Of a stretch of 64,000 nucleotides of DNA, positions 1-64,000 are shown piece by piece. The notes under the pieces were generated by a model. It was given only the letters and a program-made list of their open reading frames with translations, did no database searches and was not told the origin of the DNA. Positions within the stretch are counted from its first letter, which is position 1. The number at the start of each line of letters is the position of its first letter. A program made the position numbers and the translations under genes. The stretch is from Mactromeris polynyma (taxonomy: Eukaryota > Mollusca > Bivalvia > Venerida > Mactridae): assembly GCA_032209605.1 (NCBI GenBank), contig JASFXZ010000079.1, positions 248,001 through 312,000 of the forward strand, in the 5' to 3' direction.

Positions 1-536
1 CCGGTTGAAACTCATGCTAAAACATATGTATTAACTGGTGAAACAACAGAACTTTAATATATAGACATATACATATGACAAGATGAAGTCAAGGAGGAAC
101 AGACACATACAATTGATACAGACACCCCATTAGCACAACGAGACATGACTCGAAATGTACATACAAGTAAACAATCGCAAAAGCAAAAGGGACACAAGTC
201 CAACTCTTGTCCGCATTATGAGTTTTTTTTACGTAAAACTACTTTTTTAAGTTTGGTCATTTGCAAAGCAGTATAATATACATGTATGATAACTATAATG
301 TGAATTTTAAAGACGGCTATGTTCTCTTCTTTGTATCTACTGTTGATATCATAGACTGGCACGATACGTTTCGAACTTTCACATTTCCCTTACGGAACTC
401 AGTGACAGTTGCTGTTGCGTCCAATAAGTCTGAATATAAGATTTTGATATTTCAAGGAGGTCTGCAATTTTTTTCTCTTATCGTAGACTACAATAACAGT
501 TATAAGAGTCAAACAAAAGGTAAATAAGCATAGTAC
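1..536. other. No coding feature recognised (intron or beyond the IgSF gene)
   Basis: This stretch lies downstream of the last recognisable exon of the minus-strand immunoglobulin-superfamily gene and is presumably its next intron. I see no exon with splice sites. An open frame on the plus strand at 261-527 is AT-rich and overlaps the exon on the other strand, so it is not called. Confidence 0.5.
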
Positions 537-863
537 CTGGCATTTCAAACACAATTTCCACAATGGTTGAGTTACCAAAATCATTTTCTGCGAATATCTG
601 CACTATGTATCGAGTCTTCTCCGCAACTGCTGACAACGTTGTATTCAAAACACCTTCATGAGTATCATTTACATGCACTTCTGTCCAAGACTGCCCGTTT
701 TCTTTTCTATACATTACAATGAATTTCTGTTCGACGCCGCCGTCAAAACCTGGTGTCCATTTGATCACGGCGGTCGAATCGTGGGCAAGTTGTTCGGGAA
801 CAAAGCTCAAATTTGTCGGGGGCGATGGAGGCAGTAACGGACTGAACGTTGTAACCAAATTGT
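537..863 (-). CDS. IgSF gene exon 5: fibronectin type III domain
   Basis: Phase-1 exon of 327 bases. FN3 signs are the Pro-rich entry (PPSPPTNLSF), the B-strand Trp (AVIKWTPGFDGG), FIVMYRKENG and the late motif RYIVQIFAENDFGNS. The donor is CCAG|GTACTATG. The chain continues left of the window. Confidence 0.88.
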
Positions 864-3800
864 CTGAAACTGGAAAACAAATTAATAATGCTTGGTTGTA
901 TCATGCAACGTAAACACGGCCAGTTCAATCCAAAAACTTGGTTTCTACAATTTGATATCAGACGTATAGAGATGGAGGGTAGGCAAGTTGTGGCATTGTA
1001 AAACAATAGTTAATGTCTATGGAGATGATGATTCTAACGTTTCCCCAAATTTTCCACATAGCTGCTACTTCATACAGATATTGGGACTTTGTTACCAATC
1101 CAAATATATTTTCAATGCACAGGTTTCATTTTGATTTGATCGATATGACCTATAATACAATCGTATTAATAGACCGGTATTGACAGACGAAGCACACACT
1201 CAATCGACATTGAGCACTTTCTCAACATTTCAGACAAAGAATTCACTAAAGGGACAATAGTAAACACTAACATGATATTTCTACCCCTTTATTCAGGAGA
1301 AACTTGAATACGGGTACCACATAAGGTTCATACAAGAGACAATACTAGCAAAACAAAACACATTATTCTTACTATCTTCTTCAAGCGATATAAATAACAC
1401 AGGTATCAGACAGTGTTCGCACAAGATACAATACTAGTCTAACAAACCAAATACTCTTACCCTCTTCTTCAAGAGAAACATATATACAGGTATCGCTTAA
1501 TTCATTTGCTACACACAATTTGTAGTTGCCATAATCTGAAGATTGGATATATGTTATTGTTAGAGTATATTCCGTCACCAGGTCAGACATTGAATACGTC
1601 ACCAGGGATCTAGCATGCCTCACTTCACTCCAAGTGATGCCACTTTGTTTTAACCATTCTGAATACAGCGGAATAGGGTAAGCCATTACTGGTACTGCAA
1701 GGACTACTGTATCATTTAGTGTTGCATTGTATAGAAGCCTTGTTTTATGCATGGGTGATAGACGAGGAACGCCTGAAATATAGCAGTAACGAACAACATT
1801 TTATTAAGCTGCATATACTCCATATAATTATGTTCTCTTCTTTCACCGCTTTGAAATGACTTTTTTACTTATATTTGTATTCTAGCAGATGTCATACATG
1901 TATATCGTAAACCTTATCTGACGAATGACTATTATTATGCATTTGAATTCAAATAAACTGTTAGTAGACGGGTATTATATATGTAACACTTAAAAATAAT
2001 TTCTAGCTTTCATTTCAACACACTGTAAATTAATAATTATTTGATTAGCTTTGATATATTTGTAGATCATGTGAGTGACAACTTCGTTAGGAACCAAATA
2101 ATTACAAATGACAGTGCCGAATCATGTATCCAAGAGCTAAAACATACAAACCACTAAGTGTACGTACAATTAACAATTAATTCTAGACGCTCTGTTGCTG
2201 TTTCGTTTGCTCTGTTGTACTCATTACGAGCCTGACATGTGTACAAACCACTATCATGACAAGTTACTTCCGCAATTGTGTAACTGATTTCCAACACATC
2301 GCTCACACGTTTTAGTTCATTTGGTCCTTTCATTAGTACAATTGTAGAACCTGGGTTACTGTTCACATTGCATTTAAAATCCACTAGTTCTGATTCGTTT
2401 ACTTCGATGATACCCACAGTCACATTTTGAAGCACTTCCCAGAACTCTTCAACAAAAGCGGGAACTGAAAATCGAAAACAATATATTTCAAAGGGTATCA
2501 TGGTCAGTATCAAATAGATCATAAGTGAATAGTACAATATAAATGTAACAATCATTGTTCCCAAAAGACGCGCCAAACTGAGTGAAAAATATTCAGGTTT
2601 GCCGAGTTAATTACATGGAATTATTTCGACAAAATATAAATGTGCAAGGATTTTCCAAATAAGTAAAAGTTTTTTTCGAGGTTTTATTAGGAGGTCTGAA
2701 CATTTTATCAGTAATGCTAAATTCTTATTTTTTTATCCTTTGATATCGACTACAATCATTAATTAATTGTTTGTTCTTACCCGTTTGCCTATCCAAGGTA
2801 ATACCTTTACAGCAAGACGGTAAAAGAGGAAATGAAACACACTCAATAAATAATGATAACATACATAATATGTCTAAAGTTAGTCTTGGCGACTGAATAT
2901 TGTCCGCTTCGCAATAAATCTGCCATCCATTCATAGTTCTGTTCACACTGAATATCAAGTTTCCGGTAATAACACTTAACTGATCAGAACCAGATACGGG
3001 TGTCTGTGTCACGTGACCAGTAGCCGTGACGTCATCGATGATGTCATCTGTGCCGTTATTCAGATACCAGATAATTAGCGAGATAGGTCGACTAACTGAG
3101 GTCTGACAGACAAGTTCTACACTTGTACCCTCTTTAGTGACAAGTTCGTCTCCAGTTGGTTCTACTATGTCTACTTTATTGACGTACGCTGCAAAATAGT
3201 ATTATTGCCAATTTACATTTTTTAGAAACATTTCAACCATCAGTGTTAAAAATCTATCTAGCTTATTGGAATGTACAAGCTGAGAACATTTGTGACTTCA
3301 AACAAAATGGTATCGTGTGCTCACGCGAAATGGCGCGCTCATGCGAAATTTAAAAAAACACATTCACGTCACCTATGGTCATTTTGGATACATCTTTTTT
3401 GTCTTCCCGAAAACGAAACAAAGAACGTAGTGTGACGTACAACGTGATTGAATTTAAGCTTAAATTAATTGCTGGGCATGCAAGTTAATACTGGTTGATG
3501 ATTACTTTCAGAAAACTGTCTACCATATATAACCGAAAAATGGCGATTACCCCAATTAAATACAAAAATGTACAAACAATACTTTTCCAAAAACACATAT
3601 GTATATGTAGTCAAGTGTATTTATTTTTATATTTATATTTTTTTTTTCGATTAATAAATGGTTTCAAATAGCCCATTCCACTTCGACGTGTGTAAGAAGA
3701 TACATATGGATCTGATATTTATGAAACCAAGTATTCGGAAAGAAGTTGTCGAATTAACGAGCACCGACTGTATATGGAAAACTACAAAAAGTGATAGAAT

Positions 3801-4166
3801 AAATCAAGGCTGATACGAACCGTAAGAACAACACATTCCATAGAATGCGTCAGGACATCGACATCGTCCATATGAATAATTCCCTCCGTTATAACAAAAC
3901 GTATTGCATTCGTGATTTCTTTCGCTGAATCCCACCATGAGGTCATTGTCTGTTAAACCACACTGCTCCATGCATGAAAAAAATGTGCGAGAGTCCGGAG
4001 CACAACATAAAGGTCGTACACGTGTTCTCGAGCCTCCTCCGCACGATACAGTGCATTCGGACCATGTTGCCCAAACTTGCCACGTACAGAAATTATTGGG
4101 ATCGCTACAGTCTGGTGATATGAACGGAAACAGAAACGTTAATAAAATAAACACTTCAGGTTCCAT
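537..4166 (-). CDS. Immunoglobulin-superfamily receptor or secreted protein, 5' part (TSP1-Ig-Ig-Ig-FN3), partial
   Basis: Five exons join in frame: 4166-3821, 3188-2865, 2464-2168, 1772-1461 and 863-537. They encode about 535 residues before the window edge. The order is signal peptide, thrombospondin type-1 repeat, a Cys-rich EGF-like tail, three Ig-like domains and one fibronectin type III domain. Every junction is phase 1 (one base left over), the usual arrangement for exon-shuffled extracellular modules. The product is predicted to enter the secretory pathway and act at the cell surface or in matrix, probably in adhesion or recognition. More FN3 domains or a membrane anchor may lie beyond position 1. 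The nearest general comparison is the hemicentin/nephrin/Dscam-like Ig-FN3 set, but the TSP1-first order is not one I can assign to a named gene. Confidence 0.85.
1281..1490. repeat. Three diverged tandem copies (about 88 bp) spanning an exon end and its splice donor
   Basis: Three successive copies start near 1281, 1371 and 1459. They share a CTTCTTCAAG(A/C)GA-like block, an ACAGGTATC-like block and an ACAATACTAG...TTCTTAC block. The third copy is the real 3' end of IgSF exon 4. The second copy keeps a usable-looking GTAAGAAT donor at about 1370. The duplication therefore created decoy copies of the exon end within the intron. Confidence 0.7.
1461..1772 (-). CDS. IgSF gene exon 4: atypical Ig-like domain 3
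   Basis: Phase-1 exon of 312 bases. The late-strand motif SSDYGNYKLCVANE marks an Ig fold. The expected first Cys is absent (VVLAVPVMAYP), and the late Cys is shifted two positions past the Tyr, so the canonical disulfide cannot form. Such degenerate Ig domains often precede FN3 modules. The donor GG|GTAAGAG sits in a tandemly duplicated stretch (see 1281-1490). Confidence 0.8.
2168..2464 (-). CDS. IgSF gene exon 3: Ig-like domain 2
   Basis: Phase-1 exon of 297 bases after TTTTCAG. The Ig cysteines are in VDFKCNVNSNPGS and HDSGLYTCQARNEY, where the DSGxYxC motif is clear. The usual core Trp is replaced (IVLMKGP). Several NxS/T sequons suggest glycosylation. It ends at a T|GTACGT donor. Confidence 0.88.
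2865..3188 (-). CDS. IgSF gene exon 2: Ig-like domain 1
   Basis: Phase-1 exon of 324 bases. The Ig hallmarks are the first Cys in SVELVCQTS, the core Trp in LIIWYLNN and the second Cys in WQIYCEADN. The domain ends in RLTLDIL, the typical G-strand junction. The donor is T|GTATGT. NGT and NRT sequons are present. Confidence 0.85.
3470..3530 (+). mobile_element. SINE central-domain fragment
   Basis: The segment TACTGGTTGATGATTACTTTCAG...AACTG matches the body of the SINE at 4709-4905 but has no tRNA-like head. It is a truncated fragment in an intron. Confidence 0.45.
3655..3785. mobile_element. Fragment of a pogo/Tigger-like MITE
   Basis: It ends in TGTCGAATTAACGAGCACCGACTGTA, and its interior matches 45300-45435 over CCCATT(T/C)CA(A/C)TTCGACGTG...AAGAAGATACAT. 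The outer sequence resembles the CAGTCGRaCCTCGtTTAT-type inverted ends of pogo-family elements. It lies in intron 1 of the IgSF gene. Confidence 0.5.
3821..4166 (-). CDS. IgSF gene exon 1: signal peptide, TSP1 repeat, Cys-rich tail
   Basis: The Met at 4166 starts a hydrophobic signal peptide (MEPEVFILLTFLFPFI). A thrombospondin type-1 core follows, with the spaced Trp residues and WSECTVSCGGGSRTRVRP. A Cys-rich stretch ending CRCPDAFYGMCCSYG looks EGF-like. The donor is TACG|GTTCGT, phase 1. The first Met before the hydrophobic core was chosen as the start. No 5' UTR exon was identified. Confidence 0.85.
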
Positions 4167-4708
4167 CGTCGCCTTACCACTTTCACGTTAGAAAACAATC
4201 CGTGCTGAATCAAACGAATCATGCGAAAAACAGACAATTCTGAGCACATAGTATTTGTAACGACTTAATCATTTCTACAGAAAGTGAATTAAATATTCCC
4301 ATCATAGCGTTTGTAAAAATTATAAACGCAGATATCCCATTTCTACAACGAGCGATTCTAAATTGCTATTACGTTTCAAATTTCTAATATACTTCAGTAA
4401 ATGACTTCATTTCTCCTATATAAGGAACACAATCGTGCTATATCTAAGGCGTGTTCAAAAATAGAAATTAGCCTAAGTGTGTAATAAGTGCTCACTAGTC
4501 ACGTGTATTTGATTTTCCTCATTTGAATTTCCCCAATCGACTTGCATCGTATATAAGCACTTAAACACTACAATGCAAGCAGTATATTTCCGGTTTGTTT
4601 TCAACAAAACGCATACACGATAATGCAATGATGATGAAAATGATGGTGATGTTGATTAATGGTGACAATGATATCAATTATAAGTTTTGCAACAGACGCC
4701 CGAGGAAA

Positions 4709-4905
4709 GGTAGCCCGTCCGGCTCAGTTGACTGTCACCCGGCAGATCCGGTTCGATTCCCGGGGCCGACAGGTTATGTTCTTCCGTGACATGTGGAGAA
4801 GTTCTCAGTTGCTTGCGGCATAGCCAATTAGTACTGGTTGATAATTATTTCCAGGAGAACTGGAAAGTGGCCGACGTATACGGTTGGAATTTGTTTTGAG
4901 AAACC
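4709..4905 (+). mobile_element. tRNA-derived SINE with Meta-like central domain
   Basis: An A-box-like GGCTCAGTTGACTG is followed by a good B box (GGTTCGATTCCCGGG), so the head is tRNA-derived. The body (TTGCGGCATAGCCAATTAGTACTGGTTGATAATTATTTCCAGG) matches other copies here at 49225 and 62934 and resembles the conserved central domain of molluscan SINEs. Confidence 0.75.
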
Positions 4906-7900
4906 CGATGAAAACAACTAAACATAACAATCGACGAAAATTGACAAATGGCGGGGAGACATAAGTTGATCAGTCAAGTCATTAATAAACCTGACAGATG
5001 TTTTATCAATTTTATTACGTCATCTTAGTGTTGCTGTGCAGTCCTTTTTCTGGACATAATTCTGTCTAACAATAGTACCCGCCCCTGAGTTATTTAGGTT
5101 ACACAAAAGTTATCTTAAAGTGCCATGTATTCTAAGGAAATAATTCTGATTCTAAGACTTATCAGCCGTTTTGTACCCTAACCGACGTTTATTGGCCCTC
5201 AACTAAAATGTGTAGAGTTATCTCGTTACTTCCTTCTGACAAACGAAAATTATGCAAAGTAAAATGATGAATATAGGTATACATTTTGCTGATGAAAGTT
5301 TTGACATAAATGTTTATGACGATGAGTGCGATTGTAAGACTTGAACTCACGAATTATATAGACTATACAAATTATTTCCGATCAGCCAGAATTACTATTC
5401 ATTGCACAATCTATCGGATAATGCCGTGTTTCTATATTTAGATAATAGTTTTGCACACGTACAAAAACGGAAGAAAATGTTTCAGTTAATTTATTTGCTG
5501 ATCCAAAACCCATAATTGCATACCCACGCTGGTGAATAACTGACATTGGTAATGTGTGCAATAAGACACATATTCCTTCAGAACTAAACACCATTATTAT
5601 AATCGTTAATATCATCATTTATGTCACATACTTCATCAGCACCAATGGTATTATTATATAATCATATACCAGCTGATAATAATGAATAATAACATCTGTA
5701 CATGATACTGACTGAACGAAACCAGTAGTTATAAAATGCGAGCAGGTGTTGCTATAAGGCATATATGAAATGCGAGCAGGTATTACTATAATGCCTATGC
5801 ATTGGAACAAAACAGTAACATACATGTCGCATGTCCGCTTTAAATACATTATGAGAAAACTGTTGAAGCATTGTAGCAGAAGTATGACTGAACACACAAG
5901 CTATGACATTCATCACCATTTTGATTCTTTTCTTCTTGACAACTAGATTTATAGTAACCAATTCAGGTACATAAGAATTGTTTTATACATTTTCCATTAC
6001 GTATCATTGTTACGACTGTTGCTCCTTGTTTTGAATTACTGGCCCCATGTTCACATTGAAACGTGTCGGGAACAAAAGCAAATATTCATTCAAACTGGAA
6101 AAACATTGCAGAACTTTCAAATTTCTTAGGACTTTGTAAAAGTATTCATAATTAGATAAACGGATAGTACTTACTGTGTTAAGGCATATTTCTAAAATTG
6201 ATCCGGAACTGATCTTGAATCAGCTTTCATCCTTTGCGAACACGAGGCACGTTGTATATTTCGTCAGATGTAGTACTGTATTACAGTAGTATTCTTGTAT
6301 AATTAAGTTTGATGTTTCCTCATTGTAGGTATAAATAGATGCATATGTTAATGTAAATGTTGCAAATTCCATTTTTTATTCAAAAAGACTGATACTATAT
6401 ATAATACGTGGCATTGTATTTATGTCCGTTCAAAATGTATTTATTTGTGGTCTTATATATTTCAACATTGTAGTATAGTGCAAACTCTCCAAAGTAGTCT
6501 CCTCTTGGCAAAACCACTCTCACCTTTCATTTGCTCCTGTAGAAAGAATTTCCTATAATCAAGTCCATCCAGATTAATAAATTCTCAACAACAGCCAAAA
6601 CTTTGCCATTATGTGTGTACCACTTAAAGGTAATAGTTAGAATGTTTTTAAACTAAAATGTTGACTTTATAGTGTTAATTATTTTCCCGTTTTTGCCTTG
6701 TTATGTTTTTTCCCATCCAAAAGGGACCCGCCACCATTCCCCCAACAGTAAAAAAGAACACTGACATACTAGTACAAGTGGTCATTAGGTTATTCTTTCA
6801 TGCTGCTTGGAATACATACGTTTAGTCGGGAATGGAAATTTTAAATATGAACACAACTGGCCCGCTGTCACAGGAATACATTCGGGCAAGTCGCAATCTT
6901 GGCCGTTGGTTCTGGACTCGTGCAATATAATTTCGAGTATAGATAGGGTCAGATAATTGTATCCGATTTGTGTATCGAATTTACCAAGTTTGTCGTGCCC
7001 TTAACAAGTGTTCTGACTTCTTAGAGTACATATGTGAATAGCGCCATGGGTCTATTACATTTTATATTTATATACCCCATGTATTAACCTGTGTTAGTCT
7101 CATACGTTTGGAAGACATCTTTCAGCAAATTTTCTAACCTACACTGTTCATTTTATTTGACTAATGGAAGGGTAATAGTGATGTTTGTTGTACCATTTTA
7201 CCAAGTATAAACACCAAGTTGTGCTTTTGCCACGGACTGTTCCTAAGCTGTTCTCTTCACCAATCTTCTGTGTATAAAGAGATGCTTCATGTTTACACAT
7301 GTTTTTTTTCATGTGTCATAGTGGCTTTTTTGGCGCTTGCGTACTTTGCACGTGACATTTCCTGCATTCATTTTAAGAAGAAGTGGAAATGAGAAATGGT
7401 GTTGTGTTCTGCGGAGAGTAATACATATTGTGTAAAGTGCAACCTTTCCAGAGCGGTCCTCTGTAACTATCTTCAACAACAAAGACTATTCGCTTATAGT
7501 TTAGTTTATTACTAAAATTAACTGTCAAGAGCAACATCCTCTCAACAACAGATGAAATATGCCATTCCCAATTGATTTTGCTATAGAGAGGTTACACTGT
7601 ATATTAAATTATGTTGCAAAAAGAATGAAACGCAGTACATCTGAAAATGTATTACCATTGTTAAAAAGCATTAATTGGAAATATATGTTCCAAGAAGAAA
7701 CACGTGTAGAAAGCGTAACTTCTACATATGTAATTAACAAAATTGTCAAGTAGTTTGATTTTAACTTTTGTCAGAAAAGTTTGTCAGTATCTTGAAGACT
7801 TTAATTCATTTACAAATAATCCGACTTGATGTATGGAAGTGATCGCCACCTCTGTAAACAGAAAGAGGAACCGTATTTAGTATCATATAAATGCATAATG

Positions 7901-8309
7901 ACATGTTATTGTTTGTGCAGATACGTTACTATTAATCATAGTTTCTTCTATTCTTGCCAATAGTAAACTCATAATGTGATGCGGAATAAAAAGTTCCATT
8001 TATGTACACAATAGGCATTTTCCGAAAGTGTATTGATTGAACAATTGGCTGTAAAGCCAGTGTTTTCTATACACTGAATGATAAACCGAAATATTCATTG
8101 AATCAATTGTTATGGACCTACCGCGCAGAAGTTTGGTGTGTCTAAAATCTGAAATTTTTTGAACAGATCCTCCATACCCAGTGAACTTTATCAGCGTTCC
8201 TATGTTTCCAACCATTATATAAACATACTATTTAACAAGCAACGATATCAAAGTTTACAATTAACAATACGTTATGATTGTAAGAAATATTTTGTAAAAT
8301 AAAACTTAC
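4906..8309. other. Intergenic region between the IgSF gene and the NPF gene, no gene recognised
   Basis: No exon with convincing splice sites or family motif was seen. It contains a 34-bp direct duplication at 5734-5801 and two diverged copies (about 6475-6600 and 7430-7550) of a dispersed repeat beginning GTGCAA(A/C)CT(C/T)TCCA, also seen at 43120. The 3' UTR exon or exons of the NPF gene should lie here, below 8309, but could not be placed. Confidence 0.5.
5734..5801. repeat. 34-bp tandem duplication
   Basis: AAATGCGAGCAGGTGTTGCT... recurs at 5768 as AAATGCGAGCAGGTATTACT... with a period of 34 bp. Confidence 0.7.
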
Positions 8310-8363
8310 CATTGTTTCCTTCTTGGTTTGAACAAAACGCTTCAGTTCACACTTCTTCCAAAT
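8310..8363 (-). CDS. NPF: NPF exon 3: completes Arg-Phe-Gly-Arg, stop, start of 3' UTR
   Basis: After a good acceptor (CCATTTCTGTTATCTTTAG) the 54-base exon reads A-TTT-GGA-AGA-AGT-GTG-AAC-TGA. With the incoming AG this is R-F-G-R-S-V-N-stop. A strong donor (AATG|GTAAGTTTT) follows 32 bases after the stop, so a further 3' UTR exon is expected. That distance is short enough to avoid nonsense-mediated decay. Confidence 0.9.
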
Positions 8364-10975
8364 CTAAAGATAACAGAAATGGAAAAAAATGACGACACGC
8401 TTAAACACGCATTGGTCAACAAAAGCATCCATTATAATAGCTAACTAGCTGCATGTACAAGAAAATTAGCAATGTTTGTTCAAAATGCGTTTTTAAAGAT
8501 GGTCTGCTGGCGTTAAACCTTGCCCGGTCGAACATTGGACTGTGACATATTATATACTCAACTCAACTCAAGTTTATTGGCATATCGACAATAAGCATTG
8601 TCATTGGCCTAAACAATACAATATATACAACAGCACATGCAAAACATGGCTACAATATTCTCAAAGAGAATAAATACATATATACACAATTATTAGTGCA
8701 ATTCAATAATATTACATTAACAATTTAACTACTTTCATCGTACATACATACATATACAATTTTAATTACATCAAAATATCATTGTGCAGACAGATAGAAT
8801 ATGTAAAAATAATTCATACATACAGTACATCAAATTTCTCCGTTCTTTCTAATGTTAAATGCGTTTTTTATAAATTTTGCTAAAGTCAATTGAACTTTTT
8901 TAGATTTAGAATTCAATAAATTAACAAATTTGTTTACCGTTGGAAAGTTTCCACAATGTTTTAGAAAAATGGATCGTATATTTTGGTACTTAGGACAGAT
9001 CATTAAAAAATGAAATTCTGTTTCAACTTGATTATTATTGCAATATAAACATAGTCTGTCCTCTCTTTGTATATTACTAAATCGTCCTGTTTCAATAGCT
9101 AGCATATGTGAACTAAGGCGTATTCTAGTTAAGCATTTTCTAAGTAGATCATTTTGGATGTTTTGAAGATATGGCTCGAAACTGTGTGAATCTTTAAATT
9201 GACAATAATAGTTAAGCCGACTACAATTATTAATATTTGCTCTCCACGTTTGAATATATTGGTCAATTAATCTTTGTTTTATTCGTGGATACAAAACTTT
9301 TGGATTATTTGCAACCCAATAATCGGAAAGTCCTAAATTGTCTAATGTAGATTTTAACTTATAAGCCCATGATTTAATATTTAATGGTATATTATCCAAA
9401 CATTGACTATAAAAAGCATCTTGAACGGCTGGAATGTTGCAGTTACATACTTGGGTCCAATATTTTAAGGATCTAAGACATGCAATTAAGGAAAGAGGGA
9501 GTCTACCAAGTTCTCCTAACACTGCATTATTAACTGTACGTTTACTGACACCCAGTATTATTTTACAGAATTTTATCTGCAATTTATCAACTTCATCAAA
9601 ATTGTATATACCCCGAACTTGGGAACCATACAATATAATTGGACATACTAATTTATCAAATAATGATAATTATGTTTTAACATCAACATTTATTCGTTTA
9701 AAAAGTGCGAGTAAGTTATTCATTGCTTTAGTGGCTTGTTCGTTTAAAGTTTTCACAGCTATTCTGAGATTTCCGTTCTTATTGAATTTAATGCCTAAAT
9801 AGACAAAACTGTCGACTATTTCGATGATTTCATTATTGATACGCCATTCAAAATTATTCCTTGGCGATCTTTTCTCAAAAATACAGATTTTGGTCTTGTT
9901 TACATTTATTGTTAATCCCCATCGGTGTGAGTACATATAAATAGCATTAATTTGAGATTGTAAACTGTTTTTATCGGTTGTAAAAATGGCAATGTCATCA
10001 GCAAACATCAATAAATATAATGATAGTTGATTTAGATCATTTTCAGTCAACTTGTTAAAATCTAGTGATTCATTTATGTCATTTACAAATAATATGAATA
10101 ACAACGGTGAGAGTGGCTCTCCTTGTTTTAGACCGAGCGCAATATCGAAGTAATCCGATAGATTGCCATTTTTAGCGATTCGAACACAGGCGGAAATACG
10201 AGAATATATAGCTTTAAGCATAGTTAAAAATTTACCGCTGATGCCTTCCTGTACTAACTTAATCCATAGTGCGTTCACGGGTATAGTATCAAAACATGAC
10301 TTATAGTCAATAAAAGCACAATGCAGTCTATTATTTTTGGATAAAACTCTTTGTATAATACTGTGTAAAATGAATACACAATCTATCGTACTTCTTTTAT
10401 CACGGAAACCAAATTGCGATTCATTGAATTTGTTTTCATGTTCACACCAGGAATTTAATCTGTTCCGTAAACATATGGAAAATATTTTTGCCATGGAATA
10501 AATACTATACATTGCGAATGCATTAAAGTTGATTTGATACAGGGTTTGAAAATACAGTTAAAATCCGATCCAAGTGATATTTGAAAGGACAATGCATAGC
10601 ATTTAGCTTTTGGGAAAGCTGTAGACAAAGTAGAAACCAACCAGACAAATACAACTAGCAATACTTAACTGACAATCGTACTAAACCAACTTTCTCAATT
10701 TTACAGACATTTTTTAATATAGTGAGATGTGTATTAAGTACAATGTACCTATTCTCACAAATGAATTACTTTGCAAATGAGCATTACATGTATTACCTTG
10801 GTCGTCCCACCATAGCATAATAGTTGTTTAAATCAATTAGATATCGTCTGAAGTCATCTCTGGAGTTAAATTCTGAGGGTTTTGCAGGTGGTGCCATGAC
10901 AATGTCCGATAATGACGCGAATGCTGACACCACGACAGCGAGGACGAGAAGTAGAATGACGACACGTGAGTTCAT
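8342..10975 (-). CDS. NPF: Neuropeptide F (NPY/NPF family) precursor
   Basis: Coding parts are 10975-10797 (59 codons plus AG) and 8363-8342 (A, then Phe-Gly-Arg-Ser-Val-Asn-stop), giving 66 residues. The signal peptide is MNSRVVILLLVLAVVVSAFA. The mature peptide has the NPF marks APPAKPSEF, the FRRYLIDLNNYYAM helix and the C-terminal GRPRF followed by Gly, the amide donor. The intron falls after the second base of the penultimate Arg codon, the known conserved intron site of NPY/NPF genes, and the next exon restores Arg with A. The peptide would act as a secreted, C-terminally amidated neuropeptide on NPF/NPY-type G-protein-coupled receptors, linked in molluscs to feeding and growth. Only three residues follow the single-Arg cleavage site, so there is almost no C-terminal propeptide, which is unusually short. 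Confidence 0.93.
8562..10515 (-). mobile_element. 5'-truncated non-LTR retrotransposon (LINE) inside the NPF intron
   Basis: One reading frame (10512 to 8830) encodes the reverse transcriptase core and C-terminal part of a LINE ORF2, broken only by an in-frame TAA at 9670-9672. Visible motifs are QFGFRDKRSTIDCVF, AFIDYKSCFDTIP, GLKQGEPLSPLLFILFVND, the catalytic LLMFADDIAI, and a C-terminal zinc-knuckle-like CLYCNNN...EFHFLMICPKY. The 3' end finishes in CAATAAACTTGAGTTGAGTTGAG, a short pentamer tail in place of poly(A). The endonuclease and the RT N terminus are missing, as expected for 5' truncation. The clade (CR1/L2/Jockey/I-like) was not resolved. No target-site duplication could be fixed by eye. 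Confidence 0.9.
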
Positions 10976-10985
10976 GTTTGGTTTT
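10797..10985 (-). CDS. NPF: NPF exon 2: short 5' UTR, signal peptide and most of the mature peptide
   Basis: The acceptor TTTTTTTGTTTCAG lies at 10986-10987 on the complement, and 10 bases of leader precede the ATG at 10975-10973. The donor is CCAAG|GTAATA, so the exon ends as GRP plus AG. Reading on gives an immediate stop (TAA), so splicing is needed to make the amidated C terminus. Confidence 0.92.
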
Positions 10986-11907
10986 CTGAAACAAAAAAAG
11001 AAGCTTATTGATAAATATAATACAATAATATGATAAATCTTCTGGAACTTTGAATATATTAAAATGCGACTCAGTACCGTAAAATAATGCAAAATTGGAC
11101 AGGTCACGAAGTTAATTATATTTGCCCAAATAAAAAGTAACGTAAAGTTTCTCATTAAATTTAATAATGTGCAATCGCATATTTGAAAATGTAGCGTAAA
11201 TTAGCACAATTAAAAGGTAACGTAAATTTGCATAGTTGAAAAAGTAACGTTATTCGGCCTAAACTCACTTTACTGACATGCATTAATGATCTCACTCACC
11301 AAGTATCGGCTTAGAATAAAGTGAAAAAAGAAAGGGTTCGAATCAAAGTTCGAGAACTATATGATAACATTAACATAACAGTTCAACTCGTACCTTTCCT
11401 ATGTTTTGCACTATCTGCAAAAGAGTGCGTGAAATTGTTTGAATGGAAAACATTTACACCGTTACCCTTTATAAACTCACCTCACGTTTTCAGTAATTTT
11501 ATTAGACAATGAGTTATGTGAGGTATGCATTGTTATTGAAATCTTTCAGAAAACAAGTTCACAAAGCGCCTCAAAACATGACTTATATAAGATGAGGAAC
11601 ATGTTTTGCAGAGAAATATTGCAAACAAAGGCATCAATACACTCTGATTGTAAACAAACCATATTGTGTCTAAATGTTAAGACGTAACAGAGATAATCAT
11701 ATGTATATTTTTATTACAATTCATCCACGTGATGTTTCAGTTTAAAACGCTTTTTCTCATTAGTATATCTCGTTATTTTCAAAATATCTTTGTAAACAAA
11801 CTACACGTATAAAGTGTGTGTGTATTTTCATCTGCATTGATAGTTTTAATGACCAAGCAGACATGTATATCACCCTTAAACAAATGATATAGTAAAATGA
11901 ATACCAT

Positions 11908-12071
11908 ACTAGTAAAAATGTAACGTTAGTGCAGCAAATGTTAAAAACATAAAACACTAACTTAGGAAATTTCAATGGAGTCGAATACGATACTAGTAAA
12001 AATGTAACGTGAGTCCAGCATAAGTTAAAAACATAAAACACTTACGTAGGAAATCTCGATGGAGTCGATCT
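11908..12071. repeat. 84-bp tandem duplication covering the proposed NPF exon 1 donor
   Basis: Two copies start at ACTAGTAAAAATGTAACGT (11908 and 11992). The right copy carries CCTAC|GTAAGTG. The left copy has the decayed version CCTAA|GTTAGTG. Both share TTAAAAACATAAAACACT and GGAGTCGA. Confidence 0.75.
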
Positions 12072-12101
12072 GTCAAACAATTGAATGGTTCACTATTATG
12101 T
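12046..12101 (-). other. NPF: Proposed NPF 5' UTR exon 1
   Basis: A TATA box ends at 12123, about 22-30 bases upstream of the proposed start. The transcript would run through ACAGATCGACTCCATCGAG to a strong donor, CCTAC|GTAAGTG, at 12045. No open frame is needed here because the ATG is in exon 2. The exact transcription start is a guess, and an alternative donor at 11299 (CTTG|GTGAGTG) is possible. Confidence 0.45.
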
Positions 12102-12122
12102 TGTGGCTTTGTTTGTTCCTTG

Positions 12123-12131
12123 CCTTTTATA
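12123..12131 (-). promoter_or_regulatory. TATA box, candidate NPF promoter
   Basis: TATAAAAGG on the minus strand is an excellent TATA consensus, and a strong splice donor lies about 80 bases downstream. It is the only such match noticed upstream of the NPF coding exon. Confidence 0.5.
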
Positions 12132-14660
12132 GTGTCGTAGAGACAAGCGGTGTCAAAAACAGAAATTGTTCCATTTGACCCACAATGACCGAAACATAAA
12201 AGACAATCTATTTTGAATTTGTTGAAAAAATTGTTTCTACAAATTGAATGTCATATGGTTTTGAAGTAAAACTTTTTGTTTGTCTAATGACGTATTGTTC
12301 CGTGCTGAGTTAAATTGGAAATAAAAACGTCACGGCTTGATTTTCATCATATCACACATGAATGATTATGTTTATATATTTGAACAATACACGTGTCGAA
12401 TCAAGTTACCGATACCTTATAAACATGTTTATGTGGTATGCATAAATAATAGATCAATCCGCACTGCATGTATGTTGCATCGTTTCTAACACTGTTTAAA
12501 AGCACAGGCAACCATTCATTGTGTACGGAAAGCATACATATTAACGTAAATAGTTTCGTTTTGAAACAGCTCATCCTATGTTTACTGTAATTTCAGTACT
12601 TTGATTTTTCTTTGCAGATATACTATAGCTTAAGTCAGCAAATCATTGGATTCATTATGCAACGATACATAATCATATGATACCTTCAGACACGTGGTGT
12701 CTACACAATTCCATTTAAGCCGACCAAACATTGACAATCACTTGTTTATTTCATTCTGACCTAAGTCGAGATTGAACGCCTTGAATTCACAGACAAATTA
12801 ATGGAAACTAACAAAACCTGAAATTGCTTGAATGTTTCTGGCATCTTTGAAAAGTGTAACGAAATTGGTTGTTATGTTCAATATTAGCTGCTGAGAAAAC
12901 CGAAACTGTAACCACGTGGTGTGGAAATATAGAGTGGACGGACATAAAGTCGGGTCGGTATTTTGTTTTTAAAAGTAACTGAATCATTGTGATTTATATT
13001 AAACGAATAACGACATCGTTAAATTGGCATTTTCAAATATTTTTCACCATTCATGCTTCCAACCTGTCAATATTTTTATGTTGAAGATGTATCTGGCTCA
13101 TCTGAACGTAACATGTTTGAACTGGCTTTATCCAGTAGTGTTGTAACATCTCTAATAAGACGTTTTTCTTATATTTTATGATGTACAAACATCTTTCTTC
13201 AACAAATATGGATTAATACAATTGTTTAAGTAAACAAATGAATAAAAATTAGTATTTCTTTTATAGGGTACGAAAAATGCGACGTTCATCTCATATTTGC
13301 TGCTATATTGACATGGAGGATTCTCTAACGTGCGTGTGTGATTTCAAAAGGCAAACAGAAAAAACACAACAAAGACGAACGACAACAACATATACAAAAA
13401 AGGGAATAAAGAAATCCGGCAGTCAATGACACATACAAAGGGCATAGCTATCTTGGAAGTACAAGGAGAATTGGAAATAATACATAAATGTTTGCAGATG
13501 GTGACATTCCGTACAAAGCGGCTTTACGATCGAGTTGTATTAACTATCAACATATCACGATAAACACAGAGTCAATACTTCTGTTCAGATTAACATGTAG
13601 TTATTTTTGTTGCAACAATAGCCAAAATAGATGATTGCAGAAAAGTAAATACAAATAATAAAATAAAAACTAACACAAATAGGCTGCCTCAGATTTAATG
13701 AAAACACATACTCTTTCATACAGATAAACGTATTTACAAGCAGTCGCAATCTAGTTTAGGTAAACATATTTATACGCAGTCACAGTGCTATTTATTTAGG
13801 TCAACGTATGTAAATTAAAAGCGCTATTAAAACACAAAATGACATACATTTTATCCACAAACAAACATACACACTGGACTTCACAGTGTATACACAAGAT
13901 AAACAAATACATAGAATAAACAAAGATAGTATCAAACATAATCGTACACACTAACAATCACCAGTCTATATACAACACCCCTGTTTCAACGCCAAGAGGC
14001 GTCGATATGTCAATATGTAGAACAGACAAAAGGCTCGTTATGATCGGTGCAAAGCACTTCATCCAATCAGTCACATATATGGACATCAATCATACAAAAA
14101 TATGAACTAATCATAAAACATCAATAAAGTCATAATTCTAGTTGACAATAAGTATGCGTACTATATAACGAGGATGAACAATATTATGGCATGAGGATTT
14201 TGACTCCGTTTAGACTCCTTATTTATGTACATGTACAGTATCTAAATTAAGACAACATTAAGCTGATGCAGAGAAAAAAGCCTCCCCTTATAGAAGACTA
14301 GGAGTTGAAACCGTGTAAGGGTATACATCTATGCGGATGGGGCAATAAGGATTTTTTACCGTTTCTATTTTCGATCTGCATTACTACGTAATGAACCTGA
14401 ATGGAGTAAAACTGCCTGCGATTACTTACTTTTTCAAAATATTGAGGTGTATATACACACGCACACATATATATATGTTTCCTCATTGCAAACAACCGTA
14501 AATTGGGGACTGATATTTCCGTTCAAAACCTACACGGAAGCTACAAACACGTGTTCCCCACATGGGAAACCTTACATAATTTTCTCTTGCACACCAGCTG
14601 TGCTATGAACAACACAGTGTCCCTAGCAGAACATACTCTGATATTTTATAGACGTGCTTC
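12132..14660. other. Intergenic region, no gene recognised
   Basis: AT-rich sequence between the NPF promoter and the 3' end of the multi-domain membrane gene. A dispersed repeat fragment lies at about 13370-13500 (related to 26165-26300), and another at about 14296-14350 resembles 42000-42060 (GTGTAAGGGTATACATCT). The 3' UTR of the upstream gene must start below 14661. No canonical AATAAA was found close by. Confidence 0.5.
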
Positions 14661-14851
14661 TTAAATTGCAGTATCATCAGAAGTTTCATTCGTCTTGCTC
14701 GTATTCTTCATTTTCGTGACTTTTGATTTAGTTTTCTTTGGTTGAATCTTCTTTCCATTTTTGATATCCCTGAATGCTTTTATAAGTGATGGCATATCTA
14801 GTATTACTACAGCAACTGCTACTGATACGATTACACCAACACCTACCGTAC
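14661..14851 (-). CDS. Multi-domain receptor, last exon: membrane span and basic cytoplasmic tail
   Basis: Entered in phase 1 after TATATATTACAG. It reads TVGVGVIVSVAVAVVIL, a single transmembrane helix, then DMPSLIKAFRDIKNG and a Lys-rich tail ending SDDTAI and TAA at 14661-14663. No kinase, ITAM or other signalling domain is visible. The Lys/Thr-rich tail has many potential phosphorylation sites. Confidence 0.88.
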
Positions 14852-17800
14852 CTGTAATATATAGGAAGGAAATATGCAGGAATGGTTAAGTTGGTACAGG
14901 GAACACTACATTCGCATGACAATGGGGCTGGGTTGTATCAGAGGGTGTGTACATTGGCATTGGGATGGGAACTGAGAGGAAAAGGTACCCATCATGTTTA
15001 TAGAATTGCAATATTTAGTTAATACATCCTTAAAATTCACATGTAAAAAGTTCCTAGCAAATGTATCCGAACTTTCTAGTAAATTTATTACTAGACCTAT
15101 CGTCGCTCTGTTTCAGAAGATATTCGACATGTAATTAACTTACTAATTGTTCTCGTTTGCTTTTGAAACTTACCGATAGCAACTGATGATTTGCGGTCAT
15201 CTTTAGCAGAATTATATTTACGGAAATGCGAAGAAGTGGATTCAGCGTCAAGGTATAAATCCTTCAGTATGTCAGCTAGTATTTCTTCTTCTGTGAGATT
15301 ACCATAAATCCCGGAATTACAAAAGCAGGGTGAAATGTATATGGGTTCAATTGTCGTAAAAGGTGTGAAATTGGTCGGAAATATGGATGTTGATGATACA
15401 GTTGTAGATGTAGTTGTTATACATATCGAAGGATATGAAGTGATGTCTGTAGGATCCGTCAGGTTCGTTTTCGCGGAGGTATCTGAAAATATAGAGGCAA
15501 ATTTATGTTCCTCTTGATAAACAAGAATATAGCGGACAAACACGAAATGTCACATACACAGCGCGAAGCCATCTCTAAATAACTTGGAAATATAAAAACA
15601 TATGTGCATATGAAAATTAATTCACAACGACGTGATTTTTATTGTGACGTCATCTATCTTGTGACATCACCATTTTGCTACCAATATCCTTGTGCCAAAC
15701 GCGAATTGATACCTGTATATTGTTCAATATATGCTTATTACTTAATCAGTAGATGTATGAACCTTACCGTTCAAACAATACCTCCACATAAACGTTTCAG
15801 AATTCGTTGACTGATCAAAACAATCACACTGGTGATATTCACATTTGTTTCCCGAATAGGTCACACCGCGACAACCGAAAGTATCCAAACATCGCTCATA
15901 GCATACTTCCGGATTTGAAACCCACTGTTCCGTCATAGTTTCAAACACAGCACATGTACCAATACCTTGTACAGTATACATCTCATACACGGGACAATCT
16001 GAAAGGAATCGATTTAGAAGTGTAGCACATGGATTCCTGGATTCACAATACAGAGGTGGACAACCCAGGACCGGACAAAGGGTTTAAAATGTAACAAAAC
16101 AAGAAGGAAATGATAACAAGAGGGGCAAGAGTGTTTATGATCGCCGACTTCCAATCACTTGCGCCTCACCGCGGATGTATCGAATATCATCCGGGATGTA
16201 TACATTGTATGTGAAGACTTGCGGAAGATCGCTGCTTCTACCCTGGTGTCGGTATATGACCAGGTCCCAGAGGTCTTCCTCCACCATAGTAGCTTGATAA
16301 GTCACTACATGACTCTAGCTGTTTATGTGACTTAAAACTCAGTAATAAAAAATGATAATGGGTGAACTAAAACTGCGGAAGATATGGGAGATGGTAAACA
16401 ATATAACTAAACAAAGGGAGGAAATATGAAATGAAATTAAAATGAAGGTGAATTTGGAACAAACGAACAGTTTATAAACGTCACATTACAGGTAGCTGCA
16501 TAACATAATCTGAAGATTACCTTTCAATGAATGAAAGTTTTGCTCCGTCATTGGTTGTCTCTCTAGAACATGTAATGCATTCAAAGTGTCACCGAACTTT
16601 ACAAAAAGAAATCATAGGCCCACACTGTGCGCATTATCAATTTCCAGGTGGTTTTCTATGCTGACAGGATATATTACATATCGGTAAGAATTGGACAGTA
16701 GCAATAGTATTGTCCTTACTGCTAAGACATATAGTAGTAAATATGCCTTTACTTCCTCTATAACTAACAACCGGATGCTATTGTTGTATTAAGTAGTCAA
16801 AGAATATAGTGGGATGATGACAATTACCACCATTTTAATTTATTTCCTACAGTTTTGAATAATATATGTATAACAGTTTATTCTATGTTATACTGCACAT
16901 AACGTTGCTTCAATTTACTAAACCTACCGGTATCGCACGATTTTCTGTAGAAAGTTGAGTCATATTGTTGCTGTACCCTCCCACACTGAAACTCGGAACA
17001 GACGGACGAACTTATGTTATACAACAATCCTTCGCAGTTTGTGTCAATGTTACAATCTGTCAAACAGTTGAGTTCAGTGTCTGAATTAATGTCTGACGCT
17101 GGTTGGCAAATAGTTCCTTCTTTGCAATTCAAACACGTTTGTGTTGTGTGTGACACGCATTCTGAATTGATACAGAATAATGATCTGACTAAAGATAACA
17201 ACATCAAAAATTGGAATGACATTGCAACATCACAAGAGTATACAACTGAGAGCAAAATCTTATGTATAACCGTATGTTTAACTTTGCTTCTGGCCCGAGT
17301 TCTGTCAACGAGAAACTGGAGGGTGGGTGAACCTTTTAACAATATACTAACCCCCTGTGGTGTTTTGCCACTGACCATTCAAAGGCGGAACTTATATTTT
17401 CACCCATTTCTTATGTCTGGTGTTCTCTTTGACACTATAATTGTTTGCATATATGTACATATATATTTGTTCATGTCTCCTTGTGCTTTACGGTGATTTT
17501 GTACTTTATATAGTCTATGACCCGGTTACCGGTGTATACTAGTGACCGGTGTAATCCAAATATCTATTACGTCATGTCATTTACATACTGGAAGTTTTTT
17601 ATGTGCGATCCATCAAAGTAACAACAATGAGCTCTGCTATGCTGCAGTAACAAAGCGGTGTTAGAGTAATAATCATCCCATCGAATTTAAAGACAATGTT
17701 TACAACAGGACATTTTTCTAGAGGAGATGTCCCTAAATGCACCGCTTACTGGTAACAAAATGGCGTCCAATTTTATTTTTGTTCATGTTAAATCGAGTCA

Positions 17801-20800
17801 AATAGCACATGTTTGGTGGAATTTGCAGCTGTTTTGTTGGTTGCGTGATGTGTTTGGAATGAAAATCTATCAAATACAATGAATTAAGCAGTTGAAAAAT
17901 GTTACCGCTTACACGGTCAGGGAGTATATGTGCCATTTCCCCTTTAGATAAACGTCTTAATTGAATAAATTTCTTACTTGTAAACCATTAAATGATGATT
18001 CAAATCGATGTACCTGCTTTGTACTATATGACGTTGCGTCGCAAGAAACGAAACAGCAAAGTAGTTTGTAACACAATATAATTCGGGCAGACACTATTTG
18101 TAGACGAGAACACATGACGTTTGTTCTCTTCTGTGATCGCTATAGGATCAAATCAACCAAATAAGTTTAAACTTTTTATTTAACATCGATTGTTAAACAA
18201 GTTCTTACAGCTTACAAAATATTACTCTCGATGCTTTCTTCCTGGGTAACCAACTAGTACTTGCTAGTACAAAAGTGGTTGTGATATTCGCGATCAAACT
18301 CCACCAGGTGGGGCTCGAACTCACGACCTGCGGATGAGCAGTCAGGCGCTGTACCCCTCGACCGCCACTCCCAACAGAATAAAATCTTATTTCATTAAAA
18401 GACTTTTTGTTATTTTCATATTGACGCATTGCTTAATCGAAAGTAGCCTATTTTAGCCTATCAAAATGAAAATAAACATTTATGTGACCCTTGTCAGAAA
18501 CTCTGACAAAAGACAAATGTGACAGAGAGAATTGTCTAATTTGTCGTACTAATAACGCGCAGGGAAATGACATACGGTTGCATAAAGTATACCGCCAAAA
18601 CCGGGATTTAGGACAGAAAGTATCACAAACAATAACATGTGCATTGGGTTCCTCTTGAAAAAGACAGTGTGCAGTTATATGTCTTATTTTGTACAGCAAA
18701 ATAGAAAAAAAACATAATTCCATCGGCAAGGATGCATATTCTTTTCAAATATGCACATTTATTTCATGGATATGCAAGACTACTTCAAGAAGATGTCTGA
18801 CAAAGCAAGAAATGAACGTCATACCATTAATACAATTCTTGAAGATGAGGAAGTTTGTGTTGCTGTCTGAAACCAAACTGTCAGTGCAGTTATAGTAAGT
18901 ACAAACGTCTTGTCCAATACAAAGGCCTACTGCCTTGCAGTACGGGTCATCTAGACATTGACCTATACACTCAGAGCTCGGCCTAAATCCTACATCAGTT
19001 TGATACGGTGAGCAGGCTGGAGCCTTTGTTGTCAACGCAGTCATATAAATATTTAAGCATTCTGAAATCAAACATCCGATCATTTTGAATGTGTACATCA
19101 TTATGTTGGGATTTTTACGCGGTCGTTCAACAGTAATTTGTTCGGTTCGGCGGTCATCTGATCTAGCCCTTGTTGCAGGATTCCAAATCAACTGATCAAA
19201 CATCCGGAAGTACGCATAAAAGTAAGTTTACAAAAAGAATATGTCCGCAATAATGAGTACCATTTTGTCAAAAACCTGTAGCATAGTTTGAAAACACTAA
19301 CTATAATTTAACCGATTATTCCGAGTTGTGCTTGTCGAGTGCTGAACTCGAAACTGTTCTAAATGCATATAACTACAGAAGACGATGCGAGAGTTTCGCA
19401 TGCATGCTCGATATATCGTGTAGTAATACTAATATCGAATGTTTCAAACATTATACTCGAAATTAATCAATCTGTCATAAGATGATGAGTTCCAATGCTT
19501 AAGACAACATTTTAAAAAACAAAGGGACTGGAGTGTACACTATCTGGTCTTCATCAGGATGTTCAACAAATCAATTTCCCGGTATCAAGGAGTCGAAAAT
19601 ATGCAAATTGTACAAACTGGAATTTCATTGGTTTGAATAGCAGAATAACGTCATCGATAAAAGCAAAACGTAACGGCATGCGCATTATAATCTAATGACT
19701 GTATAGCTAAATAGTACCTGGGTTGGTTGTCCGCCGGAAGACCGTGTTCCCCTCTCCATTAGGGGCTGGTCTGTCACATTCATACTGGCGACATTTTCTG
19801 TCACTTGAACTGTAGATAATGACGTTACAATCCACACAAGAAGTGTCACAGTCACTCGCTGCATCAATGTCATTTTCTATTGCCATGACTGGATATATTT
19901 TGCCTGTATCCCAAGATTCGCCACAATCTGAACGACCGTCTTTTATAACCTGTGTGTACATTTTGACTGGATCGTATTCTGTACAAAAATATAAAAACAA
20001 TAAATAGTTCCCACATCTACAATATTTACCCTTTATTCTGAATTGTCGGGTCATATTGATAGAAAAATGTCCTTAATGTTTATGGGGAATATAATGTAAA
20101 CGATGATAAATTAATCAGATTTAAAAATATAACTTATTAATTATGCACATGTCTATCAAAATGGCCGACAGTTAAGAAGAAGGGAGGTAAATATTGTAGA
20201 TGTGGGAACTATGTTTTTATGATATACGAATGCCTTTTTAATCTAATGTAATAACATGTTACATCGCACTTTATCCTAAAATTCTAAATTTTACAATTGG
20301 AAAATAGGATTCTGGTCAAAATTACTTCAGCGTTAGTTTCGGTAAGGTTTTGAAAACAAGTAAAACAGATTAACGATTAAATTGTGGTCCTTCATGTCGA
20401 ATAGCGCAGATGTAATCGGACAAGAAGTGGACAATATTGCAGTAAGAATTACCCCACATTGTTTCAATATTAGGGAAGCTCGGAAATATATTCTGGATTA
20501 GGTTCACTACCGCTACTAGTATTCAGGAAGTTATTAACAAGCTTATAAAAACCACAATCTGTAAGAATTTGCAATGTCGCAAAGAATAATGCTTAGGATA
20601 TGTTAGAACCAGATATAGACAATCTATGTAAAGTAAGCTAATGTCGTTTCTTTGTTTAGATCACACTGGGAAGGGTTTATCAACAAACCTGTTATTGTCA
20701 TGCACACACGCATCACAAATGTTGTGGACATTGTTGCATTTTGATAATCCGCGCATGAGTGATATTCACAACTTTCCGCATATGTACTATACGAGATTGC

Positions 20801-23800
20801 TCTGAAAAGTTTAATTATTGTTTCTTAAGTATTTACATTCTGAGGGATGCTAGCCTTGTGTGCATTGTTTAACACAAACATAGGGTATTGTATAACTAGC
20901 ATTTAATAAAGTAAGATAATTTTTGCTAATGTTTCATGTCTTTTCAAAGACCATTTGATATTCATAAGTATAAGGTTACGACACTTCAGATGGATATACA
21001 AGGCTTCAAAACTCAAATCACATTTTTCATCTCACCTTGGTTATGGTACGATTTTGAAATTGGTCACACAATATTCTCATGCAACATAGCTAATCTTAAT
21101 ATTAACATAAACATACAAAATATAACTTCTATCGAAATACATTGAAAATGAAAAATAACTTTAAGCATATATTCTGATATAAAAATGATCGTCCTGGCAC
21201 ATACAGAGATACAATGCCTAAAAGTCTCATTACTTTGGATGCAGACGGGTTAAGTAAACTTCACCGTACCTACAATTGTCCATGTCTAGGCATCTATTCA
21301 CACAGTAATCTGCTGTTACCCCGAAATCAAAATCAAGTGTCGGACACGATCCATGTTTGTCTGTCAAAGTCAGTAGACGATATATCGGACAATCTGAAAA
21401 ATAACACTATCATACATGTATAATTAGTTAAATAAAGTATACAGATAGACGAAATGCATTATATATTATTTTATTACAGTACCTAAAACGGTACAAGACA
21501 TATCTTCCGTAGATTTTGATTGTTGTAAGCTAGAAAATGTATGATTCTAAAGAATTGCACGTCCGCCAGTAGATTCGATGTCAAAAACACGTACATTGTT
21601 TCAGATCACTTTGTCATTAAGTATTGGAGTTGCTCAAAATTCAAAATAGCGGTTCGGTTCTTTGTTCAGCATGTAACCACTAACCACCTCTTAAGTCGGT
21701 TTGTTGCCGTACTGTAATAGCTGTCAAAGAAGGCTATATAATCAGTTGCTGTTTTAAGACTGTTGATTTCAGGACTGTTGTATTTAATATATTGTAATAG
21801 GTCAACGGATTGTCAGATTTTCAGAAAGCTGTGCCATAAAATCAAGTTTTGCAATGACCATTGACCCTTATTTTTAAAACATTCTATTCATTGTTGAAAC
21901 AATAACATTTTAGAATGAGTATTTTCGTTCCATTTATGAACAGAGGTACAACCTAATACGAGATTGGTAAGTGAAATGATCAGCTTTCACTAGACTTTGA
22001 TTGAATCCAGGATAATAACGGATACTTATACCCAAAACTCAAATCACAAATAAATATCTTTTAAATCTGATAGTGACTCATAGTGAGTGTAAAATAGATT
22101 GTAATTTTGAATGAGTGCTGGATATACTTTCAGGTCCATTTTCTTACAGATTTCAATGTAAAAATAGCTAAGGGAATATTTTTAAGTCTGAGTGTGGAGT
22201 GTGGCATTAAAACCAAATAATTACTCCAATATCTCATAAGCACATATACGTCGCAAAGAACACAGAACAAACACCCATTAGAAATTAAAGAAAAATTATT
22301 ACAGTATATATAAAACACGAAACTACCGTTACTAGTTGAACGCCGAAACATCACGCTATTCATTGCAATATAATCTTGCATGATCCAATGACAATCCATG
22401 TATAAGCAAAATCTCAGATCGTAGTCATAGTAATAGGTGTAGTTGTTCATATCGGAGTTAAACATAGCCTGGCATTCCCCGCTAGTTTTGAATGTTTCGT
22501 AGTGAGCATACCACTGGCAGTACTGCGATTGTCTGCAGTCCACGCAGATCTGATCGTTTGTACGCAGTGGCTCTGAAATTACAGCAAAATACGCATTTAT
22601 TAATGGAAGTTTTACACAAAAACATATTTCCCCCCAAAACTGACTCTTTGAGACAGAATCTCATCGTAGGACATTGAACCGAAACTGTTATGTATAACGT
22701 TTCATAATGATAGTCATTTGAACTACAATTATATCTGAACATTAGTCCATGCTTTTTTATGCATGAGCAGCCAAAGCGACATACGTTAGGTTTAAGGGCA
22801 AGCATAATTAGATAATAAATTAGTCGAAGGACGAGACAACTATATATACAGCCAAGCCTGACAGCTCTCACTACTACACAGAATTAGAAGAATGCGGTCT
22901 ACGTTGGCAAATGGTCTCAGAAATAGTTTTCGAACCATTTATTATTCAAAATTAGTTTAAACTTTAAACTTATTAATAGTTCGATTTTGTTTTCGAACTT
23001 AAGTTATTAATCACCTTTGATGACTCTTTCCTCAGTTGATAGACACTAGATCTACTCTCGCTCAATTAGTGATTGTGAAGATCACTGTTTAATCTCGTCC
23101 ACGACGAGATTTGTACTCAGCTTTACAAAGTTTTTGATTGTTAAATTTACAGACTGTACATACTGTAGATAATGTTTGTCTTTCTTATGTTATGGGTCGG
23201 CAAAACTTAAATTCTGACTCTGACACCTACCAAAGGAGCCACGTGCAAAACTTTACAAAACTTCTCGTCTGATTAAGTAACTGACTGATAAACATTAATT
23301 GGTATCAAAGTACGGTTTTGCGGAAACATTAATTACTATTAATTATTAATATTTCATTACTCGAATAAATACATAAGCCTCACCGTTATCAAGACATCTT
23401 TTATAAACGAATGTTGGATTATCAGTGTAAGAAATGGCATAATTAGAACAGTTGTGGTATTCACAGAAGCCGCCAGACGCGTAGTAAGTTGTCGCCCTAC
23501 AACCTGGCATATCCAAACATCGAGCTGTGCATTGTTCCAACATCACCAGTTCGCCCCTATCTTCCCCGATGACGTCGCACGTACCAGCATAATCGGTAGA
23601 GGTAAATATCTCGTACTTTGTGCAATCTGAAAAACAATTGACGAGGAAGTCGAGCAAGTAATGTAACATTTCAAAGTAATCAGTCACTCCAAAACCACAC
23701 GAAGACATGCAATATATATGAGCGCTGCTGTACGATTTCCAACCTCTTCTTTAAGTGTTATTTCCAGAAAACGTCACATGTGACCTCACTGACAGTAAGC

Positions 23801-26800
23801 AATATTTGACCAAAATGACAATATGAAAACGAAGTGACCATATTGAGTAAATAGTGTATCCTGTTTGCAAAAAGTAACATCAGATGTTGCGTTTTCTTGA
23901 AATGACGTCACTTACAAAAGAGCTTGTAAATCCAATAGCAGCCCTGAATTATTAAACTTCTTTTCTATATGCAAAAGTACGGAGGCGTGTTAGTATCTTG
24001 TATATTCATTTATGTTTTATTTTGGATTTCAATTCAACTTCTTTTGAAATGCAAGGCAGGCCACTGTCACACATACAAGATAGATACATCAGAAACGTTA
24101 CGCAGTGAAGAGGTTTAGGAAATAACAACACTAATCAGGGAATAATCAGGTAATGTTGGCATTATATATCAAGTTCAAAGTCGACATGCTGAAAAATTTA
24201 AGTAACCGAATATGACTGCATCGTTTGACTCCATTCAAAACGGCTGACGACCTTTATATAAATATGCTAGCATTTGGAAGGTGACATTATGCATTGATTT
24301 TACTGTTCTTGTTCAACAGAACTAATTTTACGAGTCAAGTGAAACACATGTTAACGTAAGTGACTTGCTACAGAATCAGATCTGTGCCAAACCTGTGCTA
24401 TGTTACATACCAGCATTACAAGAATTTCTATGAAGAAAGTTGATGTTCTCCCGCTTGACCAGAGGACATTGAAACAGTTTACACTCCGCGCCAGTCCGAT
24501 TGTAAGACATCATAGTATTGTCTATATCTGAAAAGAGTATCTATGGCGTAAACATTGTGTGATCCCTGTGTTTTAAAATCTGACTCAACCATAATCGAAA
24601 ATCGAATTGAATCGGAGGGGGTATTTCGATTCACAATCGGGAAAGAGACGAAAGTGTCATAATTGTGTTAATGTAAACACTAATGCAGAAAACAATATTG
24701 TGATGTTTATGAAGTACACTTAAGATTATACTCATAAAAGACATTGGATGACCTCAATGATTCATTTATCAATGATTTAAACATTATTCAGCTCTTTAAT
24801 CCATTTAGCAATAATGAAAACAACACTGGACATATTAAAACAACAATAGCCTTTACTATCAGAGGTTAAAATGGTAGAGTATTCAAAGGGACAATTGATT
24901 TCATGCTGTTGAAGATAATTGTTTTGCTAAAGAGAGGTCACTCTGGAAGTGTTGCATTATAAATTGAATGTTTGCGGGTCTATTTTTAGAATGAAAAAAT
25001 AACATGTAGTTCCAATTGATATCATGCTATTGCAGATAATGTTTTTGCTCATTAGGGTCACTCAAGAAAGGTTATATTGAATGTTTGCGGGTCCATCTTT
25101 TAGAATAAAAGGTTTACCATTTAGTTCCATGTTCTCACAAACGGATTCTAAACTCACATCAGTCGTGTTGTCATAATGAATACAACTATCGTGTGGAGAA
25201 CATCCAACACACTCCTGTATGACCGGCGATGTACAATCTATGAAATGTCAATTCAGAAATGTATTCTAGTAAAAGATAGATAATAAGTTGCTACAGGGAA
25301 CGCTACATACATAAATCAGGGCCTCTCACGTCAGACAACAATCCATTAAACATAAGGCATTTGAGAATGCTCAATGGTACATACGTAAATAAACAGGGAA
25401 ACAAGGAATGGCGTGGCCAACTATAAGGGATAACTAGGATAATCAAATAAACGGGGGGATTTAATGGATGGAATACAAATCAAGGTAGTAGGCCGAAAGT
25501 GGGGAGAAAATAACATGGATAATATATAAAGTGAAAGAATTGCACAATGGAAAGGGAAAATTAACATACATTTAAACACGAATAGAAATAATAACCATAC
25601 AGCGATTTACAGCCTTTGAACTGTCAGTAAAAATATATATTTTACAGCTAGCTAACACTTAATCGCTATATGGTAAAGTTGTATTGTATGGTTACGCATG
25701 AAATACAATACCATGGTCACAAATCTACGAAAAAGTGAAAACGTTTAAACGTATACATACAAGTGGAAAAGAAAATTTCCTTCACCAGCAAGTAAACATT
25801 CGGATATTTTAAAGACAGCATAGTGTGATACTCTTGTTTTACTATTTTCGAAAACATATAATGTGTGATTCTTAAAATTTCAATAACGAAAGTTAACGTA
25901 GTTTATTAAAATGCAATATTCAGTCCAGCTTTTACCCATTTTAATTGTAAGCATATATTAATTTAAGCTCAAGTATAAGCCTAAAGTGTGTTCAAACGTA
26001 TCGACTGTACGCAAAAGTTTTCGAAATCGGACGCAGATTTGGCATTTTGTCGCTTTTAAAAATATTGCGTATGGGTCAACAGACACCCTCGAGGTTCCAA
26101 TGTATGTAGACGGAGAGATTGGCGCTTAACTGTTTGCAGTTACAAACAATGAAAAATATAGAAGAAATACTAATATTCATAAACAAAAAATGTCTGAAGA
26201 GGAAAAGCATCAAAGCTCACATACAAAGCATACAGCGCTCCTAGAAACACAAGGCGACATGGAAATATATGACAAAGGCATAGGGACATGAGACACAAAC
26301 ATAATGGTCATAACTGCTATATTTGTTATCGATTCTAAAACCCTTGGTATAGTCAAGTTTTCAATTTCGACGGTTTCTAAATAATTGGAACATTATTCGA
26401 TGACCAACCTACCTTCAATGCAACGCTTTCTTGTAAAATCATAACCACTCGCCACTATATAGTTATCACAGTCATGGAAAATGCACCTATAACCAGACGA
26501 AACCAAAGTCAGTTTTTATAGCAACAAGTCGTGTACAAAATGAGTCGATGTATCACAAACAAAAACGACACGAAAGTGTGTTTTGTTGCACATACATGTA
26601 TTGTTGTGTATTTTGTGACGGTGGTCTATCTTACTTTGAATAAACTTTTGACTTTGACCATATTGATCACAGACAAACAATCTGATACAGGTCTTCGCAT
26701 AGAAATGTCAATGAGGCAACTTTATGTGAAAATGACTCCGAAGATACCTGCTTCATGCTTCCGTTACACAACAAACATCAGAACTATGCAGAGCCCGGAA

Positions 26801-29800
26801 TGATAACTTTCTTCACCACTCAACACTATAGATAGTTCCAACATTTACCTCCCTTGTTCTTAACAGTCAGGCAAATTTCTTTATAAGGAATATAATGTAA
26901 ACGATGATAAAATAATCAGGATATAAAAATAACTTATTCATTATGCTCATGTGGGCAGTTGTCTCAGAAAGTTGTAGAAAAAGTGGTTGTCACATGCAAA
27001 TTCTCTTGTTATTTTCCAATTATCACCTATTTGGGAATAGTCCTGTAAGTTTTGCCTATATTCCGAACAAGGGAGGTAAATATTGTAAATGTTGGAGCTA
27101 TCTATTCACACTGCCAGTTTACTCTGCTGAGTAAGAGCTTGGGAATATTACTGTCCGATATGAATAGCAGTACTCATATCTGAGCATTATTTGTCAATCT
27201 TGAGTGTGAGTCTGAGATATAAAAAAAACTCACACACATAATTTACCCTCAGTTTAATTGCATATATTGCTTAAATGTTTTATTGTACCTTGAGACGTGG
27301 CTTAACACCAAGAAGGAGCCAACACAATTGCTTAAATTGAATTTAATTCTGTACTAAGAAACGCTCCCTTAACTGTAAAGCTTTTATTCACCCAGTAGCA
27401 GTATGTTTTAATTTAATTTAATTATGAGTAGTTGGAAATTGTTTTCATTTGCTGAGTTTACTATTTCAACATAATTTACCAATACAGAATTTACCTCATT
27501 AGTGGAGTGGACGTATCAACGGATACTCCTTTGCACTGATCCATATCTAGACATTTGCTCAAACAGGTATCATGTGTCACCCCACCTGACAGATACACTA
27601 TCTCATTACATGTACCTCTGTATCCCAACAACTCAAACAATTCATATTGGAGACAATCTGTGATATAAAGCATGATTCATATCAATTTCCATTTCTTAGT
27701 GTATTCTTTGGATGTATTTAAGACTTGTCGAAAATGGGGAATGTGTTGAAAAATCCATTTTCTATAACGTTGATTATATGTGAACTGGTGGCATTTTTAT
27801 GAGCAAAATAATAGATTTTAAATGTTAGCATCTATATATGAACTCCACAAATGCTTTTCATTGGTTGCGTTCTTAGAGTCTTTTTGTTTTACTTTTTGAT
27901 AACTTCGTGAACGCAACTGCGTACGTTGTGTACAAGTAGCTACGCGGCTGCATTTGGACATCAACTTTAGGGAGGCTTTACCTCACAAGAACAGGATCAT
28001 ATAATGACTTAAGTGGATGAAGATCGCATTTAGCATTATCTTGGGTATCGGTAGGCTCCCAGATAGAACCGTCCACGCCCACGCCAGTTTAATAACTTCC
28101 TGTTATACCCTGGTGGGATTCGAATCGGCATCGAAGAGAGGCAAGGGTTTTGAAGTCAGCGACTTAGGCAACAAAACATTATAACAAAAGGATATCCTTG
28201 CAAATGTTCGCTTGTGGCACCCTAATACTTTATGTGGGGTAAGTCGGGTAGCTAATCGTTTGATGTTTTTTCTGAGAACAACCATTACCACGGCGATTTG
28301 ACACAACAGCCAAGCACAAAAAAAGCCAACATTGGTTAAGGACAATAACTGCAGATTGATCGATAAAGCACAGACAATCAAATGTATCAAGACTATCCTA
28401 ATCAGTCGAATGGCAAACAAATAATGGACTAAGCAGCACACCGTCATATATATTATGTGTTTCAAATGTTATTTTAAGTATTCAAATTTTGTTTCACTTA
28501 CCAGAAGAACATGATTTTCTGTATACAATACTGTGATATTCATCGCTTCGAGTAACATATGGACAGTTCAGATGGTAGTGCTGCATATTGATCACACTAT
28601 ACCTGTTATAAGAAGATTGATAAAGCAGTTGTGCCGAGTCATCATATAGACAATTACAAAGGGAAACGGGACAGTAGGGGTATAGCGATACGGCTGCCGC
28701 ACATTGCGAGTTATTGCAATACATTAGTAACAGAGTGCAATATGTTACACAATATTATACATGTATCATTTTACCTATTGTATGACAGTATATTGTCTCT
28801 TACACCAGACTTCAAACGTGCATCAACTAAAACATTAGTTATAAGTTTCGCTTCAGTCAAATGTTAGGTTTTCGTGGCTAGAAAATATCAATCTTATCCT
28901 AAACATTATCATTGTCCTTTAAGTATTCAAATGCATGAGTGTATGGAATGCTGTTAACCCGGAGGTCTGTTTAGGGAGGCATTGTCTTATGAAATGTTCC
29001 CGGTAGCAACTTACTCTCTCTTTATGTCAGTATGAGAATTTCATAACTAAGTAATGCTCAATCATAATTGATGAGTGAAATGGGGACAGTCAGCGGCAAA
29101 ACATGCTCACTGTACAAATAAAGGCGGGATAATGGAACCAGCAAAGACATTGAAACAATAACTGGTAAAAACGTTACAAGAACTACAAATTGTTTGGAAA
29201 CACAAACGGAGCCTACAACTAGCGTACAACTTTGAAATCCTTGGTCTTTGTTTTTCGTTTTTGCTGTTTTATTTCTATCAAAAGTTTGGGATTTGTATGC
29301 GGCATTCGGCCATTACTTGTTTGTCTTGCTCTTTTAACGTTTTTAATATCATTATTGGTAAAAAGGTTGTCGTCAGTGCTTTAGGAAAACATAACTTACC
29401 ATATTTGCTTCACGTCATCGTCCAATTGTAAAGGTGCAGTGTATATGTTTAGCGGCTTGGTTACATTTTTTGGCGATTCGTAACTAAACGCGGGGCAGTT
29501 AGTGGCAGGTTTGCAGTTGAAGCAAGTCTGTGTGTAAGGCAAGACGCAGTCTGTAAAGGAAGAAAATCGAGTACGAAGTAAATAACAAATGATAACGGCA
29601 TTCCTACGCTTATGGGACACTTTTATTTCGCGCAAAATGACACCGTAGCCTTTTTATACATGTATCGTTCGACCAGTTTATACATAATGAAAGGAAGTAG
29701 CTGTTACTAAAGCACATGCCTGTTTATATTCATATGTATTTTATAGAAGCCTTCAACAATCTGGTTACGTCATGCTCGGGAACAGAGAATGGAATGCAAA

Positions 29801-32800
29801 ATTATCAAAGTAGAATTGCCATACATAGATCCAGACGATATCATTGCAGAATATTGCATTTTACAAAATAAACAACATATTGATGTAAATAAAGACGGAT
29901 CTGTTAAAATATTATAGAATTGATATGTCAGGAAATTTATCTATACCGACAAAACAAAGAGAAATTACTTTTTACACAATTAGTAAAGTTCTTGATGGTC
30001 GGAAATGCTTACCTATCAAACAGTCTTTGATGATATACACAGCGTCCGAGTTGGACACCAATTCAGAGCATGTGGTATTGTGTAAATAACAAATCGCAAC
30101 AGACTTGTTTACTACATGTGTCATACCTGTAATGAAATTAACATCATATATTGTAAGTTTAGGACCAAGTTACCTTAAATTCAAATACTCTGAACTATAT
30201 ATCTAATAATCATGTTCGTCATTATCGAAAGAATGCCATATATATCGGTTATGTTACCGTTCTGTTACCTTAAGGTTGTCGATCTTTTGTTAAAGTTCGT
30301 TCAACTGTTTGTCAAAATTTATTAATGTTTTCTGAAAAATTGCCAATGAACGTATTGATACTATTTGTATAGAATTTGTATTCACTGTTATTGAAAATAT
30401 CAATAAAACAATGCGACACCTTGTATTCCGAGTATTTATTTGAAAAATAGGTTTTGTATGGATTATATATTTATTGATTTAGAGGAACGTTTAACAGCGT
30501 TCCGATTATACAAACACAATTCTAGGTGTCAAACAGTGATCCCTGTGGATTTAACTAGCATTAATTGGTTAAATGCAAGCACGATTGTTTTCTCCTCAAT
30601 TTTCATACATTAATCATAGTTTTACTTAAAGTACAAAATTATTGATGAAATTATCACGACTGTACATAAAACGGCGATTGTAGTGACACATGTAAATTCA
30701 CACATGCGGCAAGGGAACATTAATCTTATACAAGAGGTTGTGTACCAAAAACGGCCAAATCTTTACAAGGTGGTGGAGTTACAAAACAGGACTGTAAACT
30801 ACTAACTATGATCAGAAACTTAACTGTTTCGTAGCAATTTACGTCGATTGTCGTGATATAACACTATACATGTATTGTCTGATGTATGCTGAATTGTTAT
30901 AGACTTTTTTGTAATAAATCCGCGTTTTGTAATAAAAAATGTCGAAATTGACTGAAATGTTTTATGTCAACTCTAAATTACAGGGAATTGACGTAAAACT
31001 GTGAAATAAGTCTGATTGCTGAAGTTTGAAATGGTGCAATAAAGGCATGATTTATATCACTAATATTGGCCTTCGGTCAAATTTATTTCATGAAACTGTT
31101 GATTTAATTATAGTGTCGGTGATGCTTTAAAACCTGTAACTACTGAAGTGTTCTTCGTACTTACCTCTGCATCCGGGCGTGTCTAGGCATTTTTCCATAC
31201 AATGTTGATAAAAGAAAACCATATAAATCGTTGACATAACATCGCAATCTCCGGCGTATCCAGTATTCTGATATAGTTCGTATTGTGTACAATCTAAAAC
31301 GTTAGGTATGGTATGCATACAATTAACATGATAAAACAGTTCACGACATGTATACACGTATTTACAAGGACATATTGCCTGACATTTGTAAATAATATAT
31401 GCATAGGTAGTTCCTACATCTACAATATTTACCTCACTTGTTCTCAATTATGCACCATTTTGATAGGCAAAACTGACAACCACTTACAAGAGTAATTCCC
31501 AAATATGTGATAATTGAGAAAATACCAAGATAATTTGCATGTGACAACCACATTTTCTTATACTTTCTGAGCCAACTGCCCACATGAGCATTATGAATAA
31601 GTTATAATTTAACATAGCTTAAGGTAATATTTCCTATTTCAGAATTTCAATAGTTATTCTGTTCTATAAGAAGGCATAAGGCATGTGATACTATTTTGAC
31701 TAGTATATAAATGGAATGCAAATAAAGGTTACCAGCATTATTTGTCTTTCTAAACAAGTTACTTGCTGCAAAACTTTGTGTTATAGTATTGCACTGATAC
31801 AGTAAACATCTTCCTCCGCTTATATTATACACAGATGTCAAACAATCCATGGAAGCTTCGCACGAGGCGCGGCAGTCGCTGGATGACGTCACCGCTACCT
31901 CGTTAAAATGTGATTGACATCCATCGACATCACAATTTTGACATGTTTGTATTTCGCTTCCTGCAATAGATCAGCAATGCTTGTAAGACACGTTATAAGC
32001 AGTCGGTAAATTATTAAGTAGTTTCTAGTTTAATTTCTACGGACTCACATGCTTAATTTTGGATTTTTCATTTGCAAAGGTAATAATTTTGTTAGTACAT
32101 ATGTTTACTGTTTTCTGCTGCCTTTGTACTTGTTTACTTGTATATGTATGTATTTTTTCTCTTTCTCCTTGTATGTTCGGGGTGGGTGTGCTCTTTATAA
32201 GTGGCATTTCCTGCTCGAATTCCTTATCAATTTTCGTTACACTTTTTGCGCATACTGACCATGCCCACCTTGTGCAAGACATGTTACAAAATACGACGTA
32301 AGTATGGCCTATGTTATGTTACGAGCATTATAGTCATTTATACTACGATCAGGGCTGTAAATTACATGGAGGCATGTAGGCAGTTGCCTCCTATTGCGGG
32401 CTGAAAAAAAAATCATTTTTTGTCTAAAAAGGGTCCAAATTTTTTTTCGCTTCGCTCCGCTCGGCGGGGTGCCTCCCCTTCCAGGGGAGGCAATTTACGG
32501 CCCTGACGATGACAACTGTTGCATAATGTATACATGCTATGAACGAACTCTTGATATAATGAGTAATATATAATACAAACATAAAACATGTTGAAGGTTT
32601 TTATCATACCAGTGGTGTTTATGCAATCGATCTTAATGTAAGTCCAATCTGGGTCATTCATTGTGGGCACGGTTGCGTCACAATCGCCGGTTAAATAATA
32701 GCACAGTTCGGTGACAGAGTTGTAATTTACGCCTCTACAAGAACTTGTATCCAAACAGTGTTCTAGACAAATCGACTGGTCCGTTTCGATATCGGGTAGC

Positions 32801-35800
32801 TTTCCTGTGACGTTGTCACAGTTACCATAAAAACCGCCTAGAGTCTCTACTGCAATATCGGGACATTCTGAAATAAGGCAATGGAACATTAGCGTATGTT
32901 GATCTTATTTTGAAGTTGATTTTGCTAAGTCAGGTTCTTAATGTATCGGAGACATAGTAATGGAAATTAATTTACCAGTTGTCTATGTACGGTATTTAGA
33001 TACTGGCTTCCATGCTAACTTGAAAACATTTTACTCAATATTTTTATGTATTTTGTGCTAATTCAGAATTCATTTTGAACTTGGACGATAACTATTTCTA
33101 AAATGTGGCTATATTCAACGTTATATATAACAAATCAGTTTCTGATTTTTGATGCCACAGTTCTAATGTTTCTGGAATAACTTTAACATATTTCACTGAA
33201 AGAAAACAAGCTTATGTTTATTTCTAGGTTTAATTTGTATTCATAGTTCGATCTCATTACCATTTATACAGGATTTCCTCGCAACCTTTTCCGGAAAAGC
33301 AGTGTACGCTGTTTGAACTCCACCGCAATCGTAATAATCACATCTGTAAGATAATAAATCTTGCCGTCTGTACTCAATGTTATTTTTTTTTTATTTCGCT
33401 GAATTTGACCTGATTGCCAGTAAAAACCACGTAAATCGAATTTTCTACAAAAAAACAGTTATGTATTCTGTCCATTAACCCCCCCCCCCCCCACTGCTTG
33501 TCCTCCTTAAAATCCATGGACTCATTTATGTTCGGCCGGGTGCACCTTCTCAATGCCTGATGTTTTGAAGATTGCGGTTTACCCGGGGGACTGTGTGGGG
33601 CATTATCTTATGTATATGACGTTCCTTGTTGCCACCTTTTCTCTCTTCAATATCAAACTAACAGACTATATTTTTTATAAATTGAAATGCAATATGCAAA
33701 GATAGAAAAACATTTGATTCCTCTTTAGTGGCTAGAATGTCATCACTTTTTTTGCTTATATTGACGTAGTTTTTGCTGTCTTTGTTTCTGATAGTTTACT
33801 TGTGGGACTCGCCTTTTTTTCAAATAAATTACGTGAAGTAATAATCAAGAAAATAATTTAATATGACCTTGTACGGAACGTGACATATTTATTTCATTCT
33901 GCTCCTTCAAGCAGTGAATTGTAGTTCATCGATTTACGTGTCTTTAAAGTTCAATTATGTATTTATTTAAACTTTTGTGGTGACGTACACATATTTCCTT
34001 ATACATACTATTGCTATTAAATCGGTATGACTGCCGGTAAAATTAAAAAATACACAATACGCTGCAAATATTTCATACAGTGTGCAAATATTGATGTAAT
34101 ATTGACCGGATATAATGATTAATATTTTAATATTAATATCTTAGTCGAGTAAATAAGAAAAGTTTATATATGTTAAATTCTATATATTTTTCTGAAAAAC
34201 AAAATGTGGGTATTGATATTTTTAATAAAAATATAAATAAATGTAATTTCTTTGACAAATCGTCTGATGTCTATAGATTTTATTCCATTACATTACTATA
34301 TTCACTTTGATATTAACTGCATGAAAATACCGCTCACTGCATGGGCTTGCCCATTGATTTTGTTTTAAAATTGCTTTATCTGACCATGTTGCTGTTTTGC
34401 TATTCATTGCAACAACCGGGTCAGGATGCAATACTTCGAACAATGTTTTACAGAAGATTTATAGGTAAGATGAAACAAACATATACTATATAAATGTGTG
34501 TATTCAAAACCACCGTTAAACTATTAGAAACTGTTATGCATGTTTCATTGTATAAAGGAGTAATCACCGCTCACCACTCATGTCAAAATCCAATTACCAT
34601 TTACTACTAGAGACTTGTAAATGAAAATGGTTAGGCATTTAGTCACCAGTCTGATATTTTAAATCCGAGGCTTTACACGAAAATTGTCCAGCTTTAGTCA
34701 GTAATGTGGAATCCAGATTTATTATTGCACTTGCAGACATATTGTGAAGCTTTTATTTGACACAGATGCAGCTTTTTCGTATATTTGCAACTACATCCCC
34801 TAAATGTTTGAACCGTTTTAAGACGTATACGATTGGCCTATATTGATGTAGTTATGATGATGTCTTTACTTCTTGTATGATTAAAGAATTTAAATCAAAG
34901 TTCAACACAACGTATCACCCACATTACATGACCTTTATCACTATGTTAGATCTGTAATAACTTAAAAAAGAAAACTAATTTGAAAATCCCGAAATGGAAG
35001 ACATTTTATATTGTTGTACATGTATTTTAACGGACTAACACTAGCGCCGTTCTTTGTGTGTGGTGTCATTATGACATTACCTGCTGGAAGATGGTATGTA
35101 ATGTACAGATGCTGAATATGTCCAGTATAGAGACAGGAAGCAATCTTGAATAAGGTTGATTCCTGTCACTTGACGCATCCTCGCTGGGCAGTAAGATGCT
35201 GGCATACTTCGGCGACATGTTTGGGTATATATCTTGTCACAGCCTTGCAAAAAGATAAATATTACAGTAAAATAATGTAAACAATGTTAAGAAGCTTTAA
35301 ATGGCCTTTGAAATACATCCGGGAAATTGACTCTACCTTCATGATAATGTAAAAGCTATATCGGTATAAGTAATCACTGTTAAAATAAGTAAACATTTAG
35401 CATGCAAAGTTTATTGAATGAATTGCAAAAACATCATTACGGACGCTTTCAAAGCACCAAATTGCATCTACAGCCGTGATCATTTGTCCACGCAAGATAT
35501 GCCATGGTCAAACATTACATACGAACAATTACGTTTAGTTTTATAAGTGTTGAAATAATGAATTATTTCATTATTTATTCTTCAATGAAAACTTATTTAT
35601 TCCCAACTACATATATAGTGATGGACTGATGCCTTGCTCCTTGTTGTTAAAAATGCCGTATTAGGCCTTAAGGTCTGCTAAAAAAGTCCTGTAATAATGT
35701 TCGGTGTACATACCAGAGCTGCAATCTCTTTCGAAGAACACTGTATTTATAGCCGAGTTGTATGTACCCCCTGTTGAATTTTGATGAAGACACAGCTGCA

Positions 35801-38800
35801 AATCTAACCAATAAATCGCCGATCTACAGTAATCGTTGTCAAGACAACTGGCCAAACATTCCTGGTAACTCCAGATACCATTATACGACTCTGTTGCACC
35901 TGCAGCTGTGTAGTTGTACCTTTTATGTAGTGAATACACTGGGCAAGCTTAAAATAAAATCAACACATATATAATAATATCATCGGAATAAAGGTACGAG
36001 GCCTGTATGGAAATTATTGAGACACTGTCATTTAGTTACAAGTTTCGGAACGTTTTCGTTCTTTGGTACAAGCATGCAGGAACCCACCATAAGTCAAACG
36101 AACTAAGAAATAGTAAGGATTGTTAGTTATGTAGACATCCACTTCCAACAAACTCAAACAGCTCCTCGTGTAATTTGTACTATATTTACAGAATAATGTC
36201 CATGGCTGTAGACATGAATACAAACATATTCTTGGTATTGAATATAAACTGGACTGGAGAGTACAAGAAAACTAAACACTTTACCTGCGCTACACGAACG
36301 CCGAAATGCTTTTGAAGGAACATTGTATTCCACTTTCGAGCATTCGGACAAGGCGCATGTTTCATTCGTGAAGTTGAAAACTGCTAGATTACAGCTGTCG
36401 TTGTTGGCACAGGCTGTATTACAGTTAGTACTGCTTACCACACCAGTGAGTTCTTGGAAGGATTGTTGACATCCATTTCCATTTGCACAATTAATGCAAG
36501 TTTGAACTGTGGTATTACATGCTGAAATAATAATCATTATTGTCATATTGTTTCGGAGTTTTTGCCACCGGTTTTCAACATAACCTTAGTTTTGTTTTGC
36601 GTTCATGACTATACCAGGAGGTCTTAGATAACAAACCAGTATTAACCATTCTCCTTCAAGCAACTGACAACTTCCGCATATGGATGGGATGTAGATGTAT
36701 TTAGATCTTTGATTAAACCTACGACATCCACATTGGCATTGTAGTGTTCTACCGATTGAGATAACTTGGTGGGCCACATTTTGATAAAAGATGTATTGCA
36801 TTTCACTTTTCAGTAGATATTGATGTTTTATTGAATATCAAATTACGAGAATAAACAGAAATAGACCTACGCAATTACAAAACCTATTATGTTAAAAGAA
36901 CAATCAATAAATATTTTCTTTAAGTAAGGTGATCGCCATATTCACATGCAATGCCTTCCCACACGGATCCCAGGAAACATCAGTGCACATGACACCAGCA
37001 GTTGAGGAGGTGTAATGGATACTAATATAAATATGTAAGTCGAAATATCAAACATTCGGTGAATATGATCTCAATGATTGTTTTCATTCCACATTCGAAA
37101 ATGATTCCTATATGAGCACAATAAAAATACAGGGTAATTTTACACGCCTGGAATTTCTTCAATAGTTCAGTGAAGACTGAGTCTTATTTATTCTACATCA
37201 ATTTGAAACCAGTAATAACAAGTTTATTACTATCAATGACTACCTCGTGGTTTACCAACCAGTACTAGGGCGTAATTTAGAAATTGATGAGGTAGCGGTT
37301 TATATCATCCAAGTTGGGAATCCAATTCAGAACTTTCGGATCGAGAGTAAGGCGCTCGACCATTAAGCCAACAATACTAACTTGTACATCTAGAGTAAAA
37401 CTATACCTTGCTCACACTCCCGCCATATGAACATATGATTGGACAAAGTAACATTTATCTCGTGATTGTCACAACTGTGATATAAACACAGAACACCGGT
37501 CGGCTCCGAACTGTACGAGACGGCAGTGCAGTTATCCATGTCCAAACATCTATGGACACAATAGTCCATTTCTACATCTCCGAAATCTTCGCCAATCATC
37601 GGACACGTTCCTTTAGATAACCCTTTGCTCTGTAGCCGAAATACCGGGCAATCTTTTTTAAAAATGAAAAATGTATTTTAAATACACGAAATAAACTTTT
37701 GCGCAGTACTTTACAATTTATCATTTCTACATTATATGAATTTATGATTAAAGCAAATATTTCAAATGTTAAAAAATATTTCATACTCGAGAGCCTATTA
37801 ATACAAATATTCCATATATTAAAGCATATTGATACAAATATTCCATATATTAAAGCATATTGATACAAATATTCCATATATTAAAGCATATTAATACAAA
37901 TATTCCATATATTAAAGCATATTGATACAAATATTCCATATATTAAAGCATATTAATACAAATATTCCATATATTAAAGCATATTGATACAAATATTCCA
38001 TATATTAAAGCATATTAATACAAATATTCCATATATTAAAGCATATTGATTCAAATATTCCATATATTAAAGCATATTTGAATACATATATCAACTCGAA
38101 ACTTTGCATAAATAACATGCGTTCATTATTTTACCATTTGTTGGTGGAGGGGTAAACAAATTTTAATATGTTCCTCTGCACGTTTCGTGTTATTTACGCG
38201 TGAAATTTTTCAGTTTTAAACATGATTAGCAAACTTGTACTTTCTGGACTGCATTTTATTTTGTACGGAACTGTGTATGTACCGGTCAAAAGTGCAAATC
38301 CGCCACTTAGACAAACTAATCTCTATTTAATTTTCATTGTTTCTATCAAGCTACTGGATAGATCATTAATTTGTTGATTTTTATTGCTGTAAACTGTAGT
38401 AACAGTTATATTTATGATTTAAATTATAATTGTCGATATCATTTCTGTCAAAATCATGTTCATTGGTTGAAATCACTTGTCAAAATTTGGTGAAGATTCT
38501 CAATATACAGAATGACGGGTTAGCTCTTTTGGTAAGTTTCTGTTTACCTGCTTTGCATGTCTTTCTGAATACCGTGTTTGTAGAATGAGTATTGAGATTA
38601 AAGTCCATATTATAATGAGAGTAAGACAACCGGGGACACTGGTATAGGCTACACTGACTTGATGAAGGCTCGTACACAGCCGTTTCACAATTATCGTCCG
38701 CCGAGCAGGCATCATTGCATTCAGTCGTTAAATATACACTGAATGCACTGTAACTGTTCTGACAAACGGAGGACTGGTCACAGTTTAAGCAGGTCTGTGT

Positions 38801-41800
38801 GATAGCAACACAGTCTGAAAACAAAGGTGACCGACTTGAATATAAGATTTCTGAACAGTTATGGCAACCCAACTATTTAGGTTTGTTGTTTTGTCCTTGG
38901 ACATTTACAATGCATTATATGCTGTGTTGCATTGCTCTGAAAAGTTAAATTGAAAATAAAGAAATCGAGCAAAAAAATACAAAGAACACAGTTATCCCAA
39001 AGACACAAAGAGGCATGACATATCAACATGTATGCACATACTGAACAGTTAAAATCATTAATGAAAATGAGAATTTATAAAGGAAAAGTTTATGCAACAC
39101 AGTCCACGCTTCATTGTCCTATACTATATTGCATTACTGTATTTGTATGAAGAAAGAAAGTTACAGCTATTATATAAAAGTTCTGTATCTCATACCATCA
39201 TGACATATTCGTTTGTAGAAAACTGCCATTGCATTTGCTGTAGTACCTTGACCACTATGTAACATGCAATTTGATGAAAAATGCGTTATTGCAAGACAAC
39301 CTGCCGTCTCCAAACAACGTTCGAGGCAAAGTGGTTCGCTCAGGGAAAACATTTCTATTATATTAGAGCTCGCCGTTAAACCTGATCTTCCCGAAATTCG
39401 AATAAGTTGATAATTGGGACAATCTGCAAGAAAAAGAACGTCAGTGCAGTCGTGGAATACACAGAATGGATGAGAAGGATAGAGATTGTTTGGTTTGTGC
39501 ATGCCAATAATGCTACAAAATGCTACTCGATATCATACGGTTGGCTACCTATTTGAGAAAGAATAAAACTATTGCAACAGAACCATTTTTATGAGAATGT
39601 ACGTTTAAGAGTTTATACATTCGTCTAACTTTTTCTTGTTTAAATATTAAAAAGCAGCATAATATTATGTTATATGTTTTCAGATGTTTTATTTGTTAGT
39701 TCAACCCATCCGAATTTCATTTCATTTCTTAGTTTGGCATTTACGTGTTTCTAAACTCAGAAATTATTCTAATAAATGTCGCAAGCATAACAATTATATG
39801 TCATTATTAATTTGTACTGTATATTATGAGATGTCTGCCCTGGGTCTACATGTTTTACGAGTTAAGTAAACGTATCGAAAAAGGTTACCCGTATTATATG
39901 TTCTCCTGAATGCAATAGAGGCGTTTGTGGCGTCGTAGCTGACTTGGTTGCAGAAATGGAAACTGCATTCTTCATTACCTCTGTTATACACGTACATACC
40001 ACAGTCATCATATGCCGAACACTCTGCTGAACATGTGTCATGTGACGTGACTCCAGTTTTTACATACATAGGCTCAGTGCATTTTGATCCAGCTAGGCAG
40101 TTATGACAGGTTTGGACTACCGGTGGCGGGGCTGAAAAACACCAGAAGTGTTCCAGATTTACATGATAGTCATTTCCAGCTTGCATGCTAGTTAATTATC
40201 ATTCACCATGGTAATTTCAAATTATTATTATTCCCCAGCGACATTTTTGTAGGACTGTCATTGTTCCAAATGTTTGCATATCGACGATATTAATTTATCG
40301 AAAGACAAATATTGACTTTATACGATAGACTCCTATTAAATCCTATTTTTCTGTATATTTGTATGTGTATGCACCACATATTTAAAATATCAATTATTAT
40401 TGATAATAATTTACAATTTAAGTCGTTACGCCAAATTTTAACTTCACCGTATTATATTATATCGCCGACATTTTGAAACCACTAATAGAGAACTGTTTAA
40501 CAAGCGGCCGACTACAACACGACGTTACATGTTTGGCACATTTGTTTTTACTGTACTCATTTATCTGTATTTTCACGCCTTAATGTCGATAGTTGTGTTT
40601 TTCGAATACCGATCGACAGAAAACATCGTTCATATATTGATATCGATTGTACCGATGCCAGCTCTAATGTTCTGTTGCGTTTGTCCAAGAATACGAGAGT
40701 CCTTTGAAAAGAGTCCCAATATACCAACCGAAGGTAAATTACTTTCTTGTTTGTACAAGCCAAATAATTATGAAGGTCCGTCTTTTGGAACAGCCGACGG
40801 AAAACGACGGGAAGCGTTAAATCAAGATAGCTTACGTGTCCTGCATTCTTTTATCCATGCCTCGAAGCCTGAAGAGGAAGATTGTGTTGTGCAGCTAAAT
40901 AAAACACACGTCGTTGTACTGTAATTGATCACTGCCGCTCTACAGCCGACCATGTCCATACAATGAGCGAAACAGTTAGTATCAGTTGAAGCAGCTGGGA
41001 CAGTTTGCATTACACACGTACTGTCAATATCTGTATCGCCATAAGACGTGACCTCAAATACGGGGCAATCTGTAAAGTAATTTAGCGGAAACAGACACAT
41101 TTAACAACAGAAACGAGCTAATCAGACTAAAACATGTCACGATTTACCACATTTATTACAATATGTAAATTACGACCGAATTAACGAGCAAAGCATATCA
41201 AATGTATACGTGGCTGTTACTTGTGATACAAATTACACAAAAATACAATAAAAGTGGCCGCGTCCTATGTGTTACAAGTATTCAGGTGATTAGTTTGGTT
41301 TATCGGGTTTAACACCCTAGTCCAAGATTGTTTAAAGTAATACATGGTGGTCAGTTGACTTTAGCATTCTGGCAAATTTTCTACATGAAACAGAGGTGGA
41401 GCACAAATGACCGTAACCAAATGTCACGACATGGCATAGACACGTAGTTTTCGTACGTAAACGTTAGCCAATTAAAAATGTACAGCTGGATCGTACCTTG
41501 GTCTGAGGCATACTGACAAAAGTGGATAAACACGTCACTTAATCATCAGTACTTACGTTTCCATTGTAAAAGTATTTAAAATTTATATGAGAGATAGATC
41601 TACATCGAATACGACAAAACATCCATATCAACCTTCTCTAAAGAACAAATTACTTTCACAATGAGATAAATGTTTACGCAGTTGATAGAATATTTGCAAA
41701 TATTTTGTATTTTAAATACTCGACTCTTCTGCTATATATTTGGTACTGTGGAAACGATATTTTCTACTTCACACGTAGACATAATTAAAGTTTTTTTATT

Positions 41801-44289
41801 GACTTTGGTCCAGCTCTTGTGTTGGAATGTAACCACACAATTTTGATGCAATTTGAAGCACATACTGACTTTAAAATCGACTTGTATTTTGTTATGATTA
41901 GGTAAAGATATTTGTGTTACAAATATGTCGGCTCTACTCTGCCTTCGTTTACTCTGGCCGCCCACACAGATCCGAGAAAAGTATCAGCATACGAAACTTT
42001 GGGAGTTGAAAATGTGTAAGGGTATACCTCTGTGTGTGAATGCGGGAAGGAAGTAAGACATTGTCTGACATATTATCATAAACAACCAATCAGTGGTTCA
42101 ACAGGGGGGTGGGCGAAGAGATGGAATAGTGGGAATGCATTATATGACAATCCAATAAAGCAAGTCGGTTTCGGACAGTAAGGGGTAGCGAGTATCAGCT
42201 TTGGAACTGTCAGTAAACATACTAATTGCCCTATGTCGAATATGTTCACTCAAGAAATCTTCGGAATTGGTTGTAACGATCAGTTACATTTCTAATGACG
42301 ATAAATCAGAGTGATTATAAAAATTGATGCTCTTCCGTGCAGTTATGTTCAATGTTTTATCGCACAAAACATTTTAGACTGAAACTCAGACATTGGCTTT
42401 AAAATGTTTAGTGTTCTTTTGGCTCCAATGTTATAATAACTAAATAGAGTTTAATACAAATTGGCCAAAGTGTAAAGCAATTAATCAGACAAACTTTCAT
42501 TTGTTAAGTTTTAATGAAAAAGAAATATCGGATAATAATTATTTTGTAAATTTAAAGTCCATGTCTGAGTTTCAGTCTTAAAATGATTGTGAATAAGGTC
42601 CCTGGGTGAGTAGGTACTCAGAATTATCTTCTTTTATAGATTGTTTAAAATATACAATGTAATTGTCAATTTAGACACCTGCTAAGTACACATCGTCGCA
42701 AAATACAATTTCACATGAGTGTGGGTCATATATAAAATAGTATTCTGCGACAATATATATATATGATTTATAAACACTATGTTACCAGAATGGCATGCTC
42801 GCCGGTAAACGACTCCTCCATAGTCTATATCTATTTCATTATTACCAACACAACCAAACACATTGCACTCCTGGTACGCTCCCGAGTAAAGTGCCGCGTG
42901 ACATAAATTGTTCTCCTCACACTTGGCTTTGCACTGACTTCCGTTTACCACGTCTGTCTGGCTTTCTAATACTGTCGGGCAACTGGATGCGACTCGAGCA
43001 CAGTTTAAGCATGTTTGTATGGTAGAACTGACGCCACAAGCACCTAGTGCTAACAAGGAAAAAAGAATCATTAGTGTTGAAACATTATTACAACATCAAT
43101 ACAAGTTATGTAAATACAGTGCAAACTCTCCAAACTCTGCAGACCAGTGCTGTTTGGAGTAACATCCTCTCTTAAACATCATTATTATTAAATCTAGCAT
43201 TGTAAAATGTACAAAAAAACATAAGCCTCTCAAGAGCAATAATATCCTATAACACATGACTCTAGAAATCCACTAGCCCGACGTCCCGGACAAGTCTATT
43301 TGTTTATTGGGGCTACTAACAATCTGAGTTGAACTTAGTTCAGGGCAAGTCTGTTTTAAAGTCAATAGATGACACCCACGTCACATAATAGTCGTTAACA
43401 CCACGGTATGCAGGGTGTCGGTCCAGTTAGATCATGGTTACATATATTATGCAGTGTTGATCCTGACCAATTTCGTAATAATGAATGGCCTTGATTTTGT
43501 TCTCGGACAACTGGCTTCCCATGTTGGATAAGTCAAATTTAATACGTTTTCCTGTCCGGGACCAGTATATTTGAGAACATTTCTAGAGCTCTGAACAGCA
43601 AAAAATGCATCTCCCAATGTGTAGTACTCTGGAGAGTTTTCACTGCACATAAGTATGGTCTTAAATATATACATATGTATTGTTTTCAAAACTTGCGGCG
43701 TATCCATGAATCATGTATAAATATCGAGATGTGCTGTCTACGGAGACATGTTCAATCTTTTCTTTAGCTTCTTACAAGGAAATATTCTTTCGATATGTCT
43801 GTAAAGTGTATCTTTTTATAAGGAATTTCAATTCAACTTCATTCGATCGGAAGATATTTACATGTACATGTAAATATTTTTTGAGTCCATGGTGCAAGAC
43901 CATACTTAATAAAGTGTGTATTCGTTACTCCGATCGTACCCGACGATATTGGTCCCGCCTCATAGTGTTTACATAGTCCGAATAGGATTTTTCGTGACTT
44001 TCGTAACATGCAGAAAAAATCTATAAACATATTTCACCTATAAATAATAAACCTATAATATATTCCATTTATATTCCAGAAAGCATTTATATAAAACGGT
44101 GTTTTGTATTGAAAGAAATGATTTCATTAAAGATGGGTATATTTTGACACAATAGTTGTACATGCTTAGAACAAATTTCGTCCATATGAAAAACTTCTTA
44201 ATATTTTTTTATGATTTACCTTCGGTTTGGTCAATTTGATTGAAAAGCCCGCTTGCGCAGACAAGCAAAACCAACTTCTTGACCAACAT
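14661..44289 (-). CDS. Giant type I membrane protein with 22 alternating Cys-rich apple/PAN-like domains (11 B-A pairs)
   Basis: The model has 31 coding exons and about 1968 residues: a 24-residue signal exon, 22 domains of about 76-89 residues, a 103-residue Ser/Thr-rich stalk, one membrane span and a basic tail of about 45 residues. Two subtypes alternate without exception. Subtype A starts (D/E)CPxYE and ends with (K/R)xCxxG. Subtype B starts with xQTCxNC and ends FR(R/K)SCxxG. Both share the core C-x3-C-x5-C...Y...C-x3/4-C. The C-x3-C-x5-C...Y pattern and the pairing of first and last Cys resemble apple/PAN domains, an inference from pattern. All domain boundaries are phase 1, and every domain length divides by three. 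Six domains carry an extra internal intron. Predicted location is the cell surface. Ligand and function are unknown; recognition of carbohydrate or microbes is only a guess from the fold. Confidence 0.88.
15174..15482 (-). CDS. Multi-domain receptor: Ser/Thr-rich stalk and juxtamembrane module
   Basis: 103 codons, phase 1 to phase 1. The first half is Thr/Ser/Pro-rich (ITTTSTTVSSTSIFPTNFT), suggesting O-glycosylation. Then comes a CFCNSG motif, LTEEEILADILKDLYLD, and a juxtamembrane motif ESTSSHFRKYNSAKDDRKSS leading into VAIG and the membrane helix. I recall similar 'SS..RK..SA.DDR.SS..IG' modules before the membrane span of other molluscan membrane proteins; this is from memory and unchecked. 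Confidence 0.85.
15768..15998 (-). CDS. Domain A11 (subtype A)
   Basis: 77 codons, one exon. It begins DCPVYEMY, has the core CYERCLDTFGCRGVTY and KCEYHQC, and ends FMWRYCLNG. It has the eight framework cysteines plus an extra Cys after the CEYHQC motif. The acceptor is CCTTTCAG and the donor G|GTAAGG. Confidence 0.9.
16125..16340 (+). mobile_element. SINE copy in intron between B11 and A11
   Basis: It contains GATCGCCGACTTCCAATCACTTGCGCC, a decayed B box, and a body with TCTACCCTGGTGTCGGTA and AGGTCTTCCTCCACCATAGTAGCTTGATAAGTC. It is the same family as the copies at 59185 and 28020. Confidence 0.65.
16928..17161 (-). CDS. Domain B11 (subtype B)
   Basis: 78 codons. It begins ECVSHTTQTCLNC, has CLTDCNIDTNC and LLYNISSSVCSEFQC, and ends FYRKSCDTG. 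This is the clearest full subtype-B domain with all ten cysteines. The donor is G|GTAGGT. A plus-strand open frame over the same bases is an antisense shadow. Confidence 0.9.
18200..18380 (-). mobile_element. tRNA-derived SINE, minus orientation
   Basis: On the minus strand it reads GGGAGTGGCGGTCGAGGGG (A-box region), then GAGTTCGAGCCCCACC (B box), followed by a body ending near CTTACAGC. The tRNA head is well preserved. Confidence 0.7.
18825..19061 (-). CDS. Domain A10 (subtype A)
   Basis: 79 codons. It begins ECLNIYMTALTT, has CIGQCLDDPYCKAVG and CTYYNC, and ends FLIFKNCING. The usual CPxYE entry is diverged, but the cysteine framework is kept. The acceptor is TTTGATTTCAG and the donor G|GTATGA. 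Confidence 0.88.
19718..19978 (-). CDS. Domain B10 (subtype B, lacks first and last cysteines)
   Basis: 87 codons. It is the most diverged B domain. The entry EYDPVKMYTQVIKD has lost the first Cys and the QTCxNC motif, and the end VFRRTTNPG has lost the last Cys. The core CDTSCVDCNVIIYSSSDRKC and RQYEC remain. Confidence 0.85.
20004..20212. mobile_element. Palindromic-end MITE, copy 1 (about 209 bp)
   Basis: Inverted ends ATAGTTCCCACATCTACAAT and ATTGTAGATGTGGGAACTAT flank an AT-rich interior containing GGAATATAATGTAAACGATGATAAA. Flanking TA suggests a TA target. It lies next to domain B10. Confidence 0.85.
20689..20801 (-). CDS. Domain A9, second half
   Basis: 113 bases entered in phase 2 after TTAAACTTTTCAG. 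It reads AISYSTYAESCEYHSC, the C-terminal core, and ends FVMRVCMTITG. It joins 21270 in frame to make a 79-codon domain. The donor is CAG|GTTTG. Confidence 0.85.
21270..21393 (-). CDS. Domain A9, first half
   Basis: 124 bases, phase 1 to phase 2. It begins DCPIYRLLTLTDKHG, has CVNRCLDMDNC, and ends in AG of an Arg codon at a TGTAG|GTACGG donor. The internal intron (20802-21269) falls one residue after the third core cysteine. Confidence 0.85.
22327..22572 (-). CDS. Domain B9 (subtype B, lacks first and last cysteines)
   Basis: 82 codons. The entry EPLRTNDQICVDC lacks the first Cys, and the end VMFRRSTSNG lacks the last. The middle (CQWYAHYETFKTSGEC) is rearranged and RFCLYMDC is kept. The donor is G|GTAGTT. 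Confidence 0.85.
23384..23626 (-). CDS. Domain A8 (subtype A)
   Basis: 81 codons. It begins DCTKYEIFTSTDYAGTCDV, has CTARCLDMPGCRATTY and FCEYHNC, and ends FVYKRCLDNG. A textbook subtype-A domain. The donor is G|GTGAGG. Confidence 0.92.
24411..24527 (-). CDS. Domain B8, second half
   Basis: 117 bases entered in phase 1 after CTTTTCAG. It reads DIDNTMMSYNRTGAECKLFQC and ends HRNSCNAG before G|GTATGT. With 25118-25237 it forms a 79-codon domain. Confidence 0.82.
24895..25140. repeat. Tandem duplication (about 122 bp) across the domain B8 internal donor
   Basis: Two copies share GAT(T/A)TCATGCT(G/A)TTG(A/C)AGATAAT, GGTCACTC, TTGAATGTTTGCGGGTC and TAGTTCCA. The right copy ends in the coding 3' part of domain B8 with its donor. 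The left copy lies within the intron and holds a decayed copy of the same exon end. Confidence 0.72.
25118..25237 (-). CDS. Domain B8, first half
   Basis: 120 bases. It begins DCTSPVIQECVGC, passes SLESVCENMELN, and ends at G|GTAAACC (phase 1). A second in-frame GT (GTGAGT at 25157) could act as an alternative donor but would break the domain frame. The donor lies in a tandem duplication (24895-25140). Confidence 0.8.
26413..26486 (-). CDS. Domain A7, second half
   Basis: 74 bases entered in phase 2 after GGTTATAG. It reads CIFHDCDNYIVASGYDFTRK, then RCIEG, to a G|GTAGGT donor. It completes a 79-codon domain with 27495-27657. Confidence 0.82.
26832..27101. mobile_element. Palindromic-end MITE, copy 2 (about 270 bp)
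   Basis: Ends ATAGTTCCAACATTTACCTCCC and GGGAGGTAAATATTGTAAATG...AGCTAT. The interior shares GGAATATAATGTAAACGATGATAAA with copy 1 and GCTCATGTGGGCAGTTG...GGTTGTCACATGCAAATT with copy 3. It sits in the intron that splits domain A7. Confidence 0.82.
27495..27657 (-). CDS. Domain A7, first half
   Basis: 163 bases, phase 1 to phase 2. It begins DCLQYELFELLGYRGTCN, has CLSKCLDMDQCKGVSV, and ends at AATGAG|GTAAAT, just before the C-terminal core. The plain reading would stop at the donor TAA. Confidence 0.85.
28020..28180 (-). mobile_element. tRNA-derived SINE, minus orientation
   Basis: On the minus strand CTAAGTCGCTGACTTCAAAACCC is followed by a B-box-like CGATTCGAATCCCACCAGGG and a body related to 59185-59410 (compare the reverse of GTAGGCTCCCAGATAG with CAGGTACCCATCTAAG). 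It is intronic. Confidence 0.68.
28502..28602 (-). CDS. Domain B7, second half
   Basis: 101 bases entered in phase 2 after a pyrimidine-rich ATCTTCTTATAACAG. It reads YSVINMQHYHLNCPYV and ends VYRKSCSSG before G|GTAAGTG. The open frame continues upstream of the acceptor, but the phase and the partner exon at 29400 fix the boundary. Confidence 0.8.
29400..29550 (-). CDS. Domain B7, first half
   Basis: 151 bases, phase 1 to phase 2. It begins DCVLPYTQTCFNCKPATNC and ends DDDVKQI plus TG at ATATG|GTAAGTT. The central C-x3-C-x5-C motif of the other domains is missing. The joined domain has 84 codons. Confidence 0.82.
30013..30126 (-). CDS. Domain A6, second half
   Basis: 114 bases entered in phase 1 after TTTCATTACAG. 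It reads MTHVVNKSVAICYLHNTTC and ends YIIKDCLIG at G|GTAAGC. Joined to 31165 it gives an 81-codon domain. Confidence 0.82.
31165..31293 (-). CDS. Domain A6, first half
   Basis: 129 bases, phase 1 to phase 1. It begins DCTQYELYQNTGYAGDCDV, has CMEKCLDTPGCRG, and ends at AGAG|GTAAGT, directly after the core. Confidence 0.86.
31404..31612. mobile_element. Palindromic-end MITE, copy 3, reversed and one end deleted
   Basis: It begins with GTAGTTCCTACATCTACAATATTTACC and then runs in the reverse sense of copy 2, ending near GCCCACATGAGCATTATGAATAAGTTA. The second inverted end is missing. Confidence 0.75.
31733..31960 (-). CDS. Domain B6 (subtype B, lacks first and last cysteines)
   Basis: 76 codons. 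The entry GSEIQTCQNC lacks the first Cys, and the end FRKTNNAG lacks the last. The core CRASCEASMDC, SVYNISGGRC and LLYQC are intact. The donor is G|GTAACC. Confidence 0.9.
32350..32505. mobile_element. 156-bp MITE with CAGGGC ends and 5-bp direct repeats
   Basis: The ends are CAGGGCTGTAAATTACATGGAGGC and (reverse) CAGGGCCGTAAATTGCCTCCCC. ACGAT directly repeats on both sides (32345-32349 and 32506-32510). The interior includes a purine/pyrimidine-rich CGCTTCGCTCCGCTCGGCGGGG block. Intronic, non-coding; family not assigned. Confidence 0.82.
32610..32867 (-). CDS. Domain A5 (subtype A)
   Basis: 86 codons. It begins ECPDIAVETLGGFYGNCDN, has CLEHCLDTSSCRGVNY and LCYYLTGDC, and ends YIKIDCINTTG. 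The last inter-cysteine loop is longer than usual. The donor is G|GTATGA. Confidence 0.9.
33261..33343 (-). CDS. Domain B5, second half
   Basis: 83 bases entered in phase 2 after TTATTATCTTACAG. It reads CDYYDCGGVQTAY and ends VARKSCING at G|GTAATG. It completes an 82-codon domain with 35081-35243. Confidence 0.8.
33344..35080. other. Intron splitting domain B5
   Basis: A 1.7-kb intron inside a domain of about 80 residues. It holds a 14-base C run at 33479-33492, a repeat fragment at about 33560-33660 with a counterpart at 28950-29050 (ACCCGG(G/A)GG(A/T)CTGT...GGCATT(A/G)TCTTATG), and AT-rich sequence. No other exon was seen. Confidence 0.6.
35081..35243 (-). CDS. Domain B5, first half
   Basis: 163 bases, phase 1 to phase 2. 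It begins with GC then CDKIYTQTCRRSMPASYC, continues INLIQDCFLSLYW, and ends PSS plus AG at AGCAG|GTAATG. The second Cys of QTCxNC is replaced by Arg-Ser. Confidence 0.8.
35714..35947 (-). CDS. Domain A4 (subtype A)
   Basis: 78 codons. It begins CPVYSLHKRYNY, has CLASCLDNDYCRSAIY and LCLHQN, and ends FFERDCSSG. The Cys after CLHQ is lost. The donor is G|GTATGT. Confidence 0.9.
36285..36521 (-). CDS. Domain B4 (subtype B)
   Basis: 79 codons. It begins ACNTTVQTCINC, has CNTACANNDSCNLAVFN and TCALSEC, and ends AFRRSCSAG. All framework cysteines are present. The donor is G|GTAAAG. Confidence 0.92.
37230..37380 (-). mobile_element. Diverged tRNA-derived SINE, minus orientation
   Basis: On the minus strand TTGGCTTAATGGTCGAGCGCC resembles an A-box region, and GAATTGGATTCCC a weak B box. 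Degenerate. Confidence 0.5.
37407..37652 (-). CDS. Domain A3 (subtype A)
   Basis: 82 codons. It begins DCPVFRLQSKGLSKGTC, has CVHRCLDMDNCTAVSY and CLYHSC, and ends FIWRECEQG. The donor is G|GTATAG. The acceptor lies just after a run of minisatellite-rich intron. Confidence 0.9.
37797..38085. repeat. 31-bp AT-rich minisatellite, about 9 copies
   Basis: The unit is ATACAAATATTCCATATATTAAAGCATATT plus one base (G or A), with starts about 31 bp apart from 37801. That base alternates G and A in most successive copies, giving a 62-bp dimer pattern. It is in the intron between domains B3 and A3. Confidence 0.92.
38548..38814 (-). CDS. Domain B3 (subtype B)
   Basis: 89 codons, the longest domain. 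It begins DCVAITQTCLNC, has CNDACSADDNCETAVY and QCSLYQC, and ends VFRKTCKAG. The extra length is in the last loop. The donor is G|GTAAAC. Confidence 0.92.
39196..39423 (-). CDS. Domain A2 (subtype A)
   Basis: 76 codons. It begins DCPNYQLIRISGRSG, has CLERCLETAGCLAITHF and NCMLHS, and ends FYKRICHDG. The second Cys and the one after MLHS are missing. The donor is G|GTATGA. Confidence 0.9.
39889..40131 (-). CDS. Domain B2 (subtype B, lacks first and last cysteines)
   Basis: 81 codons. The entry APPPVVQTCHNC lacks the first Cys, and the end AFRRTYNTG has Tyr in place of the last Cys. CSAECSAYDDCGMYVYN and ECSFHFC are intact. Confidence 0.9.
40529..40924 (+). other. Unassigned plus-strand open frame, antisense to domain A1
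   Basis: 131 codons with two hydrophobic segments (FGTFVFTVLIYLYFHALMSI and IVHILISIVPMPALMFCC) and an internal donor-like ACCGAAG|GTAAAT at about 40733. The frame stays open upstream of the Met. It could be an exon of a nested plus-strand gene or a retrocopy fragment, or only a chance frame. No family recognised. Confidence 0.2.
40836..41069 (-). CDS. Domain A1 (subtype A)
   Basis: 78 codons. It begins DCPVFEVTSYG, has CFAHCMDMVGCRAAV and CVLFSC, and ends WIKECRT with the donor C|GTAAGC. The usual Gly at the boundary is replaced, but phase 1 is kept. A plus-strand open frame overlaps this exon. Confidence 0.88.
41290..41480 (-). mobile_element. SINE 3' part, minus orientation
   Basis: It starts GGTTTAACACCCTAGTCCAAGATTGTTTAAAGTAATACATGGTGGTCAGTTGAC, the reverse of the common molluscan SINE tail (…GTTAAACC). 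A parallel copy lies at 52805. Confidence 0.6.
42786..43043 (-). CDS. Domain B1 (subtype B), first domain after the signal peptide
   Basis: 86 codons. It begins ACGVSSTIQTCLNC, has CKAKCEENNLCHAALY and ECNVFGC, and ends VYRRACHSG. It joins the signal exon directly in phase 1 (QTE-Gly-Ala-Cys). The donor is G|GTAACA. Confidence 0.88.
43250..43370. repeat. Inverted repeat arm, left (pairs with 44998-45118)
   Basis: CTCTAGAAATCCACTAGCCCGACGTCCCGGACAAGTCTATTTG recurs in reverse complement at 45070-45113, and similarity continues through CAGTTCACTT/GAACTTAGTTCAGGGCAAGTCTGTTTTAAA. The arms flank the signal-peptide exon and the orphan B fragment. Confidence 0.8.
43447..43628 (-). other. Unrecognised open frame in the first intron of the multi-domain gene
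   Basis: After CTCCAG a frame of about 58 codons reads YYTLGDAFFAVQSSRNVL, then TYPTWEASCPRTKSRPFII, and stops. It enters in phase 1 but has no usable donor before the stop. It has no A or B cysteine framework, so it does not belong to the array. It may be a pseudo-exon, an alternative terminal exon or a transposon fragment. Confidence 0.25.
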
Positions 44290-44291
44290 GG
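44220..44291 (-). CDS. Signal-peptide exon of the multi-domain receptor
   Basis: After an acceptor (TTTACATCGTTTCAG) and two leader bases, ATG at 44289 gives MLVKKLVLLVCASGLFNQID, then QTE, and ends in phase 1 at GAAG|GTAAATC. It has a basic n-region, a hydrophobic core and a phase matching domain B1. A 5' UTR exon must lie upstream. It was not placed. Confidence 0.75.
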
Positions 44292-44580
44292 CTGAAACGA
44301 TGTAAATGTAAAATGTATGCTGTTAAAAAGAGCGTATATCAAATCATAACTCCACATTTTAGAATATGAATGCAATACCTACAATATTCGTTATTTTTAA
44401 TATTTCTGATAATGTATACGTCCAATCTTTGTTGTTCGGCTTCAAATAATGCAAAGTAATCGCAGAAAAGATATTCTGCTAAGATCAGTTGATAGTATAT
44501 AATTACTAGATTCCGTGTTGCGAACTGAAAGCACTGGCCACAACCTCAAATCGGTTTAACGTGTTTATTATGTAATTAAT

Positions 44581-44681
44581 TTATGAGAGGTCTTTGCATT
44601 CATGTGGCACTGAGTTGCAATCTGCACCATTAAAGAGCAGACTGCAGTTCAAACACGTCTGTAGGATGCAATTACACGTAA
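44581..44681 (-). pseudogene. Orphan subtype-B domain fragment upstream of the signal exon
   Basis: After TTTTATATCAG the frame reads VTCNCILQTCLNCSLLFNG, then ADCNSVPHECKDLS and a stop. The QTCLNC entry and phase-1 acceptor are typical of a B-domain first half, but there is no donor and no second half. It lies 5' of the signal exon. It is probably the relic of a longer ancestral array or of a neighbouring paralogue. Confidence 0.6.
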
Positions 44682-44997
44682 CTGATATAAAAGGAAGAGT
44701 GTGTTAGAGAAAACCTGCAAAACAACAATCACCGGGCTTTATTCTTAAAAGTAATGCGAAACAAAACAAAACAAGCTTGTTTCCTGACGAAACGAAATAC
44801 AGGAAAATATCCCGTACAAAGCGCACAGTCACTCAGAAGAGAAAGAAAACATGTAATGTCAACTGATATTCCCGGATTTGACATGTCCGACATGTGAGGC
44901 CAGTTGTCCGAGAAAATGTGTTCACAGTTTGAATTAATACGAATTTCAAAGCATCAGTAATGCATGATTTTCTTTCGGTAATTAGAAAGTCCAATGG

Positions 44998-45118
44998 TAA
45001 TTAGCTTTAAACAGACATGTTCTGGACTGACTAAAGTGAACTGCTGGTTGCCTGATTCAGCAATTAGACTTGTCCGGGACGTCGGGCTAACGGATTTCTA
45101 GAGCACTGTATGTATCAA
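44998..45118. repeat. Inverted repeat arm, right (pairs with 43250-43370)
   Basis: It contains GACTTGTCCGGGACGTCGGGCTAACGGATTTCTAGAGCACTGTA. The outer CAGTGC end suggests a transposon terminus (TACAGTGC...). Confidence 0.8.
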
Positions 45119-45289
45119 AGTTATGTTTTAAATTAATAGCTCAACAAGCAAGGTGGTATGAATAATATATCCGCTTGACTATTAACACTGGTAAGATTAA
45201 ATCACACAAATGATTCATACATAAAAGGTAACTTTAAAGTTATAATAGTGTTCAAAGTCACTGTTAAAATCATGTACAACCGGGTCCGA

Positions 45290-45440
45290 AATTCTATTTC
45301 GAAAAATACGTGATTTCGAATTGCCCATTTCAATTCGACGTGCCTAAGAAGATACATCGGAACCTGATATGTAATTCGGATGATACCGAGTATTTGGATA
45401 GATAATTGTCGAATAAACGAGGTCCGACTGTACGTCAGCA
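45290..45440. mobile_element. pogo/Tigger-like MITE copy
   Basis: It shares GCCCATTTCAATTCGACGTGCCTAAGAAGATACAT with 3655-3785 and ends GTCGAATAAACGAGGTCCGACTGTA, close to pogo-family inverted ends. Confidence 0.6.
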
Positions 45441-46674
45441 TTAGGGAGATAATTTGCAACGACATTATCATGCAATTCACAGAAGGACAAATGATTTCCT
45501 TTTGTCTTATAAGTTAGTTATTAAATTGTGCATTATAATGACATGTTGACACATAAATAACAAATACAACTTTAGACGTAGCGTACACAACTATTGACCC
45601 ATGACGTTACACGGAAATTGACGTTACGTATAATTGAAAAGGGGATTGTTTAACAAACTTGAATGTATTATTTTTCATTTCTTTTTTTGTATATATTTCA
45701 TTTACTATACACGTCGTATTACACATTACAATAGATGTGTGACCGTTAGGGCTTTGATAATAACTTAACAATTAATCAGAGGAAATATGTTATCAAAGAT
45801 TTTAGAAATGAGGTGTTAATAATAGAACAATAGCTTCGCAGTCAATGTTGGCAGACAGCAACAGATGTCAAACTCTATAAAATAATTAAAATTTATGGTA
45901 AGAGAAAAGTCTAAATTTTCACTGCACAATACATGCATTAACTAGTGATGAAAACATTGATTTGGTATTGTGATACATTAATACACGGGAATCATTACTG
46001 ATAAATTCAATATCATATCACATCCATAGTACATACTCGTGAATGCATGTACACGCACATTTATTAATTCAATCACCTTAGGACTTTGTACTTGTGTCAT
46101 TTTTGTTAGCTAGTAATTTGCATTGTATGTACTGATGTATAACGTCTTTGTTCGTGGGAAAAAGTTGTTATAGGTGTCTTTATATCGACACTTTATTAGT
46201 TGTTTCCTGTATTGGTAGGTGGGCTACGAAAAAAATGAGTCTGACGCTAAACATAAATAGACGTTGGTATAGCCTAAATAATAATAACATCATCATTCAA
46301 CAATTTTAAGAACAAATCCCCAACACCATCGAGATTATTGTGTAAGAAAATAACTTAGTGACTGCTAAAGTCTGCTTTGAATGTCTGTTATAATAAATAT
46401 TTTTCTCGTTTTACGTTGTTCCAGATTTTTCGTGTGTAGATTTGCAATTTTAGCATTCTATGGTAATTATGAACAATAATATAATGTTAACACTGACTAT
46501 TACAAAACTGAGACGATCGTGTAAAATAATGAAAAAATACCAGTTTTACACATTTTCAACCCGATATAAAATGGGTAATTCGAAACATTGTATTATTCGA
46601 AATGAAATATCGGACATGATGCATTCGAATATAATATGTCATGTAGGAAGCTGTTGCATGAGTATAAAGTACAG

Positions 46675-46755
46675 TCAACTCCCAGAAAACCGGACCCTGT
46701 CCGGACATGTTGAAAATTCCGGTTTTCTGAGAGTTGCGGTTTTCTGGAAACTTAT
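46675..46755. mobile_element. Short inverted-repeat element fragment
   Basis: ACAGTCAACTCCCAGAAAACCGGA is followed by CCGGTTTTCTGAGAGTTGCGGTTTTCTGG, forming a hairpin with CAGAAAACCGG stems, similar to pogo-type CAGTCAACTC ends. Confidence 0.5.
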
Positions 46756-47882
46756 CATTAGTGCACACTTAGCTCAGATTCTGCCTTCTTGAATGACTGA
46801 TAATCTGAAGCATGCATATGTTAATACCAAGACAAAAACTACAAGACAAAAACTACATTTTTACCAAAGAAAAGTAGACACATTAAAAGTAAAGCGAATG
46901 CTTATCATTATTGTGTTACATCCAAAACAAAAAGTAGCTTGTGTTGTTCAAAACAATAATGTTTTTAATAAATTCTTAACGCCATTAAAACTGCAACTAG
47001 AAGTCGTGCGCATAGTAAAAATGATTTCACAAAGAAAAATATATCTTATTTCACGAACATGGTTTCCGAAGATTTATGAATACGGAAAATAAAAATAATT
47101 GGTATTTAGTTAAATTACGTTATTAATTTTATCAGTGAATCGTCGAAAATATAGACATATGTATGAGACTTATTACACGCACTATGGCGTTTTTATGTCT
47201 TCATGTTTAATTAGACGACAAAACTATCATTTACCCTGTTTCTGTGTCCCTCTTAATATAATAAATTTTATAAATACCAAAAGGCAAATATCCAATTTCA
47301 CAATGTAGTAGACAATTTTAATCTATCGTGCACCCTTGTGAAACACCTAAGGACATTCACTCCTGGTAAGCACGTGACGTTTCACGCCCATCGTGACATC
47401 TACAGCTCCTTGAAAAGTTCTAGGGTTCTTCATCGAGCCTTCATGAGGTGCTAGCAGAAAATAATTAATCAATAACTAATTACCTCGAAATAGTTTGAAG
47501 AGCATACTTGAATTGTTTAGATAAACATGAACTTGTATTTGTTTAATATAAGTATAGGCAGAGAGCTAATAAAACTTTGACACGAATAAAACAATAAACA
47601 CTCTCTGCATGCCAGTTATATCGCTGTGTTTACGCACCTAATTAATAACAAGCCGACGGCGGAATAGAACTCTGACCCCGTTATGAATTAAGAGTAAATA
47701 AGTATGACCTTGTCTTACTTCTTTGTATACATGACTTAGAAGTAACTTGTTTGGAACAAGTTGGCACCTTATCGTTATCACATCGATGACTGCTTCGTTG
47801 GTAACCAGCACTTGCGTCTATATCATTGGTTGCGAAATTCACAGTTAAACCTGGCTCATTGCGTCAAACGCTCAACTAGCTC

Positions 47883-48118
47883 GACATTCAAATTGGTCAC
47901 GTAAAATTACCTACATGTTTAATGATAAATGTAGGAGATCAACCGACTCGACACTCAACTTGGCTATGAAATTACCGATTAAATTACCTGCATTTGAATG
48001 ACGAATGTCGAAGGCCGAACCGACTCGACATTCAAATTGTTTATGAAATTACCGATTAAATTACCTGCATTTGAATGACGAATGTCGAAGAACGAACCGA
48101 CTCGACATTCAAATGTGG
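47883..48118. repeat. 77-bp tandem repeat, about three copies
   Basis: The unit starts GACATTCAAATTG and runs through GAAATTACCGATTAAATTACCTGCATTTGAATGACGAATGTCGAAG. Starts are at 47950, 48027 and 48104 (period 77), with a degenerate copy at 47883. Each unit carries the inverted pair CGACATTC/GAATGTCG. Confidence 0.85.
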
Positions 48119-48949
48119 CGCGTAATAGTAAATACATTGTCAATGTTTTTTTAAATGACGATTGCCGATCATTGATTGAAATACCAACACGTAGCCTATA
48201 TGTGACAATAAAACAATTCCTTTATGACGTGAGTGTCACAATCATTCACCTGCTGAGATAGTGTTCAATGTAGTGTTGCCCGGCTGCCAATTGATCACAG
48301 CGCCAAAACAAAACAAAGCAAGAAATAATTGTGAAGTACAAATATGTGCCCCCTGTAGCGATATTAGTTTAGATAATAATTCAATCTATGTCTCTCTGTA
48401 GGGAATAGCGTTGTGGAATTCGTTTATAATTCATGTTTGCTACGTCGCCAAAAATGTATCACTTAATATAATAATATTTGATAAGGCCTGTTTATCGCAT
48501 TCAATAATATCAAGTTGTAACTGCGAAACACGATTGTCTGTCTCTTCATTGGTTTGCACTTGTAGAAATAAAATCGATTCAAGATTAATAAGTTACAATT
48601 TCTAATTTGTCAAAACAGTTTCCGATACAATAAAGTGTTGTCACAATTCCACGCATTAATTAATAATTCATTCCAATTAAAACTGTTCAAAGGAAAAAAC
48701 GTTGCATACCTTGTTAGAATTTAGTATAAATTTATAATTGCAGCACATCCAATATATGCGAGCGGTGCTTAGAAATATAGAATACTGCAGACAGGTCGTG
48801 CCATTTCAAAGATCAAAATGTACTTTTTCTCTTAACCGCAATGTCAGGCTGTATCCTCCAATTAAATACAATTACATGAAAAAAAACACAAGAAACTGTT
48901 AGAATTGATGGATGTTCCCCGAAGTATGTATATTAGGAAAGAGCCTTAA

Positions 48950-49165
48950 GTTACAAGAGTCTGAAAATCATCGCACCGAAAACAGGCGCCTCTCCTCTTG
49001 CAAGTGAAGCTTCCCATTAACTTGCGTCGAAGTCCGGTCGGTGGTTGCTGAGAAATAGCGGGGACACGAATGTGGCGCTGACGCACTAAACGTACTAACG
49101 CACGGGCGGCCAGACGCAAAGGTCGCCATATGCTCGTCCTTTGGGGAACATAAAACGCAGGCATT
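48950..49165. other. GC-richer patch of unknown nature
   Basis: It contrasts with AT-rich surroundings and has several CpGs. Read on the minus strand it is open, with Arg-rich text (RPLRLAARALVRLVRQRHIR). No splice sites or known domain. It may be a fragment of a horizontally mobile or repeat element. Confidence 0.3.
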
Positions 49166-49214
49166 TTCTCAAGAAATACACAGATCCTTTAATATTGATA
49201 AATAATTTATTATC

Positions 49215-49460
49215 CATTCTACCTCGTCCAGTTAGCCCAGTTAGCCCAGTTGGTACAGCGCTGGGCTGTCACCCTGGATTTCCGGGTTCGATTAATGACT
49301 TTTTACGACATTTGGCTATGACCATGTTCCTCCAGCTATAATTAATGTAGAGAAGTTGTCAGCTGATTGCGGAAGGGCAAGTTATTACTGGCTTCTTAAT
49401 TAATTCCCGGAAAACGGGATAGGTCGACTAACTGCCATGTGCAACTAAACAATTATATTG
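49215..49460 (+). mobile_element. tRNA-derived SINE with Meta-like domain
   Basis: TTAGCCCAGTTGGTACAGCGCTGGGCTGTCACCC and a B box GGGTTCGATTA form the tRNA head (TTAGCCCAG duplicated). The body GTTCCTCCAGCT...GAAGTTGTCAGCTGATTGCGGAAGG...CCCGGAAAACGGGATAGG matches the other SINE copies. Confidence 0.78.
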
Positions 49461-50981
49461 AAAAAATGAGATTATACTCAATAACATCGTATGTTCGATT
49501 AGCTCGCATGGGATGCAATGCTCACTGTATAACCTCGATAAATGTATATATAAAACGGAAACAATGAACTATACCCAACTTCGTATAAACATGGAATATG
49601 TGTGTTTTTTATCTGAACTTTGCCGGTATTCTGTAACGGAATATTCATGCATACAAACGAAATTATCCATGAAAACTGACTGTTTCATTCATATGCGGCC
49701 GTCAGTTGACCTAACCAGTGCTCCTAGGTAACCAACAATCTGCTCCTCCGCAAGTAAATGCCAACTTCTCAACGTGAATCAGTGTCTAGACGTAGAGGAC
49801 AAATGACTTCGGACAAACTACCTATTAAGACAAAATTAGCACGTGCTTCGTTTAATGGCTGTTGTTTTCTGATGTTGATAAGCTGATGTGAACAGCTGGG
49901 TGTGATGAATCTGCACTGAAGGGTAACACAAAGGTCATACAATGTTGATGTGCTTGTCTTGTGAATATAAAGCTTAGGTTAGACTTTGGAAGTGTCGCTG
50001 CTTGTCATTATGTTTGTTTCTTCAAATTGCAAACTTTCTAGTCAATGCTTAAAATCACTGTAAGTTTAGTATGACAACTAAATACAATAATACATCAAAG
50101 GTTTCCGAAATACTTAAAAAAATCTTTTAAAATCTTTATAAAATCGTAATTTAATTAACATTTTCAAATTACAGTTAAATGACATTTCGCTTCTATGGAC
50201 CATAACGATGTCTGTACCAAGCAAGTAAATCCACAATCAAGCTATCAGAAGCCCCAGACCTTCAGCACTTTGATTACATTCGCTGTTACTTCAGACATTT
50301 AGTACCATGAAAACTATCGTGCAATCCATCATTCCGGGCACCCCAGGTCCACATATTACGTGTATATAATAATTGTTGAATATTACTGTGACCAATGTTC
50401 AGCACCCGTTGATTTTAATTGATAATCATATACTTAGTTGATTAAAAGAATTATTGAGCACCCAAATGTGCATTTGTTTACTTTAAGCCTTTAACTGTTA
50501 ATCAAGTACACATTCAGTTAGAATAAACAAGTTTTCACTCTCCAAGATATAGAAATAAATAATTCATTATTGGTTTTATAGAATTTCAAGTACATGAATC
50601 GATGACCTACGTAATAAATGCGGTAAAACACACAAGGTCAAATAGGACATACTTTGCAAAAATAATATATGATATTTTTCAACAGCAGTTTTTTTCCAAA
50701 GCAGAAACCATTCTTAACTACCAATCAATAAGTGTAAGATTGCTTTGTATACAAGTATATTTCACAGTATTTTAGGTTTACATGAATTAAAACACTCTAA
50801 TTAAAGTTTAAAATGCCAATGAGCAAGTCTGATCATGATTGTACTTCCAGGTATAACATCAAACACATCATGATACATTTCAATGCCGCTCATCCCTAGA
50901 CACTGTCCGTGTGGGACGCTTGGCTTCAAATAACTCAGCAGTGGCTTATAAATTTCTAAAATATTGTAGTTGAATAATCTA

Positions 50982-50987
50982 TTTATT
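50982..50987 (-). terminator. Polyadenylation signal AATAAA of the aldolase gene
   Basis: Canonical AATAAA on the minus strand 20 bases after the stop codon at 51008-51010. This would give a very short 3' UTR; a longer one cannot be excluded. Confidence 0.5.
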
Positions 50988-51007
50988 GTACAATGTATGT
51001 TTTTTCA

Positions 51008-51201
51008 CTAATATCGAATCACATAATTGTCGAACTCCTGCTCCGTAAATGTTCCATTCACCCAATATCCACCATCCTCCAAATCTTCTCTCATCTTTTC
51101 TTTAATGTCTTCAGACATACCATGTAATGGTAGTCTAGGAGCACCAACTTGTATGTCAGACACAAGCTCAAATAAACCTTTAGCACATCGGATTCCACCA
51201 C
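51008..51201 (-). CDS. Aldolase last exon
   Basis: 194 bases from phase 1: GGIRCAKGLFELVSDIQVGA, then PRLPLHGMSEDIKEKM, ending NYVIRY and TAG at 51008-51010. The (M)GxPRLPL motif is typical of animal N-acetylneuraminate lyase. The tail after it is longer than in the human enzyme. Confidence 0.92.
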
Positions 51202-54200
51202 CTGGAATATGTACAATATATTGTGTAACTGCAACTAGAAATATCTCCTGTGCAAAAAGGTTCCCCCACATTACACAATCAATGGGCATAACTCTGTTAT
51301 AACTTAATCAATCCAATTAGAAATCCTAAGTGTGCCATTTCATGTGATGGTTAATATTACATTACTGCAAGTGAAATACTTTGTGAGATATGAGCGACAC
51401 AAACTTAAATCAGATACTCTTACATGCCGAGAAATAGCCCGACAATGAGTGTTGTGACTGATGTCTGATTTTTCATGTCAAGAAATAGCCCGACAATGAG
51501 TGTTGTGACGTGATATCTGATTTTTCATGTCAAGAAATAGCCTGACAATGAGTGTTGTGACGTGATGTCTGATTTTTCATGTCAAGAAATAGACAGACAA
51601 TGAGTGTTTTGACGTGATGTCTGATTTTACACATCAAGAAATAGACAGACAATTAGTGTTGTGACGAGATTTCTGATTTTACATGTCAAGAAATAGACAG
51701 ACAATGAGTGTTGTGACGTGATGTCTGATTTCACATGTCAAGAAATATATAAACAATGTGTGTTGAGAAGTGATGTCTGATTTACATGTCAAGAAAAAGA
51801 CAGACAATGAGTGTTGTGACGTGATGTCTGATTTCACATGTCAAGAAATAGATAAACAATGTGTGTTGAGAAGTGATGTCTGATTTACATGTCAAGAAAT
51901 AGACAAACAATGAGTGTTGTGACGTGATGTCTGATTTACATGTCAAGAAATAGACAGACAATGAGTGTTGTGACTGATGTCTGATTTACATGTCAAGAAA
52001 TAGACAGACAATGAGTGTTGTGACTGATGTCTGATTTAACATGTTAAGAAATAGACAGACAATGAGTGTTGAGAAGTGATGTCTGATTTTACATGTTTAG
52101 AAATGGACAGACAATGAGTGTTGAGAAGTGATGTCTGATTTACATGTCAAGAAATAGACAGACAATGAGTGTTGAGAAGTGATGTCTGATTTACATGTCA
52201 CGAAATAGACAGACAATGAGTGATGAGAAGTGATGTCTGATTTACATGTCAAGAAATGGACAGACAATGAGTGTTGAGAAGTGATGTCTGATTTACATGT
52301 CAAGAAATAGACAGACAATGAGTGTTGAGAAGTGATGTCTGATTTTACATGTCAAGAAATAGACAGACAATGAGTGTTGAGAAGTGATGTCTGATTTACA
52401 TGTCAAGAAATAGACAGACAATGAGTGTTGAGAAGTGATGTCTGATTTTACATGTCAAGAAATGAACAGACAATGAGTGTTGAGAAGTGATGTCTGATTT
52501 ACATGTCAAGAAGCAGATATGCAACGATTGTCTCTAAGCATTTCAACCATTTTTATTTATAAAGGAAATATAATGATAATGTTCCTTGACAAGATGTTGG
52601 TGTGCCTCATGCAGTGTGAACACCCTTATGATGAAGAACATTAGTCCTCTACTTGGTTACAAGAAGTCGAAAATGGCTTACCATATTTTACTTGTATGTT
52701 GATGAGAGACAGCGCCTTCTCCTAGAAAAATAAAGTTAGAAACTAACAATTGTAGTTCACATTGGATATAATAAGTTTTCCAAAATCAAACACCATTCTT
52801 TACTTTGTTTTTATTAGGTTTAACACCATTTTTCAATAATTTTTCAGATATACATGGTGGTCAGTTGACCTGAACATTTTTCCTGGAATTAATATCAACC
52901 ACTTCTTCCCAAACTACCCACATGAATCAGGAGTTACAGAACAAATGTCACAGAAGAAATGACACACCTTATCCAAGAAACATACCCAGACCTACCTATT
53001 GAGAGCCCAATGGAATACCACCTGAGCAAACTGGGTGAGGTGTCCCATCTTTAGAAATATTGATTCTTGTATACAGTAAATTATGTTTACTATGCAAGTA
53101 TGACTATTGACTATATAATAAACAAGCAGTTGACTGTTACAAGTAAACAAGAGCAAGGTCTGCCATTTTAACACTTGAGATTGATCTTCAAACTTGAATC
53201 TAATTCTTATGTTCAGACATTAATTCTTTAGTAGTAAATCATTCTACTATGCAACATAATTAATATGTATAATTATTAAAACATAGCTAGAAATATATTC
53301 GATCAATATAAATTTTGTGCAGAAAGTTTATAAAGTTTGTTTTGTTGGCCTGATGTTTTATTATCACATCATGAGGAATAAAATCAATTTTTCAAATACA
53401 AACCGCAGCATGCATTGGACCAATCAAATAATAGTGTGTTAGCAAGGTATACATTTTACCTGTAATTCTCGTGCTGTTTTCATATCACCTTTCTCAAAAC
53501 AAGCTTTGATATTATAGAAGAATTTTCCCATATATGGTGATGTTATGATATCAGGCAAACCAATGCTTAAAGATGGCAGATAGAGCTACAACATAAATCA
53601 TAAGACACATATATATTCATGAACTACAACTTTCTGCGATGTTCAAAAATGGCCATACTTAACCGATATGTCAAATAGAAAAAAAAAAATCCAAACAACA
53701 GTGGACGTGTTCAGCAGGTGTTCTGCATTTAAGAAAATCAGAATAATCACTACACATTTTACCATTTTATTACAGTTATCTTATAGTGCATGTGATTTGT
53801 TTTCTTGTAATAGGATGATAATTACACTTTAATTTTTAGTCCCGAGTCTTAAACTGTTTGTGAATAGGACCCCTGATTAGTCTGCAATAATTATAACATT
53901 TATTGTGTGCACTAAAATGTTGAATGAAACACTTACAGTTTCAGACCCGTAGAATATTTTGTATTTTCTGTCACAAACCATGCTACAATTTAAGGCAGAA
54001 TTCAGGTCAGGCGTCGTGTGTTTTAATCCATATAATGTTGGAATTCTTCTTTCTGCTAGCTGCAAAACCTTTGGTATGTTCACTGAAAAATGACAAAAAA
54101 ATCTTGGGATTTTGTTGGTAGCGGTGTAGTACTGAACACAATTGCTTTATTCAACGACTGACTTCTTGTAAGGCTTCCCAAGTTTCTGCAACTGTGAGGA

Positions 54201-57200
54201 GACATCTCTGCCAATTGTTTCATAATGTATAAGTAGATAGATATTTTCGCAAGTTTCCAAATAGATCCAAATATGTTTCATGAGCAGAAATGTTTGCAAA
54301 TCGCCAAAATTAGTATTGTTGTTTAATGACAAAGTATATTAAATATGTACTTCTCTTAACAACAAAAAATATGCTGACTGATACTTTCGTAACATTCTTT
54401 CATTCACAAATTCACAAACATTTCAATATCAATCTTCACCAGTTATATAGTATAATGCACTTATCAGTCTTTTGGCCAATGGGGGGGTCGTTCATATCAG
54501 AGACTTTTGCCAGTGGGTGACCGCTGACCTGTAGGACTCGGACAAGCCTGGTGAGACTTCCTTTTTATTGGATTTTGATGTATAGAACACCTCCAAAACT
54601 GCGATCTTGACAATACTCCCTGCTAAAGGGATGGGATTTCAGACAACAAAGTTTGTTGTCTGTGTCAGGCCCCCACTGTTGCCTCCATCACCCCAATAAT
54701 CTGGGGTTCCACTAGGTGATGAACCTTGAGGGTCATTTTGGTAATTTTTTATTGGATTTTACCATTTTATAGCCAAAATACCTATGATTTAGAGAAAATT
54801 TTACCCTTCAGCCAGAATTCTAAGGGTCAACTCACGAGTCAAATGAAACCCCTGATAATGCAAATAAATAATTGATGCATAGCAGATAGATACATTTACC
54901 TACTATAATGAAAATGAATATCTAAGTACACAGAGCAACTGATATTAATTTGTTATATATTTTACTTATCTAAGTGTTATTCACATTGAAACTAATACTT
55001 TATGATTAAACTGTTCTCTCTTTAAAGTAAAAATGCAAATCTTACAATATACACCAGTAGTGATGTTGTATTCATAGTACAAGAGAGGAGTGTTTGGTGC
55101 TGACTCAGCAACTTGTTCCAAATAATCCACAAGTTGTTCTGAAAAAGTAAAATGGAAAAATCTATTTTATATATTAGCTAACTTTCAATATCATTTGTGA
55201 AACAAATTGTTACAATTTAAATAGTAATCATTCTAAGTGACTGCTACCTGAGTTTGTTACTACATGTAGTACTAATGATTAATTCAGAGAATGTGAAGAC
55301 CGTGGAAACATCATATCCATGACAGGAATCCAACCCATCACCTCCTTAATCTGGAGCTACGGCATTTTACCCCTGGACATTTTTACCTCTATACCAACCT
55401 CTATGTTTTAAACATTTTGTTTAGAAGGTCACCATTTCAAACTTGTAATTTCATTATCACCACAATAATAGTACATGAATGTTATAGTAGACAATTTGAG
55501 ACTGCAAGATGAAATTATATTTTATGGAGTCAATACATATATAGGGGCAGTAATCTTTAAAATGACAAACATATTACATAAGGAAGTAAACAAACTGAAT
55601 TTGCATTATATCATTATAATATTCTTAGTGACCCATAAATTTCAGAATATAAAATATCATACATTATTTTTAAATATGTCCGGAAGTCATGATTTTCATA
55701 TGAACAATATGTCATTAATTTTGCATACTCTAATCTACTACATTTTGGAAGAATATTTCAGAACAATATTTGTGCTTAATATGATTCCCTGACTTTCATA
55801 AAATAGAAATACAGAAGTAAGGGCCGTCATCATGTTGTGTAATCGTCAGCAAATGCAAGATAGCAAAACACAACATGCCACACCAGGACACAACTATAGC
55901 CCTAACACAGTTACGTATCACACACTAGGACACAACTAAAGCCCTAACACAGTTACGTATCACACACTAGGACACAACTAAAGCCCTAACAAAGTTACGT
56001 ATCACACACTAGGACACAACTAAAGCCCTAACACAGTTACGTATCACACACTAGGACACAACTAAAGCCCTAACACAGTTACGTATCACACACTAGGACA
56101 CAACTAAAGCCCTAACACAGTTATGTATCACACACTAGGACACAACTAAAGCCCTAACACAGTTACGTATCACACACTAGGACACAACTAAAGCCCTAAC
56201 AAAGTTACGTATCACACACTAGGACACAACTAAAGCCCTAACACAGTTACGTATCACACACTAGGACACAACTAAAGCCCTAACAAAGTTACGTATCACA
56301 CACTAGGACACAACTAAAGCCCTAACACAGTTACGTATCACACACTAGGACACAACTAAAGCCCTAACACAGTTACGTATCACACACTAGGACACAACTA
56401 AAGCCCTAACAAAGTTACGTATCACACACTAGGACACAACTAAAGCCCTAACACAGTTACGTATCACACACTAGGACACAACTAAAGCCCTAACACAGTT
56501 ACGTATCACACACTAGGACACAACTAAAGCCCTAACAAAGTTACGTATCACACACAGGAAGACCATATGTCTGTTACAGATACTAGCCTTCGTTTATAGG
56601 TTTATGGTAAGTAGGAGGCAGTGCAGCGATGGCATCAACACCAAGGTCCTCAGCATGACGTGCCTATAGAATAAACATATCACCAATAAGGGGGTAGCCT
56701 TTCAATATCAATAAATTAAAAACCTTTCGATCAGGATTTAGCAGTAGGATTTACATACAACTGCATATCAATCTGGACTTTTGTGATAATTTGCTTTGTT
56801 TTCATTGCATTTAACACCATTTTTAAACATTTTTTCAGTAAAACATGGCTGGGAATCAAACCTGGACCTCCCAGGTTACAGTCCAGGGCTCTACAAATAG
56901 AGTTAAAAGGGCGGGATGTAAGTGCAATAAATGTATTAAGGAGAGATATTTAAAGTTGGCATAAGAGTCTAATGTTTTTAATGTTTGAAGGAAATGTACA
57001 GATAGTCGGATGACCAGATAATGGACGCAACATGATCCAAATACCTGATAGAAGATTTTTTAAACCAAGTGAACTACACCGGCCTCATGAGACAGGAAAG
57101 CATTTCCTCAGTAAGGAAGAAATACTCACAAGTTGTTTTGTTTCCTCAAGATTGCCTGTACCAATATGCAGAATAATAAACAAGCTGAAAAATGGTAATT

Positions 57201-60200
57201 TGAAAGCAGCGATAGATTCTAGAACAATTTCTCACCAACATTACAAAGCAAGTAGCATACTGTATTGTTACCAGACAGATTTCAGTCTGTAGAAAGATAT
57301 AGTAGTTTTCAGCAGACAGCAAAGGGATCCAACGTAACACTATATATAGCTTTGCATTATTTATTTGGGAAAAAAAGCCAGTTAATCCAGATGCAAATTC
57401 CACCAAAGTAGAACAAAGCAGAGCCTCAGGAAAGTTGATGGTCCTTGTCTGTCTGTTGCTGTGATTACGCAATCGAAGTCCACAGTATTCCCGACCAACC
57501 ACCAAATTTAGCCCCTGCTCAAATTATTTTAGTAGTTTTTTAGTTCTCCAAACAAGATTGTTCAATTGATTTTCCACTTTTGTAACAGCCCTGCGTTCAG
57601 TTAAGTCTATCAGCCCTATCGTTTCGTAACGTTTTGCAATTTGGTTCCCGTGTGCAGCCAATGTGCTATGGTGGGCAAGGGATAAAATACAAAACGTTCG
57701 CCACTGATAGCCGTAGCTGAACGCAGGGCAGGTGTACACAGACAAATTAGCTCAAATAAGATCAGCAACCTATCCAGAGTTATGCCCCTTGTTACACAAA
57801 CATAAGGAGGCACAGTGGTTGAGGAGTAGAGCACTTCCCCCCTGATCGGAAGGTCGTGAGTTCAAGCCTCGTATTGAGCGGTGTTTGATCATGAACTTCA
57901 CAATCCCTAAATTAGGCGCAAGTTCTTGTTGGTAGCCAAGAAGCAGACATCGAGAGAGATTATATACTGTGGTACATATTGAGATAAGTTGCTCAAGTAT
58001 TGCAATATATTGTGGTACATATTGAGATAAGTTGCTAAAGTATTGCAATATATTGTGGTACACTTCAGGCATATCATGACGGCCCAAATTAAGGATAGCG
58101 TCAAATAGCTGAAAGTACTGCCACCTCAACAGTTATAGGACCACCACCACAAATATTCAAGCGAGAATGTAGACAGTAACTGTAAAAAGAAGGCAAACCT
58201 TTCAATCATAATTAAGATTTACCTTCTAGCAACATCTTTCCATTTCTCTGCTGTCTTCATTCTTTCTTGACAAGACAATGACATACCTTCTCCTAGTGTT
58301 CCATTCACTGAATTAGCAAAATTATGCATGACATATCAGTGAATGTAGGTTACTAATTGCAATTCATGTGAACTACAGTTTATTGGACCAATACTAGCAA
58401 ATGTTTATCTAATATGTCAATAATAGACAGGGTGATCAACCGCAAAGAACTTTCCATTTTTTCTTAATTGTTTTGTCTGCTAGGACACCAATTAAAATCC
58501 AAAAAGAATACAAAAATATAAATGATCTTATAATGTTAAGGGTTTTGATGGTGTGTATTCAACTGGACGATAGTTTATGGAAGAGCATACTAAACAATCG
58601 AGGGAGGATCTTAGCTTACCAAACAATCCATTGAAGTGTGATTTCTCATAGTAACCCATACAGTCTTTAAACACATCGTAGTTTACATCACTGAAAAAAA
58701 TGGAAACAATTTTGGGTCAATTTGTCTCTAAATTTTAGGTTATTTGGCTATAAAATGGTAAAATCTGGTAAAAAATTATCAAAATGAACCTTGAGATTCA
58801 GCACCTAGTGGAACCCTTATCATTAGGTTATTTTCATCTTCTTAGAATTTTTTAATTTGCGTTATCTTTTTAAGGCTAGTATGACCTTTAAAGACAGGTA
58901 TTTATTGTACGATATCATTTTTCCTTACAATTCTATATGATATCGGTAATAAACTTCAATTACTAACAAATACATGACACAAGTCATACCCATTTTTGTT
59001 GAATGGTGTAAAAGGTGCCACAACCATGCCTTCCAAATTAGCTGATGTCGACTATATGTTGAAAATAAAATAAATGTTAAATAAAAGTCAATTTATAAAT
59101 ATATAAATATCATGCATGTAATACTTTGATCTTGTTGAAAATGATTTAATCTATAATTTTGTAAAGACTGTAAATATGATATTGGGGCCTCCGTGGCAGA
59201 GTGATCACAGTCGCTAACTTCAAATCACTTGGCCCACACTGCTGCGGGTTCAAATCCCACCTGGGATGTATAATTTGCAGTTGAGGGAGCTTTCCAGCTA
59301 GCTTATGAAAGGTTGGTGATTCATACCCAGGTACCCATCTAAGCCCAAACTGACGCTAGAAGGGGCAACTAGGATCTTCGAACAGGAGATTGTCACGAGT
59401 TCTCTCCCTTTATCCCTCCTATAGTGTATGTATATATCATTTATATATATATACTACAGAAGGAATAAAGGGAGAAAACTCTAGAAAGGATAAAGGGAGA
59501 GAACTTCTAATCCTAATTAAAGGAAGTCACTATATAGGCCTGGCTTTTAATGTGACGTAACTCTCCTAATTTTATATCAACATATAGTTGTTCAAACTAA
59601 CAATATGTTGTTGACTATTATCTATCAAAGCATTAGAATGCACAGCTCTCATTCAAGTACCACAAGATATACAAATATATCATATGCCTAATAGAAGCAG
59701 ATTTTGTTATATTTTATATATATTGTCACCTGTTGGTATGTCAAATATTTTTAACCTAAAAATGCAGATGATGAAAACATTTTCTTAAAGGCAAATTTGA
59801 CACAATAAGATTTGATTACTGTTAACTTGTAGACAAACGTTTCCATGAACGTACCTTGTTACATATTTGAACATTGTGCAATCTCAATGATGCTTGGCAG
59901 AGTAGTCTCCCCTTGAATAGTTGCTGAAACATGGCCATGATCCTAAAATAATATAGTGAAGACTCAAATTTAGAACCTATAGTACACATTCCATCATCAC
60001 TACACTATTTGACAGTCCGCATAATTTTTCATGAATATTAATGAGTTACTCATGAATATTAATGAGTTACTTACTGACCAATGAAATAGCATGTAACACC
60101 CTAGACTAAGAGCGAAGCAATTGTCTAAATTCCATTGGGAGATGCTAATTCCCCACTTAAACGATCTTTAAAAATCCAGCCGAAGTCTATTACGCCGGAA

Positions 60201-61407
60201 CCAGAATAATTTGGGGTGAAAAATTCCCATCTGTTGGTAATAGTCTTCTGTCTAGAGTCCTGTGAGTCCACGCCTCCCATGGGGCAAAACATTGATATGT
60301 GCAGGACTAATTATCTAGTGTCAGTCACGGCCCTGTCACCAGCTATCGTTTAGCACCAGTGAAGGAACTTAAAATTCAGGTTCAGACTACAGGGAGGCAG
60401 GATGAAATAGATTTCAAATTACCTCCATCACTTTCTTATTTATGTTAAATTACCTGCTATCTCACCATATATATATATACTACTCAAAATTTGCTACGGG
60501 TCACCTAAGGCTACTATTAATATGTCCTCATATAGGCCTTCAAATTCGGCGAAATTGTACACTGGCTATAAAGATACAAGGCTAAATTGTCCATTTCAAA
60601 AATTAATTATACAAGTTGACTAGGATTGTACCAGAAAATTACTTTAATGTGATTTTCCTTGCAAAAAGCCAAGGGCTATAACTCAAGAACAACTTCTTTT
60701 AACAGCTTTATATATTTGAACCAAAATAATAACAGGTGGTCCTTAGCAAGTTTTGAGTAGTATATATGTATACATATATTTGTCCCAGTCAGTATATATG
60801 CATTTTCCATGCATAATTGAAAAGAAAAATAGCAAATTATATAAAAAAATATATAACAGCATCAAAACAACAAGAAAACAACATCAGCAGCAGAAATGCC
60901 AATGGTTACAGCAACCATAACAGAATTGTAATTAACATTGTATTGATATTTTTAAGTGGGGAGACTTGTTTTTAATTTTGTGTTATGTTTTATTCAATTT
61001 ACTTATAATTGCAAATTAAATCACATTAAGCTCATTCAGCGAGAGGGTAATCTAAACTGCCCGGGGGGTACATGAAATCAGGTTCATTTTACACCCGTGG
61101 TTAATATAAAATCGAGTTCCGATTATCGTAGGGGGCGGTGTGTAACTTGAATAGGGCTGATAGTTTGAACTCTTCGCACCGGGGCACCATTAAGATCGCC
61201 TAAGGGGTTGCGAAAACCGGTGACAAACGGGAAATAAATAGCCGATCAAAAGAATATCTGTAAATATAGGGGTCTTAAAGCATGCTGAATTGTTAAATTA
61301 ACATTAGAGAAAGCAATACGTACAGTGCTACCTATGGAGGGTGTAGAGCAAAATACATAGACGGGAGATGAATTCGGTAGAACTATTCTGCGGCTGAATG
61401 CGGCCAT
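51008..61407 (-). CDS. N-acetylneuraminate lyase-like aldolase (DHDPS/NAL superfamily)
   Basis: Eleven coding exons give 343 residues. The family would cleave a 2-keto acid sugar such as sialic acid to pyruvate and an aldehyde by a Schiff-base mechanism. Visible hallmarks are GMVVAPFTPFNKNG at the start of the barrel, FVNGTLGEGMSLS (residues 72-83), the Tyr before ENIP-like text (Y166 in LLYYEYN), the Schiff-base Lys in TLYGLKHTTPDL (K196), and a C terminus GAPRLPL matching animal NPL. Thr48 of the bacterial enzyme, which binds the pyruvate carboxylate, is Leu here (GTLGE instead of GSTGE/GTTGE), and the GAVGSTYN loop is replaced by LPDIITSPYM. Substrate may therefore differ from sialic acid. 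The N terminus looks like a mitochondrial presequence. Mitochondrial HOGA1 is a relative but fits less well. Confidence 0.88.
51427..52510. repeat. 51-bp minisatellite, about 21 copies, in the last aldolase intron
   Basis: The unit is AAGAAATAGACAGACAATGA, GTGTTGAGAAGTGATGTCTG, ATTTACATGTC, with length 51 in the right half and about 53-55 in the left. Left copies carry GTTGTGACGTGATG and right copies GTTGAGAAGTGATG, so variants are ordered. A 51-base unit is 17 codons, which leaves a spurious repetitive open frame (52097-52318, minus). Confidence 0.95.
52682..52721 (-). CDS. Aldolase exon 10 (40-base microexon)
   Basis: 40 bases, phase 0 to phase 1: EKALSLINIQVKY plus G, between TTTTTCTAG and TATG|GTAAGC. 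Length and phase fit both neighbours exactly. Confidence 0.88.
52805..52960 (-). mobile_element. SINE 3' part, minus orientation
   Basis: GGTTTAACACCATTTTTCAATAATTTTTCAGATATACATGGTGGTCAGTTGACC is the reverse of the common molluscan SINE tail, followed by the Meta-like body. No tRNA head visible. Confidence 0.65.
53460..53585 (-). CDS. Aldolase exon 9
   Basis: 126 bases, phase 0 both ends: LYLPSLSIGLPDIITSPYMG, then KFFYNIKACFEKGDMKTARE, LQ. The family's GAxGxxS(T)xxN loop is diverged. The donor is CAG|GTAAAA. Confidence 0.88.
53937..54082 (-). CDS. Aldolase exon 8 (Schiff-base Lys)
   Basis: 146 bases, phase 1 to phase 0: NIPKVLQLAERRIPTLYGLK with the Schiff-base Lys, then HTTPDLNSALNC, ending IFYGSET. 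The donor is ACT|GTAAGT. Confidence 0.92.
54490..54810. repeat. Dispersed repeat in aldolase intron 7, inverted partner at 58728-58830
   Basis: GGGTTCCACTAGGTGATGAACCTTGAGGGTCATTTTGGTAATTTTTTATTGGATTTTACCATTTTATAGCCAAAATA at 54710-54785 recurs inverted at 58735-58825. The left part contains AGACAACAAAGTTTGTTGTCT, a short palindrome. Confidence 0.75.
55046..55138 (-). CDS. Aldolase exon 7 (catalytic Tyr)
   Basis: 93 bases, phase 1 to phase 1: QLVDYLEQVAESAPNTPLLY, then YEYNITTGVY. The second Tyr of LLYYEYN aligns with the catalytic Tyr before NIPxxxGV. The donor is T|GTAAGA. Confidence 0.9.
55880..56556. repeat. 42-bp minisatellite, about 16 copies, in aldolase intron 6
   Basis: The unit is CACACTAGGACACAACTAAA, GCCCTAACACAGTTACGTAT, CA. 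Two variants (AACACAG and AACAAAG) recur in a patterned order. Copies are nearly identical, so expansion is recent. It ends about 30 bases from the probable GC donor of exon 6. Confidence 0.96.
56588..56663 (-). CDS. Aldolase exon 6, probable GC donor
   Basis: 76 bases, phase 0 to phase 1: ARHAEDLGVDAIAALPP, then TYHKPINE. The only donor that keeps frame with exon 7 is GAAG|GCTAGT, a GC-AG intron. Using the nearby GTATCT would put exon 7 out of frame. Confidence 0.8.
56795..56905 (-). mobile_element. Truncated SINE, minus orientation
   Basis: The tail side CATTTAACACCATTTTTAAACATTTTTTCAG is joined straight to a B-box region (minus strand GGTTTGATTCCCAGCC) and a tRNA-like head. The central domain is missing. 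Confidence 0.6.
57130..57184 (-). CDS. Aldolase exon 5
   Basis: 55 bases, phase 2 to phase 0: LFIILHIGTGNLEETKQL, matching the family strand VIxHVG and the following helix. The donor is CTT|GTGAGT. Confidence 0.9.
57805..57960 (+). mobile_element. tRNA-derived SINE in aldolase intron
   Basis: GGCACAGTGGTTGAGGAGTAGAGCAC (A-box region) and GTCGTGAGTTCAAGCCTCG (B box) form a tRNA-like head, followed by a body with GTTGGTAGCCAAGAAGCAGACATCGAGAG, similar to the copy at 18200-18380. Confidence 0.7.
57962..58065. repeat. Tandem repeat, about 52 bp, two and a half copies
   Basis: TGTGGTACATATTGAGATAAGTTGCT(C/A)AAGTATTGCAATATAT repeats directly, with a third partial TGTGGTACA. Confidence 0.75.
58223..58307 (-). 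CDS. Aldolase exon 4 (pyruvate-binding loop)
   Basis: 85 bases, phase 1 to phase 2: NGTLGEGMSLSCQERM, then KTAEKWKDVAR. The family motif is GTTGEGxSLS; the second Thr is Leu here. The donor is AAG|GTAAAT. Confidence 0.92.
58620..58690 (-). CDS. Aldolase exon 3
   Basis: 71 bases, phase 2 to phase 1: DVNYDVFKDCMGYYEKSHF, then NGLF, the helix before the pyruvate-binding loop. The donor is G|GTAAGC. Confidence 0.9.
58728..58830. repeat. Inverted partner of the repeat at 54700-54800
   Basis: TTATTTGGCTATAAAATGGTAAAATCTGGTAAAAAATTATCAAAATGAACCTTGAGATTCAGCACCTAGTGGAACCC is the reverse complement of the copy in intron 7, about 4 kb away in the same gene. Confidence 0.75.
58990..59051 (-). CDS. Aldolase exon 2
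   Basis: 62 bases, phase 0 to phase 2: STSANLEGMVVAPFTPFNKN, the first barrel strand of the family (compare GLVAATxTPF). The donor is GG|GTATGA. Confidence 0.9.
59185..59410 (+). mobile_element. tRNA-derived SINE, well preserved
   Basis: GGGGCCTCCGTGGCAGAGTGATCACAGTCGCTAACTTCAAATCACTTGGCCC and the B box GCGGGTTCAAATCCCACC form the head. The body has GAAAGGTTGGTGATTCATACCCAGGTACCC and GGGGCAACTAGGATCTTC, matching a SINE family common in molluscs. Confidence 0.78.
59399..59504. repeat. Perfect 17-bp inverted repeat (hairpin)
   Basis: GTTCTCTCCCTTTATCC at 59399-59415 is the exact reverse complement of GGATAAAGGGAGAGAAC at 59488-59504. A third, imperfect arm (GGAATAAAGGGAGAAAAC) lies between. 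The loop is mostly TA repeats. Confidence 0.9.
59855..59938 (-). CDS. Aldolase alternative first coding exon
   Basis: After TTATTTTAG|GATC the ATG at 59938 gives 28 codons (MAMFQQLFKGRLLCQASLRL, then HNVQICNK) to an AAG|GTACGT donor in phase 0. Also basic and presequence-like. It carries its own acceptor, so it would be reached from a further 5' UTR exon. If the 61324 exon is used it must be skipped, because reading through it in that frame meets a stop. Confidence 0.5.
60029..60072. repeat. 21-bp direct duplication
   Basis: CATGAATATTAATGAGTTACT occurs twice in a row. Confidence 0.85.
60475..60766. mobile_element. MITE, about 290 bp, TACTACTCAAAA inverted ends
   Basis: The left end ATACTACTCAAAATTTGCTACGGGTCACCT and right end AGGTGGTCCTTAGCAAGTTTTGAGTAGTAT are imperfect inverted repeats, embedded in TA-rich flanks suggesting a TA target (Tc1/mariner-like). 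The interior is non-coding. It lies in the first intron of the aldolase gene if the 61324 exon is used. Confidence 0.82.
61324..61407 (-). CDS. Aldolase first coding exon, CpG-rich promoter version
   Basis: 28 codons from ATG at 61407: MAAFSRRIVLPNSSPVYVFC, then STPSIGST, ending in phase 0 at CACT|GTACGT. Basic and Ser-rich with no acidic residue, like a mitochondrial presequence. The surrounding 61380-61460 is the most CpG-dense part of this end of the window. It joins in phase 0 to the exon at 59051. Confidence 0.65.
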
Positions 61408-61460
61408 ATTTGCGGTCAAGCGCGATTGCCTGCGACAATTTGGTTTATGGCGGCCCTGTG
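61380..61460 (-). promoter_or_regulatory. CpG-rich segment, candidate aldolase promoter/5' UTR
   Basis: It contains clustered CpGs (GCGGCTGAATGCGGCC, GCGGTCAAGCGCGATTGCC, GCGACAATTTG, GGCGGCCCTG), unlike the AT-rich surroundings, around the proposed ATG. No TATA box was seen. Confidence 0.4.
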
Positions 61461-62933
61461 TAAATTGATGTATATAGTTTGAATGATTGTGGTCTAACAA
61501 ATGATGCATATCTGATGGATATTAGCTCCTTGCTATAACCGATTATACACATTATCGTTCGCGATTTAATTACCCACCCCACTGTGTTTAGCCAGCATGT
61601 TGAAATTGCCCCGGGCCTGTAGGCCTACTTATTTATCAGAATGTATTATACATTCATGGTACTTATTGTAATTAAGCCAAATAAAGTTTTGCATTGTGTT
61701 ATCACGCGGCAGATTATCAGAGAAAGTTTAAGGAAATATAGCGATAATTATGTCCATGATTTCCTATGATAAATTATACAGATGGAGAAAATGGTGTTAG
61801 CTAGTTTAATAAACGTAGATTAATTAAAGGGATAAGTATTTTTAATAATTCAAACGAAAAATATGCAGTAAATGCACATCTTTGTTTATTTACATTAATT
61901 CAAACATTGAGATAGGGCCTACAAGCAATTTTTTCCTTTATTTGCCCCTTTTCAGCAAGATGACTGGACTATATAGGCCTAATGGGACACAAAAAGTGAC
62001 ATGTCTTTTAAAGATTTTCTCGGTAGCTGCATATGAAACCAACAATTTTAAGGCCTATTCGAAACATTAGAGACATACAAAGGGTTTTAATTAAAGTTAT
62101 AAAGAAAATAAGAAAATTGTTAGAAATTTGCAAATGCATTACATATTAGCACGGACCTATAAACCATGTATTAATAAGAAGCAAAAGTTATGGGACAAAA
62201 AAATCCACTAAAATATACAATTACCCAGCTAGTTCAGGTCAACACTTTTCATGCATCAGTTCATTAATGTTAACAGGCTTATTGTCGTGCGTTGGCGTCC
62301 ATTAAGGACGACAATATTAAAAGCAATTCTCTATAAAAAAGTTTTATTCCTAAATAATAATAGCAATGAAAAACATAAGTTGATTACTAGTATACGAGCT
62401 AACCATGTTCAAGTATCGTCTCATTTATTGCAATTTCTTCGCTCATGAAGTTGGTGACTCAAACCTCCATGAAATTTAAAGGTCATACCAAGGTCAATAA
62501 ACTTCTCTTTGACACCCACCTCGAATATTTTAAAACTGAAATTCTCCTTTCCATAGCATGTTATCTAATAAGAGCAGAATTTCTTGAATTAAACTTTATT
62601 CTGTTCTGTACTTAAATTGATCCTTCTTGGTCTTCTACATGTATATATATAATAAAAACTGAGTCTGTGTTAATTTCGATGGTTCGATTTGGGAACACAA
62701 AGTAGGCCTATCTTAAAAGATGACCTAAGAAATGTGTACACGCTGATGACGGTTACCCAATACATTAGCGCCATAATTCTCTAGTCAACAATAAACTAAA
62801 GGACAACAGCGAGGCTGGACTTTTTTTGTTAGTTGATTTTACTAAGAACACGTGTACATGTACTAACATTTTGTTTCATAAATACCATGAATATAATGCT
62901 ATTTCACTGAGAACATCTGAACTCATTGCAAGC
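61461..62933. other. Intergenic, no gene recognised
   Basis: AT-rich. Short open frames at 61882-62070 and 62251-62448 lack domain features and splice context. TAGGCCTA-type words recur (61620, 61975, 62055, 62705), but no element boundary could be defined. Confidence 0.45.
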
Positions 62934-63180
62934 CGGTGTGGTTAGCTCAGTTGATGGAGTGGAAGGACTCGACTGCAAATCTGGAGGTCGTGGGTTCGAA
63001 TCTAGGGAGATGCATATGTTCTTCCTGACAATTTGACTAAACACCCAAAGTCATTTGTTCCCCACTTGTAGTTCATGTTATTAGTTGCCTGCGGAAAACC
63101 AGTTTGGTGATGGATGGTAACCCAGGAACACTGGATAGGTAAACTGATCACCGTACGTAAGTGGTATAATCTTAAAAATG
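62934..63180 (+). mobile_element. tRNA-derived SINE with Meta-like domain
   Basis: GTGTGGTTAGCTCAGTTGATGGAGTGG (A box) and GTGGGTTCGAATCTAGGG (B box) form the head. The body has TTAGTTGCCTGCGGAAAACCAG and AACCCAGGAACACTGGATAGGTAAACTGATC. The acceptor stem does not pair, so it is not a tRNA gene. Confidence 0.8.
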
Positions 63181-63710
63181 ACTTACAACCCAACACAACA
63201 ACATGGCCAACTTTCGGGTAAGCAATTGAAAGTATGTTTGTTACCGATGATCGTTAGATCTAGAACGTTCGTACTATAGAATATGAACCAGTGTTTATAA
63301 GACTGATAAAAGAAAGTTGATTGTGCCGTAAGTTTAAAATATTTCTGTTCGTATTTCAAAGTTCATAGTTTTATCATTAATTAAAATCATTTCTGCAGAA
63401 CTTTTGGTTTGTACTGACATAACAGATTTGTTTACATACTTTGAGTATACTATTGTGTCAGATTCGCATATTTTTACGGCTGAGAATTGTGAAATATAGA
63501 AACATACTCAAACGATTACCATAACGTTTAATATATGACTACATGTACGTAAGGCTTATTGTGTTTACGGAATTGACTCCATATATATCCACTTAAATCA
63601 TAAATTAATCAAGAGGCAAATACGGATAACAAGTAATACCATCTATTTTTTTCCTGTTTTGATGTCATTTTCCGCACTGGAAGCTCATCAATCTGATTTC
63701 AGGTTTCCAG

Positions 63711-64000
63711 CACTGGTACGGTGACACATCGTCTCCTATGCGTGGTACGGTGACACATCGTCTCCTATGCGTGGTACGGTGACACATCGTCTCCTATGCG
63801 TGGTACGGTGACACATCGTCTCCTATGCGTGGTACGGTGACACATCGTCTCCTATGCGTGGTACGGTGACACATCGTCTCCTATGCGTGGTACGGTGACA
63901 CATCGTCTCCTATGCGTGGTACGGTGACACATCGTCTCCTATGCGTGGTACGGTGACACATCGTCTCCTATGCGTGGTACGGTGACACATCGTCTCCTAT
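63711..64000. repeat. 29-bp minisatellite, about 10 copies, cut by the window end
   Basis: The unit is GGTACGGTGACACATCGTCT, CCTATGCGT, with starts at 63715, 63744, 63773 and so on. All copies read are identical. The array continues beyond the window, so its size is unknown. Confidence 0.97.

Follow-up and report, generated by a model that had tools for sequence, protein, structure and literature searches.

Analysis of a 64,000-nucleotide stretch of the Mactromeris polynyma genome (contig JASFXZ010000079.1, positions 248,001–312,000, referred to here as the window) revealed what is probably one gene for a giant single-pass surface protein with 22 PAN/apple domains on a stalk, most likely an extended multivalent adhesion or recognition molecule. 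As a two-subtype, single-gene array of 22 domains fixed by position in two clams, it offers a clean case for studying the ligands of a long PAN array and the reasons for the retention of each domain.

Structure of the gene

The gene, which lies on the minus strand, was rebuilt from the DNA, with its ATG start codon at 44289 and the last base of its TAA stop codon at 14661; it had 31 exons, 30 GT-AG introns and 1968 encoded residues (Table 1). The predicted protein began with a signal peptide, followed by 22 domains that alternate strictly as 11 B-A pairs; next came a Thr/Ser stalk, and a single membrane span led into a short, basic tail. These totals were the same as those of the original prediction, which had proposed one gene of 31 exons and about 1968 residues from signal exon to basic tail; the proposed end points and totals (31 exons, 1968 aa) were known during the rebuild, which was carried out without a prior exon list. 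Profiles built from the clear domains were used to score the reading frames, and the splice sites picked were those that yielded the best domain; the exons for the signal peptide, stalk and membrane span were positioned by eye. The 1968-residue model contained no internal stop codon, which agreed with the claim that all joins are in frame. Every domain had also been described as a multiple of three bases, which was correct when the two exons of a split domain were counted together.

Table 1. Exons of the M. polynyma gene, from the 5′-end to the 3′-end of the coding sequence (positions are those of the window)
Feature	Position	Strand	Remarks
Signal-peptide exon	44220..44289	-	MLVKKLVLLVCASGLFNQIDQTE + 1 base; AG acceptor 2 bases 5′ of ATG; by eye at proposed end point; Mactra N-terminus similar
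B1	42786..43043	-	alternative acceptor 43049
A1	40836..41069	-	profile + splice-site choice
B2	39889..40131	-	profile + splice-site choice
A2	39196..39423	-	profile + splice-site choice
B3	38548..38814	-	profile + splice-site choice
A3	37407..37652	-	weak acceptor score
B4	36285..36521	-	weak acceptor score
A4	35714..35947	-	weak acceptor score
B5 first exon	35081..35243	-	profile + splice-site choice
B5 second exon	33261..33343	-	profile + splice-site choice
A5	32610..32867	-	profile + splice-site choice
B6	31733..31960	-	profile + splice-site choice
A6 first exon	31165..31293	-	weak acceptor score
A6 second exon	30013..30126	-	profile + splice-site choice
B7 first exon	29400..29550	-	profile + splice-site choice
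B7 second exon	28502..28602	-	join backed by Mactra B7 sequence
A7 first exon	27495..27657	-	profile + splice-site choice
A7 second exon	26413..26486	-	profile + splice-site choice
B8 first exon	25118..25237	-	weak acceptor score
B8 second exon	24411..24527	-	profile + splice-site choice
A8	23384..23626	-	profile + splice-site choice
B9	22327..22572	-	profile + splice-site choice
A9 first exon	21270..21393	-	profile + splice-site choice
A9 second exon	20689..20801	-	weak acceptor score
B10	19718..19978	-	QTCxNC pair lost, as in Mactra
A10	18825..19061	-	weak acceptor score
B11	16928..17161	-	third-ranked acceptor, frame-keeping; AlphaFold2 model pLDDT 72.5
A11	15768..15998	-	AlphaFold2 model pLDDT 88.3
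Thr/Ser-rich stalk + juxtamembrane segment	15174..15482	-	by eye; ISPCxC...LTxEEI...TSxHFRKxNSxxDDR conserved in Mactra
Membrane span, short basic tail, TAA stop	14661..14851	-	by eye; hydropathy 2.73 over 19 residues

The 24 introns that lie at the borders of domains, stalk and TM segment were without exception in phase 1. This pattern is partly dependent evidence because the splice sites were restricted to GT and AG and selected for fit, seven acceptors (A3, B4, A4, A10, A6a, B8a and A9b) scored below 0, and the third-ranked acceptor was used for B11 as both better-scoring ones broke the frame. Six domains (B5, A6, B7, A7, B8 and A9) were each encoded by two exons, with an internal intron in phase 1 or 2 between them. 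Introns ranged from 285 to 1737 bases in length (median 784), and the one between B3 and A3 contained a minisatellite (37792–38091; 9.6 copies of a 31-base unit, 94% matches).

The motif C-x3-C-x5-C was present in 17 minus-strand reading-frame fragments of the span, which exceeds chance: 100 sequences shuffled within 200-base blocks had 0.38 such fragments on average and never more than 2. Among ORFs of at least 75 aa it was found in 15/35 on the minus strand and 1/13 on the plus strand.

Two further candidate exons were rejected. A third exon within B7 was judged unnecessary because the two-exon join had the right length and Mactra B7 had the same six cysteines; the prior total of 31 exons was also weighed. 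A B-like ‘QTCLNC’ reading upstream of the signal exon (44584–44703, minus strand), which was preceded by AG, was not among the matches of an enlarged B profile at i-E <0.5 and was therefore taken to be probably due to chance.

The array consists of PAN/apple domains

The receptor had been called undescribed-looking; its domains are ordinary PAN/apple domains rather than a new type, and the fold is already known. When the predicted protein was compared with Pfam, PAN_1 (PF00024) matched the whole sequence with an E value of 6e-17 and 61.7 bits (curated cut-off 21.4), in 13 stretches at E <= 10. The Mactra antiquata protein described below scored 99.1 bits against PF00024, in 10 stretches at E <= 1. 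Taken alone, A11 scored 19.9 bits, below the cut-off of 21.4, and B11 had no match to PF00024 at E <= 0.1. Predicted structures of A11 and B11 matched PAN/apple structures in a fold search; single-domain structure prediction had been proposed as a check. The five-stranded sheet and one main helix of a PAN/apple domain were found, and the four core cysteines of its two hairpin disulfides were all present in 18/22 domains (A 11/11, B 7/11). The top PDB sequence-profile match was Toxoplasma MIC4 and the top fold match of the B model was Sarcocystis SML-2. In a whole-protein Pfam scan at E <= 10 the matches were confined to PAN_1, PAN_4 and, below the cut-off, VraX, with no serine-protease, ZP, VWD, EGF or collagen domain. 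Leave-one-out profiles placed all 22 domains in their stated A or B type, which upheld the strict B-A alternation. According to PMC9249922, PAN/apple domains are widespread and their role is incompletely understood; PMC7588048 records them in some Lottia genes and in four genes of Crassostrea gigas.

An orthologous gene in Mactra antiquata

Mactra antiquata hypothetical protein ACF0H5_021862 (P0001; 1986 aa) showed 50% identity over 94% of the model and was the only match among ~5.8 billion proteins at E <= 0.001. A profile of both clam sequences found nothing further among ~5.8 billion proteins at E <= 10. ACF0H5_021862 is unnamed and is itself a prediction. The original prediction knew of no named protein with this architecture, and none was found here; the parts are known. 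No bivalve PAN array was found among the literature matches listed from open-licence papers on PAN proteins in molluscs.

ACF0H5_021862 has the 22 domains of the B-A array in the same order, the stalk and the membrane span. It differs in its longer Thr/Ser stalk, in a tail that is hardly alike, and in B5 and B11, which are ~25 residues short in the Mactra gene model. When the Mactra protein was cut into segments by alignment to the M. polynyma protein, each of the 22 domains scored best against its positional counterpart, above any other domain of its own gene. The two clams had 155/158 cysteines (row sum) in common in the 20 domains that were fully covered by Mactra, B5 and B11 being left out of this tally because their Mactra counterparts are ~25 residues short. 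The comparison of the predicted proteins showed one conserved gene with position-by-position orthology in the second clam.

Several poor splice-site scores, the choice of one site for its frame, and the cysteines lost in B5, B7, B8, B9 and B10 might be expected if exon prediction had strung together several short genes or a decaying array. That the predicted protein of another species has the same order, length and cysteine gaps, together with the uniform phase of the boundary introns and the open reading frame, speaks against such an artefact. Given the Mactra ortholog, the 22/22 positional best matches and the shared cysteines, separate short genes or a chance chain of exons are very unlikely.

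Cysteine pattern and disulfides

The core C-x3-C-x5-C that both subtypes were said to share was present in most domains; its last two cysteines were absent in B5, B8 and B9 and all three were absent in B7. B domains have the apple core plus extra QTC and NC cysteines. This QTCxNC pair, predicted for B domains generally, was absent in B10, and B5 lacked its NC half. The same domains lacked the same cysteines in both clams.

Cysteines were often lost in pairs. Four B domains (B2, B6, B9 and B10) and no others jointly lacked the N- and C-terminal cysteines; this was tallied by eye because the N-terminal cysteine is offset in some rows by one or two columns. The chance of two sets of four among eleven coinciding exactly is 1 in 330, for pairs that were chosen after inspection. 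In A domains, the second cysteine and the cysteine after the YH motif were jointly absent in A2 and A4, and one was merely shifted in A1, A5 and A6. Core cysteines 2 and 3 were jointly absent in B5, B7, B8 and B9: seven rows lacked both and one row, Mactra B10, was an exception to paired loss in this alignment, lacking core cysteine 2 alone. B7 additionally lacked core cysteine 1 together with the next cysteine, so that both core pairs were gone, whereas B5, B8 and B9 were without one core pair.

The core disulfides of the HGF PAN domain join cysteine 1 with 4 and cysteine 2 with 3. The co-losses in the core point to this same order, Cys 1-4 and 2-3. The cysteines concerned are at positions 70, 74, 84 and 96 of HGF according to PMC9249922. 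PMC9024836 states that PAN/apple domains conserve the two helix bonds of the related Wsc1 domain, C49-C69 and C53-C71; numbered along the sequence these are 1-3 and 2-4, which differs from the order to which the co-losses point, so that both are candidates for the core order. The terminal pairing in B agrees with two bonds given for the apple domains of kallikrein in PMC6899681, Cys2-Cys85 and Cys182-Cys265. Paired cysteine loss provides a readable map of the disulfides that individual PAN domains can spare.

Origin of the array

In a tree built from 42 domains of the two clams, A and B lay on opposite sides of one branch (97/87 support, 98% of bootstraps). Mactra B5 and B11 were omitted as too short. 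Of the 20 positions with both rows, 18 formed a two-row fork and A7 and A9 were not resolved; with 81 usable columns for 42 rows, the deep order within A or B was also without resolution. The A and B clades and the two-row forks fit one ancestral B-A pair that would have multiplied before the two clams split. The original prediction, that the gene grew by duplicating a two-domain cassette, therefore agreed with the tree in its two clades, but growth cassette by cassette left no trace: A-A and B-B pairwise similarities were uncorrelated (Mantel r = 0.00, p = 0.49), so such growth is consistent with the data and not demonstrated by them. Nearby domains were no more alike than distant ones. Judged by eye, the introns inside the six split domains are at different sites or in different phases, those of A6 and A9 being near each other in different phases; later intron gains would account for this.

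Giant repeat-bearing surface proteins, such as abalone VERL, are carried by mollusc eggs, and a role in gamete recognition or as a species barrier was considered for that reason. We regard it as highly improbable: under concerted evolution repeats are more alike within a species than between orthologs, and here the opposite was found, all 22 domains being closer to their Mactra counterpart. The positional identity of the domains in the two clams argues against concerted evolution and against an immune array that diversifies quickly; it speaks for a stable role in adhesion or docking. It is possible, and we suggest it tentatively, that the B-A pair is a true structural unit and the array an 11-segment rod in which each position has a fixed job; such a clam surface ruler or docking array might derive from an ancient apple-domain dimer whose domains are no longer exchangeable.

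Comparison with known PAN/apple proteins

Like the clam protein, MIC4 and SML-2 have tandem apple domains of the same fold, which are their binding part. They come from unrelated organisms; the clam array was likened to them by fold and sequence profile. We know of no alternation of two apple subtypes in either protein. MIC4 has six apple domains and requires K469 for binding. As both of these multi-apple proteins bind galactose and head the PDB sequence and B-model fold matches, respectively, the clam protein could be an immune recognition lectin of blood cells or mucosal surfaces, with many PAN domains binding microbial glycans. The PAN/apple domain of a mollusc FREP, recorded in PMC7588048, would suit such a lectin, as would the number of other PAN matches in this genome (793 Mb, 299 contigs), which gave at least 120 PAN_1 matches at E <= 0.001 with 150 of 477 candidates scored. 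However, no second array was present in 220 kb of flanking contig, and the domains, 22/22 in register, showed none of the shuffling or turnover between the two clams that would mark a diversifying immune array. We consider an immune lectin improbable.

Plasma prekallikrein and coagulation factor XI have four tandem apple domains and a serine protease, with no membrane span, and in plasminogen and HGF a single N-terminal PAN domain is combined with kringles and with a protease (or protease-like) domain. The whole-protein Pfam scan at E <= 10 found no protease or protease-like domain after the PAN domains of the clam protein, which sets it apart from this family.

Eight other PAN loci of the same genome (L001–L008) also had PAN domains in open frames. 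By eye, each had a single PAN domain or two, in some cases next to sushi-like or coiled-coil parts, in contrast to the giant array. Their best i-E values were 3.6e-6 against the A profile and 7.9e-4 against the B profile, and none matched the tail profile at i-E <0.05. Several of the PAN_1 matches listed were clustered (contigs C232, C236, C245 and C278), and sushi-like neighbours were seen by eye at L002, L006 and L008. None of the listed matches was on C277, the contig of the giant gene (the window being C277:248001-312000), so a search with PAN_1 exon by exon misses this gene.

Location and function

A hydrophobic start, judged by inspection, indicated a signal peptide, and hydropathy reached 2.73 at residue 1905 compared to no more than 1.14 in residues 41–1889. 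The protein therefore has, by hydropathy and inspection, the signal peptide and one span of a type I single-pass membrane protein, and the span is a probable anchor. It had been called a receptor; no signalling domain was found, and ‘receptor’ is accordingly a putative label. The tail had no Pfam domain, and it was inspected for motifs by eye. A signalling role of its own is unlikely because the tail is short and basic and the TM-plus-tail exon had 28% identity to Mactra over 47 aligned residues.

We infer from these features a surface location, a glycosylated stalk, a binding role and the absence of intrinsic signalling. The signal peptide and single span would place the array outside the cell, where the Thr/Ser stalk, probably O-glycosylated, would hold the ectodomain off the membrane. 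Individual PAN domains could then bind extracellular protein or glycan partners, such contacts having been suggested for PAN domains in PMC9249922. The short tail would serve as an anchor only, so any signalling would need partners.

The main rival to an adhesion or recognition molecule is a structural part of the apical glycocalyx, mucus layer or extracellular matrix, tethered or shed from its stalk, in which the array would act as a cross-linker or spacer and not as a receptor that reads ligands. The little-conserved tail without a recognised domain would suit this, as would domains kept in place without exchange, 30 N-glycosylation sequons (tail included) and the stalk exon segment, which is 103 residues long compared to 193 in Mactra, where it is more Thr/Ser-rich. 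A C. elegans apical-matrix paper (PMC4970718) mentions PAN domains 14 times. The Pfam scan, on the other hand, recovered none of the ZP, VWD, EGF or collagen domains, and the juxtamembrane segment, conserved in 31/55 columns, was better kept than the tail, which suggests that anchoring matters. A structural role is the less likely on balance, and an adhesion or recognition molecule is preferred.

Endings similar to this juxtamembrane segment (CxC...LTxEEI...TSxHFRKxNSxxDDR) are found on other bivalve surface proteins. A search for smaller relatives sharing the tail, made with the last 487 residues aligned to their Mactra counterpart, returned nothing at E <= 10 among 4236 candidates; candidates had to share 5-letter words and be of similar length, so that distant or differently sized relatives would escape, and the Mactra protein was itself too long to be one.

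Neighbouring sequence

A neuropeptide F/Y-type hormone gene was represented by its first coding exon at 10796–11200 (minus strand), which matched positions 1-34 of the 36-position Pfam profile Hormone_3 with an E value of 1.4e-11. The reading ends in ...MVGRPR, and a further exon would complete the peptide. A retroelement reverse transcriptase was found at 8833–10557 (minus strand; RVT_1 E 2.9e-31 in 9673–10557), with a stop codon before the remainder of the frame (8833–9669), which had no Pfam match. Exons of another modular surface-type gene, encoding TSP1, C2-set and I-set Ig, and fibronectin III domains, were present at 481–4187 (minus strand), and this gene may extend past the start of the window.

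Beyond the other end of the window, at least about 20 kb upstream of the giant gene, laminin-G and LNR/Notch exons were found on the plus strand (C277:312001-322000). This locus also encoded an HEFGHVFGLWH piece that had no Pfam match at E <= 0.01, and we take the gene, from its appearance, to be a putative pappalysin. A 29-base repeat (9.9 copies, 100% matches) occupied the window end (63714–64000), and a similar repeat was present in the first 520 bases of the adjoining laminin-G locus. Two minisatellites were also found within the window, at 51420–52512 (~21 copies of a 51-base unit, 92% matches) and at 55879–56559 (16 copies of a 42-base unit, 97%).
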